Below, piece after piece: positions 1 to 64,000 of a stretch of DNA of 64,000 nucleotides. This stretch comes from Sporobolomyces roseus (lineage: Eukaryota; Basidiomycota; Microbotryomycetes; Sporidiobolales; Sporidiobolaceae). The translations under genes and the position numbers were made by a program. The notes beneath the pieces are model-generated. The model searched no databases. It was not told the origin of the DNA and saw only the letters and a list, made by a program, of their open reading frames with translations. Each line of letters begins with the position of its first letter. Within the stretch, counting starts at the first letter, position 1. The DNA lies in contig JADILM010000004.1 in the NCBI GenBank assembly GCA_016617785.1, forward strand, positions 1,984,001-2,048,000. Direction: 5' to 3'.

Positions 1-880
1 CCTCATCAATGAATCGTCATCTCGTAAAGTTTCCAACTCACTACGTCCGTCAAATTCGGCTCCAACATCAGTGACTCCCCGCTCTGAAGTTGGTATGAAT
101 GCGAGAACGTACGGTCCATTATTGATGTCCAATTCAACGATATATATATCCAAATCCCTTGGTACAACCGCTTCAAAGCAATAAGCGAAGAATCTTGAAT
201 CCGTTGCTGCTACTGCTCCTACATGTAACTTTGCCTTCGGAAACATAGTGAGCAAGTCATCGTAGAACTTCTCCTGCCACTTCTGTTGTCCAGGTAGAAG
301 TGCATGACCTACGAAAACCAAAAACCAGGTCAAACGGAGTTCCGTGAATCAGTTTCTCGATGAGATGGTAGGACTGACCAGCAGTGACTGAAGCCCCCAA
401 GATTCCAATTCCAATCTCTTCACCTCTCAAAGCTTTCTCTAAAGCTTTCCTTACCCTAACCCCACTCCCCTCAAATTGCCTCGACATTCTCACTGTATTC
501 ATCCCATAAGGTTGACATAACGGATCTTGAGGGTTCAAGACACATACTTCACAACTCGCCGTCGCTGTAACTTGATCGGATGATGCAGCGAGAGAGAGGA
601 CTTGATCTGCTTCTTGTAATTTAGGTTGACCGTGATGAGTCCACCAAAAGAAGAATGACAAGTGTAAGAGTAGGAGGGAGAGGGTTGGTAGAGTAGGTCG
701 GAATCGAGTTCGTTTGTAGAATGGAGAAGTTGAAGGAGGAGATGGGGAAGAGAGTGGAGTGATCGGGAGTGCTATTGAATGATCCGGGGTCGTGAGGGAT
801 TCATAAGGATGGTACGTCGATTGTTGATGTAACACCATTCGTGATGAAGAGGCGTGTTTGAAGAGAGAGCAGAGCAGCAA
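1..880 (-). CDS. SGNH-hydrolase-like type II membrane protein (partial at left edge)
   Basis: The start at 880 is followed by a cytosolic Ser/Pro-rich stretch of about 60 residues, one hydrophobic segment (LSLLLLHLSFFFWW) and a Cys-containing lumenal region. A block I-like motif, GIGILGASVTAGHAL, contains the candidate nucleophile Ser. One intron at 309-378 (donor GTCAGT, branch CTGAT, acceptor TAG) joins VTAG to HALLPGQQKW and keeps the frame. After the intron come AVAATDSRFFAYCFEAVVP and VELDINNG, which resemble the conserved core of fungal SGNH/GDSL-type proteins. The C-terminus, where a catalytic Asp/His pair would lie, is outside the window. Known for the family: esterase or acyltransferase activity on secreted or cell-wall glycans. 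The substrate here cannot be told. The membrane topology is inferred from the single N-terminal hydrophobic segment. Confidence 0.68.
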
Positions 881-1169
881 GGGTGTTCAATCGAAATAAC
901 CTTTTTCTCACATGCACCCGCAATTCCGTCGCTTCCGCATGAAACTTCCCAACGCGGAGTTGAAAAGTAACTCACGTTTTATTGCAAGCTGGCGAGTCTC
1001 GTCTACTTCTGACTGAGATGTAAACCGACGAGATAAGCGAAATATGAAGCCGAAAAAGTTGATAACAAAGTTTGCGAACGATCTTCCGACTGAGAAATCG
1101 TGTTACAAACAACGACGAGAACGAAAGGGATATAGAGAGTCGTTTAAATAGAGATCGTGAAGAGGGAAT

Positions 1170-4100
1170 CTAGGATAGTAACTACGAGAGAAAGAACGAG
1201 TAGAGTCAGCTTTTCAATCTCATCGCAGAAAAAAAGGTTTTCTCGCGGAAAAGATCAAATAAGTACTCACTTCAGTGAAGCTACATCACGTAGATAGAGT
1301 CAGTTAGTCAGTACACAAAGAACTGGCGCGCAGAGAGAGAATAGACAATGAAAGGGGGGACTGACTTTGAAGGGAACAATTTACTATTCCCATTATCACC
1401 GACTCTCTGTCCTTGCCACCAACCATCAGGCTGTCCGATACAGCAAAAGTCCCTATCAGTACTCAACTTCCCTCGTAGTAGATACTGAAGTGGAAGCGCA
1501 ACGTACATCAGTAGCTGTAACAGCGATAACATCTCCTTGTGAAAATGAGAATTCCTCATTTGATGCAGCTCTATAATCAAACAATGCATTTACCTGTATA
1601 ACTCTCAATCACCAATCAATCAGTACAATCTCAAATAACTGATACGACCTGAGAGAGTGAGCTCACGTAGAAAATGATTGGGATTCCTTGATCTGTATAC
1701 TGACCTGTTGGAGGAGGGGGAGCTGTTGATCCTGCTCTCACACTCGCAACAGAAGGAGCTCTCGCATGTTGTACTGGTTGAGCGTAAGATTGTTGAGGGT
1801 AAGAAGAAGGGGGAACGGAGGATACACCAGAATGAAGAGAAGGAGTTCTTTGAATTTGGGAGGGTTGAGAAATGACGGATGATGGAGGTGGTGCAAAATG
1901 TTGAGAAGGAGGAGGAGCAGCAGCGGCGTAAGGGGAATGGTGAGAGTGAGAAGGGGTTTGTGAGGGGTAAGGATATTGTTGAGGTGTTTGAGAGGGTGCG
2001 GGTTGAGAATAAGGAGATCCTTGTTGTTGTTGTTGTTGTTGTTGTTGTGTGAGGTGGGAGGAAGGAGAGGTCGGGAATTGTTGTTGAGAGGAGTAGGGGT
2101 GTTGTTGGTGTTGTGCTGGAGGAACGTATCCACCAACTACTGAATTTGGTCGACCTCCTTGTTGATTCGAGGGAGGAGGAGCGGGTGAAGTAGCTCTAGC
2201 ATAGGGATTCGTTTGAGCTGGAGGAGGTTGAGCGTAAGGATGAGATTGAGGTTGAGGTTGAGAAGTTGGATAACCTTGAGAAGCTCCTCCTCCTCCGTAT
2301 TGATTCTGATTTTGATTCGAGTACTGATTCTGACTCGAAGGTGCTGCGTGATTGCCATAAGCTGAAGTAGGTCTCTGCTGTTGTTGAGCGTGAATCTGTT
2401 GTTGTTGAATAGCAGGAGAACGGGGTCTCAAACTCTCAGGAATGAAAGGTTGGGGACTTGGACTTCTACCTCTAGCTCCAACTCCAGCGAATCCTCCTCC
2501 AGGTGATGAAGGTCGTCCTTGGAAGTTCCCTACGGAAGGTGGTGATGCCAACGAGTTTCGATTAGGTTGTTGTTGAGAAACGTTGGAACCTGCTCGAGAA
2601 TGAGGTCGTTGTTGTTGTTGCGCTCGCTCTCCAGGGAATGCTTGACCGTACGAAGCTTGCGTCTGATTCGTGGAAGAAGGAAGGTGGGATGAAGGTGGTT
2701 GCATCATAGCAGCTTGAGGAGCTGGACTTGTAGGTCTCGATCTTCCACCCATTCCGACCGCAGGAGGCGGGGCTATATTCTGACCCAGTGAAGACTGAGA
2801 TCGATGAGCTGGTCTTTGCCCCATCGAAGAAAGTGGTCGAGCTGGAGCTGGTGTCGAAGAGGATTGAGAGGAAGTCGATTGAGGGTGAGGGGACATTCGA
2901 GAAGATCTCGGAGAAGCGGCGGGAGCGGGCGTCGATTGAAGAACCTTGAGAGCTTGTAAGAGAGGATCGTTCTCGTCGTCTCCTCCTCCTCCACTTGGAG
3001 GTTGTGGAGTTAAAGCAGATGGTTTCTTTGGACTCGATTGGGGAGAAGGTTGATACTGAGCTTGAGGAGGAGGAATCGATTGAACAGGTTGAGGTTGAGT
3101 CGGGACTACTGGTGAAGGTCGATTCTGGAAAGCTGCTGCATTGATATGACCGGGTCTTGCAGGAGTTGGTGAAACCGCTCGAGGATCGGAAGAAGGAGGT
3201 GGTTGACGTAAACTCGATGCACTCGGAGAAACCACGAATCGGGAAGTCGACGAAGGCGCCGAATCGTTCAAGACAGGTCGAGTAGGAGTTGTTTCTTGCG
3301 AAGGGGAGAAGGTTTGAGAGGCAGATTCGGCGTAAAGATTCGCTCCTCTCGAAGCAGGTCGAGGGATTCCATTCGTCCCAATACTCGTCGAACTTGCTCC
3401 CCTCGAGTGTTGTTGAGGAATCGCTGAAGATGAAGTGGAAGAGGAAGGAGGAGGTCTAGCAGAATTCGTTTGAGGAGCGACTGAAAGAGGGGTCGAAGAA
3501 GTTTGTTGGTGTAAAGCTCGTGCGATATCGTTAACTGCCGAAGGTGAATGTTTGACTCCTGGAATCCGAGTCGAAGATCGAGAGAATTTCGCAGTCTTGT
3601 AACCTTGTTTCGGGTGAGGAGTCGTTCGAGCAGCATCGATGAAAGGTAATGGATCTGTACACGAGGCATCGGACTACTGAGTGGAGTTGATCCAGTAGAA
3701 GAGAGACGCAAACGTACCTGGAATACAGTTCCCCGTAGCGAAACGTTGAACAAAGATCCTGATATCCAATTTCGGTTCACATTGTTCCAAAGCAGTTCTC
3801 GTTCTCTCCGCTGACTGAGCATTCTTCGCCGACCGATCAATACCCGACAATTGGAAAGATAGGAAGAGACGAGAAACGCACCTCATCTTCCGCCATAGCG
3901 ATAGTGGACTGAGCGTTTGCCCAATCCCACATTCGACCTTTCACGAATTCTAACCGTTCCTCCTCTTGATCTTGTACGAGCTGTACACGTCCCATCGAAA
4001 CTCTGGTATCAGTAACCTTTCGACGCAGATTCGAGAGGAGAGAGATGCGTACATCGCAAAAAGTTTTCCAAGCCATATTCCAATTCCTACGTTTCACCGA

Positions 4101-5300
4101 ATCGATTTCATAAGTCCGAATCTCCAGATTTGATGATGAAAGGGGAAGGCAAGACGTACACTGTAGTCTCCTTCAAGACGTTTACGAAATTCTTGTAATC
4201 CCTTTCATTGACAACTACAGTTTGTTGTACTTTATCCATCTTCAACGTAGCCTGTCAGGCCGCGAATTCTCTGCTGTATCAATCACTCTGTTCTGTAGTG
4301 AGATACGAGGGAGAGGTGGGAGCTGACCTTGTCGAGATCTCTACCTTGCAATAACGACGCTTGAGCATGTAGAGAATTGATTTGAATCGCATCGTTCTCA
4401 TACTTTGTCTTGGCCTGAAAGCATCCGCCTCTCCTCACCATCAGCTCATTCTAGTAGGAGCATTGTGTGTGGGAAAGAGAAATAGAGCTCACCTTGAGAA
4501 CATGTTCCCTCTGATTATTCATACTCTTCCAAGTCTTCTCTATCCCACTCTGTTGCTACACGTACTCTCCCTCCTCTCGATCAGTACCCTCCCTCGCTCG
4601 CTCAGAGGAAAGGAGAAGGGAAAGGGAATACATACAGTTTTTCTAGCTCCTTCACGTTTCTGCGTAAAATCATTCACCATTGAATCTTGTTGCCTCAACA
4701 AACTCGCCAAATCGTGATGAGATTTACTAGTTTGTTCCAATTCACCTTTGAGAGTCAACATGGCTCGTTCCATATGTCTACCTCACTCCTCGAAAACTGA
4801 AATCAGCGAAAATTATTTACATTCGAGAGAGACAAAGAAATGCGTTTACCCAGTTTCACCAGTTCCGAAAGTAGTCTTTGATAATTTACTCAATCGTTTC
4901 GCATAATCCTCTTCTATACTCGCCCTACACAACCGCTTTCACTCAATCAGTCAGTCAACATTGCCCCTCCCCTCCCTCCCGAACTCCGAAACAAGAAGAA
5001 GGAAAACGCTCACCTTTCCTTCAAAACCCCTCTCAAATCATCCAACACTTTACTCCCCGCCTTGACCCGACTCATCAAACATTCATAACCTTCCCTCCCC
5101 CAATCTTTCTCCTCACTATCTGAATCCCTCCCATCTCGTCTCGATCTTTGTGGAGTGACCCAAAATGAATTACAGAAATCGAAATCTGATTCTCCTTGGG
5201 TTGATGAGGAGGGGGGTTGGTAAGTTCCTTCAGAGTGGGTAGAATGGGTTGAATGAGGTCGAGATGGGGGACCACGCGAGGAGGAACGAGGAGTGGACAT
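1170..5300 (-). CDS. F-BAR and SH3 domain protein (Cdc15/Imp2/Hof1-like)
   Basis: A multi-exon gene. The N-terminal exon has an FCH/F-BAR start (FCNSFWV, then CLMSRVKAGSKVLDDLRGVL). It is followed by helical exons such as MERAMLTLKGELEQTSKSHH and one containing GRMWDWANAQSTIAMAEDE. A long Ser/Pro/Gln-rich linker includes a poly-Gln run at about 2022-2049. The C-terminal SH3 domain (ALFDYRAASNEEFSF, DGWWQGQ, LFPSNFTE) is split by three introns. The stop at 1170-1172 assumes a last intron with donor GTGAGT and branch CTGAC; without it the protein ends about 90 bases earlier in transcription. F-BAR/SH3 proteins of the PCH family bind curved membrane and recruit actin and septum factors to the division site. 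The order F-BAR, disordered linker, SH3 is that of Cdc15/Hof1. Which of Cdc15, Imp2 or Bzz1 it matches cannot be settled by eye. Confidence 0.82.
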
Positions 5301-5765
5301 CGCTGACTAGAGCGGGGAGAGGGTTCTAATTAGGCTATTGAGGAGGGTCTAGTGAGGGTTGTAGTGCAGAGTGGGGAGAAAGGGTTGGATGAGATGAGAG
5401 AAAGAGGGAGCGTGCCAATATTCTCCCAATCTCGCTTGGTCGTTTATTCGTAGCTTTGTAGTAATCTATCTTTTATCGTTTATGTGACTCGTGTCGAGTA
5501 GTCGCAAGGGGGTGTGTGAGATGGCAGGAGATGAAAGAGGTTCGATCTCTCGAGTTTGTTTGGTATTCCCTTCTTCCTCCACACCAACTATCTGCTCTGT
5601 CATTAGATCGTTCTACTACTCTATCAGACTCTTACAATCTCACTCCATCAGCAGAGACCCTCTCCCAATTACTGACTCCCCAAATCAGTTTCACCGCCTT
5701 TCCACAAATCCAATTCGTCATCCCTCTCCCCTCCTCCTCTCATCTCCCCCTAGTAAACTCACACA
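5301..5765. promoter_or_regulatory. Shared divergent promoter between the F-BAR/SH3 gene and HSE1
   Basis: This 465-base stretch separates two genes transcribed away from each other, so it should hold both promoters. It is pyrimidine-rich on the HSE1 side just before the ATG. I see no convincing TATA box or repeated operator. Small open frames inside it look like chance. Confidence 0.5.
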
Positions 5766-8473
5766 ATGTTTGGCAAACCCTCGAATCCATACGATGAACT
5801 AATCGGTATGTTCCTCCTCTCCCTCCCCTCTCCCTTTTCTCATCGCCCCCACTTTCTCTTCACTGAATCAAAGTTTACGAGTGTTGTGTGTAGCTAAAGC
5901 GACGGATGAGAAACAAACTGAAATGAATTGGGAGGTGGCATTGACCGTGTGGGATAAAGTCAATGAGGATGGTGAAACTGGGTTCGCACATCTCCCTTTC
6001 TCCCTTTCTTCCCTTCTCCCTCGAAGATAGATGAGCTGATAGCGTTTTTGAGTGAGTACAGAGCAAGGAATTCAGTTAATAGTTTAACAAAGAGGTTGAC
6101 TCATAGATCTGCAAATGTTCAATTATTCTCACTTACCGTAAACCCAACTTTTCCCTTTCTCTCTATACGAGCGAGGATATTGGACTGATCGAGGCAAGGA
6201 AAGGAGAGGACAGCTCGCCGGGGCATTGGTGAATAATTGTGGAGCTAGTTTACATCGAGAAATCAGTGGGAAAAGTTTCACTCAAGCTTTAACTCGTCTC
6301 ATCAACGATCGTGCACGTTTCTTCTCTCCCAGTCTCCCCCATCACCTGATGTATCCACTGATGGGATTGGCGAAGGGATGTACAGACTACACATGAAAGC
6401 GTCAAGAAAGAAGCGTTGAAATGTATTGAAGAGTGGGTGAAAGAACATCAAGGGAATGGGGATTTCGATTTGATGAATGATACTTATGAAGCATTGAAAC
6501 GACAAAGTCAGTATCTGTTCTCTGCCCACCGGCTTTGTCGAGCTGGGCTGATAGGTAGAGACGAGCGAGTTGACAGATCATAAATTCCCTTCTTCGATCG
6601 AGAGACAATCTACTCCACCTAGAATCGTGCGTCCTTCCCGCTGAAATCATCTCTACGATAAGATACTTACCGACGTTTCGCGGTGTAACGACACAGAACG
6701 ATGATGCCCTTCGACGAGAAGAAGAAGACCTCCAAAGAGCCCTCGCAGAGTCCGCCGCACTAACCTCCTATAATTCCCACTACACTCCCTCCCAACCACC
6801 CCCAACCTCTAAATCCCTCCCTTCCGAACCTTTGACCCCGAACCCGACTCGCGTAGAAGCATTATTTGATTTCACTGGACAAACTCCAGAGGAGTTGGAG
6901 TTCAGAAAGGGAGATGTCGTTAGGGTCGTCGAATGTCTCTATCAGGATTGGTGGAAAGGTGAATTGGGAGGTAGGGTAGGGATCTTTCCTAGGAATCATG
7001 TCGTACGTTTTTTTTTCTTCTAGATTCTCATCCCTTTCTTCAGCGAGGAGGGAAACACTGATGCGAATCCGTAACGAGCGTACAGCAACCTTTACCGGAC
7101 TTACCACCTGTACCTCATTCGAATCCCTATTCTCACCAACAGTCAAACGATCGAGCACCTCCTCCTCCTCCGGTGAGTGAGGAAGAGTTGGAAGCTGAAG
7201 TGTTTGGACAAATCGCCTCGGTCGATCGATTATTACAATTGATGCAGACTCTCAGAGAGAGGGGAGAGGATTTCGCAGATAACGATGAATTAACCGTAAG
7301 GTTCCCTCAATTCTCCCTATGTCTGTCGAGAGGAGCACAAAAACTGATTGGAGGAGGGTATTGAGGAGTGTACAGGATTTGTATAATTCTAGTATGATGT
7401 TGAGACCGAGAGTTGTACAGTTGATTAGGAAGTACGATCAGAAGAAATGTACGTTCCAACTTTTCAGTTGCTACTCATTTTCGGACTCGAGATTAGTCGG
7501 AACTGATCGAGTAGTAAGACTTGGCGAATGTACAGCTGATCTGACGGGGATGAATGAGAAAGTGATGCAAGCTAGAGGAATTTATGAACAGATGACTGGA
7601 GGAGGTCAACCCCAACCTCATCAACAGCAGCAACAACGTGAGCTTTCGAGGTCTTTCTCTACAATACATCTGAAGCGTTAGCTAATGTTGTACGACCTCT
7701 ACCTCACAGACCCCTACGCTCAGTCTCATCAACAACCGCAAACGAATGGATATGCTCATCACCCAGCTCCCACTCAATCTCATCCCGAACCACAACGAAC
7801 CTTTTCCCCCTCTCATTCTCACTCTCAACCTCCTCCTGCTATTCAACAACAAGCTCAACTCGATCCAGCTGAAGAACAGCAAATAAGGGAGTACAAAGCG
7901 AAATGGGCAGAATACGAACGACAAATGGAAGAATACAACAGACAACTAGCTGCTCATCAACAGGTACACCCTTTTACTCTTCTCACCACTTTCTTCATCA
8001 TCAGAAGCTGACAGTGAGATGTTGATCTGAGTGTACAGCTCTACGCTTCTCAACAAACCCAATCAATCCCTCAAGGTGTACCTCCGCAATCGATCCCCTC
8101 TTCAGACCCCGCTCAACCCTACCCCTCACCTTCTCCTCACCTCGACCCTCAACTCTCTCGCTCCCAATCCTACACTCAACAACCACCCTCTCAACAGGCT
8201 CCCCATCCTCATTCCCCTCCTCCTCTCCAACAATCCCAACCTCAACCAGTATGGGACGGACAAGCTTGGGTTTGGCCTACTCAAACAACTCATGTCGGTT
8301 CTCAATCACCGCAGATTGGAGGATTGGTAGAAGGGGTACAAGGGATCGATTTGAGAGCGCAAGGAGCAGGGCAAGGACAACAGGGTTATTATGCGGGAGG
8401 TGGGCAAGAGGATCCGGCTCCGTGGGGCCAAGGACAGGGTCAACATCAGCAGCAGCAGCAGCAAGGGTACTAG
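5766..8473 (+). CDS. HSE1: ESCRT-0 subunit Hse1 (STAM homologue)
   Basis: The start MFGKPSNPYDEL is followed by a VHS domain spread over short exons (ATDEKQTEMNWEVALTVWDK, then VNSLTKRLTHRSANVQLF). Next is a ubiquitin-interacting motif with the pattern EEEDLQRALAESAA. An SH3 domain runs from VEALFDFTGQTPEELEF to VGIFPRNHV and includes YQDWWKGE. After it comes a helical region (SEEELEAEVFGQIASVDRLL, then TDWRRVLRSVQDLYNSS) matching the core that pairs with Vps27. The tail is rich in Gln, Pro and Tyr and ends in a poly-Gln run with GY before the stop. Domain order and length match Hse1/STAM. Hse1 and Vps27 form ESCRT-0, which captures ubiquitinated cargo on endosomes for vacuolar sorting. About ten introns are needed; I did not fix every junction. 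Confidence 0.92.
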
Positions 8474-9104
8474 TGAAAAGGGAGGGGAGAAGAGTAATGA
8501 ATTTGGAGATCGACGATTTTTTTGATGACTTTTCGTTGGAAGTTTGTGTTTCGTGTAAACTACTCTGGGTTTCGTTTATCGATTTCGTCTAGCTTCGTTC
8601 GACACGAGAGTGAGCGTCGTCGGGCGAGAAACGAGCGAATCAAGGTTTGTGAAGTGCAGATAAACTTGCGAAATTTCGACTCTTTTTGGTTCTGTTCCTC
8701 ACCTTTCACTTGACCAGCTCAGATTCGCTTCAAACTCCGGTTCGAGATACGACAAGATATTCAGATACTATCAAGGTAAGTCACAGCTTCTTTGTGAGGC
8801 TAGAGAAGGAGGAAATGGACGAGGGAGATGAAGAGGTTGAATGAGCGGATTGGAAGTCAGCGACAAAGGCAGGAGGGGGAGGACGGTTGGACCATGCTGT
8901 GCAACGAGTATGCTCGAGGCTGTCACAAGGAATAGCTGGATAGGCAGAGGCCACGGGAGAGGGAAGACTTTGCTCTCCTCCTCGAAGTTGGGAAAGGATC
9001 TCAGTCATACTGGAGGGAGCAGTGGAAGGCTGCTGATTGATGAGGAACAAGAGATGGATTTGAAGCGAGCGTGAAGCTGACCTCTCGCGTTTGCTGTTTC
9101 GCAG
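8474..9104 (+). other. P1 promoter, 5' leader exon and long leader intron
   Basis: Downstream of HSE1 there is no separate gene. A leader exon appears to end at 8775 (CTATCAAG before GTAAGT). An intron of about 329 bases follows and ends in GCAG at 9104, just before the P1 ATG. The leader exon and part of this intron match the corresponding parts of P2, which supports real transcription. The intron is about five times longer than the coding introns here. Confidence 0.55.
8817..8878 (+). repeat. 62-base conserved intronic block, copy in the P1 leader intron
   Basis: By direct comparison this block differs from 11033-11094 in the P2 leader intron at only two of 62 positions, a C/G and a T/C change. 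It is purine-rich and lies near the 5' end of the intron. The P1 and P2 proteins are far less alike, so this non-coding piece is better conserved than the genes it precedes. Confidence 0.75.
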
Positions 9105-10492
9105 ATGTCGTTCTCGTCACTTCCACAAGAACTCGTTGATCAAATCGCTTCCTTCTTTCTTCGCAACGATAGAAGAGGACTTTACGATGGTGAGTCAATA
9201 AAGGCGATATCTTCCCGATTAAGCCCTAATTTGGCACAATGTGAGCAGTAACCGATGTTAAGAGCGTGTTCAACTTCTGCTTAATCTCGAAACGTACCAC
9301 TTCCTCCGGACAAGCTTGCCTCTACTGTCAACCGTTCAGGAGCCTCCTCAGCCTGTTCATCGGAAGATCTGATTGCAACGAGCAGACGGGACTCGACATC
9401 CTCCAAGACAGTCTTTTTCGACTCGCGACTGCCCTCGAGGCGAACAATCACCTACTCGGACGAATCGTTCGTGGAACGACCGGCATCGGCGACTGTCTTA
9501 TGAGACGGGAAAGACTGGTGCAGGACGCTCCGACTAGGAGGTGGTACATCAAGGTCTTAGGCGCTTGCCCAAACCTTCAGGAGGTCGATATCAGCTTCGC
9601 ATCAATCACCGAATTGGAGGCGACTCTTCAAGCTCTCCATCTACTCGCTCCGGCCATGGACCCGGTGTCACCACCTTCACACCGAGCGATAGGCACACGC
9701 CGACTCCACAACGTCGTATTCAACCACTCCTTCTCGCTAGCTGAATCCGAAAACCTGCTCGACGTCCGTCAGGTGTTCGCCACTCTCCAGGGAGCTTCAG
9801 TCCCGTCGCTCGATATGGTCACTTTCTTTAACGTCTGCTGGAATCTCGCTTCAACTGCCAGCTCGATCCCTCTCTTCCCTATCGCTTGCAAACATCTCCG
9901 TATAGAGACTGTCAAAACCCCCCTCGCTGAATGCATTCCCCTCTTCCCAACTCCACCATCTATACTCGAGACCTTCAGCTTCCGCAGTCTCATCATCGAA
10001 GCGATCGATCTCACTTCTTTGAGAACCCTTGTCGGCGTACACCTCAAAAAGCTCGGCCTCAAAGTCATGGAGAATCCACTCGTCGATGATCTCACGTTGT
10101 CGAACTACACAACCTTCACTCCTCGTTCAACGCTCATTCTCGACAATTTCGTTTCCTTCCCTCTGCTCACTTCTCTCACGCTCGACAATATCCACGGACC
10201 CTCACTTTGCTTCCTGAAGATACTCGCTAAAGCATTGCCTCTTCTTCGCGTAATCGACCTTCACCATTCCCGCTGGATCTCCGATTCGAACTCTCTTTCG
10301 ACAATTCCCGATGAGATCTTCCCCGAAACTCTGATTCTCTCGACCCTCGAGGAGTTCAAGCATGTCGACCAAGTTGACTTGGGCTTGTTGCCGACGTCGA
10401 CCGAAGAAAGATATCAAGGCCTAGTGAAGACACTGGAATTGAGAGGAGTAAAGGTTCGCTTCGATTGTTGCGTCCGAGATCGATGGGACTAG
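9105..10492 (+). CDS. F-box/LRR-like protein P1
   Basis: Exon 1 (9105-9189) encodes an F-box-like start, MSFSSLPQELVDQIASFF. An intron at 9190-9248 joins it to a long exon with SVFNFCLISKRTTSSGQACL, the second half of the F-box pattern. The rest is leucine-rich, with repeated segments such as ACPNLQEVDISF, LTSLTLDNIHGPSLCFLKIL and LPLLRVIDLHHSRW. It ends in DCCVRDRWD. The layout (F-box, irregular LRRs, a W-[IV]-S-D motif after the last LRR, and a terminal LG.LPTS segment) is shared by all F-box family members in this window. F-box proteins usually link substrates to Skp1-cullin ubiquitin ligases. The target is unknown. The F-box call is by pattern and moderately sure. Confidence 0.75.
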
Positions 10493-11319
10493 GGGTACTC
10501 GGAAAGGAATGGATCGAGGTTGCGCTTGAGGGAAGTTTGAAGAAAGTACACGCTTGTCAAGGAAGAGAAATGGAAGAGTAGGATGTCAATGTAGTAGGGA
10601 GTCGCTTGCTTGTTCGAATGGAATTCTATTCCACCTTTTTGATGTCCCAAATCTCGTTCTCTCTTGACGAAGGCGCCTATCAGCTCATCATTGACTCTGT
10701 AGGTAGTGGAACATCGTCGAGCGAGGTGGTCAAGCTTGAACGAAACGAGCGAATAGCGGGAATTCGAGAGAGCTTTTTTCTAATTACGATTGAACGATCC
10801 TCTTCTCCTTCAAGACAGTCCACTGAAAGATCGCAACATGCCGACGAGCTCGAAAGCGAGAACGATAAGCCTTGTCAAAAATCACTGACTTGCGAAATTT
10901 CGACTCTCTCTTCATCACTCTCTACTCGGTCACCTCAGATCCGCTTCAAACTTCGACTCGATAAACTTCAAGATATCAAGATACTATCAAGGTAGGTCTC
11001 AGCTCCTCTCCGAGGTTCGACAGGGAGAAAACGGACGAGGGAGATGAAGAGGTTGAATGAGGGGACTGGAAGTCAGCGACAAAGGCAGGAGGGGAGCTCA
11101 AGATCAGCTCAGATCGTAGCTGGGGTCTATCAAAGAATGGGAAAGGTGTAGCTCGATCGCCAGAGGTCTTTAGGGAGAGGGGAGAATCTGCTCTCTTCTT
11201 CGAAGTTGGCAAAGGGTCAAAGGCACAGAGGGAGCAATAGCGAGAGCCGCTAAGCCACGAGGAACAAGCGTAGAACGTGGAATGAGCGTGAAGCTGACTC
11301 TTCGCTTGATTGTTTGCAG
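10493..11319 (+). other. P1-P2 spacer with P2 leader exon and leader intron
   Basis: This holds the 3' end of P1, the promoter of P2, and a P2 leader exon ending at 10991 (CTATCAAG) before GTAGGT. The leader intron of about 328 bases ends in GCAG just before the P2 start. The leader exon resembles that of P1, for example the shared GCGAAATTTCGACTCT and ATACTATCAAG. I see no separate gene. Confidence 0.55.
11033..11094 (+). repeat. 62-base conserved intronic block, copy in the P2 leader intron
   Basis: This is the partner of 8817-8878, identical at 60 of 62 positions and in the same place relative to the leader donor (about 41 bases downstream in both). Function is unknown. A splicing enhancer, an RNA structure or recent conversion between the tandem copies are all possible. 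Confidence 0.75.
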
Positions 11320-12712
11320 ATGTCATTCTCGTCACTTCCTGAAGAACTCATCAATCTCGTTATGCACAAGTTGAAGCGTTCCCGCCGCTTCACAATCGAT
11401 ATATTTGCAACAGTTTTGCACGCTACACTTAACGATATTCTCATGGCTGACGTTGTCTCGTCTCATAGATCGTCAACCCTTTCTCAGTCTCTGCCTCGTT
11501 TCTCGTCAAACTCTCAATCCCGCCCGACAAGCCTTGTATCGTGACCCTTTCTGCAGCATCTATCCTTACGAATTCAATTGGAGGCGAGCAAACAGTCTCC
11601 TTACTTCGCTCGAAGCCAACGACAAAACGCTTGGTCAACTAGTTCAAGGTATCTATCCAGTTACACAATACCTCAAAGCCCTCATTAATGACGACAAAGA
11701 ACGAAACGAGACCGTCAGATGTACCATGCGCTGGTTTGAGCAGCTCTTAAAAGCTTGTCCTCACCTTCGACAGGTCGAATTGTCTTTCAAAACTGTCAAT
11801 GATTTCGAAAACCTCCTCGAAGCCCTCTCCCTCGGTCTTTCCTGGCCCAAAGATGGTGTCCTCGCAGGTCCTAGCTCTCTTCGTACAGTCGTATTCTCTC
11901 GACTTTTCTACGACGACGAAGAAGACGGAGAAATCGACGCGGACGGACACGAACATCCTGAGCTCAGTATCAGCGACCGTTTCAATACCGCTGACATTTT
12001 CAACGCCCTCGGGAGGACCTCAATCACTTCCCTAGATGAGGTAGAATACCACAATGTCGGCTTCGTACATTCTGGTTACCCTGCAAACGAACCTCAATTC
12101 CCATTCCCCGTCAAATCCCTTCGAATCCATTCGCATTCCTACACTCTCGCGACAAGCATTCCCCTTCTGCCTCGCAATCACTCTGCTCTCGAGCACTTCG
12201 GATTCTCGGGCGAACCACCTCTCGATTCAAGCGAGATTCAAGCTCTCCCGAACCTCCTTGGCACTACCTTGAGATCGCTCTTCCTTCGCTTGAGTAGGGC
12301 TGATCAGTTCTACCTCTCCGAGTACACCCTTCGTTCTGACGCTCCTCCACTCCCTCTCGAAACATTCCGCTTATTCCCTCACCTCACCTCGCTCTCTCTC
12401 GTCGGCACTCACGGCCCTTCCCCTCGATTCCTGGAGCTTCTCGCTACCGCCTCTCCTCTCATCACTCATCTCTCTTTCCTGTGTTCACGCTGGGTCTCCG
12501 ACACCGATCCGCAATCGTTCCGGCCAGAAGTAATCTTTCCCGAAGTGCAAATCCTCTCATCTTTGTCAAAGTTCAAGCACCTCAAAGACATCTACCTTGG
12601 TACTCTCCCTACAACCAAGCACAACAAGTACAAGGGGCTCAAGAGCTCGTTGGAGGCAGAAGGAATCAAGGGAGAGGGAGAGTATGAATGCTGCATTAGG
12701 AGGAATGGCTGA
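11320..12712 (+). CDS. F-box/LRR-like protein P2
   Basis: This is the tandem paralogue of P1. It starts with MSFSSLPEELINLVMHKL and continues after an intron with QPFLSLCLVSRQTLNPARQA, then leucine-rich repeats (ACPHLRQVELSF, HLTSLSLVGTHGPSPRFLEL). It ends in a basic tail, ECCIRRNG. An acidic insert (YDDEEDGEIDADGHEHPE) is not seen in P1. The first coding intron ends cleanly at TCATAG (11467), but a good donor in the right phase is missing. The best is a weak GTTCCC at about 11378, while the position matching the P1 donor reads TATTTG. Translation might instead begin at an ATG at 11405 inside this intron, or the copy may splice poorly. The rest of the frame is open for over 400 codons. Confidence 0.65.
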
Positions 12713-13352
12713 GAAGGATGAAGGAATTGTGAACGCTTGAACTTGGGAAGAGGGAGAAAATTCACGCTTGAGATACGGAGAACGACGAAATGAATCGACG
12801 CTTTACCATTCCCTCACTACACGAACAAAAAGCACTCGAGAGAATCGTCTTCCAACGTTTTTCGCAGATTCTGAGAGACTAATTACGCCTATAGCTAGAG
12901 CACCACTTCCTCCTAGCGTGAAGACCTACAGGAACACTTGAAGTGTACAATCTGCTGCAAGAGAAACGAGAAACGAGACTCTGTGCTTTACTTTACGTTT
13001 TCCTTTCTCTTCGAGAGATAGTTGAGTTCCCTCGAGCGATGTATTGAAGGCGTTGAGACCGCTCGCCTCTTCCTACGCCATGTTCGAAGATCAGCTTGAA
13101 GCGAAAGCTCAAACAAGAAAACATATTTCCGAGGTTCATTGGGGATTCTCTCCGTTCTACAACGCGGTCCCTCTCTGGTGAATCCGAGTCTGTGATGCAT
13201 GCAAGATATAAAGTATGAAATGAATTAGGGTAACTCTGAACTAGATGAGGCGAACAATATCGAGGCGAATCGAAAGACGAGAAAACAATGGAGAGGTCGA
13301 AAATGTGAATGAATCGAAAGGTTAGAAAGTACAGGGAATACTGAGATCAGCG
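12713..13352. other. Intergenic spacer between P2 and the zinc-ribbon gene
   Basis: This spacer of about 640 bases lies between two converging genes and so should be mainly 3' untranslated sequence. Short open frames inside it, such as one on the minus strand at 12988-13200, have no recognisable domain or splice context. I see nothing else. Confidence 0.4.
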
Positions 13353-13975
13353 CTAATGAGGTTGCATAGGTTGTTGAGCTATCCACCTTGAATCATCAGT
13401 ACGTAACTTCCAGAGAGAATAAATGAAAGAACTCACGATAACCCATTGGAGCTTGTTGTCCGTACCCACCACCACCGTACCCTTGTTGCGGCTGACCGCC
13501 ATAGCCTTGAGGAGGACCTTGGTACCCACCTTGCATAGCCGCAGGAGGTGGTGGTCCTTTCTGACTAGCTTGCCATTCTATTCGAATTGCGAAATTTTGC
13601 ATCAGTTCTCCATTTTCTCGGAGGAGAGAGAGAGGGAGAGAGAGAAACATACGACAGATTGAACACATCCAAACGTGTTTGTTACCGAGTGGTACCAAAG
13701 GAATACAACAAATCTCTAAACAATTCTTCTCTGATAATTTCACTCAACTTGACATCAGCTTTTCGAGAGTACAGTGAAGGGTTTAGAGAGGGAGCGTACC
13801 CTTCGTAGCGTATACTTGAGCGTTATGACATCTTGGACAAACGTGTGCTTGTCCATCTTCCTAGCAAAGGAGGGAAGAGAGGGGGAGTTAACAGATGAGA
13901 GGAGAGGAAAGTGGAGAGCGAACGCACTTGAGAATAACGTTTCGAACAACCGAATGATAAGCAGATAAAGTCCAT
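13353..13975 (-). CDS. Small zinc-ribbon protein with Gly/Tyr/Gln-rich tail
   Basis: Five short exons give a protein of about 115 residues. Exon 1 (13975-13928) reads MDFICLSFGCSKRYSQ. Exon 2, from 13860, gives EDGQAHVCPRCHNAQVYATK. Exon 3 gives EICCIPLVPLGNKHVWMCSI. The next gives the start of the tail, QWQASQKGPPPPAAMQGGY, and a last exon gives QQPMQPH before the stop. CPRC and CSIC form a split zinc ribbon. The pattern fits the small fungal zinc-ribbon family (zinc_ribbon_15 type), whose role is not established. The tail (YGGQPQQGYGGGGYGQQ) is low-complexity and prion-like in composition. Intron signals at each junction (GTGCGT, GTACGC, GTATGT, GTGAGT) support the model, which restores a reading frame that no single open frame shows. 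Confidence 0.82.
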
Positions 13976-14406
13976 CTCTATGAGTCAGAGGTGGTGTTTG
14001 AGGGAGGTGGGAGGTGGGATCGAGCAAGGCAAGTTGAACGATCGACGACTTTGGAAACTTGAGAGCGAGATTCGAGTTGTGCGAGCTAGCTTGACTCGTT
14101 CGTGGATGTTGCTACACTGCTATGTAGAGGTAATATGTGAAAGCGGTGAAGGGAAAGGAGAGGTGACGAATTTCGATTTTTAACAACTGCGAGTTTCATT
14201 TCGACGTCTTTTTTTTCGGATCCTAACTTGTAAAGCTGCTTGACTATTATATTTCAGTCTACTGAATAAGTAGCGAGTTCAAAGTGGAGGATAGCAGAAA
14301 TTGCCCCGCTCAAATCGTTGCGATAAGAAAGTCGAACCTCGCGGAGAATCGAGAGCTTTCTCTTGACTTCTTTCTCTTCACTTCTATTCAACCTCCCCTC
14401 CAACGC
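13976..14406. promoter_or_regulatory. Shared divergent promoter of the zinc-ribbon gene and VCX1
   Basis: About 430 bases lie between two divergently transcribed genes. An in-frame upstream ATG for VCX1 exists at 14284 and would add about 41 residues. It is less likely than the ATG at 14407 because the added residues show no family resemblance. No clear operator is visible. Confidence 0.45.
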
Positions 14407-17003
14407 ATGGTCAACCCTACTGCTCCTATCGCTAGCAACGAAGACTCTCCCGCACCTAACGAACCTGGTATAGGTGGTTACTCCCACTCTGAACATTACA
14501 CGCAACATCATGCTACTTCCTCTGACTCCTCGCCTCCTCCTCCTACTACCGAGTTGAATCCCACGCTACTACACAAACGTTTACTTCAAGTTATATCACC
14601 CGCCACTACCACTTCAAGCGGTATTCAACGCCCCAGTAGCTGTCCTCCCGAAGTCACAAGGGTTTCAAATTCCTCTCTTGGCTCGGCCAGTCAAGCTGCC
14701 ACTGAACCGGATGCCACGATCAACCCAAAGTTCATTCGTACTGGTACCGACATCACTACGTTGACGATCGGTAATGGAGAAGGAGGAGCGAACTCGGGAG
14801 TTCCTCAAGGCGGTGCAAATACTCCGGCCGCACAATCGAGTCGACCTCCACTCCTCTCAAAGAAACTCCTCGAACCAAAAGTCCCCATCGGTGAGAACCC
14901 TACGTTCAAACAATGCTACATGAACACGATCAAGTATTCATGGTTGAACGTTCTCCTAATCTTCGTTCCCGTAAGTTTTCGCCTTTCTCTCCTTCCGACG
15001 TGTCAGCTTATTCAGACATCCTTCGATAGATCGCATGGGCAATGGACTTCTCCGGTCAATCCTCCACCGTCATTTTCGTCTGTTCCTTCTTCGCCATCGT
15101 ACCTTTAGCCGCTCTCCTCGGATTCGCAACCGAAGAACTCGCCCTCCGAGTCGGAGACGCGTTCGGAGGACTCCTCAACGCAACGTTCGGTAACGCAGTA
15201 GAATTGATCATCGCTATCCTCGCTTTGATCAAGGGTGAATTGAACGTCGTGAGATCAGCAATGTTGGGATCGATCTTGTCGAATTGTCTGTTGGTCATGG
15301 GTGGATCCTTCTTCGCTGGAGGTATCAGGTTCCACGAACAAGGTTACTCGATCAGGGCTGCTCAATTGAATATCAATTTGTTGGGAATATCGGGTGAGTC
15401 TTTATCCTCTCTTTTCGACTTCGCTTTCTTTTTGGCTGACGTGCCTTCTTTCGTTGCAGTCGTCGCTATCGTCGTACCTACCGCTTTCCATTCGTTCCTC
15501 GAATGGAACAAGACTCAGGATGTCAATCAAACCGTGAGTGTCGAAAGTCTCGTCAGAATTTGGCCACTGTTTCTGACCGTCGATCGAGCGACTTACAGGA
15601 CGACGATGTTCTGCAACTCTCTCGTGGTATCGCCTTCATCCTACTCTTCACCTACGGCAAGCTCTACTTTCCCCTCTGCTCTTCGATCCCCAGACTAATC
15701 TCTCTTATCCATAGCTTCCTACCTCCTCTTTCAACTCTGGACTCACGCGTACCTCTACGCTCCGGCCTCGCAATTGATTTCGGACGAGCCTCTCTCGGCC
15801 ACTCAAGCCATGCTCCTCCAGTACGAAGGACCTCAACCTCCTACTCAAGGACGAGTCTTTCGAATTCCTTCCTGGGGATCCTCTACGAACTCTTCTCAAA
15901 CTTCTTCTCAATCGATTCGCTCGAGGGCTTCTTCAATTCATCACCCTCAAGATCAGGACGTCGAAGCTGGAGGATTACCAAGTTCGACTAGACTCGTCAA
16001 TGCTACGGATGCCGAAATTGAACAAGTCCAAGCTCGAACGAGTGATCCTGAGAAGGGAAACGTTACTCAATACGTCAATGGTTTACCTCAGAGACATGTC
16101 GAAACTCCGAAATTGAGCGTTTATTTCGCTTTTGGGTTGTTGATCGGTATTACTGTTTTAACCGTACGTTTCACTCTTCGTCTTTATCCTTTTTTTCTCA
16201 TCAGACTGGAACTGATAAAGTGAACATTTGATACGTACAGGGTGTAACGGCTGAATTCTTGGTCTCTTCGATTGATGGGTTGACTTCGACCGGAAACATC
16301 TCTACGGAATTTGTCGCTCTCATTCTCTTGCCCGTCGTAGGAAACGCCGCTGAACACGTCACGTAAGTCGCTTGTTTCTCTTCAGCTCCTCAGGACCGAA
16401 GCTGAAGTGGACAATTTTGTGCTTGCAGCGCTATCACGGTCGCTACGAAGAATAAACTCGATTTGTCATTGGCTGTAGCAGTAGGAAGGTAAGCCGAGAT
16501 CCCTACCTAGTCTTCAATTTGTACCATCGCTGACTAGCTACGATGAATATCGGTTTGCAGTTCGATTCAAATCGCTTTGTTCGTTGTACCAATTCTCGTT
16601 CTCCTCGGTTGGGCAATCGGTCAACCTCTCGATCTCGTGAGTCATTGTCGAAGTTATTCAGCCTTGGTGTAGCTGACAATTCGTCATCTGACCCGCAGTT
16701 CTTTGATCCATTCGAAACTTTGTTGTTATTCCTCTGTATCTGCGGTGTAAACTGGGGTAAGCCACTCTCGCTTTGCTCTATCCTTCTCGATTACAGTTGC
16801 TGATAGCAGCTCGAGACGGACTTAGCTATCGCCGATGGACGTACGAATTGGTTGGAAGGTTTGACTTTAATGGTAGTTTACTTGATCATCGCGTACGTCT
16901 CCCGCTTGCTCCTCACTCCTCTGCCCGTCGCTGACGAGTGAGTGCTCTTTTGCGACGTAGGTTGACTACCTGGTATTATCCCGGTCTTCCCGCCAATCTC
17001 TAA
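14407..17003 (+). CDS. VCX1: Vacuolar Ca2+/H+ exchanger (CaCA family)
   Basis: An N-terminal Ser/Thr/Pro-rich cytosolic region of about 170 residues precedes about eleven membrane segments. The two inverted ion-binding repeats are clear: LNATFGNAVELIIAILALIK and LPVVGNAAEHVTAITVATK. An acidic/Ser-rich loop (about 15770-16090) divides the halves. The terminal exons read ICGVNW, AIADGRTNWLEGLTLMVVYL and LTTWYYPGLPANL. The frame after ICGVNW is restored only if the intron ends at the TTAG before CTATCGCC. Known role: uses the vacuolar proton gradient to load Ca2+ into the vacuole and lower cytosolic Ca2+. Length and signature fit fungal VCX1. The long N-terminal extension is usual in fungal homologues. 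Confidence 0.93.
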
Positions 17004-17410
17004 ACTACCTCTCAGCAACTCGAATCAATCGGACTCTTCTCTCGGACTCTTTTCTGTATACACTATCTCCAAACCCTTCTCTCTTCTCTCTCTCGTGAAT
17101 CGAATCAAATAGGACTCTCTTCTCTCTCTCTTCTTTCTGATTTCTCTCTTTTAGTGGTACCCCCCTCTGCTCGCGATGAACGAGTTTGAATACTTTTTTG
17201 AATCGAGTTGAAAAACAAAACACACGCTTTTTTCCTCTTCTACTATTGTTTCCATCGCTTTGTCGTCGAGCCCGCGAGAGAGAAAGAGATGAAAGAGTAA
17301 GACTGTAGAAAGAGACAGCAAAGGAAACCGGACTCGCGTTCCAATTCGACGTTGTTATGCATTTCTAACCTGATCACTCGAAGCTACACTATTCCCTTTC
17401 CACTCCAAGA
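17004..17410. other. Converging 3' ends of VCX1 and DCC1
   Basis: About 400 bases of pyrimidine-rich sequence lie between two converging stop codons and are presumably 3' untranslated regions. No gene, tRNA or repeat is recognised. Confidence 0.4.
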
Positions 17411-18951
17411 CTAATTCCACAGATTCCTAGGAGTCCACCAAGTACTCCCCTCACTCCCTTTCACTTTCCTAACAAATTTCAAAACCAACGCATCCATTTT
17501 CTTTTTATCACCCCCGGTCAAATCTTTCACGAACAACGACATGTCGGATTCCAACCATTTCGGTTGGAGAGCGAAGAGTTCGGAGAAACGTGTCGAGGGG
17601 TCTGGGGAGAGGGAAGAGGAGGGAAGGTATTGGATCGTTGGGATTGCTAGGGTTGGTCGAGAGAGCGAGAGACCCTAGGGAGAGCTAAGAGAGTTAGAGG
17701 GGAGCAAGGAAGAGCAAGAGAGAGAGAGAGAGAGATAGAGTTTACAGAGAGGAGAGGGAGAGAGCAAAGGGGTGAGAAACCACCGCAGAGCTCTTTCCAT
17801 TTAGTTAAGAAAGATTCGAGTGGTTGTTGACCAAACTGTGAACACGCTCGACTCGTCCACGATTAGTTCTTCGAGTAGAGTAGTGCGATGGAAGGGAAAA
17901 GGGAATACTCACACCTCCAGCAGCTAATAAATCGATCCCAAGCTCTCTCACGATCCCTTCCAATTCAAACTTCCATCTACCTCCCTCGTGATCCTGCTCC
18001 CCGAACCACCCCAAAATAGTTAACCCAACGAGTTTGCCACAATCTACTGAATCGAGCGCTTCTAACAATTCACTCTCTTCCGCCTCTGAAACTAAAACTA
18101 CAGGTTCCGTCGGTTTCGTAGAGGGTTTCGATTTCTTTTTCGAGAGGTTCGGGGGATGAGCGAGAATAGCGGGGAGAGGAAGAGATGAGAGGAGGGAAGG
18201 TAGGATTGTGAGGAGGAAGGAAGGGGGAATTGAACGGAGTGAATCGTCCAGATCGAGGATTCGGTTCTTGTTGAGTGCAGATCTGATCTCTAGATCCGAC
18301 GCTGGTAATCTCGAGCGTAAATCATCGAATGAAACTTTCTTCTCCGGCTGTGATTGCATCAATCAATCAAGAAAGAGATAGAAAGTCAGAATTGAGTTCG
18401 AGTGAAAGTGAGTAAGAGGAGAGAAGAGAAGAGAGACGTACAGGATGATCAATTTCGTTTTGTTCTCCAGTGTAGTTGCAACCATTGAGTAAACCTACGA
18501 GTTTTTCAGTCCTAGGTACTCCAGCGACGGCTTCCAAAGTTTCGTGTAAAACGCTCTCTATCTCGATCGATGAATCTTGTTTCAATCTTTTTCTAGGTCT
18601 ACCTTCCTCGTCCATATCCTCTTCCTCCTTATCCTCATCCACGTCGTGTCCTAAGTAGTTGAACCATAATCCTCCTGATCCACCTTCGAGACCAGATGAA
18701 CAGATACAGAGGGAATTACTATTCTGTACACCTCTCAACGCGTAGGTTTGGGTTGGAGTCACGAGTGCGGCAGAATCGGTTGGATCCCCTCGGATCTCGA
18801 GAGGAGTCGAGTCGGAGGAGGAAGAGGGGGAAGTGAGGAGGGAGAGGAGTGCGGGAGGGAGGGAGAGGAGCTGATAAGTTGAGCGAGAGGAGGAGGGGAG
18901 AGAAGAGCCTGGGAGGTCGGAGAAATGGAGTAGGCGGTGTTGATCTGCCAT
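17411..18951 (-). CDS. DCC1: Sister-chromatid cohesion factor Dcc1
   Basis: The start is MADQHRLLHFSDLPGSS. The N-terminal half has PLEIRGDPTDSAALVTPTQT and LRGVQNSNSLCIC, the Dcc1 signature strand pair. An acidic insert with a basic patch (GRPRKRLKQ) follows. The second exon has DLRSRLPASDLEIRSALNK. The last exons give a winged-helix C-terminus with FGQQPLESFLTKWKELCGGF, RFSELFALQPKWLESDMSLF and KMDALVLKFVRKVKGSEG, ending in TPRNLWN. Known role: with Ctf8 and Ctf18 it forms the alternative RFC clamp loader that acts on PCNA for sister-chromatid cohesion and replication checkpoint signalling. At least three introns are needed. It lies just outside the left arm of the inverted duplication and has no partner copy on the right. 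Confidence 0.88.
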
Positions 18952-19548
18952 CCGAGTTGAGGGTGATGAGGAGGGAGGAACGAGAGAGGAGGACAGAGAG
19001 GAAGAGAAGAAGTGTGGCTCGACGCGTTCCGAGGGGAGAGAGGCGGATATAGCTGTTTCAGAGAGCTTGATAACCTACTATCAAACGTGTTTGAAGTATC
19101 CGGTGAAGTGGAAGAAGGACAAGAAACGCAATTCGTCTCAAAGTTGTTTTCTCCCTTCAACCTTTCACTCTTCTTTCGCTTGGATCAATTCGAAACCTTT
19201 CGACTATCAATAACATCATCAAAGTGAGTCTGTCAATGATCTCGGCTCGCTCTGACGGGACGCGAGGGAGAAAACCTGGATCCGAGATGGAATCGTGCAA
19301 AGGGCTCAAGCAGGGAGAGAGGCTCTCTAGAGGAATAGTGGATAGGGTTCGTAGAGCGGGAGACTGTATGTTCGGTGGTGTTCAAGGGCGTCAGACTCAG
19401 TCAGAGGGAAGGGGAAGAGTGATCTCTCCCCTTGATTCGCTCGAATCCTCGTTTGTACTTCAGTCTCGCAGCTATACAACTCTGCACCCCTTCGAGACTA
19501 CAATCCACTGACAAAACTTGACCTCGCAGCTTCGATCGCCTGCTGCAA
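18952..19548 (+). other. DCC1 promoter and P3 leader remnant
   Basis: This holds the DCC1 upstream region and, on the plus strand, a P3 leader with a donor-like CAAAGTGAGTCTGTC near 19215. That resembles the CAAGGTGAGTCT leader junction of P4 and P6. The outer left limit of the inverted duplication probably falls here. No other gene is seen. Confidence 0.4.
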
Positions 19549-20892
19549 ATGATACTTCCGACTGAAACCCTCGATCTCGTCTTTTCGTAAATTCACCTTA
19601 GAAGTGCTCCTCCTACAGGTTAGTCTAGCCTGTCTCTCGATTCCCTCCTGCTCAGAGCTGATGTGAAGAGTGCCGCAGCCGTATCTCAAGCTACCTTCTC
19701 TTCCCTCTGCCTCACCTCGAAACATTTCCTCCCTCTCGCTCGAGAATACCTCTACTATCGTCCGCTCAATCTCGACAAGGGAATCAACTGGGAGAAGGCT
19801 TTCGCATTTCTCAAGACTCTCGAGTCGACAAACTCTCTCCACGCTCGACTCGTCCGCTCACTGGAAGATCTCTCAGCTTACATGATCTTGCTCGACGAAC
19901 TTCCCCATCTCAAACTCCTCTCCGTCTAGTTGATACGCCGAGACCGTCGACTCTCTGCCGTAGTATTGTTCTGTATCAGTCTCATCAAGCTCTGCCCCAA
20001 GCTACAGAGCATAGGCCTCAACTTCACTTCCTCCCACGAGTTCGACCACATCGTTCAAGCACTGCAAGGTTCTTCGTCAGCACCCACGGTCGTCATTCTC
20101 GAAACTAGCGGCAACAACAACCTGAATGGTCGGATTCTCACGCTTTACTCGTTTACATCGCTCTCAGTCATCCTTCCCTTCCAAAATATCAAACAGCTCA
20201 AATTGATCGAGATCGAACTAGCAACCACTGCAACTCTCCCTTCCCCAACTATCTTTCTACCTCTGACATCACTCAACATCCATGAAGACTACGGTTACCT
20301 CAAAAGCGTCAAGCAATTCTTCGTGGCAAGCTCCGTATCACTCGTCGAATTCGTCATCCACCTCGTAAATCTCACTAGTTCCGACGTCGACTGGATCCTC
20401 AAGCCGCTTCCCGTCACTCTCAAGAAACTTCTCATCTCGCACCACGCAAGATTCGAACGCACTCACGGTCGCCCTTCCTTAACGAATTACGCTCGAAACC
20501 ATTCTCTCCCGAACATTCCGCTCGACACCATCTCCCGATTCACGTGCCTTCACACTCTCAAACTCAACGATTTCCAAGGTCCATCCCTCGCTTTTCTTTG
20601 CGTTCCCTCGACCACTTCTTCATCGTTATCGAGAATCGACTTTGCCAGCTCCTTTTGGATCGGCGATAAGCTTCCTCCCGTACCGAGCGGGATGGGCTGG
20701 AGGGGGGAGGGTTTCCCTCGCAGGAAGATCCAGAAGGTACTCGAAGCACTCCAACGCCTCGACTTGATTCATTTCGGATGGTTACCGACTCGAGATCGCA
20801 ATTACTATCGAGAGTTGATTTCGAATCTCAACGACAGAGGTGTCACAGCGGAATGGGTTGAATGTCGTCCCATGAAAGTACAGCGAGGGTGA
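19549..20892 (+). pseudogene. F-box/LRR-like P3, disrupted by two in-frame stops
   Basis: The frame starts MILPTETLDLVFS and meets a TAA at 19588-19590, where relatives have a sense codon (P7 has Gln). After the expected intron it continues SQATFSSLCLTSKHFLPLA. A TAG at 19927-19929 then interrupts the same frame between LPHLKLLSV and IRRDRRLSAVVLFCI. The remaining 320 codons are open, with typical family repeats (FTCLHTLKLNDFQGPSLAFL) and the end EWVECRPMKVQRG. That end matches DWMECRPKKV in P7, its mirror partner. Splicing does not remove either stop without breaking the frame. It is probably a pseudogene. Two sequencing errors are a less likely explanation. Confidence 0.78.
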
Positions 20893-21344
20893 AGGAAGTA
20901 TCGAAGGAGGTTGGGAAGGGAAGGGGAAAGAGGGAAAGAAGGACTCAAAGTCGAGGGAAGAGGGAAAAAGTTTGGCGTTCGTGTACGCAAACGTTCTTCT
21001 GAATTTCATGTCACGTGCGATGCTTTCAATCCTTTTCTGCACTGTTGGGCGATCTCGGTCAAATTCGGATTGCTGAAACGAGACTTCAGATTGAGCGAGG
21101 AATTTCTCCTCTTCGTTTTCGCTCGGCAGATTCAATCTCTTCTATTGAGCTTAACTCAGAGAGAGCTTTAGTGTGACTATTCGTTAAACTTCGAGAACGA
21201 GTCTCGAAATCGCACGAATCGTCGATGCGATGAAACTGAACACTGTTATTTTCACTGCTTTCCCCGCCTACGCGATTCGCCTCCCTTCTGACAAGACCAA
21301 GTTGATGAACGGGAATTCTGATCTAAATCCCCTTCGAAAATCAA
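20893..21344. other. Converging 3' ends of P3 and the left dehydrogenase
   Basis: A purine-rich spacer of about 450 bases lies between converging genes. It corresponds to 43151-43613 on the right arm. No gene is recognised. Confidence 0.4.
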
Positions 21345-22489
21345 TCACCGTGGAAGTTCGGAACCATCGTAATTTACAAATCGACCATTGTCTCCCTTTG
21401 TCACAGCGTGGAAGATGTTCTTGGTTCTGCGCACTCGACAGGTTTCATTCAGTATCGTCGATGATAGATGTCTCGAGGGAAGAAAAAATAGAACGCACGC
21501 TAGAGCGCAAGCTTCGGAAGTTTCAAAGTCCCCTCCTCCGTCAGAGTTCATATCAGTCTTGACGTATCCGGGATGGAAAGCTGATGGAGAATCATCAGGA
21601 TAGGATCGAATTCAGTCAAGTTAGGATAGACAAGAGGGAGAGAAAGAGTGAAAGATGCGAAGGAATGGGAGAAACAATAAAGCTGAGACTCACGAACGAC
21701 GGTGAATCCTTCTCCAGCGAGCTCACGAGCGAGTTTGACAGTGTACATATTAACGGCAGCCTTCGAGATTGCGTCTACACAAACGCGAGAGAACGGGGTT
21801 CAGTTCGAGCTTTCCTTCGCAAAATTGGAAAAAGGAAAGTCAACTCACAAGCACTAGCAGCTGGAGATTGGCTGGTAACGGGACCTCCGATACTTCCGAC
21901 AATCGAAGAAGTGACAAAGATCTGCTTCTTTCCTTGAGTGTTCTCCTTCAAGAGAGGGAGAAAAGCGTTGACAGTATTGATCACTCCATAGAGATTGGTT
22001 TTCAGATTATAGGATAGTTCTTCTTCCGAGCTATGTTTGAAGGATTCAATACTGCGAGCACCGAACTGAGAGCAATAGTGAGGGAAAACTGACAATTGCG
22101 ACGATGTTTTCCATCCACCTCCATTCACTCCTGCGTTGGCCAACACGGCGTCTAGTCCTTTCCCGTCACTCAAGAATCCCGAATCTTTGAGCTCTTTAGC
22201 AGCAGCCTGCGAGGACAGACGACAGAGTCAGATCAGCTCTTGCGTCTCGAAAGATATCTTGCGAAACGAGGCTTACTTGAGTCGATTCAGCTTCGTTGAC
22301 ATCGCATTTGAGAATGTGTAGACGGTCCTTGCCGAACTCCTTCGTAAGAGGCTCGAGTTGATCCGCCTTTGAGGGGTTTCGAACAGCAGCGACGACTCGA
22401 GTTTGAGGTGAAGATGCGAGAAGTTCTTTCGCGTATCCCAATCCGAGGGAACGAGAGGAACCGGTGATCAAGTAGGTTGTGGTAGACAT
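21345..22489 (-). CDS. Short-chain dehydrogenase/reductase, left copy
   Basis: Starts MSTTTYLITGSSRSLGLG, with the NAD(P)-binding TGxxxGxG pattern at residues 9-18. Next come CDVNEAESTQ, DAVLANAGV (the NAG motif), and a segment with VTSSIVGSIGG followed by YAISKAAVNMY, which carries the catalytic Tyr and Lys. The C-terminal exons give FHPGYVKTD and GRFVNYDGSELPR. About six introns follow the usual consensus. Size (about 250 residues) and motifs fit classical SDRs, close to the C-factor-like fungal group. The substrate is unknown. The mirror copy at 42006-43150 is very similar and both look intact. The junction before FHPGYVKT differs: the left copy uses an acceptor giving VVPFHPG, about six residues shorter than the right copy. 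Confidence 0.87.
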
Positions 22490-23281
22490 TGTCGAATGAA
22501 TGTAGAGTGTGGAAGTAAGAGTGTGAGAGTGGCAGTGAATGATGGAAGAGAGAGAAGTGAGGAAGAAAGAGAACGAGTTTGACTGATTAGCTTCGTCGAC
22601 GAGGATGATAAAGCTTCGGATATTGCTTTGATCAAAACTTCGGACATGGTCAACTACAAGATTTCGGATATCAAGCTTGCGAAAGATCCAGACTCGACAA
22701 AAAACTAAGCGAAAGTTGTGAAGACCCGACGACGAGAAGACGAAGGACCGAATCAAGAGGGTCAGATTGGGGAGACTGTAGGAAGCTCCAAGGCACAGTA
22801 TACGGCTCTGAAGAGGGATCTGATCAAATTTGTGAGTTTGTGTAACTTGCGAAGAAATCGCGACCTTTCGAAAGACTCTAACTTAATCTGAGAGTATTCA
22901 CCTTTCACTTCAACCTCTCGCTTTGATCGACTCGAATACCTCGATCTTCAAGTTGAACGCTCAAGGTGAGTCTGCTACTGGTCTCAGCGGTCCCTGAGGG
23001 CTAGCGAGGGAAAGCTAGACTGGAGATGAGGCGCCGAGGAGGTTCAGGAAAGAGCGAGGGAGACTCTAGGGAAGGCGGAGAGGGCATTAGTAGCCTATAG
23101 CTAGGTACTGGAGACTATCGAAGGGCTATAGAGGTCGACAGCGGAGAGGAAACGAGTGATCTCTTTGGTTGATTCTGCCCCAATCTGGTTTGCATTCGAG
23201 TGCAGCTGCTATGCCAAACTACTTGCTTTCGATGCGCGAATGCTGACCCACCTTGATCTCACAGACTCGAACCAGATCAAA
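22490..23281 (+). other. Divergent SDR/P4 control region with P4 leader exon and intron
   Basis: This holds the SDR promoter on the left and the P4 leader on the right. The leader exon ends at about 22965 (CTCAAG before GTGAGT). An intron of about 299 bases ends at CACAG (23264), shortly before the P4 ATG. The leader shares CTCGCTTTGATCGACTCGAA with the P4' and P6 leaders. No protein-coding gene is seen. Confidence 0.55.
22615..22671 (-). promoter_or_regulatory. Three ATRTCCGAA elements 24 bases apart, left SDR promoter
   Basis: On the plus strand TTCGGATAT is at 22615-22623, TTCGGACAT at 22639-22647 and TTCGGATAT at 22663-22671. The start-to-start spacing is exactly 24 bases. The array lies about 125-180 bases upstream of the left SDR start. 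The same array with the same spacing is kept on the right arm, suggesting binding sites for a transcription factor. CCG/CGG cores are typical of Zn2Cys6 regulators, but the factor is unknown. Confidence 0.6.
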
Positions 23282-24645
23282 ATGATGCTTCCGACAGAAT
23301 TACTTGTTCTCATATTCTCCTTCGTTCAAGCCAAAGATTCGACTCCAACTCGTGAGTCTGCCTTGTTCGCGTTGCACGTTGTCCACGTTGATCCAACCAT
23401 AGCAATACAGACGATTCACAGAGAACTCTCGCTTCACTCGCTCTCACCTCGAGAAACTTCCTCCCACTTGCTCGAGAACACCTTTACACCCGTCCTCTCG
23501 TCGCCCTCAAGTCCGAAGCATCCTGGTTCAAGGCAGTCAAGCTTGCTGGTACACTCGCTGAGAGTCGACTCGGCGGAATGGTTCGTGATCTCGTCGGTCT
23601 CGTAACCTGGATGAACGTACTTCGACAAGGCGAACCAGCTGCTCAACTCCCTTACCAAGCTCAAGGTTGTAGCTCAGCCTACTCATGGACTCTTCAGATG
23701 CTCAGCCTCTGTCCACGTCTCGCTCGAACGGATCTGTTCTTCACCTCACAATTCGACTTGAACCTCGTCCTCAAGGCGATCGAACCTTCTGCCTCGACCC
23801 TTCGTTCTATCAGGTTCAGAACAGTATCACGCCTAGACGGATCTCGATCAACCCTTCTCACACCGCTGAGATACGTAGAGTCTGCCCTCCGTAGCCCGGT
23901 CCTTCGTCGAATCTGCCGACTTACTCTCGTCGATGTATACGACACATCTTCTCAGACCGCCCGTTCTCTGATTGCGCCCAGCCTCTCGTCACTTCTCATT
24001 CACGAGGCGGTGGGGAAATCAAACTTACTGCAACTCATCCCCGAAAATCTCTCGATGCTTCGTTACCTCTCCCTCCGAACCCAAACGAATCGACCTTTTC
24101 CTCCCGACCTTTCGCCCATTTTCGCTCGACTCACCTCCAGCATACAAGAGATCTCTTTCGTCACCTTTGCCCGCTTCACCATCGCACCGGCACTATCTCA
24201 ATATCTTCTCCCTTCGCCGTCGACTCCCATCATTCCTCTCGAACATTTCCTTCGCTTCCCAAACCTTCGCTCCCTCCAACTCTGCGGATTTATCGGTCCA
24301 TCTCTCTCCCTCCTCCAACAGCTCGCTTCGTCTTGCCCGCTTCTTTCCCTCATCGACTTCGAGGAATCTTTTTGGATCTCGAACGATTCTACCCTCGGTT
24401 ACTCCGCAACCGATCTCTACTACGAAGCGATCTTCCCTGAGGACTGCATCACCCTCGAATTCAAGAAGCTCTCGAAACTTCGAGAGCTCAATCTGGGCTA
24501 CCTACCGACCTCGGATCCTTCGAAATTCAGCAAGTTGGAGAAATCGATGAAAGAACGGAGCATCAAGCTTACTTGGACGATGTGTCGCGGTGCAAGACAG
24601 ATGTGCGGATGCGGCTATTACCATTATGACGAAGACAGTGATTGA
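23282..24645 (+). CDS. F-box/LRR-like protein P4
   Basis: Exon 1 encodes MMLPTELLVLIFSFVQAKDS. After one intron (GTGAGT to ATACAG) the frame continues DSQRTLASLALTSRNFLPLA and REHLYTRPLV, completing an F-box pattern. Leucine-rich repeats follow, including LCPRLARTDLFFTSQFDLNL, NLRSLQLCGFIGPSLSLLQQ and SLIDFEESFWISND. It ends with a Cys/Tyr-rich tail, RQMCGCGYYHYDEDSD. The frame is open throughout. Its mirror partner P4' (39901-41215) is closely related but lacks the tail because of a stop. Likely a substrate receptor of an SCF ubiquitin ligase, by family only. Confidence 0.78.
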
Positions 24646-25229
24646 TGTTAGTTGGAACGGCAAGTTGAGGTGAGAGAAGGAAACAACAAGGAAAAGAAAC
24701 AACGCTTGAATTGGGAAGGAACGCTTGAGAAACGCTTGAGAACTGTCGAGGGTAGTTGTAGTTGTGCAATGGCTTTACGAATCTTGCTTCTTGTTCGCTT
24801 GACAAGCGAAAGTAAGCGAACTCATCGAAACTATTTCGCAGCGAACTTCGGGAGTCGAGGTTCAGCGATATATCGCAGGAATCGCTCAGCATATCACACA
24901 GGTCAGCCTGTCGTCGAACTCATTTGGCCCGAGTCATCGGAGGGAAAGTTTGCGATGAGTTTGAGCGAAAACCGACTTGCCTTTCCACTCTTCACTTTGT
25001 CTCTCGCTTTGATCGACTCGAATACCTCAAGCATTCGACTTTGCTCTCAAGGTGAGTCTACTACAGCTATTATCGATCCTCGAGGTATAGTCAGGGACAA
25101 ATTAGAAAGCGAAGATGAGCGTAGAACATCGGATCAAAGGGCAGCGAGGAGGTCTAGCTGGAGTGTGGGGGAGATGTAGAGAGTATAACATACTCCCGAG
25201 GAGACTATTGAAGGTCTCAGAGACTCGGA
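24646..25229 (+). other. P4 3' end and P6 leader region, left arm
   Basis: This matches the P6' leader and the P4'-P6' spacer on the right arm (about 39270-39800). A leader exon ends in CTCAAG before GTGAGTCTACTACAGCT near 25050. The P6 protein start that should follow has been lost with the internal deletion described for the next feature. Confidence 0.5.
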
Positions 25230-25483
25230 CGAGCGGAATAGTGATCGATACTTCCTCCTCCCTCAACCTCGACAAGAACTCTCTCTCCCGCTCAGAGGAA
25301 TTGGAGAGTACGTTGGAAAGGTTCAAGCATCTCAAGAAGCTCGATCTCGGCGTCCTCCCAACGACGAACCAACAAGCTTACGACTCGGTCAAGATTGGAT
25401 TGGAAGAGCGAGGGGTCGAAGTCGAGTGGAAGTGCTGTCGTGCACTCTTGCGTTGTCCTGTGTGTCAGACTATGCATGGATGA
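25230..25483 (+). pseudogene. P6 remnant: last ~60 codons of an F-box/LRR-like gene
   Basis: The open frame ELESTLERFKHLKKLDLGVL then PTTNQQAYDSVKIGLEERGV matches the C-terminus of P6' (FKKLSKVDLGVLPTSDRQAY). It ends in CPVCQTMHG, as P6' ends in CTRCGKDHA. In front of it, sequence matching the P6' leader (AAGAACTCTCTCTCCCG) runs up to about 25297. The F-box and nearly all repeats, about 1.1-1.2 kb in P6', are therefore missing from this copy by an internal deletion. It is unlikely to make a working protein. Confidence 0.8.
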
Positions 25484-25773
25484 AGCTTGTCAGGGGTCAT
25501 TGATCAGGGAAGAGAAATCATTTAGCTTGACGAAGAAGTGAGGAAAGATTGAATCGCTTGCATTGTACTCTGTCCATACTCTCCTCGTCTGTCAGAGACT
25601 TCAATCGATCAGGAACAATCGAGCGAGAGAAGTGCGGATATTATCGACAACAAGCGAAGACAACAGAAATAACGAAAAGCGACAAAACATCACATCCCAC
25701 CGTTCAATACAACAAGCGTTCCCCTCCTGGCTGCGCTTCCTCACCTCCGCGCATCGACCCAACATTTCCTCGA

Positions 25774-27415
25774 TCAATTATCTCCATCGACATTGAAAGC
25801 TGGCACGAAGAGCGTCAAAACACCTCCCTGCAGATCATCTTTCGAATCTCCAACGTAAACGTAAAAGATCGCACAGTGTCCCGGACAGAGACCTGTAGCA
25901 GCTCGTTATGAGCTCAACACTTAAAAGAGCAAGGGAAGACTCACAGAAGATCGTTGTTTGAGCGATAGAGTAAGAAGCGAGGAATTTGAGCAAATTCTTC
26001 GTTTCCACCGTTACCGAGAATCGCTGATTCGGATCTTCTTGACCGTTCAGGGGATCACCTTCTATATGAGTAAAGTGTCAGTAAGGGTGAACGGGAGGCG
26101 AGACGAGATCAAGGCCAAGGAGAGGAGAGGAACGAGAATGATGAGAAGAGAAGAAAGGTTGAACTCACCTTCATCTTCTCCCAGATTGGGTCGCTTCAGA
26201 TTCAACCATTCCGTTTCGACTTTCGCTTCATCCGCCTCAGCGCGCATCCTATCAGCATTACAACGGATGCGTCAGTCTCTTCCTTTGAGTCTCATTCGAT
26301 TCGCCCTTCGAAGCGTTCATGTGCTTGCTCGCGCTCAAGCTGAAGCGAGACCGATCAATCACGAGAGGATGATGTGAGAGAGCTGAACGTACTGAAAGAG
26401 TCCAGCGTTGTTTGCTGACAAAGTGATGACAGGTGAAATCGTCTTCATTCGTTCTGCCACGGTTCGAAGGATCTGAAGCGGTGGAAGAAGGAGTGCTGCC
26501 TGTTATACGGGAGAAAAAAAAGACAATCAGTCATACGATCAGAGTTGCTGAGCTGGAGAGGAGAGAAGAGACTAAGACGGAGATGTCCGAGAGCAAGTGA
26601 AAGAGGGAAGAAGGCGATGGCGAGAGAAGTCGGAGAGGAAGAGAAGCGAGAGCGCGACGTACATCGGGAGCAGGACAGAGAGGTTCCTTCAATTGTTCGA
26701 CATCTTCTAGCTTCTTCACCTTGACGAAGACATCTTGAGTGATTTCTAGACGTTTTCCCATTCGACTCTGCGATAGTCGGTCTCTGGTCAGTCTCGCGGC
26801 GCAGGGTCGCGAGAGTCGCAGATATAGACCCGCAGCACTCTCTATGACGATCGACAAGACAGGATGAGCTCCTTTACCTGTTCCTCCAGGTCCTTCTCCT
26901 CCTTTCTTCGCTAGTTTGATCGTTGCTTTCGTCGATCCCTGCGTACCTTGAGCTGTCAATCCAAAGTCCGTGTGAGGAAGAGTGACAGTTGACTCACAGC
27001 TGCAGACTTGAGTGCTCTTGCGAGTGCATCGGTCGCTACTTCGAGATAGATTTCGTTTGAAGAATTGGATTCGAGTCTGAAAGTTTCAATCTTGAAGATA
27101 GAGTTCTGCACGGTTCGAGCTCTGTCGTCAGATCGACGATTACTTGTTCGAGAGGTAGATAGAGTAGCTCACCACAGCGATTTGACTGAATCGAGGGAAG
27201 AAAAGCGAAGAGAAATAGTTAGTTTGCTCTTCGAATAGATTGCTGAATATCGTCCTGACTTACCTCCATACTTGTATTCCACCTCTCTCTCCCTGACAGA
27301 TCAGATGAATCGCATCGGCCTTCAGTTTGAGAGTTGCGACTTTGGACAAAGGAGCGAGAGAAGTGATCAACCGAGTCAATTGAGTAGTGTTTGAAATGTC
27401 GGCTCGGAACCGCAT
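25774..27415 (-). CDS. HUS1: Checkpoint clamp subunit Hus1, left copy
   Basis: Starts MRFRADISNTTQLTRLITSL. Exons then give HLICQGERGGIQVW, ETFRLESNSSNEIYLEVATD, STKATIKLAKKGGEGPGGTG, SRMGKRLEITQDVFVKVKKL and EPLCPAPD. These are followed by a proline/leucine helix with ERMKTISPVITLSANNAGLF, and by FSVTVETKNLLKFLASYSIA. The last exon gives the PGHCAIFYVYVGDSKDDLQ segment and FVPAFNVDGDN. The order and spacing fit Hus1, a PCNA-like ring subunit of the 9-1-1 (Rad9-Hus1-Rad1) clamp loaded at DNA damage. About eight introns are needed. The gene is divergent from P5. A second intact copy lies at 35915-37566. Confidence 0.9.
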
Positions 27416-27873
27416 TCCTCCTTGTAGTGGATCAGAGCAATCAGAAGCGAGTTAGAGAGTTGGAAGGTGGAGAGTAAGAAGGAGAGCAATTGGATTCTTT
27501 TCTTCAACTTGAACTATTCACTCTCACTAGCTCTGGTATCGATTCGAAGTGACTGGTCTATACAAGAAGCTCTCAGGCGAGTCCTTCAACTTCCTTCAGC
27601 TCTCTCTGTAGCGGTACGGAAGCGGGAAAGTCAGCGGGAGATGAACTTTGGAGAAAGGCTTCAACAGGTTCGGCGAAGGCGTGGGAGGCAGTAGAAGGTC
27701 TCCAAGGGATAGGGTGTCTCGGTTCGAGCAGAATGGGATGCTCTGCAGGCGCTGAAGGGAGGATTGCAGGCAGTTTCTCCTTCCTCATCAAGCGGTCACT
27801 CAACTGCTCCATTCCTTCCTCCTACGGGCTCTCGAAGACCTCCACTGACACCTTCGTGCCATCTGACTCAGAC
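27416..27873. promoter_or_regulatory. HUS1/P5 divergent promoter, left arm
   Basis: About 460 bases lie between divergent genes and closely match 35453-35914 on the right arm, with roughly 95% identity by eye over about 165 bases from 27505. The P5 leader exon ends at CTCTCAG (27576). The next bases are GCGAGT, where the right arm has GTGAGT, so the left leader intron has a GC donor. Confidence 0.6.
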
Positions 27874-29207
27874 ATGACGATTCCTACTCTTCCTGAAGAT
27901 GTTCTCGAAATCATTTTCGATTTCGTTCATGACAAATCCGCTGCTCCCACCGGTACGGGACCTCAATCACTTGCTTGAGCCATACTCAGAGATACTCACA
28001 CGCTCTCCGTCTAGTCGAATCTCAAGGGACCTTCAGTTCTCTCTGCCTCGTCTCGAAAACTTTCCTTCCCCTCGCTCGCGTTCGACTCTACTATCGTCCT
28101 TTCCGATCGGAGGACGATTCCTCTCGAAACGTCAAGAGAATCATCAATACCTTACAGACCGCTATATCCCTCCGCCCCCTCGTCCGCATACTCCTCTCAC
28201 TCGGCTCCTCACCTTCATACCTTCCCCTATTCGATCTTTGTCCACACGTCGTCGCACTTGGGCTGGACTGCTCGTACGGTAAACCGACCAAGTCACAGCT
28301 ACTTGTCGCTCTCAAACCACTCATCGGAGTGCGCAAGCTCTCACTCGTATGCCCGACCTCGCCATCCTTCGACTGGCGTTCGTTCGCTCTCGAAATCCTC
28401 GCATTCCCCACCTTTGCCGCTTTGGAGGACCTTCTCATTGAGACCGGGCCAACAAACAATCAGCCTCTCCTGCATGCTCCAGTCCTTCTGCCGCTCAAAT
28501 CCCTTACTACCGATTCTCCATACGACACCTTAAGCTTCGAAACTATCGAGCCACTTCTCCCAGCCGATGTGACCCTTACGAAATCGCTTACTTTGAACGA
28601 AGTTCGATTCACGTCTATTGAGATGCAGAACCTCCTGGAAAGGTTGGGATCGACCATCGCTTCTCTTTCGCTCGGCGCGCGCCCAAACCGGAGCACGATC
28701 TTCGCCCGACCTTACAGGTCCGACCTGGATCTCCCTCACATACCCACTCTTCCCTTCACTCGCTTTCCAAACCTCGTCTCCCTCGCTCTTCCTCACACTC
28801 AAGGTCCTTCCCTTCGTTTATTGAAGACCCTCGCCTCCTCCTGCCGTCATCTCGTCGAACTCGATTTCTTCGGATCAGTCTGGACATCCGACGCTTCTTT
28901 ACCCCCAGATCTTACCGCACAAGAGCATTTCGACCTCGTCTTCCATCAGCAAGCCATTCTCTCCGCGCTCGAATCACTTCAGAAGCTCAAGAAGGTTACT
29001 TTAGGATGCTTGATGTATTCAGATGACACGCAAAAGTACGCCGAAATTGAGGATGTATTGGAAGGAAGAGGGATTGAAGTCGATTGGAATCCGGTCGATG
29101 CAGATGCAGACGACGCCATTTCCGATGAATACCACTACGAGGATGATGATGGCTTCCGAGGATTCCGCTTCAACTGTACGCAGGGTGGACCTAGGCTATC
29201 GTTTTGA
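27874..29207 (+). CDS. F-box/LRR-like protein P5, left copy
   Basis: Exon 1 encodes MTIPTLPEDVLEIIFDFVHD. The intron runs from GTACGG to TCTAG. The second exon reads VESQGTFSSLCLVSKTFLPL, a clear F-box. Repeats follow (RKLSLVCPTSPSFDWRSFAL, FPNLVSLALPHTQGPSLRLL, HLVELDFFGSVWTSDA). The C-terminus is acidic and then aromatic (DDAISDEYHYEDDDGF). The frame is open to the stop at 29205-29207. Bases 28038-28408 are about 99% identical to the mirror copy P5' while the following sequence is clearly diverged. Function is inferred only from the family: substrate recognition in an SCF complex. Confidence 0.8.
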
Positions 29208-31101
29208 GGGAGAAGTTGCGTAAGAACTGAAAAGAGAACGAGGATCGGGAGGGTAGGAAAGAAAGGAAAGCGCGAACGCTTGCTTCATGTAATTCTACTA
29301 TCGGTTGTACGTACGCTGTCTACCCTTATCTATTCGCTCGCATCCCTCCGAGAGTCAATGAGATGCAAGAGAGCACTTTTGTCAGGGGATAGGGGGTTCG
29401 ACAGATTTGAACAAATATGGTCTAATTTGCACTAGCCAGCTTACTTGACGTTATTAGGTCAAATCCGCGACCTCACTTAGCTAATTAGCGAACGAGATTG
29501 CAAGTTTGGTCAAATTTGGTCAAATTTGGTCGTAGGGAGAGCAAATTTGCCAGTAGCTCGACAAATTTGCCTCGCTCTCGCCCAATTTGCCCTAATATGA
29601 GCTAGAACATCCGCCAGACGGTTGTTGGATACATTACCAACGCTCCTGAGCTCCTGAAGTGCTCTGTGCTGTCAGGGAACGTCAAAATCGTCGAATACGT
29701 CGTCGTCGCTTTGATTTCTTGCGAATCATAATTCAGCTTGATGGCAATCAAAGCGCTCGAAGCTAAAGCTTCTGGGACATCTCGTTCAGCTCTAGATCGG
29801 TATGGGAGCAGGGCGAGGCCCGAGAAGCCGGTGGAGCGAGCTTGAAGATGATCCGAAAGCTTTCTTTCGAGCTTTCGCTCTGTCTAGCCTTTTTCAATGC
29901 GCTACCGATGGAAAGCTTAGTTTCGCTACAATCTAGCAGGTCCAGTCCTATCGTGCATCGATCAACGGGGACTGAGACGTCTCAGAACCAGGTTAGAAAG
30001 GTCGATCAAGAAAAATGCGCAGGCGAGGACGAGTTTTGGGTCATGATATACCTCCGCAAGCGGTATCATCAGCTCAGAGTCGGGACCCGTCGTCACAAAA
30101 AGCGTGCGGCCTCGTAAGAAGTTCGGAAAGAGCTGTACTGGACGTCGTCGGTGAGAAGCTTGTCCGTCGCTCGAAACGCGCTCTGGAGTTGTCTGCCCGA
30201 GTTCAACCGCCACACGGATGTCACTTTGGTGTCCCACGATAAGAAGATACCAACATCCAGACTCTGGGCAAGTGAGGTCGCTGTGAAAGCTCACAGACGT
30301 CGAAGAACTTTTCGCAAAGCTGGACAGCGGCATTCTCGTTACTCGTACTCGCTTCTGACATCGCAGCGTCCTTCCGGCGTCAATACAAGACGACGTGAAT
30401 GTCCCCGAGTGAGATCAAAAGCTGTAGACCGAGTTCCGAGCGGGATCCGAGCTCAGCAAGTTTGCTCAAATTTGGGCTAATTTGCTCAAATTTGGGCTAA
30501 TTTGCTCAAATTTGCTAACGCTCTGCCTAATTTGCCTCGGGGTTGGCAAATTTGCTCTCTGAGGAAGCAAATAAGGTCAACTAAGTCAAGGGTCGAGCAT
30601 ATAAGGTCAAATCAGTCTATTTTTCAAATTAGGGCAAATCAGACAAAATCTGCGAAGTCCGTGTTTCCTGACATTGATTGCCGAATTTTGTGCAAAATGC
30701 CTGAATATCCCACTCTCGGGCCCGACAGTTCCCTCCTCACTCGTGCAGATCGTCGACCGCACTCGTCCTGTCAGACAAGCTCAGCCAGCAGGGGCTTCCG
30801 ATATCAAGCTGAAATCGACGTTCAGTCTTTCCTTCGGAAGTTGCAAGAGGACCACTTACTTCCTTCACCTTCACTCGCAATCTCAGTCAGCTATTGGGAG
30901 AGTTTGTCATTGCTCTCACTAGTTTACTGCCGGTTTGATAGCGCTCACTTCGAAACGTTCAACAATGTGCAACTCTCCAGCCGGTGACAGAGCCGAATAT
31001 GACTTGGCTTGATCTTGATAAAGAGAAAGAGGTAAAGTACTGCTAGTTACAAGAGGGAAGGAGACTACTACACTAGGCTTGAGGATCAAAGTAGTGCGAA
31101 A
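29208..31101. other. Gene-poor core segment with AAATTTG-rich ends
   Basis: No convincing gene lies in this stretch of about 1.9 kb. Two zones, 29400-29600 and 30450-30660, carry many AAATTTG/CAAATTT words on either side of about 850 bases of non-repetitive sequence. A short plus-strand frame near 30205 (HTDVTLVSHDKKIPTSRLWA) faintly recalls a BTB-domain start but breaks off soon after, so it is at most a relic. The segment belongs to neither arm of the inverted duplication. Confidence 0.5.
29400..30660. mobile_element. Possible degenerate mobile element with 16-base inverted repeats
   Basis: A perfect 16-base inverted pair is present: GAGAGCAAATTTGCCA at 29537-29552 and its reverse complement at 30544-30559. 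Each lies in a cluster of similar words, including a tandem of GGGCTAATTTGCTCAAATTT units at about 30463-30518. Such subterminal arrays are seen in some DNA transposons. No transposase motif, target-site duplication or clean terminal repeat was found, so this is a tentative call. Confidence 0.3.
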
Positions 31102-31818
31102 CTAGGAGGTGTAGCCAGCTAAATCGAAGGTAAAGAAGAGTCAGCTCAGAATTCTCGCGTCGACGCCTGCTGGTGACCACCCGTCGACGGCAACGATACG
31201 AACGAGGTCAAATAGGGAGAAAAGACGTACCGGCAGCACAAGTTCCGGGAGCGCATCCACAACTTTCACTCTTCGAGCAGGTCTTCCTGGCACTTTCAGC
31301 AGCCTCACAGGTCCCAGCAGCGCATGAGCATTCTCCCTATACCATCCCAACAAACCAATCAGTACAAGCTCTCAATCACAAGCAGATCTCGACGACGAGT
31401 TGCGAAACAGAAAGTTCTTCGAACTCACGTTCTTCCCCTTTGCACAACCCATCTTTGCTTCACTAGCTTTACAAACTCCATCCGCGCACCCACACTTGCC
31501 TTCCTTCGCATAAGCGCATCCTTCGTGTGCCGAACAAGCTGATTTCGAGTTTGCGGCGGATTTGACTGCTGGTGCGCAGGCACAGTTTTGGCCACAGATA
31601 ATTGTTTGCTGTTTAGTCTATTTCACGGGGAAGCGTCGAGGGAGTACGGGAAGAGGGAGAAAGGGGGAAAGTGGCGTATGTGGGGGTTGAAGGAGAGAGG
31701 AGAAAGAGAAGGAGAGCAACAGAAGGAGGGACGCAGGCGAGAGGAGGAGGGAGACAGATGTGTCAGCGATCGAGCGAATAGACACAGAGACAACGCAAGG
31801 AAGACTCACGGTTGACAT
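31102..31818 (-). CDS. Metallothionein, 16 cysteines
   Basis: Four short exons encode about 103 residues, easily missed because no single frame is long. Exon 1 is MST. Exon 2 begins QTIICGQNCACAPAVKSAAN and later has EGKCGCADGVCKAS and MGCAKGKN. Exon 3 has GECSCAAGTCEAAESARKTC and SCGCAPGTC. The last exon ends in AGYTS. Introns carry GTGAGT and GTACGT donors. The 16 Cys fall mostly in C-x-C-x4-C modules separated by Ala/Lys/Ser spacers, with no His and one Tyr near each end. Such proteins bind Cu(I), Zn or Cd as thiolate clusters in the cytosol, and multi-module forms are known in basidiomycete yeasts. Metal preference cannot be told. The gene sits in the unique core between the duplicated arms. 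Confidence 0.88.
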
Positions 31819-32177
31819 GATCGATGAGAGGGGTTGAGAGGTTGAGTCTGAATGAGTTGAGGTTCGAAGGAGTAGTAGAAGGTTGAGAGTGTTGGAGTTT
31901 TAGTTGTTGATTGTAGAGCGTGAGAGTGAAGAGTAGAAGAGGAAGAGAGGAGATGAGAAAGAGGGAAGGAAGGAAAAAGATCGAAAGGTTCGCTGACCTT
32001 CTCCTCCCCTCTCAGATTCGAACCGAAAACAGGTGTTCCAATCAGAACTCTCCGATATGCACTCAACTCTGAAGAATTAGGGAAACTGTATGACAAGCAA
32101 AGAAGACTATGTATAACGAACTACGACGTACTGAAATGAGAAACGCAAGACTTGCAAAATTCGGAAGCGATTCAAAA
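31819..32177. promoter_or_regulatory. Metallothionein promoter region
   Basis: About 360 bases lie between the SYLF gene's stop and the metallothionein start, both on the minus strand, so this should hold the metallothionein promoter. I looked for obvious metal-response repeats such as HTHNNGCTGD or TGCGCNC and do not see a convincing cluster. Confidence 0.4.
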
Positions 32178-33626
32178 TTAACGAGCACCTTCTGCGCCAG
32201 CATCAAACAACCTCTCTCCCTCCTTTCCACCGTGTTGAGTAGGTCGACCAGTCGTAGGATCCAATGGTGCGGTACCTCCCAATTGACCTTCGGGAACAGT
32301 GTAGGCTGCGTCGGGGAGTCCGGATTCGTCGATTGACTCGGCGGATTCAATCGTTTCGTAGAGAGCTGAGGCCTGATCAGGTGAAAGAGAGGAGGTCAGC
32401 GAGGATGTGAGAGCAAAGAAGAGGTAGCGGTGAGACGTACGGCTTCAGGAGGAGGAACTTTGCCGCTGTTTCGACCGAAATCCAGAAAAATGAGTCAGTC
32501 GGAGAACTTGCGAAGAGCGAGGCGGTATTCGCGCGCTCGAGTAGGTGTCGAGGCGGCGACGAGCTTCGCATGAGGGAGGAAAGAAGAGAGAAACGAGAAA
32601 CATACGAGAGAAGATCGATAGCAGGAATAGGCTGTGAAGATTGTCAAACCCCAATCAGTACTAGCCGTGCAGATCAGGATTGAAGATATCACTCACTTGT
32701 CCGTAGAAAGCTTCATTCGCATCTTTCTGTAGCGATCAAAAAGATTCTCGAATCATCAGTTCCGCAACTTTTCGAGCCAATACAGATTTTTGCGACGCAC
32801 CCTCTCGATCAAAACGGTTCCCTCCAAACTGACACCAGCGAATAGTCCTCTCGATTTCGAGTAAGTGAAGACGGGCGCAGGGTTGAGAAGAGCAGTATTG
32901 ACAGCTCCTCCCACTCCGATTGGTCCAGCAGTAGCTCCGAGTTGACCTCCAATCGTAACGTTTCCACCCTTAGCGAATGCCGAGAGTGCTTCATCAGAGT
33001 TCAACACTATCACGAACTGTATTCTCGTTCGGATTCTTCAGCTGAGTAGAATCTGAGCTGAGCAGGAGACGAAAGCGTACCTCTGAGATGTCGGCACCCG
33101 CTTGGAACCCGAACCCTACACCACCGGTAGCGATACAAGAAGGAGCTGACCAAGTCCCATCCTGTAACCTCGCAATCACTACTCCAGATCCAGCTTTCCC
33201 AGACCAAACGAATCCAGCTTTCAAAACTGTAAAGATTGCGAACCTGTACAGACTCTCCTTTCGAATCAGTACGGATCGATCTGTGCTGCATCGAGAGTGT
33301 GACGGCGTACCCTTTGGCTTTGTTTAAGACTGCTTTGGGGATCGCATTGAGAGCGGATTCAGGATGATTTGGGTCAGCCAAGAATGATTGCAACGTCTTT
33401 GCCGCTTTCTGACACTGTAAGCTTGCGGAGTATCCACTAGTCAGCTCGTGAATCGAGGTGTGAGTGGAGAGAGAGAGAGAGGGGGACTCGCCTCGTTCTC
33501 CAACTTGAATGATACCAACGCTTTAGCACCACCCGTCTGGACTTCTGTACCTACTTGTTTGGCAAACGCAGTGGCTTGCGTTCCCACGGACTTGGCGGTA
33601 ACTTTGAACTTATCCATAAATGACAT
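32178..33626 (-). CDS. SYLF-domain protein (Ysc84-like lipid and actin binding)
   Basis: Starts MSFMDKFKVTAKSVGTQATA, an amphipathic N-terminus. Next come QKAAKTLQSFLADPNHPESA and IPKAVLNKAKG, the opening of the SYLF domain. The core exons read FVWSGKAGSGVVIARLQDGT, IATGGVGFGFQAGADISE, VIVLNSDEALSAFAKGGNVT and SKSRGLFAGVSLEGTVL. Short exons then give KDANEAFYGQ and a C-terminal Glu/Pro/Gly-rich tail ending EGAR. Known role: the SYLF domain of Ysc84/SH3YL1 binds phosphoinositides and actin at endocytic sites. No SH3 domain is present here, unlike Ysc84, but SYLF-only proteins are common in fungi. About eight introns. It is single-copy, in the core between the arms. Confidence 0.88.
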
Positions 33627-34086
33627 GATTGTTTGATCAACGGCGATGACGAGTGTTGGAGCTGGGGTGTTTGAGGGACTTGTTGGTGTTCTTTGAGGGT
33701 ATGTAGAGTTATCGGAGTGGGTTGAGGAGCGTTTGGTGATGAAGCGGGTGAAAGTGAGGAAGACAAGAGTTCGTTCGCAGTTTCCGATTGAAGAGGGGTG
33801 TGAAGTCCAAATCGGCGAAATGGCTGCTCTCGCTCTCGGATCTCACGACAGCAGTGAGTAGAGGAGAGGTGAAAATTGAAAGGCGAAAAATCAACGGGAG
33901 TTGCGAGAAACAGACGAAGAGAAATGGGTTGCGAAAGGCTTCTCTTCTCTCTCGCGAGCATCAGGCTGAATGGTAGCAAAGCGTTATCTACTGATCAATT
34001 GTGACTACACTCCAGGCACTCATGCGTGTACATGCAGGCGATTCCTCATCCGATCCCTTTTATGTTTTCCATCCCTCGTTCTCGAT
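33627..34086. promoter_or_regulatory. SYLF gene promoter and P5' 3' flank
   Basis: This stretch of about 460 bases should hold the SYLF gene promoter and the end of P5'. The boundary of the right arm of the inverted duplication is near 34087. No repeated operator or gene is recognised. Confidence 0.4.
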
Positions 34087-35452
34087 TCAAGCACTGGCCT
34101 CAGCCTCCTCCTCCTCACCACGAGGCGCTTCGGTATCGTTCTCAGAGTCTGCACGAGATTCCTCACTATCGGATTCGGAATCGTCTGATTCATAAGACTC
34201 ATCGTCATCCTCCGAATCGTCTGACCCTGAGTAGACTACGCCCCATTCGACCTCGAATCCTCCTTCTTCCAAAACGTTCTTCAACCTGAAACCCTTCTCC
34301 TCTTTATCCGAGTACATCAAGTAGCCCAAATTGATCTTCTTCAGCTTCGGGAGCGATTGAAGAGCCAAGATGATCGCTTCTTGAGGAAATACGAGGTCGA
34401 AATGCTCTTCTGCGGTAAGTTCTGAGGGTAAAGAAGCGTCGGATGTCCAGACTGATCCGAAGAAATCGACTTCGACGAGTTGACGGCAGCAGGAGGCGAG
34501 AGTCATCAATAGTGCGAGGGAAGGGCCTTGAGTGTTAGGGAGATCGAGAGTTGTGAGGCTTGAGAGGTGAACAAAGGGATGAGAGGGGACGTGAGGGAAG
34601 CTGAAGCGGGTCCTCCTGTATTCTTGAGCGAACACGACACAGCGTTTTGTTTGCGCTCCGAGTGGAAGAGAAATGATGGTAGGAGGGAGACTTTCCACCA
34701 GTTTCTGCATCTCCATTGAGGTGAATTTGACTCTGTTCAGAACAAGCGATTTCAAAGTCGACATGTTGTCGGGAAGGAAGGATCCGACAGTTTCGAAGCT
34801 CAAGGTAGAATCGATAGTAAGGGATTTGAGCGGCAGAAGGACTGGAGCATGCAGGAGAGGCTTGTTGTTTGTTGACCCAGTCCGAAGTAAGAGGTCCTGA
34901 AGAGCACCGAAGGCGGGGAATGCGAGGATTTCGAGAGCGAACGAACGCCAGTCGAAGGATGGCGAGGTCGGGCATACGAGTGAGAGCTTGCGCACTCCGA
35001 TGAGTGGTTTGAGAGCGACAAGTAGCTGTGACTTGGTCGGTTTACCGTACGAGCAGTCCAGCCCGAGTGCGACGACGTGTGGACAGAGATCGAATAGGGG
35101 AAGGTATGAAGGTGAGGAGCCGAGTGAGAGGAGTATGCGGACGAGGGGGCGGAGGGATATAGCGGTCTGTAAGGTATTGATAATTCTCTTGACGTTTCGA
35201 GAGGAATCGTCCTCCGATCGGAAAGGTCGATAGTAGAGTCGAACGCGAGCGAGGGGAAGGAAAGTTTTCGAGACGAGGCAGAGAGAGGCGAAGGTCGAGC
35301 GCGATTCACCTAGACAGTGTAGTCGTCAGAATGCAAGCGGAAAGCTTAGGGAAGTGTAGACGAGTCAGCTTACGAGCCGGAGAAGCGGTTTTGTCATGGA
35401 CGCAATCGAAATTGATTTCGAGAACATCTTCAGGAAGAGTAGGAATCGTCAT
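34087..35452 (-). CDS. F-box/LRR-like protein P5', right copy
   Basis: Starts MTIPTLPEDVLEINFDCVHD; after an intron it continues STFASLCLVSKTFLPLARVR. It matches P5 along its length (RKLSLVCPTSPSFDWRSFAL, SLTTLDLPNTQGPSLALLMT, VEVDFFGSVWTSDASLPSEL). The C-terminus differs: P5' has a long acidic tail (GSDDSEDDDESYESDDSESD) ending EEEEAEASA. The segment 34915-35286 is nearly identical to P5, with about four differences in 372 bases. The frame is open and the protein looks functional. Acidic tails of this kind may mediate protein contacts; that is inference. Confidence 0.78.
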
Positions 35453-35914
35453 GTCTGTCTTCGGAGAGACCTCATGAGTCAGTATCGAACTCAATTGGAG
35501 CGTAATGAAGGTGTGGAGGAGAGCCGTTGGGGGACCGCTTGATAAGGAGAGGAGGAACTGCCTAAAATGCTTCCTGGAGAGTCTGAATAGCATATCGGTC
35601 TGCTCAGAGTTTGTGTTGCTATTTCCCAGACTCCTTTGAATGCCTCCCACGCCTTCCCCGGCCCTGTTGTAGCCTTTCTCCAAAGTTCATCTCCCGCTGA
35701 CTTTCCCGCTTCCGTACCGCTAAAGAGAGAGCTGAAGGAAGTTCAAGGACTCACCTGAGAGCTTCTTGTATAGACTATTCACTTCGAATCGATTCCAGAG
35801 CTAGTGAGAGTGAACAGTTCAAGTTGAAGAAATGAATTCGATTCTCTCCTTCTTGCTCTTCACCTCCCAACTCTCTAACTCGCTTCTGATTACTCTGATC
35901 CACTCTCAGGAGGA
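35453..35914. promoter_or_regulatory. HUS1/P5' divergent promoter, right arm
   Basis: Mirror of 27416-27873 with the same length and very similar sequence. The P5' leader exon ends at CTCTCAG followed by a normal GTGAGT donor. The conservation over about 165 bases exceeds that of many intron pairs in the arms, which suggests selected control sequence or recent conversion. Confidence 0.55.
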
Positions 35915-37566
35915 ATGCGGTTCCGAGCCGACATTTCAAACACTACTCAATTGACTCGGTTGATCACTTCTCTCGCTCCTTTATCGAAAGTTGCAACTCT
36001 CAAACTGAAAGCAGATGCGGTTCATTTGATCTGTCAGGGAGAGAGAGGTGGAGTACAAGTATGGAGGTAAGCTCAAGACGCTTTTATTCCGTCTGTCTGA
36101 GAAGGAATTGCCCATTTCTTTCGTTTCTTCTTTCCTCCATTCAGTCAGATCGCTGTGGTGAGCTACTCTAGCTATGTCTTGAACCAAGTGCTCACAGCGA
36201 CTGACGATTACTGCCTCGCTGCACAGAACTCTATCTTCAAGATTGAAACTTTCAGACTCGAATCCAATTCTTCCAACGAAATCTATCTCGAGGTAGCTAC
36301 CGATGCGCTCGCGAGAGCACTCAAGTCTGCTGCTGTGAGTCAACTTTTCCTCTATCTCGCACGCTTCCTGTACTGACAGCTCAAGGTACGCAGGGATCGA
36401 CGAAAGCAACGATCAAATTGGCAAAGAAAGGGGGAGAAGGACCTGGAGGAACTGGTAAAGGAGCTCACCCTGTCTTGTCGATCGTTATAGAGAGTGCTGT
36501 GAGTCTCCTTCATCATCCTCCTCTGACTCTACGCTCCGAGACTGACCCGCTGATCGGGTATCGCAGAGTCGAATGGGAAAACGACTCGAGATTACTCAAG
36601 ATGTCTTCGTCAAGGTCAAGAAGCTAGAAGACGTTGAACAACTAAAGGAACCTCTCTGTCCTGCCCCAGATGTGCGTCTTCATCTCGCTCCTCGGATTCC
36701 TCGATTACTTTCGCCATCCTCTTTCTTCCTCGCTTCCTCCCACTCATTCCAATCGTTTCTTTCGATCTCGCCATCTCTCCTTCGAGACTTACTCGCCGCT
36801 CATGATACTGACCATCTCTTTGCTCTCCCGTATCCTAGGCCGCACTTCTCCTTCCACCCCTTCAAATCCTTCGAACCGTAGCAGAACGAATGAAGACGAT
36901 TTCACCCGTCATCACTTTGTCAGCAAACAACGCTGGACTCTTTCAGTACGTCCAACTTTCTCACATTTTCTCACCGTGATTGTTCGGCATGGCTCCGGTT
37001 CCAGCGCGAGCAAGAACTTGAACGCTTGAGAGTGCGAATCGAACGAGCCACGAACGAAGAGACTGACGCATCCCTTGTAACGCTGATAGGATGCGCGCTG
37101 AAGCGGATGAAGCGAAAGTTGAGACGGAATGGCTGAATCTGAAGAGACCGAATCTCGGGGACGATGGAGGTGAGTTCGACTGTTCCTCTCTTCTCATCAT
37201 TCTTATTCCTCTCCTCTTCTTCCCCTCGATCTCATCTGTCCTCCCGTTTACCCTTACTGATACTCTCAATGTATAAAAGGTGATCCCATGAATGGTCAAG
37301 AGGATCCGAATCAGCGATTCTCAGTAACGGTCGAAACGAAGAACTTGCTCAAATTCCTCGCTTCCTACTCTATCGCTCAGACTACAATCTTCTGTGAGTC
37401 TTCCCTTGCTCTTTTGATAAGTATTGAGCTCATAGAAAATCCCTTAGGTCTTTGTCCCGGACACTGTGCGATTTTTTATGTTTACGTTGGAGATTCGAAA
37501 GATGATCTCCAAGGAGGTGTTTTGACATTCTTTGTGCCAGCTTTCAACGTCGATGGTGATGATTGA
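35915..37566 (+). CDS. HUS1: Checkpoint clamp subunit Hus1, right copy
   Basis: Starts MRFRADISNTTQLTRLITSL and continues as the left copy does: HLICQGERGGVQVW, KIETFRLESNSSNEIYLEVA, GSTKATIKLAKKGGEGPGGT, SRMGKRLEITQDVFVKVKKL, EAKVETEWLNLKRPNLGDDG and QRFSVTVETKNLLKFLASYS. It ends with CAIFYVYVGDSKDDLQGGVL and FVPAFNVDGDD. The introns have diverged from the left copy but the encoded protein hardly has. In one 35-codon exon I count 11 synonymous and no amino-acid changes. Both copies therefore appear to be under selection to keep their protein. Hus1 is normally a single-copy 9-1-1 clamp gene, so a linked pair is unusual. Confidence 0.9.
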
Positions 37567-37825
37567 ACGGCGAGATGCTCGGTGAACAGGAGGAGGGGAA
37601 GGTAAGAGATAGCTAGCTGGTCGATCGATCTGTTGTGTACTTTTTTCGCTTTTCTTTCTTCGATTGTTGTCAACAATATCTGTGCTACTCTCGCTGCGCT
37701 TTCTCTCAAGAGTTTGATACAAATGTGAGCAAGCTATGTTCCGCTCGGGTCTGATCCCATCTCAAGCATCGTGAAGCTACTTTCGGGGTTCCACCTTTCT
37801 CCCCTCATCGGCCTCCTAAACTTCC

Positions 37826-39148
37826 TCAAGCGTGATCTTTACCACATCTCGTGCACCATGAATTCTTTCTGCAATACTCCCAGCCAAGTTCGATACCCCT
37901 GCGCTCCAACTCGCTCCTCACCGATTGATAAGCTTGACGATCGCTAGTGGGAAGCACCCCAAGATCCACCTTACTCAACTTCTTGAAACGTCCCAGTGCT
38001 GTGATCAATTCGTCTTCAAAACATGCAGTGCCGTGGACATTGAGCGAGGCGGGCTGATCCGACATAGGAGTGCCCGGTAAAATCCAGCGCGAGCCATGAA
38101 AGTCGATCACTTCAAGACGAGGGGAGGAAGTGGCGAGATGCACGAGAGCCTGAATCCAGTTGAAATGCTTGGACTGCGCGGTGATCGAGGTTAGGTTTGC
38201 GAGAGGCGGGAGATCAGCCGGATGAGGACCTCTAGAAATGAATCTGGAATACGATGCTAGGGTTGGTCGACATTCAGGCCGGGCGTAGTTTCTAGTGAGG
38301 TCGAGATAGCGAAGGGAGGGAGCTAGGGAGATGAGGAGGGCGCGAAAATCGGTAAAGGCGGCGGCAAGATGTAGGCTTTCGAATCGGGAGAGGTCAACGA
38401 GATTGAAGCCATTCAGGTGAACGTCGGAGAATCCCGAATGGAGTTGAAGGTGCTTGATCGCATTCGTAATGCGAGTTGTACTAGTGAATTTGATGTTTTC
38501 GAGTCGGACTCTTTCGACGTTGCGGAATGGTCGACGGTCGAGCGTCCTTTTGACGCTATCGCTCGTCAAGCGCGTGAAAGGCGGAAGTGATCCCTCGTAA
38601 AGATTCGTGAAGGTGACATTCTGTGGAGTCGAGCCTGAGACCGAAAGAGCGGTGTCGATTCTGTCGAGTTCTTCCCGGCTTTCGAAGTAGATGTCGACCT
38701 CATGGAGCTGAGGACACGCTTGCAACATAGTGAGGTACCAGGTAGTCGATTCGGTGCATCCAGTAATTCGGGGTGTAGTTGGGGGAGGGGGGAAATTCGC
38801 GAGCCTGCGACGTGAAGGCGCGATTCCCTTTAGCGTTACGACAAGGCGTCCGAGGCTGCTCGACATGAGAGTATTGGCCAAATCACTAGCTCTGAACCAG
38901 GGAAACGAGGGATTTTCGACGAGCGGACGGGAGTAAAGACGAATGCGAGCTGGAGAAACGAATTGTTTCGAGGTGCGAGCGAGGGAAGCGAGACTTTGTT
39001 GCGAGGAGGCTGCCGTAGCAAGTTTCTCATCAGTGACAGCGACAATAGGAGGAGAGTAAGTGAACTCACAAGTAGGAAGAGAACACTCCGTTTGAATGAG
39101 ATCGAAAATCAAGTCGAGAATTTCGAGAGGAAGAGTAGGAGCTGACAT
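37826..39148 (-). CDS. F-box/LRR-like protein P6'
   Basis: Exon 1 encodes MSAPTLPLEILDLIFDLIQT. The intron runs from GTGAGT to ACGGCAG. The frame continues SQQSLASLARTSKQFVSPAR and RIRLYSRPLV, an F-box. Repeats include ACPQLHEVDIYFESREELDR, SLRYLDLTRNYARPECRPTL and RLEVIDFHGSRWILPG. The end SWCTRCGKDHA has a C-x2-C-x3-H pattern that the left remnant shares as CPVCQTMH, perhaps a small metal-binding knuckle. This is the only complete P6 in the window, since its left partner is reduced to about 60 codons. Function beyond F-box membership is unknown. Confidence 0.78.
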   Translation of the reverse strand: MSAPTLPLEILDLIFDLIQTECSLPTCEFTYSPPIVAVTDEKLATAASSQQSLASLARTSKQFVSPARIRLYSRPLVENPSFPWFRASDLANTLMSSSLGRLVVTLKGIAPSRRRLANFPPPPTTPRITGCTESTTWYLTMLQACPQLHEVDIYFESREELDRIDTALSVSGSTPQNVTFTNLYEGSLPPFTRLTSDSVKRTLDRRPFRNVERVRLENIKFTSTTRITNAIKHLQLHSGFSDVHLNGFNLVDLSRFESLHLAAAFTDFRALLISLAPSLRYLDLTRNYARPECRPTLASYSRFISRGPHPADLPPLANLTSITAQSKHFNWIQALVHLATSSPRLEVIDFHGSRWILPGTPMSDQPASLNVHGTACFEDELITALGRFKKLSKVDLGVLPTSDRQAYQSVRSELERRGIELGWEYCRKNSWCTRCGKDHA

Positions 39149-39900
39149 GTCTGTGGCATGAAGAAGAGGGTAAAGTTCAGCTTACTAGCTACTGTCGAGC
39201 TCAACTGAGTCGGGAGAGAGAGTTCTTCTTCGTTTGAGAGAGGAGGAAGCAGCGATCACTATCCCGCTCATCCGACGCTGCGAGACCTCCTGTAGCCTCC
39301 TTGGAAGTATACTAGACTATCTGGATATACTCCACGCTCCAGCTAGACCTCCTCGCTGCCCTTTGCTCCGATATTCTTCGCTCATCTCTGGTTTCTGATT
39401 TCTCCCTGACTATACCTTTTGGATCGATGAGAGCTGTAGTAGACTCACCTTTAAAAGTAGATCGACTGCTTGCGTGATTCGAATCGACCAAAGCGAGAGA
39501 CAAAGTGAAGAGAGGAAATGCAAGTTGTTCCTTCGCTCAAATCCATTGCAAAGTTTCCCTTCGCCGAGCAAGTTCGGTTCAGCGACAGACCGACCTCTGT
39601 GATATGCTAGACGCTTTCCATCTTAGCGAAATGATTGCTGAACCTTGACTTCTAATGCTTGTTGCGAAATGCTTCTCTGGAATTCGCTATACTTTCGCTT
39701 GTCAATTGAACAAGAAGCAAGATTCGTAAAGCCATTGCACAGCTACAACTACCCTCGACAGTTCTCAAGCTTTTCTCGCGCGTTCCTTCCCAATTCAAGC
39801 GTTGTTTTTTTTCCTCCTTCTTCTCTCCCCTCAACTCCCCATTCCAGTTCAATCAATCACTATATTCGTAATCATGGTAGCTGCCACATCCACACATGGT
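39149..39900 (-). other. P6' leader and P4'-P6' spacer, right arm
   Basis: This holds the P6' promoter and a minus-strand leader whose exon/intron junction reads AAAGGTGAGTCTACTACAGC near 39450, matching the left arm near 25050. At its right end, 39853-39900 holds the untranslated remnant of the P4 C-terminal tail. No other gene is seen. Confidence 0.5.
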
Positions 39901-41215
39901 TCATGCACCGCGACACTTCGTCCAAGTAAGCTTGACCTTTCTTTCTCTCATCGATTTCTCCAACTTGCTGAATTTCGAAGGATCCGAGGTCGGTAGGTAG
40001 CCGAGATTGAGCTCTCGAAGTTTCGAGAGCTTCTTGAATTCGAGGATGATGCGGTCCTCAGGGAAGATCGCTTCGTAGTAGAGATCGGTTGCGGAGTAAG
40101 CGAGGGTAGAATCGTTGGAGATCCAAAAAGATTCCTTAAAATCGATGAGGGAAAGAAGCGGGCAAGATGCAGAGAGCTGTTGGAGGAGTGAAAGAGATGG
40201 ACCGATGAAGCCGCAGAGTCGGAGGGAGCGGAGGTTTGGGAAGCGGAGGAAATGTTCGGGAGGAATGATGGGAGTCGACGGGGAAGAGTGAAGATACTGA
40301 GATAGTTCTGGTGCGAGGGCGAAGCGGGTAAGGGTGATAAAAGAGATCTCTTGTATGCTGGCAGTGAGTCGAGCGAAGATGGGCGAAAGGTTGGGAGGAA
40401 AAAGGTGATTCGATTTGGTTCGGAGGGAGAGGTGACGAAGCATTGGAAGATCTTCGGGGATGAGTTGCAGCAAGTTCGTTTGTCTCGCAGTTTCGTGGAT
40501 GAGGAGTGATGAGAGCCTCGGCGCGACGAGAGTGCGGGCGGTTTGAAGTGGTGAATCGTAAATATCGACGAGAGTAAGTCGGCTGACCCGACGAAGGACT
40601 GGGCTACGGAGGGCGGACTCCACGTACTTGAGCGGTGTAAGAAGGATCGGATGAGAATGCGAATATGGTACCGTTTTGAACCTGATGGAACGGAGGGTCG
40701 CGGCAGAAGGTCCAATCGCCTCAAGGGCGAGGTTCAATTCGTATTCAGAGGAGAAGAACAGATCGGTTCGAACGAGACGTGGACAGAGGCTGAGCATCTC
40801 AAGGAACCACGAGTAGGCGGAGCTACAACCTTGAGCTTGGTAAGGGAGTCGAGAAAGAGGTTCGCTTTGTCGAAGAACGTTGATCCAGGTTGCGAGACCG
40901 ACGAGAGTGTGGACCATTTCGCCAAGTCTACTTCCAGCGAGTGTTTCGGCAAGCTTGACTGCCTTGGCCCAGGATACTATTGACTTGGAGACGACGAGCG
41001 GATGGGTGTAAAGGTGTTCTCGAGCGAGTGGGAGGAAGCTTCTCGAGGTGAGAGCCAGTGAAGCGAGAGTTCCCTGTGATTCGTCTGCATCGCTGCATTC
41101 GGATCAGCGTGAAACTTGGCCAGCGAGCGAGCGAGAGAGACTCACGAGTCGGAGTCGAATCTTTGGCTTGAACGAAGGAGAATATGAGAACGAGTAATTC
41201 TGTCGGAAGCATCAT
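39901..41215 (-). CDS. F-box/LRR-like protein P4', lacking the C-terminal tail
   Basis: Starts MMLPTELLVLIFSFVQAKDS. The intron ends at GATGCAG and the frame continues ESQGTLASLALTSRSFLPLA. It matches P4 throughout (SLCPRLVRTDLFFSSEYELN, NLRSLRLCGFIGPSLSLLQQ, SLIDFKESFWISND). It ends at TKCRGA because a TGA at 39901-39903 stands where P4 has AGA (Arg). After that stop the frame would still encode 15 residues with TMCGCGSYHDYE before the ancestral stop at 39853-39855. The tail is thus lost by one nonsense change, while the F-box and repeats are intact. Whether this matters to function is unknown. Confidence 0.75.
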
Positions 41216-42005
41216 TTTGATCTTCTTTGAGTCTGTGAGGTCAAGGTAGGTCAGCATTCGCGTAATAGAAGCAGTTTGCTCGGTATAGCAGGTGCCCTCG
41301 AATGCAGACGAAATTCGAGTGGAATCAACCAAAGAGATCACTCGTTTCCTCCCCGCTGTCGACCTCTATAGCCCTTCGATAGTCTCCAGTACCTGGCTAT
41401 AAGCTATCCATAACACCCCCGCCATTCGTAGAGTCTCTCTCGCGCTTCCCTAACCCATCTCATCACCTCATCTCCAGACCAGCTTTCTTCCCTTGCTAGC
41501 CCTCGGAGACCGCTGAGACCAGTATCGGGCTCACCTTGAGAGTTCTTTCGAGTGATTAAGGTATTCGAGTCGATCAAAGCGAGAGGTTGAAGTGAAAAGC
41601 ACCTACTCTCAGATTTCGAGTCTTTCGAAAGTTCATGATTTCTGCGCAAGTTTCACAAGCTCACAGATTTGATCAGATTCCTGTATAGAGCCGTATACTA
41701 TTCACTTCCCTTGAGCTCCCTACCGCCTCTCGAAGCCGACTGCGATTCGGTCCTTCGTCTGCTCGTCTTCGGGTCTTCGCAACTTTCGCTTAATTTTTTG
41801 TCGAGTCTGGATCTTTCGTAAGTCTGATATCCGAAATCTTGTAGCTGACCATGTCCGAAGTTTTGATCAAAGCAATATCCGAAGCTTTATCATCCTCGTC
41901 GACGAAGCTAATCAGTCAAACTCGTTCTCTTTTCTTCCTCACTTCTCTCTCTTCCATCGCTTACACTCTCACACTTTAACTTCCACAATCTGCATCCATT
42001 CGACA
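41216..42005. other. Divergent P4'/SDR control region, right arm
   Basis: Mirror of 22490-23281. It holds the P4' leader exon and leader intron on the minus strand (CTCAAG before GTGAGCCCG near 41540) and the right SDR promoter. Conserved words shared with the left arm include GACTATCGAAGGGCTATAGA and GTGATCTCTTTGGTTGATTC. No coding gene is seen. Confidence 0.5.
41827..41883 (+). promoter_or_regulatory. Three ATRTCCGAA elements 24 bases apart, right SDR promoter
   Basis: ATATCCGAA lies at 41827-41835, ATGTCCGAA at 41851-41859 and ATATCCGAA at 41875-41883, about 120-180 bases upstream of the right SDR start. Order and 24-base spacing are the same as on the left arm. Confidence 0.6.
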
Positions 42006-43150
42006 ATGTCTACCACGACCTACTTGATCACTGGTTCCTCTCGTTCCCTTGGATTAGGATACGCGAAAGAACTTCTCGCATCTTCACCTCAAACTCGAGT
42101 CGTCGCTGCTGTTCGAGACCCCTCAAAGGCGGATCAACTCGAGCCTCTCACGAAGGAGTTCGGCAAGGACCGTCTATACATCCTCAGATGCGATGTCAAC
42201 GAAGCTGCATCGACTCAAGTAAGTGTTTTCGCGCTCTTTTCTGAAAGGCGAGGCCATTTACTGATTCGTACCTCATCGACGTCCATAGACTGCTGCGAAG
42301 GAACTGAGGGAGAGCGGATTCTTGAGTGAAGGGAGAGGATTAGATGCGGTTCTAGCGAACGCAGGAGTGTTGGGAGGAGGTTGGAATCCTCCCTCTCAGT
42401 TGTAAGTCGCATCCTCTCGCTCGTATACTCTCCTGTACCATTGCTGATTTGTCTCGTCGACGACTCAGTACGAAAGAGGATCTCACGTACAACTTGAAGA
42501 CCAATCTCTTTGGAGTGATCAACACTGTCAACGCTTTCCTTCCTCTTTTGAAGGAGAATAAAGAAGGAAAGAAACAGATCTTCGTTACTACTTCAATTTT
42601 GGGAAGTATCGGAGGTCCCGTCACTAGCCAATCTCCAGCTGCTAGTGCTTGTGAGTTGACTTTACTTTTTCCAATTTTGCGAACGAAGGAAAGCTCGAAC
42701 TGAACCCGTTCTCTCGCCCTTGTGTAGACGCAATTTCGAAGGCTGCCGTCAATATGTACACTGTCAAACTCGCTCGAGAACTCGCTGAAGAAGGTTTCAC
42801 CGTCGTTCGTGAGTTTGAGCTTTTCTCGTTTTCGTCTCGACTTTCTGCGTCTCGACTGCTCGTGAACATGTCATAGTCACGAGAGCTGACCCACAGCATT
42901 CGCATCCTCTGCAGCTTTCCACCCTGGATACGTCAAGACCGACTTGAACACTGATGGAGGAGGAGATATCGAGTCTGCCGAAGCTTGTGCTCTCGCGTAG
43001 GTTCACCTCTTGCTCCTCTCATGGCTCCAATGATGTGAGTGACTGATGATATACTTTTAATTGCACAGAACGAAGAACGTCTTCCTCGCGGCGAAGAAAG
43101 AAGACAACGGTCGATTTATGGTTCTCGACGGATCAGAATTGCCTTGGTAA
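42006..43150 (+). CDS. Short-chain dehydrogenase/reductase, right copy
   Basis: Starts MSTTTYLITGSSRSLGLGYA with the TGxxxGxG cofactor motif. It continues RVVAAVRDPSKADQLEPLTK and LYILRCDVNEAASTQ, then DAVLANAGVLGGGW (NAG motif), FVTTSILGSIGGPVTS, and the catalytic YAISKAAVNMYTVKLARELA. C-terminal exons read FASSAAFHPGYVKTDLNTDG and EDNGRFMVLDGSELPW. All introns have standard ends. It is a classical SDR oxidoreductase, probably cytosolic, with unknown substrate. It differs from the left copy mainly by a longer exon before FHPGYVKT and by scattered changes near the C-terminus. Confidence 0.88.
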
Positions 43151-43613
43151 ATCGACCGTCTCTATTTCGAGCGATAAGCGGCAACCGGACAAGTCGACTC
43201 CAGCGACGAGATTAGGAAGGGAAGCGCGACGGAGAAGAGGTTTCTGGTAGTTTTCGAAATAGTTATTAATATGCATGAAAGTTCTGCGTCATTCTGTGGC
43301 TTTCCGCCTCTTTTGTGTCGACAAGCTACATTTCCCGACATCGAGATTAGAATACAGCTCTTTTCCGAGGAAGTCTGACTGTAGCTGTGTCGATTCTACA
43401 GCCAATAGGTTCAATCATTTCCACGGCGACGATAAGAGCTCAATGTCTCTCTCATCTTCTCGTCGCCGACATGACCGTATGTGGTCATACAGCTCGGGTC
43501 GACTCCTGCTGCTACGCGACAATTCAAGAAGTGCTCTTCCGCTCTCAAGAAAGTCGAGTTTCTCAGGTCCTCGCGCCGACTAATCTCATCCTCGACATAA
43601 CCTGCTGATTGCA
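43151..43613. other. Converging 3' ends of the right SDR and P7
   Basis: A spacer of about 460 bases between converging genes, the counterpart of 20893-21344. It shows no gene or repeat. Confidence 0.4.
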
Positions 43614-44980
43614 TCAGTTCCTACGCTTCCCCCGGAGGTCACCGCTACCGTCATAGCCCCACGGTAATTCCACTTTCTTTGGTCTACACTCCATCCAATC
43701 AGCCCTGATCCCTCGTTCTCGCAACTTGTCAACTAAATCTTCGTAATCCTCTCGGCGAGAAGTAGGAAGATAACCGAAGTGGATATCATGGAGAGAAGGA
43801 AAGGTGCAGAGAGTGTCGTAAATCTCAGTTGAAGGGAACATAGATTCGGGAGTGAGGAGAGCGGTTCGATCGTGCGGGATCCAATGAGAGTGAAGGAAGT
43901 CGATACTTTGTAAAGAAGGTGAAGACTTTGTGAGGGTTCGCAGAATAGCAAGCGAAGGGCCTTGGAACCGGTGGAGAGTGAGAGTTTGGAGGGATGTGAA
44001 GCGGCATAGGGAATCGAGCGGAAAATTGGGATAATGTCGATCGTCGGAGTAGTTTTTCATCGACGGCCGACGGTTGACACGCTTGTCGTAGGTGACATAG
44101 GCGATTGAAAGGCGGCGAAGGGTGGTGGATAGGCGATTCAGGAGAGGAATGAGATCGAGGGCGGAGTACGTGAGATCTTTGTTGAAGGAGAGGCTGAATT
44201 TGACGAGGGATGATGGAATAAGTGGTCGCAACCACCCAACCGTTGGCGTGTACCCTCGAACACGTATTGTCTTGAGGGGTAGCTGTGTGGGAGGGAGCTC
44301 GACAACCGAGTTTTCGAAGAGAGGATCGATTTCAGTGATAGTGAGGGCTTCGACGTGACGGAAGAGCGGATGTTTGAGTAGTTCATGTACGAGTGACTGT
44401 TGCGAATTTTGTAGACGAAGAGTCTTGATCGTGGCGGCTGAAATCTGGAGTGATTGCGCGACTTTCGCGAGTTGTTCGGGTTTGCGCAAGGCGAGTGCGA
44501 GGGTTCGGAGATTGCTGCAGATTTCGAGTAGCCGGTGAAGGTAATCGTGCGAGTCACGATACTTCGAGATCAATGGAAATTGCGATCGGTTGAAATAGTT
44601 AACGTCGTGATACCCGACTCTGAGGCCGACGAAAATGGTGATGACATCTTCTAGAGAGCCGACGAGAAGCGAGAGAGGTGGTTGTAGTTGTTGTAGAACA
44701 GGGAGGAGGTCGAGGGATTTCTCCCAAAGAGCGATTGCTCTCCCGGGACCGAAAGGGGCGATAGTAGAGGTGTTCTCGAGCGAGAGGGAGGAATGATTTC
44801 GAGGTAAGGCAGAGGGAAGAGAAGGCCGTTTGTGATTCGACTGTACAGTACTAGATTATCAGCTTCAATAGGGAGAACTTGGAATGAAGACGAATGCTTA
44901 CAGGTAGGAGCAGAGGTTTTGTCGTGAATTTGCGAAAAGACAAGATCCAAAACCTCACGAGGCAAGTCGCGAATGCTCAT
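43614..44980 (-). pseudogene. F-box/LRR-like P7 with a frameshift near its start
   Basis: Exon 1 reads MSIRDLPREVLDLVFSQIHD. After an intron the frame continues ESQTAFSSLCLTSKSFLPLA and EHLYYRPF. At 44751-44757 (CGCCCCTTTCGG on the minus strand) the homologous frame shifts by one base. In the shifted frame it goes on GPGRAIALWEKSLDLLPVLQ and is then open for over 350 codons with family repeats (FTSLQTLTLHRFQGPSLAIL). It ends DWMECRPKKVELPWG. No intron with usual signals absorbs the shift. It is therefore probably inactive, but a single base error in the assembly would also explain it. It is the mirror partner of P3. Confidence 0.6.
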
Positions 44981-45665
44981 ATCTGCGTAGCCGAGGATTC
45001 ATGGTCAGTACAGCTTGTCTGGCGTGGTAACCGAATCGATTCGCTCCTCCAAGTTGACCCTTCCCTCAATCCGAAAAGTCGTGATCTCTTGTCGTTTCCA
45101 GCTCTGCTCGTGAACTTGAAGGATATCATTAGGTCATGATAGCGGTAGCAGGCCACTCCCACCGCTCTTCTACAACGTGAAAGCCTTTCGCTAACCCATT
45201 CCTTCCTAGAAACCTTTCCCTTGCTCTTTCTCCCTCACCTCGCCTCTGCTAAGCTTCGGACTAGAGCTAGACTCACTTGAGAGATCTCTACTATGCTCGT
45301 ATCCTCCGTCTTGATCCTTTTGGAGTTTGAGAGTTGAAGGTCTTGGTTCAACTTTTCTCTCTCTTTCGCTTTCTCCTTCCTTCCCTTGACTTTCCTCAAC
45401 CTCTAGACTCTCCCAGAGATATACGATGCTTCGGATACATAGATTAGATGCTGATCAATTTACTCGGGCAGTCGATTATCTAGCTTCGGAGACTCGACTT
45501 GGTTGAACCCGAGACCGTTTCGCTGAATCCATTTCACCGTTAGTCTCATCGGGCTCTCTCTTACTTAGCTTCGGAGACTCGCAAAGATCTACAAAAGTTC
45601 ACTCTGATCCAACTCCTACTCCCTCTTCTTCTCTTCATTCCTCACTCTTCACTCTTCCCTCAAGA
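44981..45665. promoter_or_regulatory. P7 leader and MFS exporter promoter
   Basis: A divergent region of about 685 bases. The minus-strand side holds the P7 leader (CTCAAG before GTGAGTCTAGCTC near 45275). The plus-strand side holds the MFS promoter with the TTCGGA-containing repeats listed separately. The right edge of the inverted duplication falls near 45350. Confidence 0.5.
45481..45581. promoter_or_regulatory. Direct repeat TAGCTTCGGAGACTCG upstream of the MFS gene
   Basis: The 16-base word TAGCTTCGGAGACTCG occurs exactly at 45481-45496 and 45566-45581, 85 bases apart and 85-185 bases before the start codon. A related GCTTCGGATAC is at about 45428. The TTCGGA core is shared with the SDR promoter array. 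It is a plausible binding site for a Zn2Cys6-type regulator of the exporter. Confidence 0.5.
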
Positions 45666-47840
45666 ATGACTTCTCTTCCTCTCCCTTCACCTTCAAACTC
45701 TCAAATCATTGCAGACGACAAGCATTCCCTTCACTCTTCATCATCGACTGCCCTTCAATCACTCAACAACAACGATGTCAATCCAACAAAGACACCCTCG
45801 AGCCCACCGAAAGACTTGAGGTTTTGGCTCGTCTTCCTCTCAATCTGTTGTTCAATGTTCCTCTCTGCTCTCGACTTGACTTCGATCTCGACCGCGTTAC
45901 CTGCCAGTACGTCCCATCTCTATTCACTCATTCTCGAACGAGAACTGACTCTGCTCTTCTGAGTTAGTTTCTGCTGAATTTCAAACGAAAGAGTATTCCT
46001 GGGTCGGTTCAGCCTACTCTCTAGCTTCTACCGCTCTCATTCCCTTCAGTGAGTTACATCTGCTTTCTACTCCTCACCATATCCGTGGAAGTAACCTAGC
46101 TCTCCCTCGCTAGCCGCTGGACTCGCATCGATTTTCGGACGTCGACCTATCATGGTCGGAGCTATCCTCGTTTTCGCCTTGGGATCCGCTCTCTGTGGTG
46201 CATCTCAAAACGTCACGATGCTCATCGCAGGTCGAACGATTCAAGGCGCTGGAGGAGGAGCGATCTTGACAGTCTGCGAAATCCTCGTTGTCGACCTCGT
46301 CCCAATCGCTGAACGTGGTCTTTACTTTGGAACTCTTGGAGGTGTATGGGCGTTAGCTAGTGCGATTGGTCCTCCTATTGGTGGTGCTTTGGCTTCTGCT
46401 GGTCAGTGGAGATGGTTGTTCTACCGTGAGTCTCTCTCTGTTTCCTCTCTTTCTTCACTTCTCAAGCTGACTCTACTCGATCTCATAGTCAATCTACCCG
46501 TCTGTGCCCTCGCTATCGTCCTCGTTATGCTCTTCCTCAACCTCAAGACTCCTAAGACTACCGCGACGGAAAAGTTTGAACAAATCGATTGGTAGTGAGT
46601 CGACTCGCTCTTCCTCCCTACTTCGCTTGTCCTGACCTCACTCTATCTACAGTAACTTGATCTTCATCGCCGCTTCGACTTCTGCCATCCTCGGATTGAC
46701 TTGGGGAGGAGTCGCTTACGAATGGACTTCTTACAAAGTTCTCGTTCCTCTCGTCCTCGGACTCGCTGTAATCGTCCTTTTCGTCTACCTCGAACGATTC
46801 GCGAAACACCCTACTGTTCCCTTCGACATCCTTACGACTAGAACTGCCATCGCTGGATACATCACCACTTTCTTACATTCTGTCGTCGTCCTCGCAGTTC
46901 GTGAGTCCAGTCTCTCTCTCTCTTCACTCCTTCGAATTGACACTGACAATCTCCGATACAGTGTACTTCTTGCCAATCTACTTCCAAGCGGACAAAGGAC
47001 AAACAGCTATTCAATCTGGAGTTTCGACTTTCTCCCTCTCTTTCACGATTGCACCTCTCGCCATTATCGCTGGTATCTCAGTCGGAGTCACCGGCCACTA
47101 CAAGCTACAGAATCACATTGGATGGGCATTGGCTGCAATCGGAATGGGATTGATGACTCTGATCAAATGGGATTCAGGAAAAGCGGTTTGGGTTGGATTG
47201 TGAGTTCTCACACTCTCTCTCTCTTACTCTCTCGACTTCTGAGCTGACGAAGAACGATTTGATAGCCCCGTCATCACTGGAATGGGAATCGGCATGCTTT
47301 ACTCTGCAACGAACTTCCCAATCTTGGCTCCAGTCACTCCCGCTCAACAACCTTTCGCTGTGAGTCTACCCTCTTCTGCCTTCCAACCACTCAGCCTCTG
47401 AAATACTGCCTCGTCTGCAGAGCGCCTTCTATGGATTCACTCGTTCATTCGGTCAAGTCTTTGGTATCGCGATCGGTTCTTCAATCCTTCAAAATCGACT
47501 CAACTCTCTCCTCCCCTCCGAGTTTCTCGCTCAATTCGGTAGTGGTGAAATCGCATTCGCTGCTATTCCTATCATTGAAACTCTGTACGTTCACTCGGTG
47601 TGTTCACTCTGGCAGATGAACTGATTCTGTCGCTGATTTCGCAGAGAGGAACCTCTTCGAACTGAAGTTAGGAAAGCTTTCGCTGAATCGATCAAGACTA
47701 TTTGGCAAGTCATCCTGGGAGTCGCTTGTTTGGGATTCCTCGTCTCTCTCGCCATCAAGAGCATTCCCCTGACGATGGAACAAGATGAGAAATGGGGTCT
47801 CGAGGAGAAGAAGAAGGAAAGTGAAGAAGTGAAGGCTTAG
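45666..47840 (+). CDS. MFS drug/toxin exporter, DHA2 type
   Basis: A hydrophilic N-terminus of about 60 residues leads to the first membrane segment, FWLVFLSICCSMFLSALDLT, with the DHA2 motif LDLTSISTALPA. Motif A follows (LASIFGRRPIMVGAILV). Motif C-type sequence is GRTIQGAGGGAILTVCEILV and GPPIGGALASAGQWRWLFY. About twelve to fourteen membrane segments can be counted, with a lysine-rich C-terminus (LEEKKKESEEVKA). Known relatives export drugs, fungal metabolites or siderophore-like compounds by H+ antiport at the plasma membrane. The substrate is unknown. About nine introns with normal signals. The promoter carries a repeated TTCGGA element, which hints at induced expression. Confidence 0.88.
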
Positions 47841-48093
47841 GGGCAGCTTTGTACGACTTACTATAGATTACTACTTACCTAATATGTCAACGAGTATACA
47901 CATTTCTCACCGACTTGAGGTTTGAGAAATCGTTGCGAAGAGCGAGAGAGATTCGTTCGATTCTTACTTTTCACCCGACCTCGACCAATCCTTCTCGGTC
48001 TATCGCCGATCGGTCGTACGCTCATCCAGGAAGCTCTCAACGCTCGAAGATCACGCTCAAAGACGCATCAGCAAGCCGATTGTTCGATCAAAG

Positions 48094-51000
48094 ATGGCAG
48101 CAAGCGTTCACCCAGCGACCTCGTCTCTGATCACCGTAGCGACCTGCTCACTGAATCAACATGCCTTAGACTTTGATGGTGAGCCCCTTCTCTCAGTATC
48201 CAAGGTTGAGACGGAGCTGAGTTTGAGCGAGTTTGATGATGTTTTCAGGTAACCTCGAACGAATCCTCAAGTCCATCAAGATCGCTAAGGAGAGGGGCTG
48301 CAAGCTTAGGATTGGACCAGAACTAGAGATCACGTATGTTCACGCTCTTATCGGAGGTTGCGGAAGCCTGATTGAAGTGACTGACGTCGTTCAACCTCGC
48401 TTCTTCCTTACCGTCTTCTCTTCAGTGGATACGGATGTCATGATCACTTCTTAGAGGGTGAGTAATGAGAGGCTTCGCTACACAACGGAGTACTGATGCT
48501 TTGGCTCGTTCACAGGCGATACCCATCTCCACTCGTGGCAAGTTCTCGTCAAAATCCTCGAGTCCGAAGACGCTATGGGGATGCTGGTGGACGTCGGAAT
48601 GTAAGCCAAAGCTATCCCTTGTCGCGTATTCGCCGGAAAAGCTGACCAGTTTGCTCTTTTTCTCTGCCTTCTCCTTCACAATCTTCCTCCCTTACCCTCC
48701 TCATCTCCGTTCGATAGGCCTGTCGTACACAAGAACGTCATCTACAACTGTCGAATCATCTTTCACAATCGCAAGATTCTCTTGATTCGACCAAAAATGT
48801 GGCTCGCAAACGATGGAAACTACCGAGAGACGAGATGGTTCACTCCTTGGATGAAGCATAAGACGACTGAGGAATTCTACTTGCCGAGGATGATTGCGGA
48901 AGTAACGGGACAAGTGAGTTATAGTCTGTCTCGCTCTAAGAGGAAAACTGACTTCTGCTTGTTGAGCGATAGACGACTGTTCCTATCGGACACGCTGTCG
49001 TTTCAACGCAAGATACTTGTATCGGTGTCGAGATGTGTGAAGAACTCTTCACTCCTGCTGCGTGAGTTGAGTCTTCTCCATAGCGATTCTAAACCTCGAC
49101 TGAGCACGATCGACCTCACAGCCCTCACATCGAAATGGCTCTAGACGGTGTCGAGATCTTCACGAACTCCTCAGGAAGTCATCACGAACTACGAAAGCTC
49201 AAGACCCGTATCGACTTGATCAAAGAAGCGACTCTGAAGGTGAGTGTTCGATTCTGCAACGAGCGTTTCGCTTAGCTAACTCGCAACCGAAAGGACATCC
49301 ACAGTCTGGGGGTCTCTATCTCTACGCGAACCAACAAGGATGTGACGGAGATCGACTCTACTACGATGGATGCTCCTTCATCACCCTCAACGGAGAAGTT
49401 ATCGCTCAAGGCTCTCAATTCTCTCTCAACGACGTCGAAGTCGTCTCTGCCACTATCGATCTCCAGCGCATTCGATCTCACCGAACCTGGAGTAGTCGAT
49501 CTTATCAAGCTGCGGGAAACCTCGTTCCTTTCTCGAGGATGAGAGCCGATACGAGATTGAGTACGGATAAGGATGAGGACCTGGTTGATGCGATCATCGA
49601 TCAACCTCATGTTGACTTCAAGTACAACTTGCCAGAAGAAGAGATTGCGTGCGTTTCTCTTCCTTTCCTCCGTTCTTTCGACGCGAACTGAGGAGTGTGA
49701 AGATTAATCGTGCAGTTATGGTCCAGCTTGTTGGCTTTGGGACTACCTTCGTCGATCAGGATGTTCAGGATACTTCGTTCCATTGAGCGGAGGAATCGAT
49801 AGTTGCGCAACTGCTACAATTGTTTACTCGATGTGTCGATTAGTCTCGAAAGCAGCAAAGGAAGGCAGTGAGTTCCGACTCTCATCCACTCCTTCGCGCT
49901 GAGTAAAGCTGAATGTCTGAGGTCGCCAATCACAGATGAGCAAGTCATCAAGGATGCTCGAAGAATTGCAGGAGAAGCCGAAGATTCCGAGTACATCCCT
50001 GTCGATCCTCGCGAGTTCTGCGGTCGCATCTTCCATACTTGCTACATGGGAACTCAGAACTCGAGTAACGATACGAGACAGCGAGCGAAAGATTTAGCCG
50101 AAGCTATCGGAGCGTGAGTTCCCGCTCTTTCTCCCTCTCTTCCCTTCGTTCTTAGCTGATCCCAAGACAATAACTAGCTACCACGTCGACCTCAATATGG
50201 ATGCTTGTGTCGCTGCTATCCACACGCTCTTCACCGTCGTCACGGGTAAGAAACCAGAATACAAGATGCACGGAGGAACACCAGCCGAGAATCTCGCACT
50301 ACAGAACATTCAAGCTCGATTGAGAATGTTACTCGCTTACTTATTTGCTCAGCTTCTCCCTTGGGTCAGGAGCAAGCTCGGTGCTTTACTCGTATTGGGA
50401 AGTGCGAATGTCGATGAAGCGTGCGTTTCGAGTTCTGCTGATCCCCTTTCGAGATTAAGGCTCATCTCCTCTCCTTCGTACAGGCTCCGAGGATACTACA
50501 CAAAGTACGACTGTTCCGCTGCTGATGTCAACCCAATCGGAGGTATCTCGAAGGTGGATCTGAAACGATTCATAGCTTGGGCTTCCGATACCTTCGAACT
50601 ACCCATCCTCGAAGAGTGCGTTCCTTTCCATCTATTCATTCTCCTCTCCAAGAATCCTCAAGCTGATCCAACTCTTTTCGTTGACAGCTTCCTCAACGCT
50701 ACTCCCACTGCCGAACTCGAACCGATCACACAAGATTACGTTCAATCTGACGAGATCGACATGGGAATGACTTACGAAGAGCTGTCGGTCTATGGTCGAT
50801 TGAGGAAACAGGAGAAGATGGGTCCTTACGGAATGTTTACGAAACTTGTTGCGGAATGGGGAGAGAGATTGGCTCCTACTGAAGTTGCGGAGAAGGTCAA
50901 GAGGTTCTTCTATTATTATGCTCTCAATCGGTACGTCCTCTCCTCATGTGATCGCGAGGAAGCTCGCTAATCCGGTTTCGAGAGATTGTACAGACACAAG

Positions 51001-51316
51001 ATGACTACTTTGACTCCCTCTTATCACGCCGAAGCTTACTCTCCAGGTTCGTTGCATTCATACATTAAGCCAATGTTTACCTAGACTGATCTTCGAATGG
51101 ACGTCGCGAACAGATGACAACCGATTCGATCTTCGACCTTTCCTCTACCCGAAGTGGAATTGGCAATTCAGAACTATCGATGAAGCTGTACGTCTCCCTC
51201 TTGACTCTCGAATGGAACTGCTACTGACTTGCGCCTTGTAAGTGTAGGCCGCAAGAATGCCGGATCGAAGTCAGAAGTTCAAGGATGAAAAGGAGAAGAA
51301 AGAGAAGAAGGAGTAG
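48094..51316 (+). CDS. QNS1: Glutamine-dependent NAD+ synthetase
   Basis: The first exon from ATG 48094 gives [20 protein letters not shown] then NQHALDFDG, followed by [20 protein letters not shown]. The N-terminal nitrilase-type amidase domain shows GPELEITGYGC (catalytic Glu), [20 protein letters not shown] (Lys) and [12 protein letters not shown] (Cys). The C-terminal synthetase domain has the P-loop [10 protein letters not shown] and [20 protein letters not shown]. Near the end are [18 protein letters not shown] and [20 protein letters not shown]. It ends in a Lys/Glu-rich tail. Known reaction: deamido-NAD + ATP + glutamine give NAD+, the last step of both de novo and salvage NAD synthesis. 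About a dozen introns; total length about 700 residues, as in yeast Qns1. Confidence 0.95.
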
Positions 51317-51593
51317 AGTCGTAGGTTCGCTCTCTGTCGGTACAGTAGCGCTATAGAATATATGTATATATCGATCTTGTACGCTCTCCCCAGCCTCCAG
51401 TTGAAAGCAAGCTAGATTTGCGATCGCTTCGACATTAATTTCGGTACAACTTCCTTCTCTCTCTCGCTTCATTCTTCCTTTCCTTCTCTTTGTGTCCTCC
51501 GATCAAGCTTGTTCGTGTACCTTTGCCTTGTGTTCGAGATCCTGCATTACGTTCTTTGCGTTCTGTTTCGCTCTGCTCGCTTACTCGAAAATA

Positions 51594-51941
51594 TCAGCTT
51601 CTCGTCTCAAGCGATCCTTCTACAAAGCGAGCATACTCATTACTAGCAGCTACTTTACTCTTGCCTTTCCCAACTACCTCAATCCCTTTGGTGTAAACCG
51701 TTCCATTCTCCTCCGTCTCGCAAACATCGTTCAACTTGAGCGTACAGACGTAGAGAGACGTGTTCCTTTCGAATGAGTAAGATGAGGCCTTGTTCTTGAA
51801 TCCGAAAGCGTCCCTATCTGCTCGAGTGGCGGAGAGGTAGGACGTATCCGGGATTTTGGAGGAGAGAAGACGAGGAGCGAAGTGGAGGCAGCGGGTGAGG
51901 GGAGTGAGAGTGGCTCTGGAGATGAGGGAGATGAGGAACAT
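51594..51941 (-). CDS. Small mitochondrial-type protein A, possible dsRBD-like fold
   Basis: A single exon of about 115 residues. The start at 51941 gives MFLISLISRATLTPLTRCLH, a basic amphipathic N-terminus like a mitochondrial presequence; an upstream in-frame ATG at 52010 is possible. The core reads LYVCTLKLNDVCETEENGTV then IEVVGKGKSKVAASNEYARF. The pattern (aromatic-x-C-x-[LVM] strand, then V-x-G-x-G-x-S-K-x-A-A helix) resembles a double-stranded-RNA-binding domain. Two neighbours at 52279-52869 and 53354-53714 share this arrangement. The family is not one I recognise by name. Target and function are unknown. Confidence 0.6.
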   Translation of the reverse strand: MFLISLISRATLTPLTRCLHFAPRLLSSKIPDTSYLSATRADRDAFGFKNKASSYSFERNTSLYVCTLKLNDVCETEENGTVYTKGIEVVGKGKSKVAASNEYARFVEGSLETRS

Positions 51942-52278
51942 TGAGTGATTGCTTTGAAGTGGTGAGAGGGAAAAAGAGAGACTCAAAGTTTGCCAGCTCC
52001 TTTGAATCATCGCTGAACATTGCCTAAAACCGCTTCTCGTCTTGAGATTTTGCCTCTAGCTCAAGACTTCGACATTGATAGAGTGCATATACTTCAGCTT
52101 TGCGACCAGATCGCTACGGCTTGGGGCAAAACGGAGCAGGCGAGGCAGGCTCTCGTCTGTATCCGGTCGAGATTGACCAAATGTACTAGAGCGATTTCTC
52201 GCCTCTCTCCGCCTCGGATTCTCTATCAGAGTTACGCAGAGGGTACACAGATTTCAGCAAGCGAACTACACAATCAAA
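51942..52278. other. Spacer between small genes A and B
   Basis: About 340 bases including the promoter of gene A. I see no gene and no clear regulatory repeat. Confidence 0.35.
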
Positions 52279-52869
52279 CTAGCTTCTCCGCCTTGTCTCT
52301 TCGACATTCGCTTTCCATCCCTCAATGAGTTCTTCACACTTTTCACGATGTACAGCCTCGGCTCTCTTGTCAACTTCCTCCCTTCTGACCTTTTCCTCCT
52401 TGTCTCTAGGCTTGACGTTTTCCAGCAAGCCACGGCGAAGGAAGCTGACGTCCTCTTCGCACAGCACGATCTTTTTCGAGGCAAGAGCCTTTCGAATAGC
52501 ACTAATACACCAGTCCGCACGAGTCAGCTCATGAATCGCAAAGCGTAGAGATGACCAGACTGACTGGTGGTAAGCCTTGATTCTACATTGTCCCCTGCCC
52601 CAGAATGCGATTTTCTTGCGCTTTTCCCAAAATTCGACAGGCTGGTGAACTCCTACTTCGTAGATCGTGAAGGTGCTGGTTAACGGCGAAGGAGACACCA
52701 ACTTCAACGTGCAGGACCACGGGTATGGATCCGACTCTGCCTTGTAAATTTGGATGTTCTTCAAGTAGAATCTCTTGCCATCAGGATACGATTTAGAGAA
52801 TTGACTTGACGGACGCGAGGTCGAGCGAGGGAGCGCAGACTTGATCGACCGAGAGAGTTGAGAAGACAT
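52279..52869 (-). CDS. Small mitochondrial-type protein B, possible dsRBD-like fold
   Basis: A single exon of 196 residues. The start MSSQLSRSIKSALPRSTSRP is rich in Ser, Arg and Lys and lacks acidic residues, as in mitochondrial presequences. The core YPWSCTLKLVSPSPLTSTFT and WGRGQCRIKAYHQSVWSSLR repeats the W-x-C-x-L-K-L and G-x-G-x(n)-K-x(n)-A pattern of genes A and C. A charged helical C-terminus (KPRDKEEKVRREEVDKRAEA) is unique to B. It is related to its neighbours by layout rather than high identity. Function is unknown. Confidence 0.6.
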   Translation of the reverse strand: MSSQLSRSIKSALPRSTSRPSSQFSKSYPDGKRFYLKNIQIYKAESDPYPWSCTLKLVSPSPLTSTFTIYEVGVHQPVEFWEKRKKIAFWGRGQCRIKAYHQSVWSSLRFAIHELTRADWCISAIRKALASKKIVLCEEDVSFLRRGLLENVKPRDKEEKVRREEVDKRAEAVHREKCEELIEGWKANVEETRRRS

Positions 52870-53353
52870 TCCCAGTGTCGGCTTTCGACTGCAATTGCTA
52901 GTGAGATGTGAACGAGAGACATCATCAGAGAGATTCAGTACTCAAGCAGAATATGTACTCACGAACGCTGAAGCCGACCCAACGAATTCTGAGCCTCAAA
53001 GTGAACGAAAGGGAAGCAAGAAGGAGGTCGGACTTGATTTACCCCTTCCTGCCCAATGCCAGGTCGCCGCGGAAACTCCGATGCTTTCCCACTTTGCACT
53101 CCGACAGCCCACCAGCGATTAGACTCTGTGTATACCTTCCCTAGAGACGCTTTGTCGAGCTTACGAAGAGAGCGACATTTTTTCGAACTTTTCCCAATTT
53201 CACCTATCTTTTTCCGAGTGCTACTTTCAAAGGTACTTTCTCTTCCACATCTCTGCTTTACACCCTACTGCATCAACCCTTGATCTTCTCATGCTCCTTG
53301 TGTTGTACCCCTACAGCGTCCAAAGCTTTCCTCGCAGCGCTATCGACCAAAAC
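52870..53353. other. Spacer between small genes B and C
   Basis: About 480 bases. On the minus strand it may hold the true last exon of gene C: a frame KALDAVGVQHKEHEKIKG ending at 53273-53275 would follow if a short intron is spliced. Otherwise I see no gene. Confidence 0.35.
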
Positions 53354-53714
53354 TCACCTCAGCAATCTCTCCTGTAGGCTTAAACAGCGACGTGACTCAC
53401 TCATTCGTAGCATCAAAGCTAGTCTCTCCCTCTCCCCTGACCTCAACTTGGTGCTCCTCCTTCCCCTTCCCTCCCTCACTCTTGAAGTCGCTTACTTTCA
53501 TCTTACAAATCCATTTGTTCGTCTCTGGATCAAGCTCGAGTTGACTGACTATCTGCGAGAATGAGTGAGAGGCAGAGGTGGCTTCGATTGCGAGGAGTTG
53601 AGAGAAGGAAGAGCCGGGGAGATTGGAGAGATGAGGCGCGAGGCGGAAAGTGCGAGTGAGGAAGAGAGGACGTGAGAGGGCGAGGGACTTGATGGCGTGG
53701 AGCGAGTGGAGCAT
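53354..53714 (-). CDS. Small mitochondrial-type protein C, possible dsRBD-like fold
   Basis: The start MLHSLHAIKSLALSRPLFLT has a basic, hydrophobic N-terminus like that of gene A. The core KWICKMKVSDFKSEGGKGKE then VEVRGEGETSFDATNE parallels A (YVCTLKLND, VVGKGKSKVAASNE). The 3' end is uncertain. A short intron (GTGAGT to CCTACAG, about 29 bases) would add RLLR and a stop at 53354-53356; other splicing could extend to 53273. Tandem position and shared layout with A and B suggest local duplication. No known family name is assigned. Confidence 0.55.
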
Positions 53715-53936
53715 TTTGAGGAGAGGATTGCGTTAGAGAGGGGATGAAGAGGAAGGGAGAAGAAGGAAGGGAGAAGGAAGAGGAGAAAAGAAAATACGCA
53801 GAGTTCGACAGAAGTCGAAAGCTCGCAAACAAAGCCTCCCTCTTTGCAAGCTACAGACTAAGGCTTCTTTTCATCGAACGAATGAAAGCGTATGCACAGA
53901 TTACAACAAGCTAAAAGCAGACTCAATACTTCATCT

Positions 53937-54814
53937 CTAACCATCCCTCTCGCTGATTTCGACATCATCCACATCAACCCCAGCCTTGAACCACCTCGCT
54001 TCCTCTTTGATAGCGATCTCATTCCCGCTCATCTGGCGCTTCTGCATCAACCCATCAGAAGCGAAAGTCCTGTAATTGCGGAAGAATTTGAAAAACGTCA
54101 ACTCTCGAACGTTTCACGCTTTTCCTTTTCTCGCAAGGACGAGGGGCGCGAGAGAAAGGAAAGCTCACCAGTGCTCGAGACCGTACTGTGGAGACGAGAT
54201 GGGAGGTGAGCTGTCAGCCCAAGACTCGGAAGCTCTCACTCTACACCTCGACTCACAGTTCGTTTCCAACTTTTCTCTTCCTCCTTGTAGTACTCATACC
54301 TACGCGCAGCTCTCAACAACTATCAATCTCAAACACTTGAGGTTACAGATAGTAGGATAGAAATCGAACGTACCAGAATTGTACGGCGATCCTGTTCCCT
54401 TCGAAAGCGAACAACCTCTTCTTCAAACGATATTGACTCTCTTTCTCCCATTTCTTCGTCAAGAATTCTTCGATAGCTTCCCTACCCTGTTCATTCGAAC
54501 GATCTTCACAGTCAATCCACCTGTAGGAACGAGTGAGAGAAAGGTGGGAAACGAACTTGAAAGAATTGATCACGATTCCTCCATACTGAATCCTCAGTAT
54601 AAGCTAATGAGACTTTCTTCGCATCTTTCTATGTACCCAATACGTCTCGATAGAAGGAGAAGAGGAGAAAGTGAATACCGATGAGTCAGTCAACATCACC
54701 AGAGAAAGGGAGATAAGAGGAACGCACGGTATTCCAGAGGTTTTCAGCTAGCTTTACTTTCTTTTGAGCGGTCTCACGAGTGAAGGGAGGGACGAGAGGA
54801 GGCGGTGAAGACAT
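53937..54814 (-). CDS. DUF1348 / NTF2-like (SnoaL-type) protein
   Basis: Exons in order give [20 protein letters not shown] then [49 protein letters not shown] then [14 protein letters not shown]; a short exon before YGLEHW; and [20 protein letters not shown]. The end is a variable tail, [20 protein letters not shown]. The spacing of [16 protein letters not shown] and [12 protein letters not shown] is characteristic of the DUF1348 branch of the NTF2-like superfamily, about 150 residues forming an alpha+beta cone. These proteins are widespread in fungi and bacteria; the activity is not established. The frame at FFQ|GREAI is restored by an intron ending in GAACAG. Confidence 0.87.
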
Positions 54815-55127
54815 CGAGAGATGAAGGAGCTAATCAGTTGATATTACTCGAGTGGAGCGATTCAATTGAGCAATCACTAGAGTCAACTGGCGATGAGTAC
54901 TTGGAGGAGCTGGCGACAGAAACTGAGGAGGTGACCAGAAGGAGAGAGAAAAGAAACAAGAGCTGTTCAAGATTTCGCGAGTTTCTCTTTCGATTCACTC
55001 TCGCAATCTCTCTTCAAACCAGGGACCAAAGTAAAGTGTGATGCTAAATAACGAGTTATACTTTTCACAATGTTGTTGATCTATACACAAGGGAGAGAGA
55101 ATCGCAACAGAACAACGAGTTCTCTTT
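54815..55127. promoter_or_regulatory. DUF1348 gene promoter and TRP5 3' flank
   Basis: About 310 bases between two minus-strand genes. It should hold the promoter of the DUF1348 gene and the 3' end of TRP5. No element is recognised. Confidence 0.4.
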
Positions 55128-58007
55128 TCAGGTTTGAACGCTGTTGGCGTTCGAATCCACGTCTGCATTACAAAGAGAGGAAGGATCAGTACGACGAGCC
55201 GAGTGAGTAGGCGGAAAGAAGAGTGTAAGCTTACGCCAATCGAGCTTGTCGGCCCACTTTCCAGGAAGGATCTCAGAGATTTCTTGTACATCTTTGTCAC
55301 CTCGTCCGGAAAGAGTCTGTGCGATGGAAACACTTATCAGCACAATACGACCGCAGGAGCTGAGAAGGGAATACAACTCACCATGACGATATTTTGACCC
55401 TCTCCCATCTCTTTCGCCAATTCCATTGTCGCCCAAACCGCATGACTCGTCTCCAACGCGGGAATGATACCTTCCATCTGAGTGCAAGCCCTGAACCCTC
55501 GTAGTGCTTGTTCATCCGTAGCAGATCTGTAATCGGCTCGTTTAGTTTCGTGCAACCAAGCGTGTTCGGGTCCGACTCCTGGGTAATCGAGTCCTGCAGA
55601 GATCGAGTGAGTACCCATGATTTGTCCGACCTTCGATTGGAGAATGTATGTTCGAACTCCGTGGAATACTCCTTTCGTTCCTTTTGAGATTGTTGCAGAG
55701 TGGAAATCGGTATCGGTACCTGTGAGTCGGAAGGCCTCCCATCAGTACGCTGCATGCACGATGAAGCAAGAGAGAGCGACTCACCTTCTCCAGCAGCTTC
55801 AACACCGACAATTCGTACACTCTTGTCCTCGATGAAAGGGTGGAAAGTACCAATAGCGTTCGAACCACCTCCAACGCAAGCGATAACAGCATCCGGTAAC
55901 CTTCCAGTCAAATCAGCCATTTGACTCTTGATCTCTTGTCCAATGACGGATTGGAAGTCTCGAACAATGGTTGGGAAAGGTGCGGGACCAATCGCGGATC
56001 CGACGAGGTAGTGAGTAGTCGAAAGGTTGGTAACCCAATCTCGCATCGCTTCGTCTGAACACGAACGAGGAGTCAGTGACAGAAGAGATGCAGAGAGAGA
56101 GAGAGGGAGCTTACTGATGGCATCTTTGAGAGTTCGAGTTCCGGAAGCAACGGCAACGACCTTAGCACCGAGCATTCGCATTCGGAATACGTTGAGAGCT
56201 TGTCGTCGAACGTCCTCTTCTCCCATGTAGACAATGCACCTATCGAATCGAGCGTGATCAGCGAGGAAACAGGAAGAGGGAGAAGGAAACGTCGACTTAC
56301 TCCATACCGAATTTAGCGCAAACGGTAGCGGTAGCAACACCGTGTTGTCCGGCACCAGTTTCAGCGATGATACGTTTCTTTCCAATCCTTCGAGCGAGCA
56401 AGATCTGACCAATAGCGTTGTTGATCTGTGCAACTCGCAACAAACGGTCAGTACTCGTTCCGATTGAACGATCGTTTGAGAGCGAAGGCGTACCTTGTGA
56501 GAACCAGTGTGATTCAAATCCTCCCTCTTGAACCAAATCCTCGCACCACCACAATGTTCCGTCAACCTCTTCGCCTCATAAAGTTGACTAGGTCTGTTCA
56601 TGTACCCAAACTCGTTCTCCCACTCCTTCCAAAACTTTGGATCGGCCCTCGCATCCGCATAAGCAGTCGTCAACTCCTCCAAACAATCATACAACGCTTC
56701 GGGAACGTAGGCACCACCGAAATCTCCGAATCGTGCTGCTTTCGCAGCTTTCTCTTCGACGATCGGTTGTGCCTTCTCGGTGTCGCTGATTTCGCGTTTG
56801 GGAAGTGGTGCTTTGCGAGTTCGGTTGCCGGAAACGGAGGCGCAATAGGCTTCGACGGCGGAAGCGCAGGCGGCAGTACCGAGTCGAGAGGATTCTTTGA
56901 TGACTGCGACGAGTTGGGATCCGATAACGACTCCATCGGCATCTCGTCCGACTTCTTCGAAGTGTGCTTGAGTTGATACTCCGAAACCGACGGCGAGAGG
57001 GTGGGGCTTGACGAGGAGGGATCGAATACGTTCGAGCATTTTAGGGAGAGCAGAGTTAACACTGTCGGTAGCTCCAGTGGTACCCATCTTCGAGACGACC
57101 TATCGAGACGTGAGGGGTAAGAATATGATTAGGAGGAGCAGAGGAAGGAAAGAGAGACTTACGTAGATGAAGGAGTCAGCAATTGAAGAAAGGAAACGAA
57201 TTCGATCGTCGGTGGTAGAAGGAGCGATCAGAGGAACGTAGGACATCCTGTGAGCCTCAATGGTCGTATTCAGCGCCTCGCACACGGTGAAATACGACTG
57301 TGCGGAAGGACTCACTCTTCAGCAGTGCAGATTTTACGGAAATCGACTGCCTCCTCTGGGGGTAAATCCACAATGATGAAACCGTTTGCACCAGCGATTT
57401 TAGCATCCTTGACCGCTCGTTCTTCGCCATGAGCCAATAGAGGGTTGAAGTAACCTGAGGAGAGCGAATTCATCAGTTCCGGGATTCGGAGATCAGAAGG
57501 AGAGAGTAGGTACTAACCCATGAGAATGACGGGAGTCTTGAGACCTTGTTCCCTAGCTTCCTTGACGAATGAAAGACACTTTTCATAATCCACTCCTTGT
57601 TCAATAGCGATCTATAAGAGTTTACCCAAAAGATTCGAAAGGAAGCATGACGAACGAAACACATGAGTATTCGACGAGATGTGTGCGTAGAGAGAGAGAC
57701 ACATAGAGACATACATTGTTTGCTTCTTGAATAGCTTTACCATCCGCTAGAGGATCGGTGAATGGTACTCCTAATTCGATAACATCTGATCCACCTTTCT
57801 CCATCGCCAACATTAATGGTACAGTCTCGTTGACACTGGGGAATCCAGCAGTGAGGAAAGTAACGAATGCTGGATCATTCTAGATTCGTGGTTGAAAGGA
57901 GAGGGAGCGGGAAATCAGTGGCTACTGATGGAGAGCGAGAGGGAAGAGAAAGAGCGACATACGGAGGATTCTTTGTGTGCGAAAGTCTCGCGTAGATGAG
58001 CTGACAT
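55128..58007 (-). CDS. TRP5: Tryptophan synthase, fused alpha and beta domains
   Basis: Starts [15 protein letters not shown]. The alpha domain follows: [39 protein letters not shown] (active-site acidic residues), [14 protein letters not shown] and [16 protein letters not shown] linker ([20 protein letters not shown]) leads into the beta domain: [40 protein letters not shown] with the PLP-binding Lys, [19 protein letters not shown] and [18 protein letters not shown] (phosphate loop). C-terminal exons give [20 protein letters not shown] and [18 protein letters not shown]. Known reaction: indole-3-glycerol phosphate + serine to tryptophan, in the cytosol. Length of about 700 residues matches the fungal fusion. 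About nine introns. Confidence 0.95.
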
Positions 58008-58367
58008 GATTGAAGTGAGTGATTTGAAAGTGAGGAGGAAGAAGAGAAGAGAAAAGTCGATGAGCGGATGACTTTCTCGCAGAGAGAGGGAGAGAAACGG
58101 ATTTTTCCGTCTCGGTAAAATCCGTTGACTCTCTCTTTCGCAATCTCGTACACTTCCTCTGACAAACTTTACTCGGCTAATTCGTTAAACCCGAATACCA
58201 TTCAAGGCGGGAGAGCGGGCAAGACCTGCTCTTTCGATTTCTTTCCGAGTCAAAAATTGAAAACTCTCGTTTTTTCGCAACTTCGCAACGTATCTTGGGC
58301 ACTGCTGTATCTTTTCATGTTTCGTTCTTGTTGTCTGTCTATACTACTGTTCCCCACTCTCAAAGCA
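58008..58367. promoter_or_regulatory. TRP5 promoter and RIB4 3' flank
   Basis: About 360 bases upstream of TRP5. I looked for Gcn4-type TGACTC sites. A TTGACTCTCTC is present on the plus strand near 58125, about 120 bases from the start, and could be one, but a single match is weak. Confidence 0.4.
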
Positions 58368-59216
<849 letters not shown>

Positions 59217-59477
59217 TGTCTACTAAGTGTGAAGGTGTAAGATGAAGTGGTGAAGTTATGAAAGAACCCGAAACCGATGAGTAATCTCGAATTTCGCAAG
59301 TCAATCGCAAGTCGAGGAATCGAAAACTTTGGTAGAGATGATGAGATGCGGAACACTGAAATCCTCCTATTACTGTACTGTACGACTAACTGACTACTTT
59401 ACCACAAAACAAGCTATGAAAGAAAAAAAGAATGACCAAAAAACTATCAAAGTGATACAAAGAAATCCAATCTTGAA

Positions 59478-62400
59478 TTATCGATATCCTCCCTCGAGCC
59501 CTTCCTCATTCCCCGACGCTTGCAAGCTACTACCCCTCATCGGTACGCCCTCCGGTAAACTCAATTCCTTCAAAGGTGGACTCCCCTGCGCTGCTCCATA
59601 AGCTTCATAAATCTCATTCAAACTCTTATTACTCATCACGCTCACTCTCCTATCATCCCCTCCACCATCCCCAGTATCCAACTTTGAGAGAGGTGGAGAG
59701 TGCCGACGAGAGGTCACTTCGAAATCTTGAGGTTTAGGGGGATTCGAGATGGGAGTTGGACGACGAGATGGAGAAGTCGAGTTTTGTCGGAGACGGGTCT
59801 CGGCCAAGGGTCGATCATCATCTTCATCTTCATCTTCTTCTTCAGAGGGTGATGCGTCGTAAGTTGTTCGGGAGGGAGAGAGTTGAGGTGGTGAGGAAGA
59901 GATGGGGAGTGGTTCGTATTGAGGTTGAGAATTGAATAGTTCTCCTGGTTGTGGTCCAGAAGATGCTTGAGGACGATGATAACGTTGTTGTTGGTGTTGA
60001 TCTCGTTGTTCTTGATTGAGTTCTCGACCTTGATGTTCGTAACTCGCTTGTTTGATCGGCATTTCAGCATTCACTCTTCCTCCTCCTCCATTGCCTCCCG
60101 ACTGAGCGTTACCGGGAGACGAGGGCTGACGTGATTGTTTGGATAATCCTCCCCTTTTCGAAGAAGAAGAAGGGGAATCATCCGAGTTCGAGTTGGAGTT
60201 TGGATTCGGTTGAGAAGAGGAAGGAGAAGAAGGGTTGGAAGAACGTTTGCCAGGGATGGGGACGGGAGGAGCTGCAGGTGGCGGTGGTTGAGGTTTTTGA
60301 ATCAAACCAAGGTACCAGACTGATCGGCCTCAAACGATTGTCAGTCTCTTTCTTCTTTTCGATCAGAGAGTAGTTTTGTGCTTACACATCAGATTCGAGA
60401 TTAAAACTTGTTCATAGAGTGGTCTCCTAGGATTCGCCAGTTTGATGTGACTCAACCGATAGATCGCTCTCTCGACGTGAATCGGCAGTCGATAGAAATT
60501 GGCGTATCGTCCATTCGGCAGTAGAGCTCCGGAAGCGGTTGGAGGTGGAGGAGGAGCAAGTGCGTTCGAGAGGGGAGTCGCGGGAGTAGTTGAGGGCGAA
60601 GGGATAGGTGGCGAATCGTATTCCGTTCGACGTCTCCCAAACAATCCCCCGAATAATGAATTCGAAGTTCCATCTTTCTCCTTCGCTTTGTCCTTCGTAG
60701 TCGAATGAGCGGGCTTGTGATCTTCAACATGCATGACTTGTTCATTCTTCTCGTTGTGCTGATGAGAATGATGATTGATCGTTTCTTTACTCTTCCCTTT
60801 CTTTTTCTTATCATCCCCTCCTCCTCCCAATCCCAATTTCGCAGCCCAACCACTCTTCTTCTCTTTGACTCCCGAAGTCTCTTTCTTCTCTTCCTTGTGA
60901 GAAACGATCGAACTCTTGCTAGATCCAATCGAAGAGACGCTGTTTGAACGTTCTCTCTCCCTTTCTCGTTCGGGTTGAGGGACGGGGATCGGAACAGCTT
61001 GAGGAGTAGGAGGTAGAGAGTGACCATGTGAAGGATGAACTGCGTATTGTTGTCGTTCTGTCTGCTGAGAAGGAGGTGGAGGGGGAGAGGGAGTGGGAGC
61101 GGGTTGAGGAAGATGTTGTGAAGCCCAATCGTATTCTGCTGAAGCTGGTGAAACGATTGATTCAGGCTGAGAGGGAGGAAATGGAGGTGGTGGTGGGGAG
61201 ATGGGTTTAGCGACTGGTGGAGGAACTTGACTGATCGAAACCTCAGTCGAAGAAGAAGAAGTTCTCCTACTCGATTGTTCGACATTAGGGACAGAAGGAG
61301 CAATCTCCAAATATTGAGCTGGCCCATCCAGTGGAGGCGATTCGACTTGAGGAGCCGAAACGGGTCTCTGAGCACCTCCTTCTAACGAATTGAGGCTACT
61401 CGTACTAGCTCTCAAATCCTCCGTCTCATGACTATCCGTCGAACTCTCTTCACCTCCCGCAAGACTGATCCCACTACCATCCGTCGAGTTCCTCGCTCTC
61501 AACCCCAACCTACTCCCTCCACCAGCTCCCGTTCGATGTCCAAAACTAACTTCGCCTCCAGGTCCAGTCTTTCGAATCTTGGTACGTGCGTTTCGACGTA
61601 AGATTTGACCTGGAGGTGGAACGATCAAAGGTGAATCGAAATCTTCCGTTGTCGTTGTGGAATGGGAGGGATCTTCATAAATTGTTCGAGACGACTCAGA
61701 AGGGTAGAGTGGTGAACCATGTGAAGCAGGAAGTGAGGAAGATAAAGAAGTAGTTTCTATTTGAGCACCTGCTCTAGCAGCTGTGAATCACCTCATTTCC
61801 TGCTACATCAGCTTCTTTCCCCCCGAAATGTAGAAATCTTGAGATGAGTGGACTCACCACCTTCTGCCATTCTATGAGGATTCAAACTCAAACTCCTCCT
61901 CAAAACTCTTCCCAACCTCTCTCCCTCCCCCTCGACCCCCTCCCCTCCTTCTTCCCTCTCGGCTTTCTTTGCCAATTCTTCCAACCTCTGTAAATCCCTA
62001 ATAGTTAATTCCTCAAATGCCAATCCACCCGTCACTTGATCCCTCCTACTTCCAGTTCTCTTCAATCCTCCCATACTATCACTTTCTAGAGAAACTCCAT
62101 CGTTATCTCTAGGTTTGTATTCACCTCGAAGCATGGAAGCTCTTCGACCAATTCGAGAGGAGGAGGAAGAACCATTTGGACCGAGGGATGAAGAACGATT
62201 CAAAGAAGTTCGACGAGCGAGAGCTTCGGGACGAGTAGCGTCTCGTAGGAAGGCCTTGAATTCTCGAGGAGCTAGTTCAGGGTGTAAGGAAGCAGGTAAC
62301 CAGAAAAGATCTGTACTTTGCGTCGTTTGAGCTGGTTGGGGCTCGGTAGGAGCTGTCGAAGGGGAAGTTAGGGAAGAAGAATGAGAGGATTCGGAGGAAG

Positions 62401-63141
62401 AGGGGGAGAAAGAAGATTGGGGGAAATTCGCAGAGGTCGGAGAAAGGGTCGTCGAGATTGGAGGGAGTGGGGGTAAGGGGTGTTCGGAGGGTAAACGGCC
62501 TCCTACCGAGGATTTACGTCGGATTAGAGTACCTGTTTCGGCGGGAGATGGAGCGGTGGGAGAAACGGGACCACCTGAAGGATGCGAGGAATGAGAGGTA
62601 TTGATCGTTAGAGAGAGTTTAGGGCGAGAGGAAGTCGAGGGAATCGGAGAGGATGAGGCAGGTGCGGAAGGTGGGAGATCGGGATCGACAGTCAGAGGTT
62701 GTGACATGGATCGACGTCTCAAAGAGAGAAGAGTTTCCATCTGTACGGATGCTGTCAAATTACTATCCACGCTCGAGTAAAGAATGATGGGAAACGTACC
62801 TCTGCTTTCAATTCACCATAACTCAAACTCCCTTCACCTGTCTCTCCCTCCTGCAAAGTTCCCTCATCCCCCTTCTCTCCCCTCTCCCTACTCCTCGTTC
62901 GTCTCCTCGCCAATTCCCTCTCCTCGGCTTGAACCTCGCTATAAGTCCTACTCCCACTCCTCGCCCTCTGTATTTGACTCTGGTTCTGCTGTGAGACTCC
63001 GAGTGAAGCTGCTGTTGTCGAATTCGAGGAAGAGGAAGGGGAGGAAGGAGGTGGGATTATAGTGCAGTGATCGGAATCTGAGAGGGTTTGGGCTCGGGTC
63101 GGTGAGATGGGAGATCGTGGGTAGGAAGCTGTTGTTGACAT
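59478..63141 (-). CDS. Zds1-like regulator of PP2A-Cdc55
   Basis: Four exons encode about 1,100 residues. Exon 1 starts MSTTASYPRSPISPTRAQTL and is Ser/Pro-rich. Exon 2 contains ETLLSLRRRSMSQPLT and LFWLPASLHPELAPREFKAF, a motif of fungal Zds proteins, and VTGGLAFEELTIRDLQRLEE. Exon 3 is long and disordered, then reaches the Zds C-terminal domain: FYRLPIHVERAIYRLSHIKL, ANPRRPLYEQVLISNLMFWY, continuing LGLIQKP in exon 4. The tail is Ser/Pro/Gln-rich and ends EEGLEGGYR. Known role: the Zds C-terminal domain binds and controls the PP2A regulatory subunit Cdc55, affecting mitotic entry and polarity. The domain assignment is firm; one-to-one orthology with Zds1 is inferred. Confidence 0.88.
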
Positions 63142-64000
63142 TGTTCAAGGGAGGGAGGGAAGGGAAGGAAAGGGAAGTTTGAGATGAGTAGACTTGGCGG
63201 AGAGAGAGAGTTAAGGGGTTGAAGGAAGCCAAAACCCGACAAATGGATCGTCTGCTGTGAACGCAGTATATTGTTTGAGTCTGAAGAAGGTAGAGGATCA
63301 GCTGCATTCCGAGAGAGAGATAGCGAGGGGACTTGCAGGGGGAAAAGTTCGTTGACAAACTGCGGAGGGAAAGATGAACCCTCGAAATCGATCAAACGCG
63401 CTTTACAGACACTGGAGGGATCGCAGCGGGCTATTGAATAAAAACGAGTCAGTCAAAGGTGCGATTCGAGGGGTGACAGAGGTGGTCAAGGGGTCGAGAG
63501 GTCGTGTTCCTCGGTGAGACCTCAAACCCCTCATCGAAGCAAGCAAGTTATGAATGAGTTGTGTGTACTCACTGATTGTACACCAACTAGGCTTGTCCGT
63601 ATTCGATCTAGTCTCTGTGTTGAAGTGTAATCGAGGTGGAGGTGTGACTTTAAAGTTGAACGTTGAGAGATTGGAAGTCGTCCTTTCCGTCGTTCGTGAG
63701 ATTATGAATGAGATCCGACCAGTTTACTGTATCTCTTGTACCTTTGGTGACCGACGTTCAAGCTGATCGAGTGACTTGTTGACAACAGAAGTGCGAGATT
63801 CTCGACAAAGTTTCGCATTTTCATCGTTTAGCTCTCTTACAGTTCACACTTCCTCTCGCTTTGACTACTTGGAGCATTCATTAGATAGATTCAGATCTCC
63901 CTCCAGTAGGTCAAACTCTCCTCGACCTCTCCCCCTCGTCTCGCTAAACTTTCCCTCTCGCTTTTCCTCAGTCTCCCTCTCTCTCTCTTCGATGGATCCA
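63142..64000. other. Unresolved right end: ZDS1-like 5' region and possible exons
   Basis: On the minus strand an intron with good signals (donor GTGAGTAC near 63572, branch CTGAC, acceptor TTCAATAG near 63433) separates a frame FNFKVTPPPRLHFNTE..PSWCTI from CDPSSVCKARLIDFEGSSFP. These may be leader exons of the Zds1-like gene or part of another gene. On the plus strand a competing frame at 63554-63766 (VERLEVVLSVVREIMNEIRP) also looks protein-like. A plus-strand ATG at 63994, after a pyrimidine-rich tract, may start a gene beyond the window. None is assigned. Confidence 0.35.

Follow-up and report, generated by a model that had tools for sequence, protein, structure and literature searches.

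The closest described systems are the palindromes of the human Y chromosome, such as the one named P6, in which two inverted arms undergo GC-biased gene conversion and are more than 99.9% identical (PMC3723533). Of 15 linked collinear blocks in Folsomia candida, a parthenogenetic springtail, 11 are palindromic, and for the rotifer Adineta vaga the same paper cites 17 cases (PMC5490193). Among fungi, chromosome 14 of Zymoseptoria tritici carries a large palindrome inside an inserted region, with flanking Copia elements (PMC3681731), and foldback inverted duplications at double-strand breaks, with dicentric intermediates, have been described in repair-defective laboratory cells of budding yeast (PMC10622511).

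The palindrome examined here, two inverted arms around a spacer that carries one dispersed element, resembles each of these systems in part. It has in common with the human Y palindromes the inverted arms, apparent arm-to-arm gene conversion and spacer inversion as the expected product of a crossover, but its alignments have 80 to 91% identity with islands of 100% and show no GC bias. As in F. candida, inverted linked blocks outnumber direct ones, gene families are amplified and conversion is proposed, although here the setting is a single fungal F-box/LRR cluster for which both tracts and orientation were measured. The likeness to Z. tritici is a large inverted repeat on a fungal chromosome, here located in a gene cluster between conserved genes, and the yeast foldbacks offer a route to inverted duplications, whereas the present duplication is interstitial and may have arisen in this or another way. 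The papers listed in a literature search outside the subscription journals include no account of the cluster itself, a negative of little weight. The interest of the cluster is that it offers, in a compact fungal example, joint measurements of conversion and of the orientation and spacing of repeats over dozens of paralogs, making it a test of whether the self-deletion of direct repeats lets palindromes accumulate.

Geometry and gene content of the mirror

A mirror-image inverted duplication is present in the window, that is, the whole 64,000-nt stretch of DNA that was analyzed (Table 1). Self-BLASTN of the window recovered the predicted anti-diagonal, aligning positions 21378-25295 with 43117-39205 (3,969 columns, 81.4% identity, 3720 bits, E = 0.0) and 25757-29024 with 37583-34306 (3,320 columns, 81.9% identity, 3156 bits, E = 0.0). 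The arms have about 82% DNA identity overall and reach 98 to 100% in islands only, short of the >99% that would mark near-complete homogenization. The original prediction listed six mirrored units; SDR, P4, HUS1 and P5 do recur in mirrored order and opposite orientation on both sides, with divergent starts for SDR/P4 and HUS1/P5 in each arm, and the intergenic DNA is mirrored along with them over 7 to 9 kb. The left P6 survives as a remnant only, and the P3/P7 pair does not hold: both genes are family members occupying mirrored places, but the family tree gives each another sister (the gene at C4:2061 kb for P7, support 100/100; the gene at C4:2101 kb for P3, 98/80), and their DNA aligns in short pieces only (88 bp at 86%, 130 bp at 72% and 44 bp at 77%).

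Table 1. Features of the mirror and of the inverted blocks (window positions unless prefixed C4)
Feature	Position	Strand	Basis
P3, family member outside mirror, in-frame stops	19624..20889	+	ORFs, tree
Left arm, SDR to P5	21345..29207	+	BLASTN to reverse of 34306-43117, gene ends
SDR left, 6 exons, 250 aa	21345..22489	-	Splice model
112-bp run identical to right arm, upstream of SDR	22541..22652		Arm alignment
P4 left, F-box/LRR family, main exon	23392..24642	+	ORF, family match, tree
P6 remnant, open frame, P6-like only in last 65-70 codons	25106..25480	+	Arm alignment
HUS1 left, 9 exons, 300 aa	25774..27415	-	Splice model, PF04005
HUS1 left intron 4, GC donor, 66 bp, in frame	26768-26833	-	Splice model
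P5 left, main exon	27933..29207	+	ORF, family match, tree
Probable conversion tract in P5, 95 + 150 bp identical to right arm	28143..28409		Arm alignment, pS
Core, 4,879 bp	29208..34086		Gap between P5 stops; searched against own genome
Dispersed 1.3-kb element, short terminal inverted repeats TGTCAGG...CCTGACA	29380..30673		Own-genome search
Cys-rich short ORF, approximate limits	31430..31620	-	Translation
SYLF/Ysc84 gene, multi-exon, approximate limits	32200..33630	-	Pfam PF04366
Right arm, P5' to SDR'	34087..43150	-	BLASTN match to left arm, gene ends
P5 right, main exon	34087..35325	-	ORF, family match, tree
HUS1 right, 9 exons, 300 aa	35915..37566	+	Splice model, PF04005
P6 right, full-length, 440 aa	37829..39148	-	ORF, family match, tree
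P4 right, main exon	39904..41103	-	PF12937 F-box-like with first exon
Second inverted duplication: right SDR, P7, MFS region	41385..47841 (C4:2025385-2031841)		Self-BLASTN
SDR right, 6 exons, 250 aa, adh_short	42006..43150	+	Splice model, Pfam PF00106
P7, outside left/right mirror, sister of C4:2061 kb gene	43617..44855	-	BLASTN block, tree
Inverted block	C4:1795743-1809347/1816955-1824629	inverted	Self-BLASTN
Inverted block, gene-sized	C4:1877298-1879965/1910324-1907660	inverted	Self-BLASTN
Inverted block, gene-sized	C4:1905493-1908108/1925804-1923224	inverted	Self-BLASTN

Complete spliceable frames for HUS1 and SDR are found in each arm. Both HUS1 copies match the Hus1 domain (PF04005) over its full length, account for all genome-wide HUS1 matches (7/7) and, as 300-aa models, have 284/300 and 286/300 residues in common with the Sporobolomyces roseus protein. 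A tree built from 12 of 105 homologs places them as sisters (97/96) with S. roseus next, and between them dS is 0.38, dN 0.010 and dN/dS 0.03. Both copies are maintained by purifying selection, and this conserved DNA-damage checkpoint gene, which encodes a subunit of the checkpoint clamp, is a passenger in the duplication that has been retained as two selected copies.

The core has the predicted size of 4.9 kb, measured between the P5 stop codons, but it is not wholly single-copy as had been supposed, because its 1.3-kb element has relatives on three other contigs, C6 (88%), C1 (83%) and C9 (77%). This element starts 173 bp past the left P5 stop and more than 3 kb from the right one; it was considered as the cause of the mirror and rejected, since the own-genome search found no copy at an arm end. 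The SYLF gene foreseen in the core is confirmed by its Ysc84 domain (E = 1.8e-36 with hand-joined exons), whereas the metallothionein label comes down to a Cys-rich ORF with no Pfam match. The 64,000-nt window contains no tRNA genes and no Rfam families at gathering score, and neither a scar of origin nor a resolved junction was seen at the mirror.

Inverted blocks in a terminal F-box/LRR cluster

The mirror lies in a cluster of about 40 F-box/LRR genes, matched only within the final 330 kb of contig C4; three family queries placed 50/50, 46/46 and 49/49 of their matches at C4:1.797-2.103 Mb. Right P4, with its first exon joined by eye, passes the F-box-like profile PF12937 (25.6 bits against a cut-off of 24.3); left P5, joined likewise, stays under it at 12.4 bits, and a Pfam profile search of right P6 gave no F-box match. 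The predicted model of right P4 is LRR-like (pLDDT 79, pTM 0.80) and retrieves NLR, TLR and F-box LRR proteins (TIR1, FBXL2) in Foldseek at TM-scores of 0.1 to 0.5; folding P6 from its sequence alone gave an unusable model (pLDDT 36). The F-box-like domain and LRR-like model of P4 recall FBXL-like proteins, but the P family evolves fast and has few matches beyond Sporobolomyces and metagenomes, with at least 8 and at least 5 hits among the 7,992 and 7,995 best word-sharing candidates scored.

Large inverted repeats had been called uncommon, a description that fails for this region: five inverted blocks, the mirror included, lie within 330 kb, two of them only gene-sized. The second inverted duplication pairs with C4:2064917-2058435, beyond the window (90.6% identity, 6.5 kb, with a spacer of 26.6 kb), and the right arm of the mirror belongs to this block as well. 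The two gene-sized blocks could have arisen by conversion without segmental duplication. Within one mirrored block, three gene pairs have dS values of 0.024, 0.30 and 0.65; dS for the 1797/1821 pair was calculated over 279 residues, from one of two pieces of the 1821 gene. The minimum match length in self-BLASTN was 300, 90 or 150 bp depending on the list. The family tree used ORF pieces of at least 190 aa (39 of 47, reduced to 38 because one of the two pieces of the 1821 kb gene was out) and 6 of 8 P-family proteins (P0001 and P0007 out); one of its rows, g_1924km, is a piece of the 1923 kb gene in another frame and overlaps it.

Young repeats in the cluster are biased in orientation. Exact runs of at least 75 bp are inverted in 31 cases and direct in none, and self-matches of at least 1 kb and at least 80% identity are inverted in 7 of 7 (two self-BLASTN lists). 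Among gene pairs no more than 40 kb apart, 8/86 inverted and 0/71 direct pairs share a run of at least 50 bp (Fisher P = 0.0083); over all distances the counts are 9/361 and 1/342, the latter with a 71-bp run (P = 0.021), and at no more than 15 kb with 75-bp runs there was no significance (P = 0.11). Runs and gene pairs of one block are mutually dependent, and counting by blocks (5/5) gives a weak sign test. The gene-pair test used 38 genes, hand-merged from 47 pieces with the P6 remnant included and the members at 1962 and 1964 kb, matched in the family searches, omitted; counts for the last 330 kb exclude stretches of 14.5 kb and 18 kb. Older self-matches are balanced (49 inverted, 54 direct), as are BLASTN matches at 80 to 85% (6 direct, 5 inverted), and a direct pair of 355 bp at 83% identity lies at C4:1760-1762 kb, beyond the cluster.

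Probable conversion between arms and the readings weighed

The uneven divergence of the arms noticed at the outset is confirmed: the longest identical run covers 150 columns, whereas 1,000 shuffles of the columns gave none longer than 74. All seven block alignments, which have 80 to 91% overall identity with islands of 100% and identical runs of up to 927 bp, contain a longest run that exceeds every one of 500 shuffles. The suggestion of an old event followed by patchy exchange also fits the P5 pair, where synonymous divergence climbs from about 0.05 to about 0.8. In two windows from position 22525, left and right SDR agree at 140/144 sites and the right and third SDR copies at 132/143, whereas outside these windows the right-third pair is closer (240 sites versus 110), which weakly suggests that some left-right exchange may have taken place after the right and third copies separated. 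High-identity windows show no GC bias (GC content 0.506 in 52 windows at ≥95% identity versus 0.495 in 65 windows at <85%, P = 0.16), and GC-biased conversion was rejected.

The best reading of these data, with a probability of roughly 0.8, is an inverted segmental duplication whose arms then exchanged sequence by gene conversion, while direct copies of young age were either purged or never formed. A segment holding SDR, P4, P6, HUS1 and P5 would have been copied in inverted orientation within the terminal cluster, leaving about 5 kb between the copies, after this lineage split from S. roseus. The arms would then have drifted to about 82%, with the left P6 reduced to its C terminus, while purifying selection held both HUS1 copies and gene conversion probably rewrote short tracts; repeated along the cluster, the same process would yield the five inverted blocks. 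Inverted copies may undergo conversion, or a crossover that merely flips the spacer, whereas recombination between direct copies would delete the intervening DNA; inverted pairs may survive for that reason and direct pairs have presumably been purged through deletion. The first copy may have arisen by foldback at a break or by template switching in replication; palindromic amplification near a break, as originally proposed, is a possible origin.

That the identity tracts reflect selective constraint rather than conversion is improbable. Many runs do fall in coding sequence, and the 5' part of SDR is alike in all three copies, but silent sites show the same pattern as the tracts: among the synonymous sites of P5, 5 of 92 differ in codons 0-120 (pS ~0.05), against 40 of 51 in the part that starts at codon 320. 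In addition, the 927-bp identical run sits in a block with flanks of 60 to 82%, and the family at large has only 20 to 36% of residues in common with P1. Slightly less probable is a chance mirror built from separate single-gene duplications. The crowding of the cluster with paralogs would favor it, as would two other blocks that resemble single-gene matches with flanks of 60 to 84%, but such duplications would have to reproduce the order and orientation of four genes together with their intergenic DNA, including HUS1, which is no F-box gene.

An assembly artefact, whether from a chimeric join or from the placing of two diverged haplotypes next to each other, is very unlikely. Both arms lie within one 2.13-Mb contig that ends in TTAGGG telomere repeats, their outer flanks differ from each other, four more inverted blocks have differing identities, and dS of the four arm gene pairs is 0.28 to 0.55. 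Close relatives also occur in other public data, left P4 being 99.7% identical to P0115, right P4 95.9% to P0114 and P1 99.5% to P0001. Because HUS1 has a dN/dS of 0.03 and its copies form one clade postdating the S. roseus split, the duplication is taken to be old and fixed, and the suggestion of two haplotypes finds no support. Least probable is a mating-type or other sex-linked nonrecombining region, which would also show inverted repeats and shuffled paralogs but failed on linkage, STE3 and Homeobox_KN each mapping to one place, on C11 and C8, respectively, and neither on C4.

Inverted duplication with arm conversion might extend beyond this cluster. We tentatively propose, as an idea somewhat less likely to be right than wrong, that F-box clusters genome-wide grow and exchange sequence only via inverted copies, direct ones being deleted, so that clusters would become chains of overlapping palindromes that serve substrate-recognition genes as local engines of conversion. 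As hints from outside C4, four F-box pairs of equal score on C1, C5, C9 and C10, chosen by eye from 94 matches (both members on one contig, scores no more than 0.1 bits apart, and equal range in the profile), are all inverted, and the one pair that was aligned is identical at 120/120 bases on opposite strands.

Extent and core of the mirror

Self-BLASTN of the window recovered the predicted anti-diagonal as two long inverted matches. Because coding homology reaches to about the SDR stop on the outside and the P5 stop on the inside, we placed the left arm at 21345-29207 and the right arm at 34087-43150, which leaves the two P5 stops 4,879 bp apart. The right arm is the longer mainly because it carries a complete P6 frame, of which the left arm has only the C-terminal end. 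The original prediction took P3 and P7 as the outermost mirrored pair; they belong to the same F-box/LRR family as P4 to P6, but their tree sisters lie elsewhere on contig JADILM010000004.1 (C4; 2,126,566 bp, with TTAGGG repeats at its end, in a genome of 22.4 Mb and 15 contigs), at 2061 kb for P7 (support, 100/100) and 2101 kb for P3 (98/80), which separates them from the duplication of the mirror. In-frame stops interrupt both the F-box part and the main frame of P3 (19450-20889), which therefore resembles a pseudogene.

The 1.3-kb element in the core has AAATTTG-rich ends with short terminal inverted repeats (TGTCAGG...CCTGACA) and has relatives on contigs C6 (88%), C1 (83%, two pieces), and C9 (77%). 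Two-base repeats, TT or AA, were seen by eye to flank all four copies and are probable target repeats.

Features of the mirror and inverted copies elsewhere (positions without a contig prefix are those of the window, C4:1984001-2048000)
Feature	Position	Remark
Inverted match 1	21378-25295/43117-39205	81.4%
Inverted match 2	25757-29024/37583-34306	81.9%
P6, right	37829-39148	complete frame
SYLF/Ysc84 gene		core
Cys-rich ORF		core
1.3-kb dispersed element	29380-30673	core
Inverted block	C4:1795743-1799188/1824629-1821176 + 1805102-1809347/1821178-1816955	single mirror, three gene pairs
Inverted block	C4:1877298-1879965/1910324-1907660	
Inverted block	C4:1905493-1908108/1925804-1923224	
Inverted block, right arm and its outer flank	C4:2025385-2031841/2064917-2058435	90.6%
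Equal-score F-box-like pair	C1:4.48-4.50 Mb	inverted
Equal-score F-box-like pair	C5:113-139 kb	inverted
Equal-score F-box-like pair	C9:769-786 kb	inverted
Equal-score F-box-like pair	C10:570-579 kb	inverted

Orientation of similar copies in the F-box cluster

The 50, 46, and 49 matches obtained with three family queries all fell within 1.797 to 2.103 Mb of C4, and a profile search of 332.5 kb of C4 sequence returned 47 ORF pieces that we merged by hand into 38 genes, 19 per strand. Conserved genes (DCC1, NAD synthase, tryptophan synthase, a Zds-C protein, and an MFS transporter) lie between the family members of the window. A mating-type region was ruled out, as its markers sit elsewhere in the genome, off this cluster.

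In the C4 sequence examined, with simple sequence excluded, 31 exact matches of at least 75 bp, totaling 6,038 bases, were inverted and none were direct; for matches of at least 28 bp the counts were 155 inverted and 32 direct. BLASTN self-matches of at least 150 bp numbered 54 direct and 49 inverted below 80% identity, which served as a control, 6 and 5 at 80 to 85%, and 0 and 4 at 85% or more. Among gene pairs up to 40 kb apart, a run of at least 50 bp was found in 8/86 inverted and 0/71 direct pairs (P = 0.0083), over all distances in 9/361 and 1/342 (P = 0.021), and, for runs of at least 75 bp in pairs up to 15 kb apart, in 2/26 and 0/52 (P = 0.11), all P values being optimistic since pairs inside one block are not independent. 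All eight close sister pairs in the family tree (branches up to 0.56) are inverted, namely 1797/1821, 1806/1819, 1808/1817, 1878/1908, 1905/1923 (named by kb position on C4), P4, P5, and P7/2061, and they represent roughly five events. Two-gene forks deeper in the tree are mixed, with P6/2099 inverted but 2065/2097 and P3/2101 direct. Because the right arm is inverted relative to a third SDR copy, the left SDR matches that copy directly (1.7 kb, 79%). F-box-like domains also occur on contigs besides C4 (at least 94 matches, with 150 of 210 candidates scored), and among the matches listed, the four candidate equal-score pairs, picked by eye (same contig, bits within 0.1, same profile range), were all inverted. 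A 120-base piece of the C9 pair has exactly two genome matches, identical, on opposite strands, and 16.6 kb apart.

Inverted repeats can recombine without loss, a crossover yielding an inversion, whereas recombination between direct repeats loses the intervening DNA. Loss-free recombination of inverted copies, together with deletion by direct ones, would leave only inverted pairs looking young. A bias toward inverted copies at formation, through foldback synthesis or template switching, would predict the same picture as such purging, and at 82% identity the arms are too diverged for a junction scar to be resolvable; foldback synthesis has been described at breaks in yeast (PMC10622511).

Probable exchange between copies

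Identity is patchy along each block, and the longest identical run (112 to 927 bp) exceeded all 500 column shuffles in seven of seven alignments. The three gene pairs that make up the mirror near 1.81 Mb have dS values of 0.024, 0.30, and 0.65, and synonymous differences in P5 occupy 5/92 sites in the first 120 codons versus 40/51 from codon 320. These contrasts within one block and within P5 fit gene conversion, unlike a single duplication date; that selective constraint produced the identity tracts instead seems to us highly improbable. At C4:1878341 and C4:1908364, two members of the F-box family that are oppositely oriented and separated by 30 kb share 927 identical bases in a block whose flanks are 60 to 82% identical, which we read as a very recent exchange.

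The original prediction's alternative, two haplotypes assembled together, is very unlikely, because dS between the arms is 0.28 to 0.55 and the outer flanks differ from each other. Among family proteins from other public data, P0115 is 99.7% identical to left P4, P0001 is 99.5% identical to P1, and P0114 is 95.9% identical to right P4; the longest contigs for P0115 and P0001 have the same length (25,136 bp) and could be a single contig that carries the left arm in place.

Palindromes undergoing conversion are known on the human Y (PMC3723533). In Folsomia, where conversion has been discussed, 11 of 15 linked blocks are palindromic (PMC5490193), and Zymoseptoria provides a fungal example of a large palindrome (PMC3681731). 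The C4 mirror is a variant of known converting palindromes, from which it differs in its incomplete homogenization, in that no GC bias was seen, and in its setting in a chromosome-end F-box cluster with a measured orientation bias.

Gene copies in the arms

Splice models give a HUS1 of 300 aa and an SDR of 250 aa in each arm. The HUS1 copies have 293/300 residues in common (dS, 0.38; dN, 0.010), and their ratio of 0.03 argues that purifying selection has preserved both. Among named proteins the nearest come from Sporobolomyces, right HUS1 being 95% identical to that of S. roseus JCM5353 and 91% to that of S. ruberrimus. A tree of 14 rows, for which 12 of 105 homologs were used, pairs the two copies as sisters (97/96) and places S. 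roseus next to them; arm-to-arm conversion could make them seem younger than their true age. Intron 4 of left HUS1 (26768-26833; 66 bp) has a GC donor, versus GT on the right, and is open in frame, such that retention would add 22 residues. DCC1 (18370-19074; sister chromatid cohesion) lies just outside this HUS1-bearing arm, probably by coincidence.

P4 and P5 (ratios, 0.43 and 0.49) evolve faster than HUS1 and than the SDR pair (dS, 0.55; ratio, 0.16). Right P4 with its first exon scores above the Pfam F-box-like cutoff, and the structure modeled for the main exon (pLDDT, 79; built from 21 sequences) matches LRR proteins, with NLRC4 at the top and F-box LRR proteins, including TIR1 and FBXL2, among the next, all at modest TM-scores.
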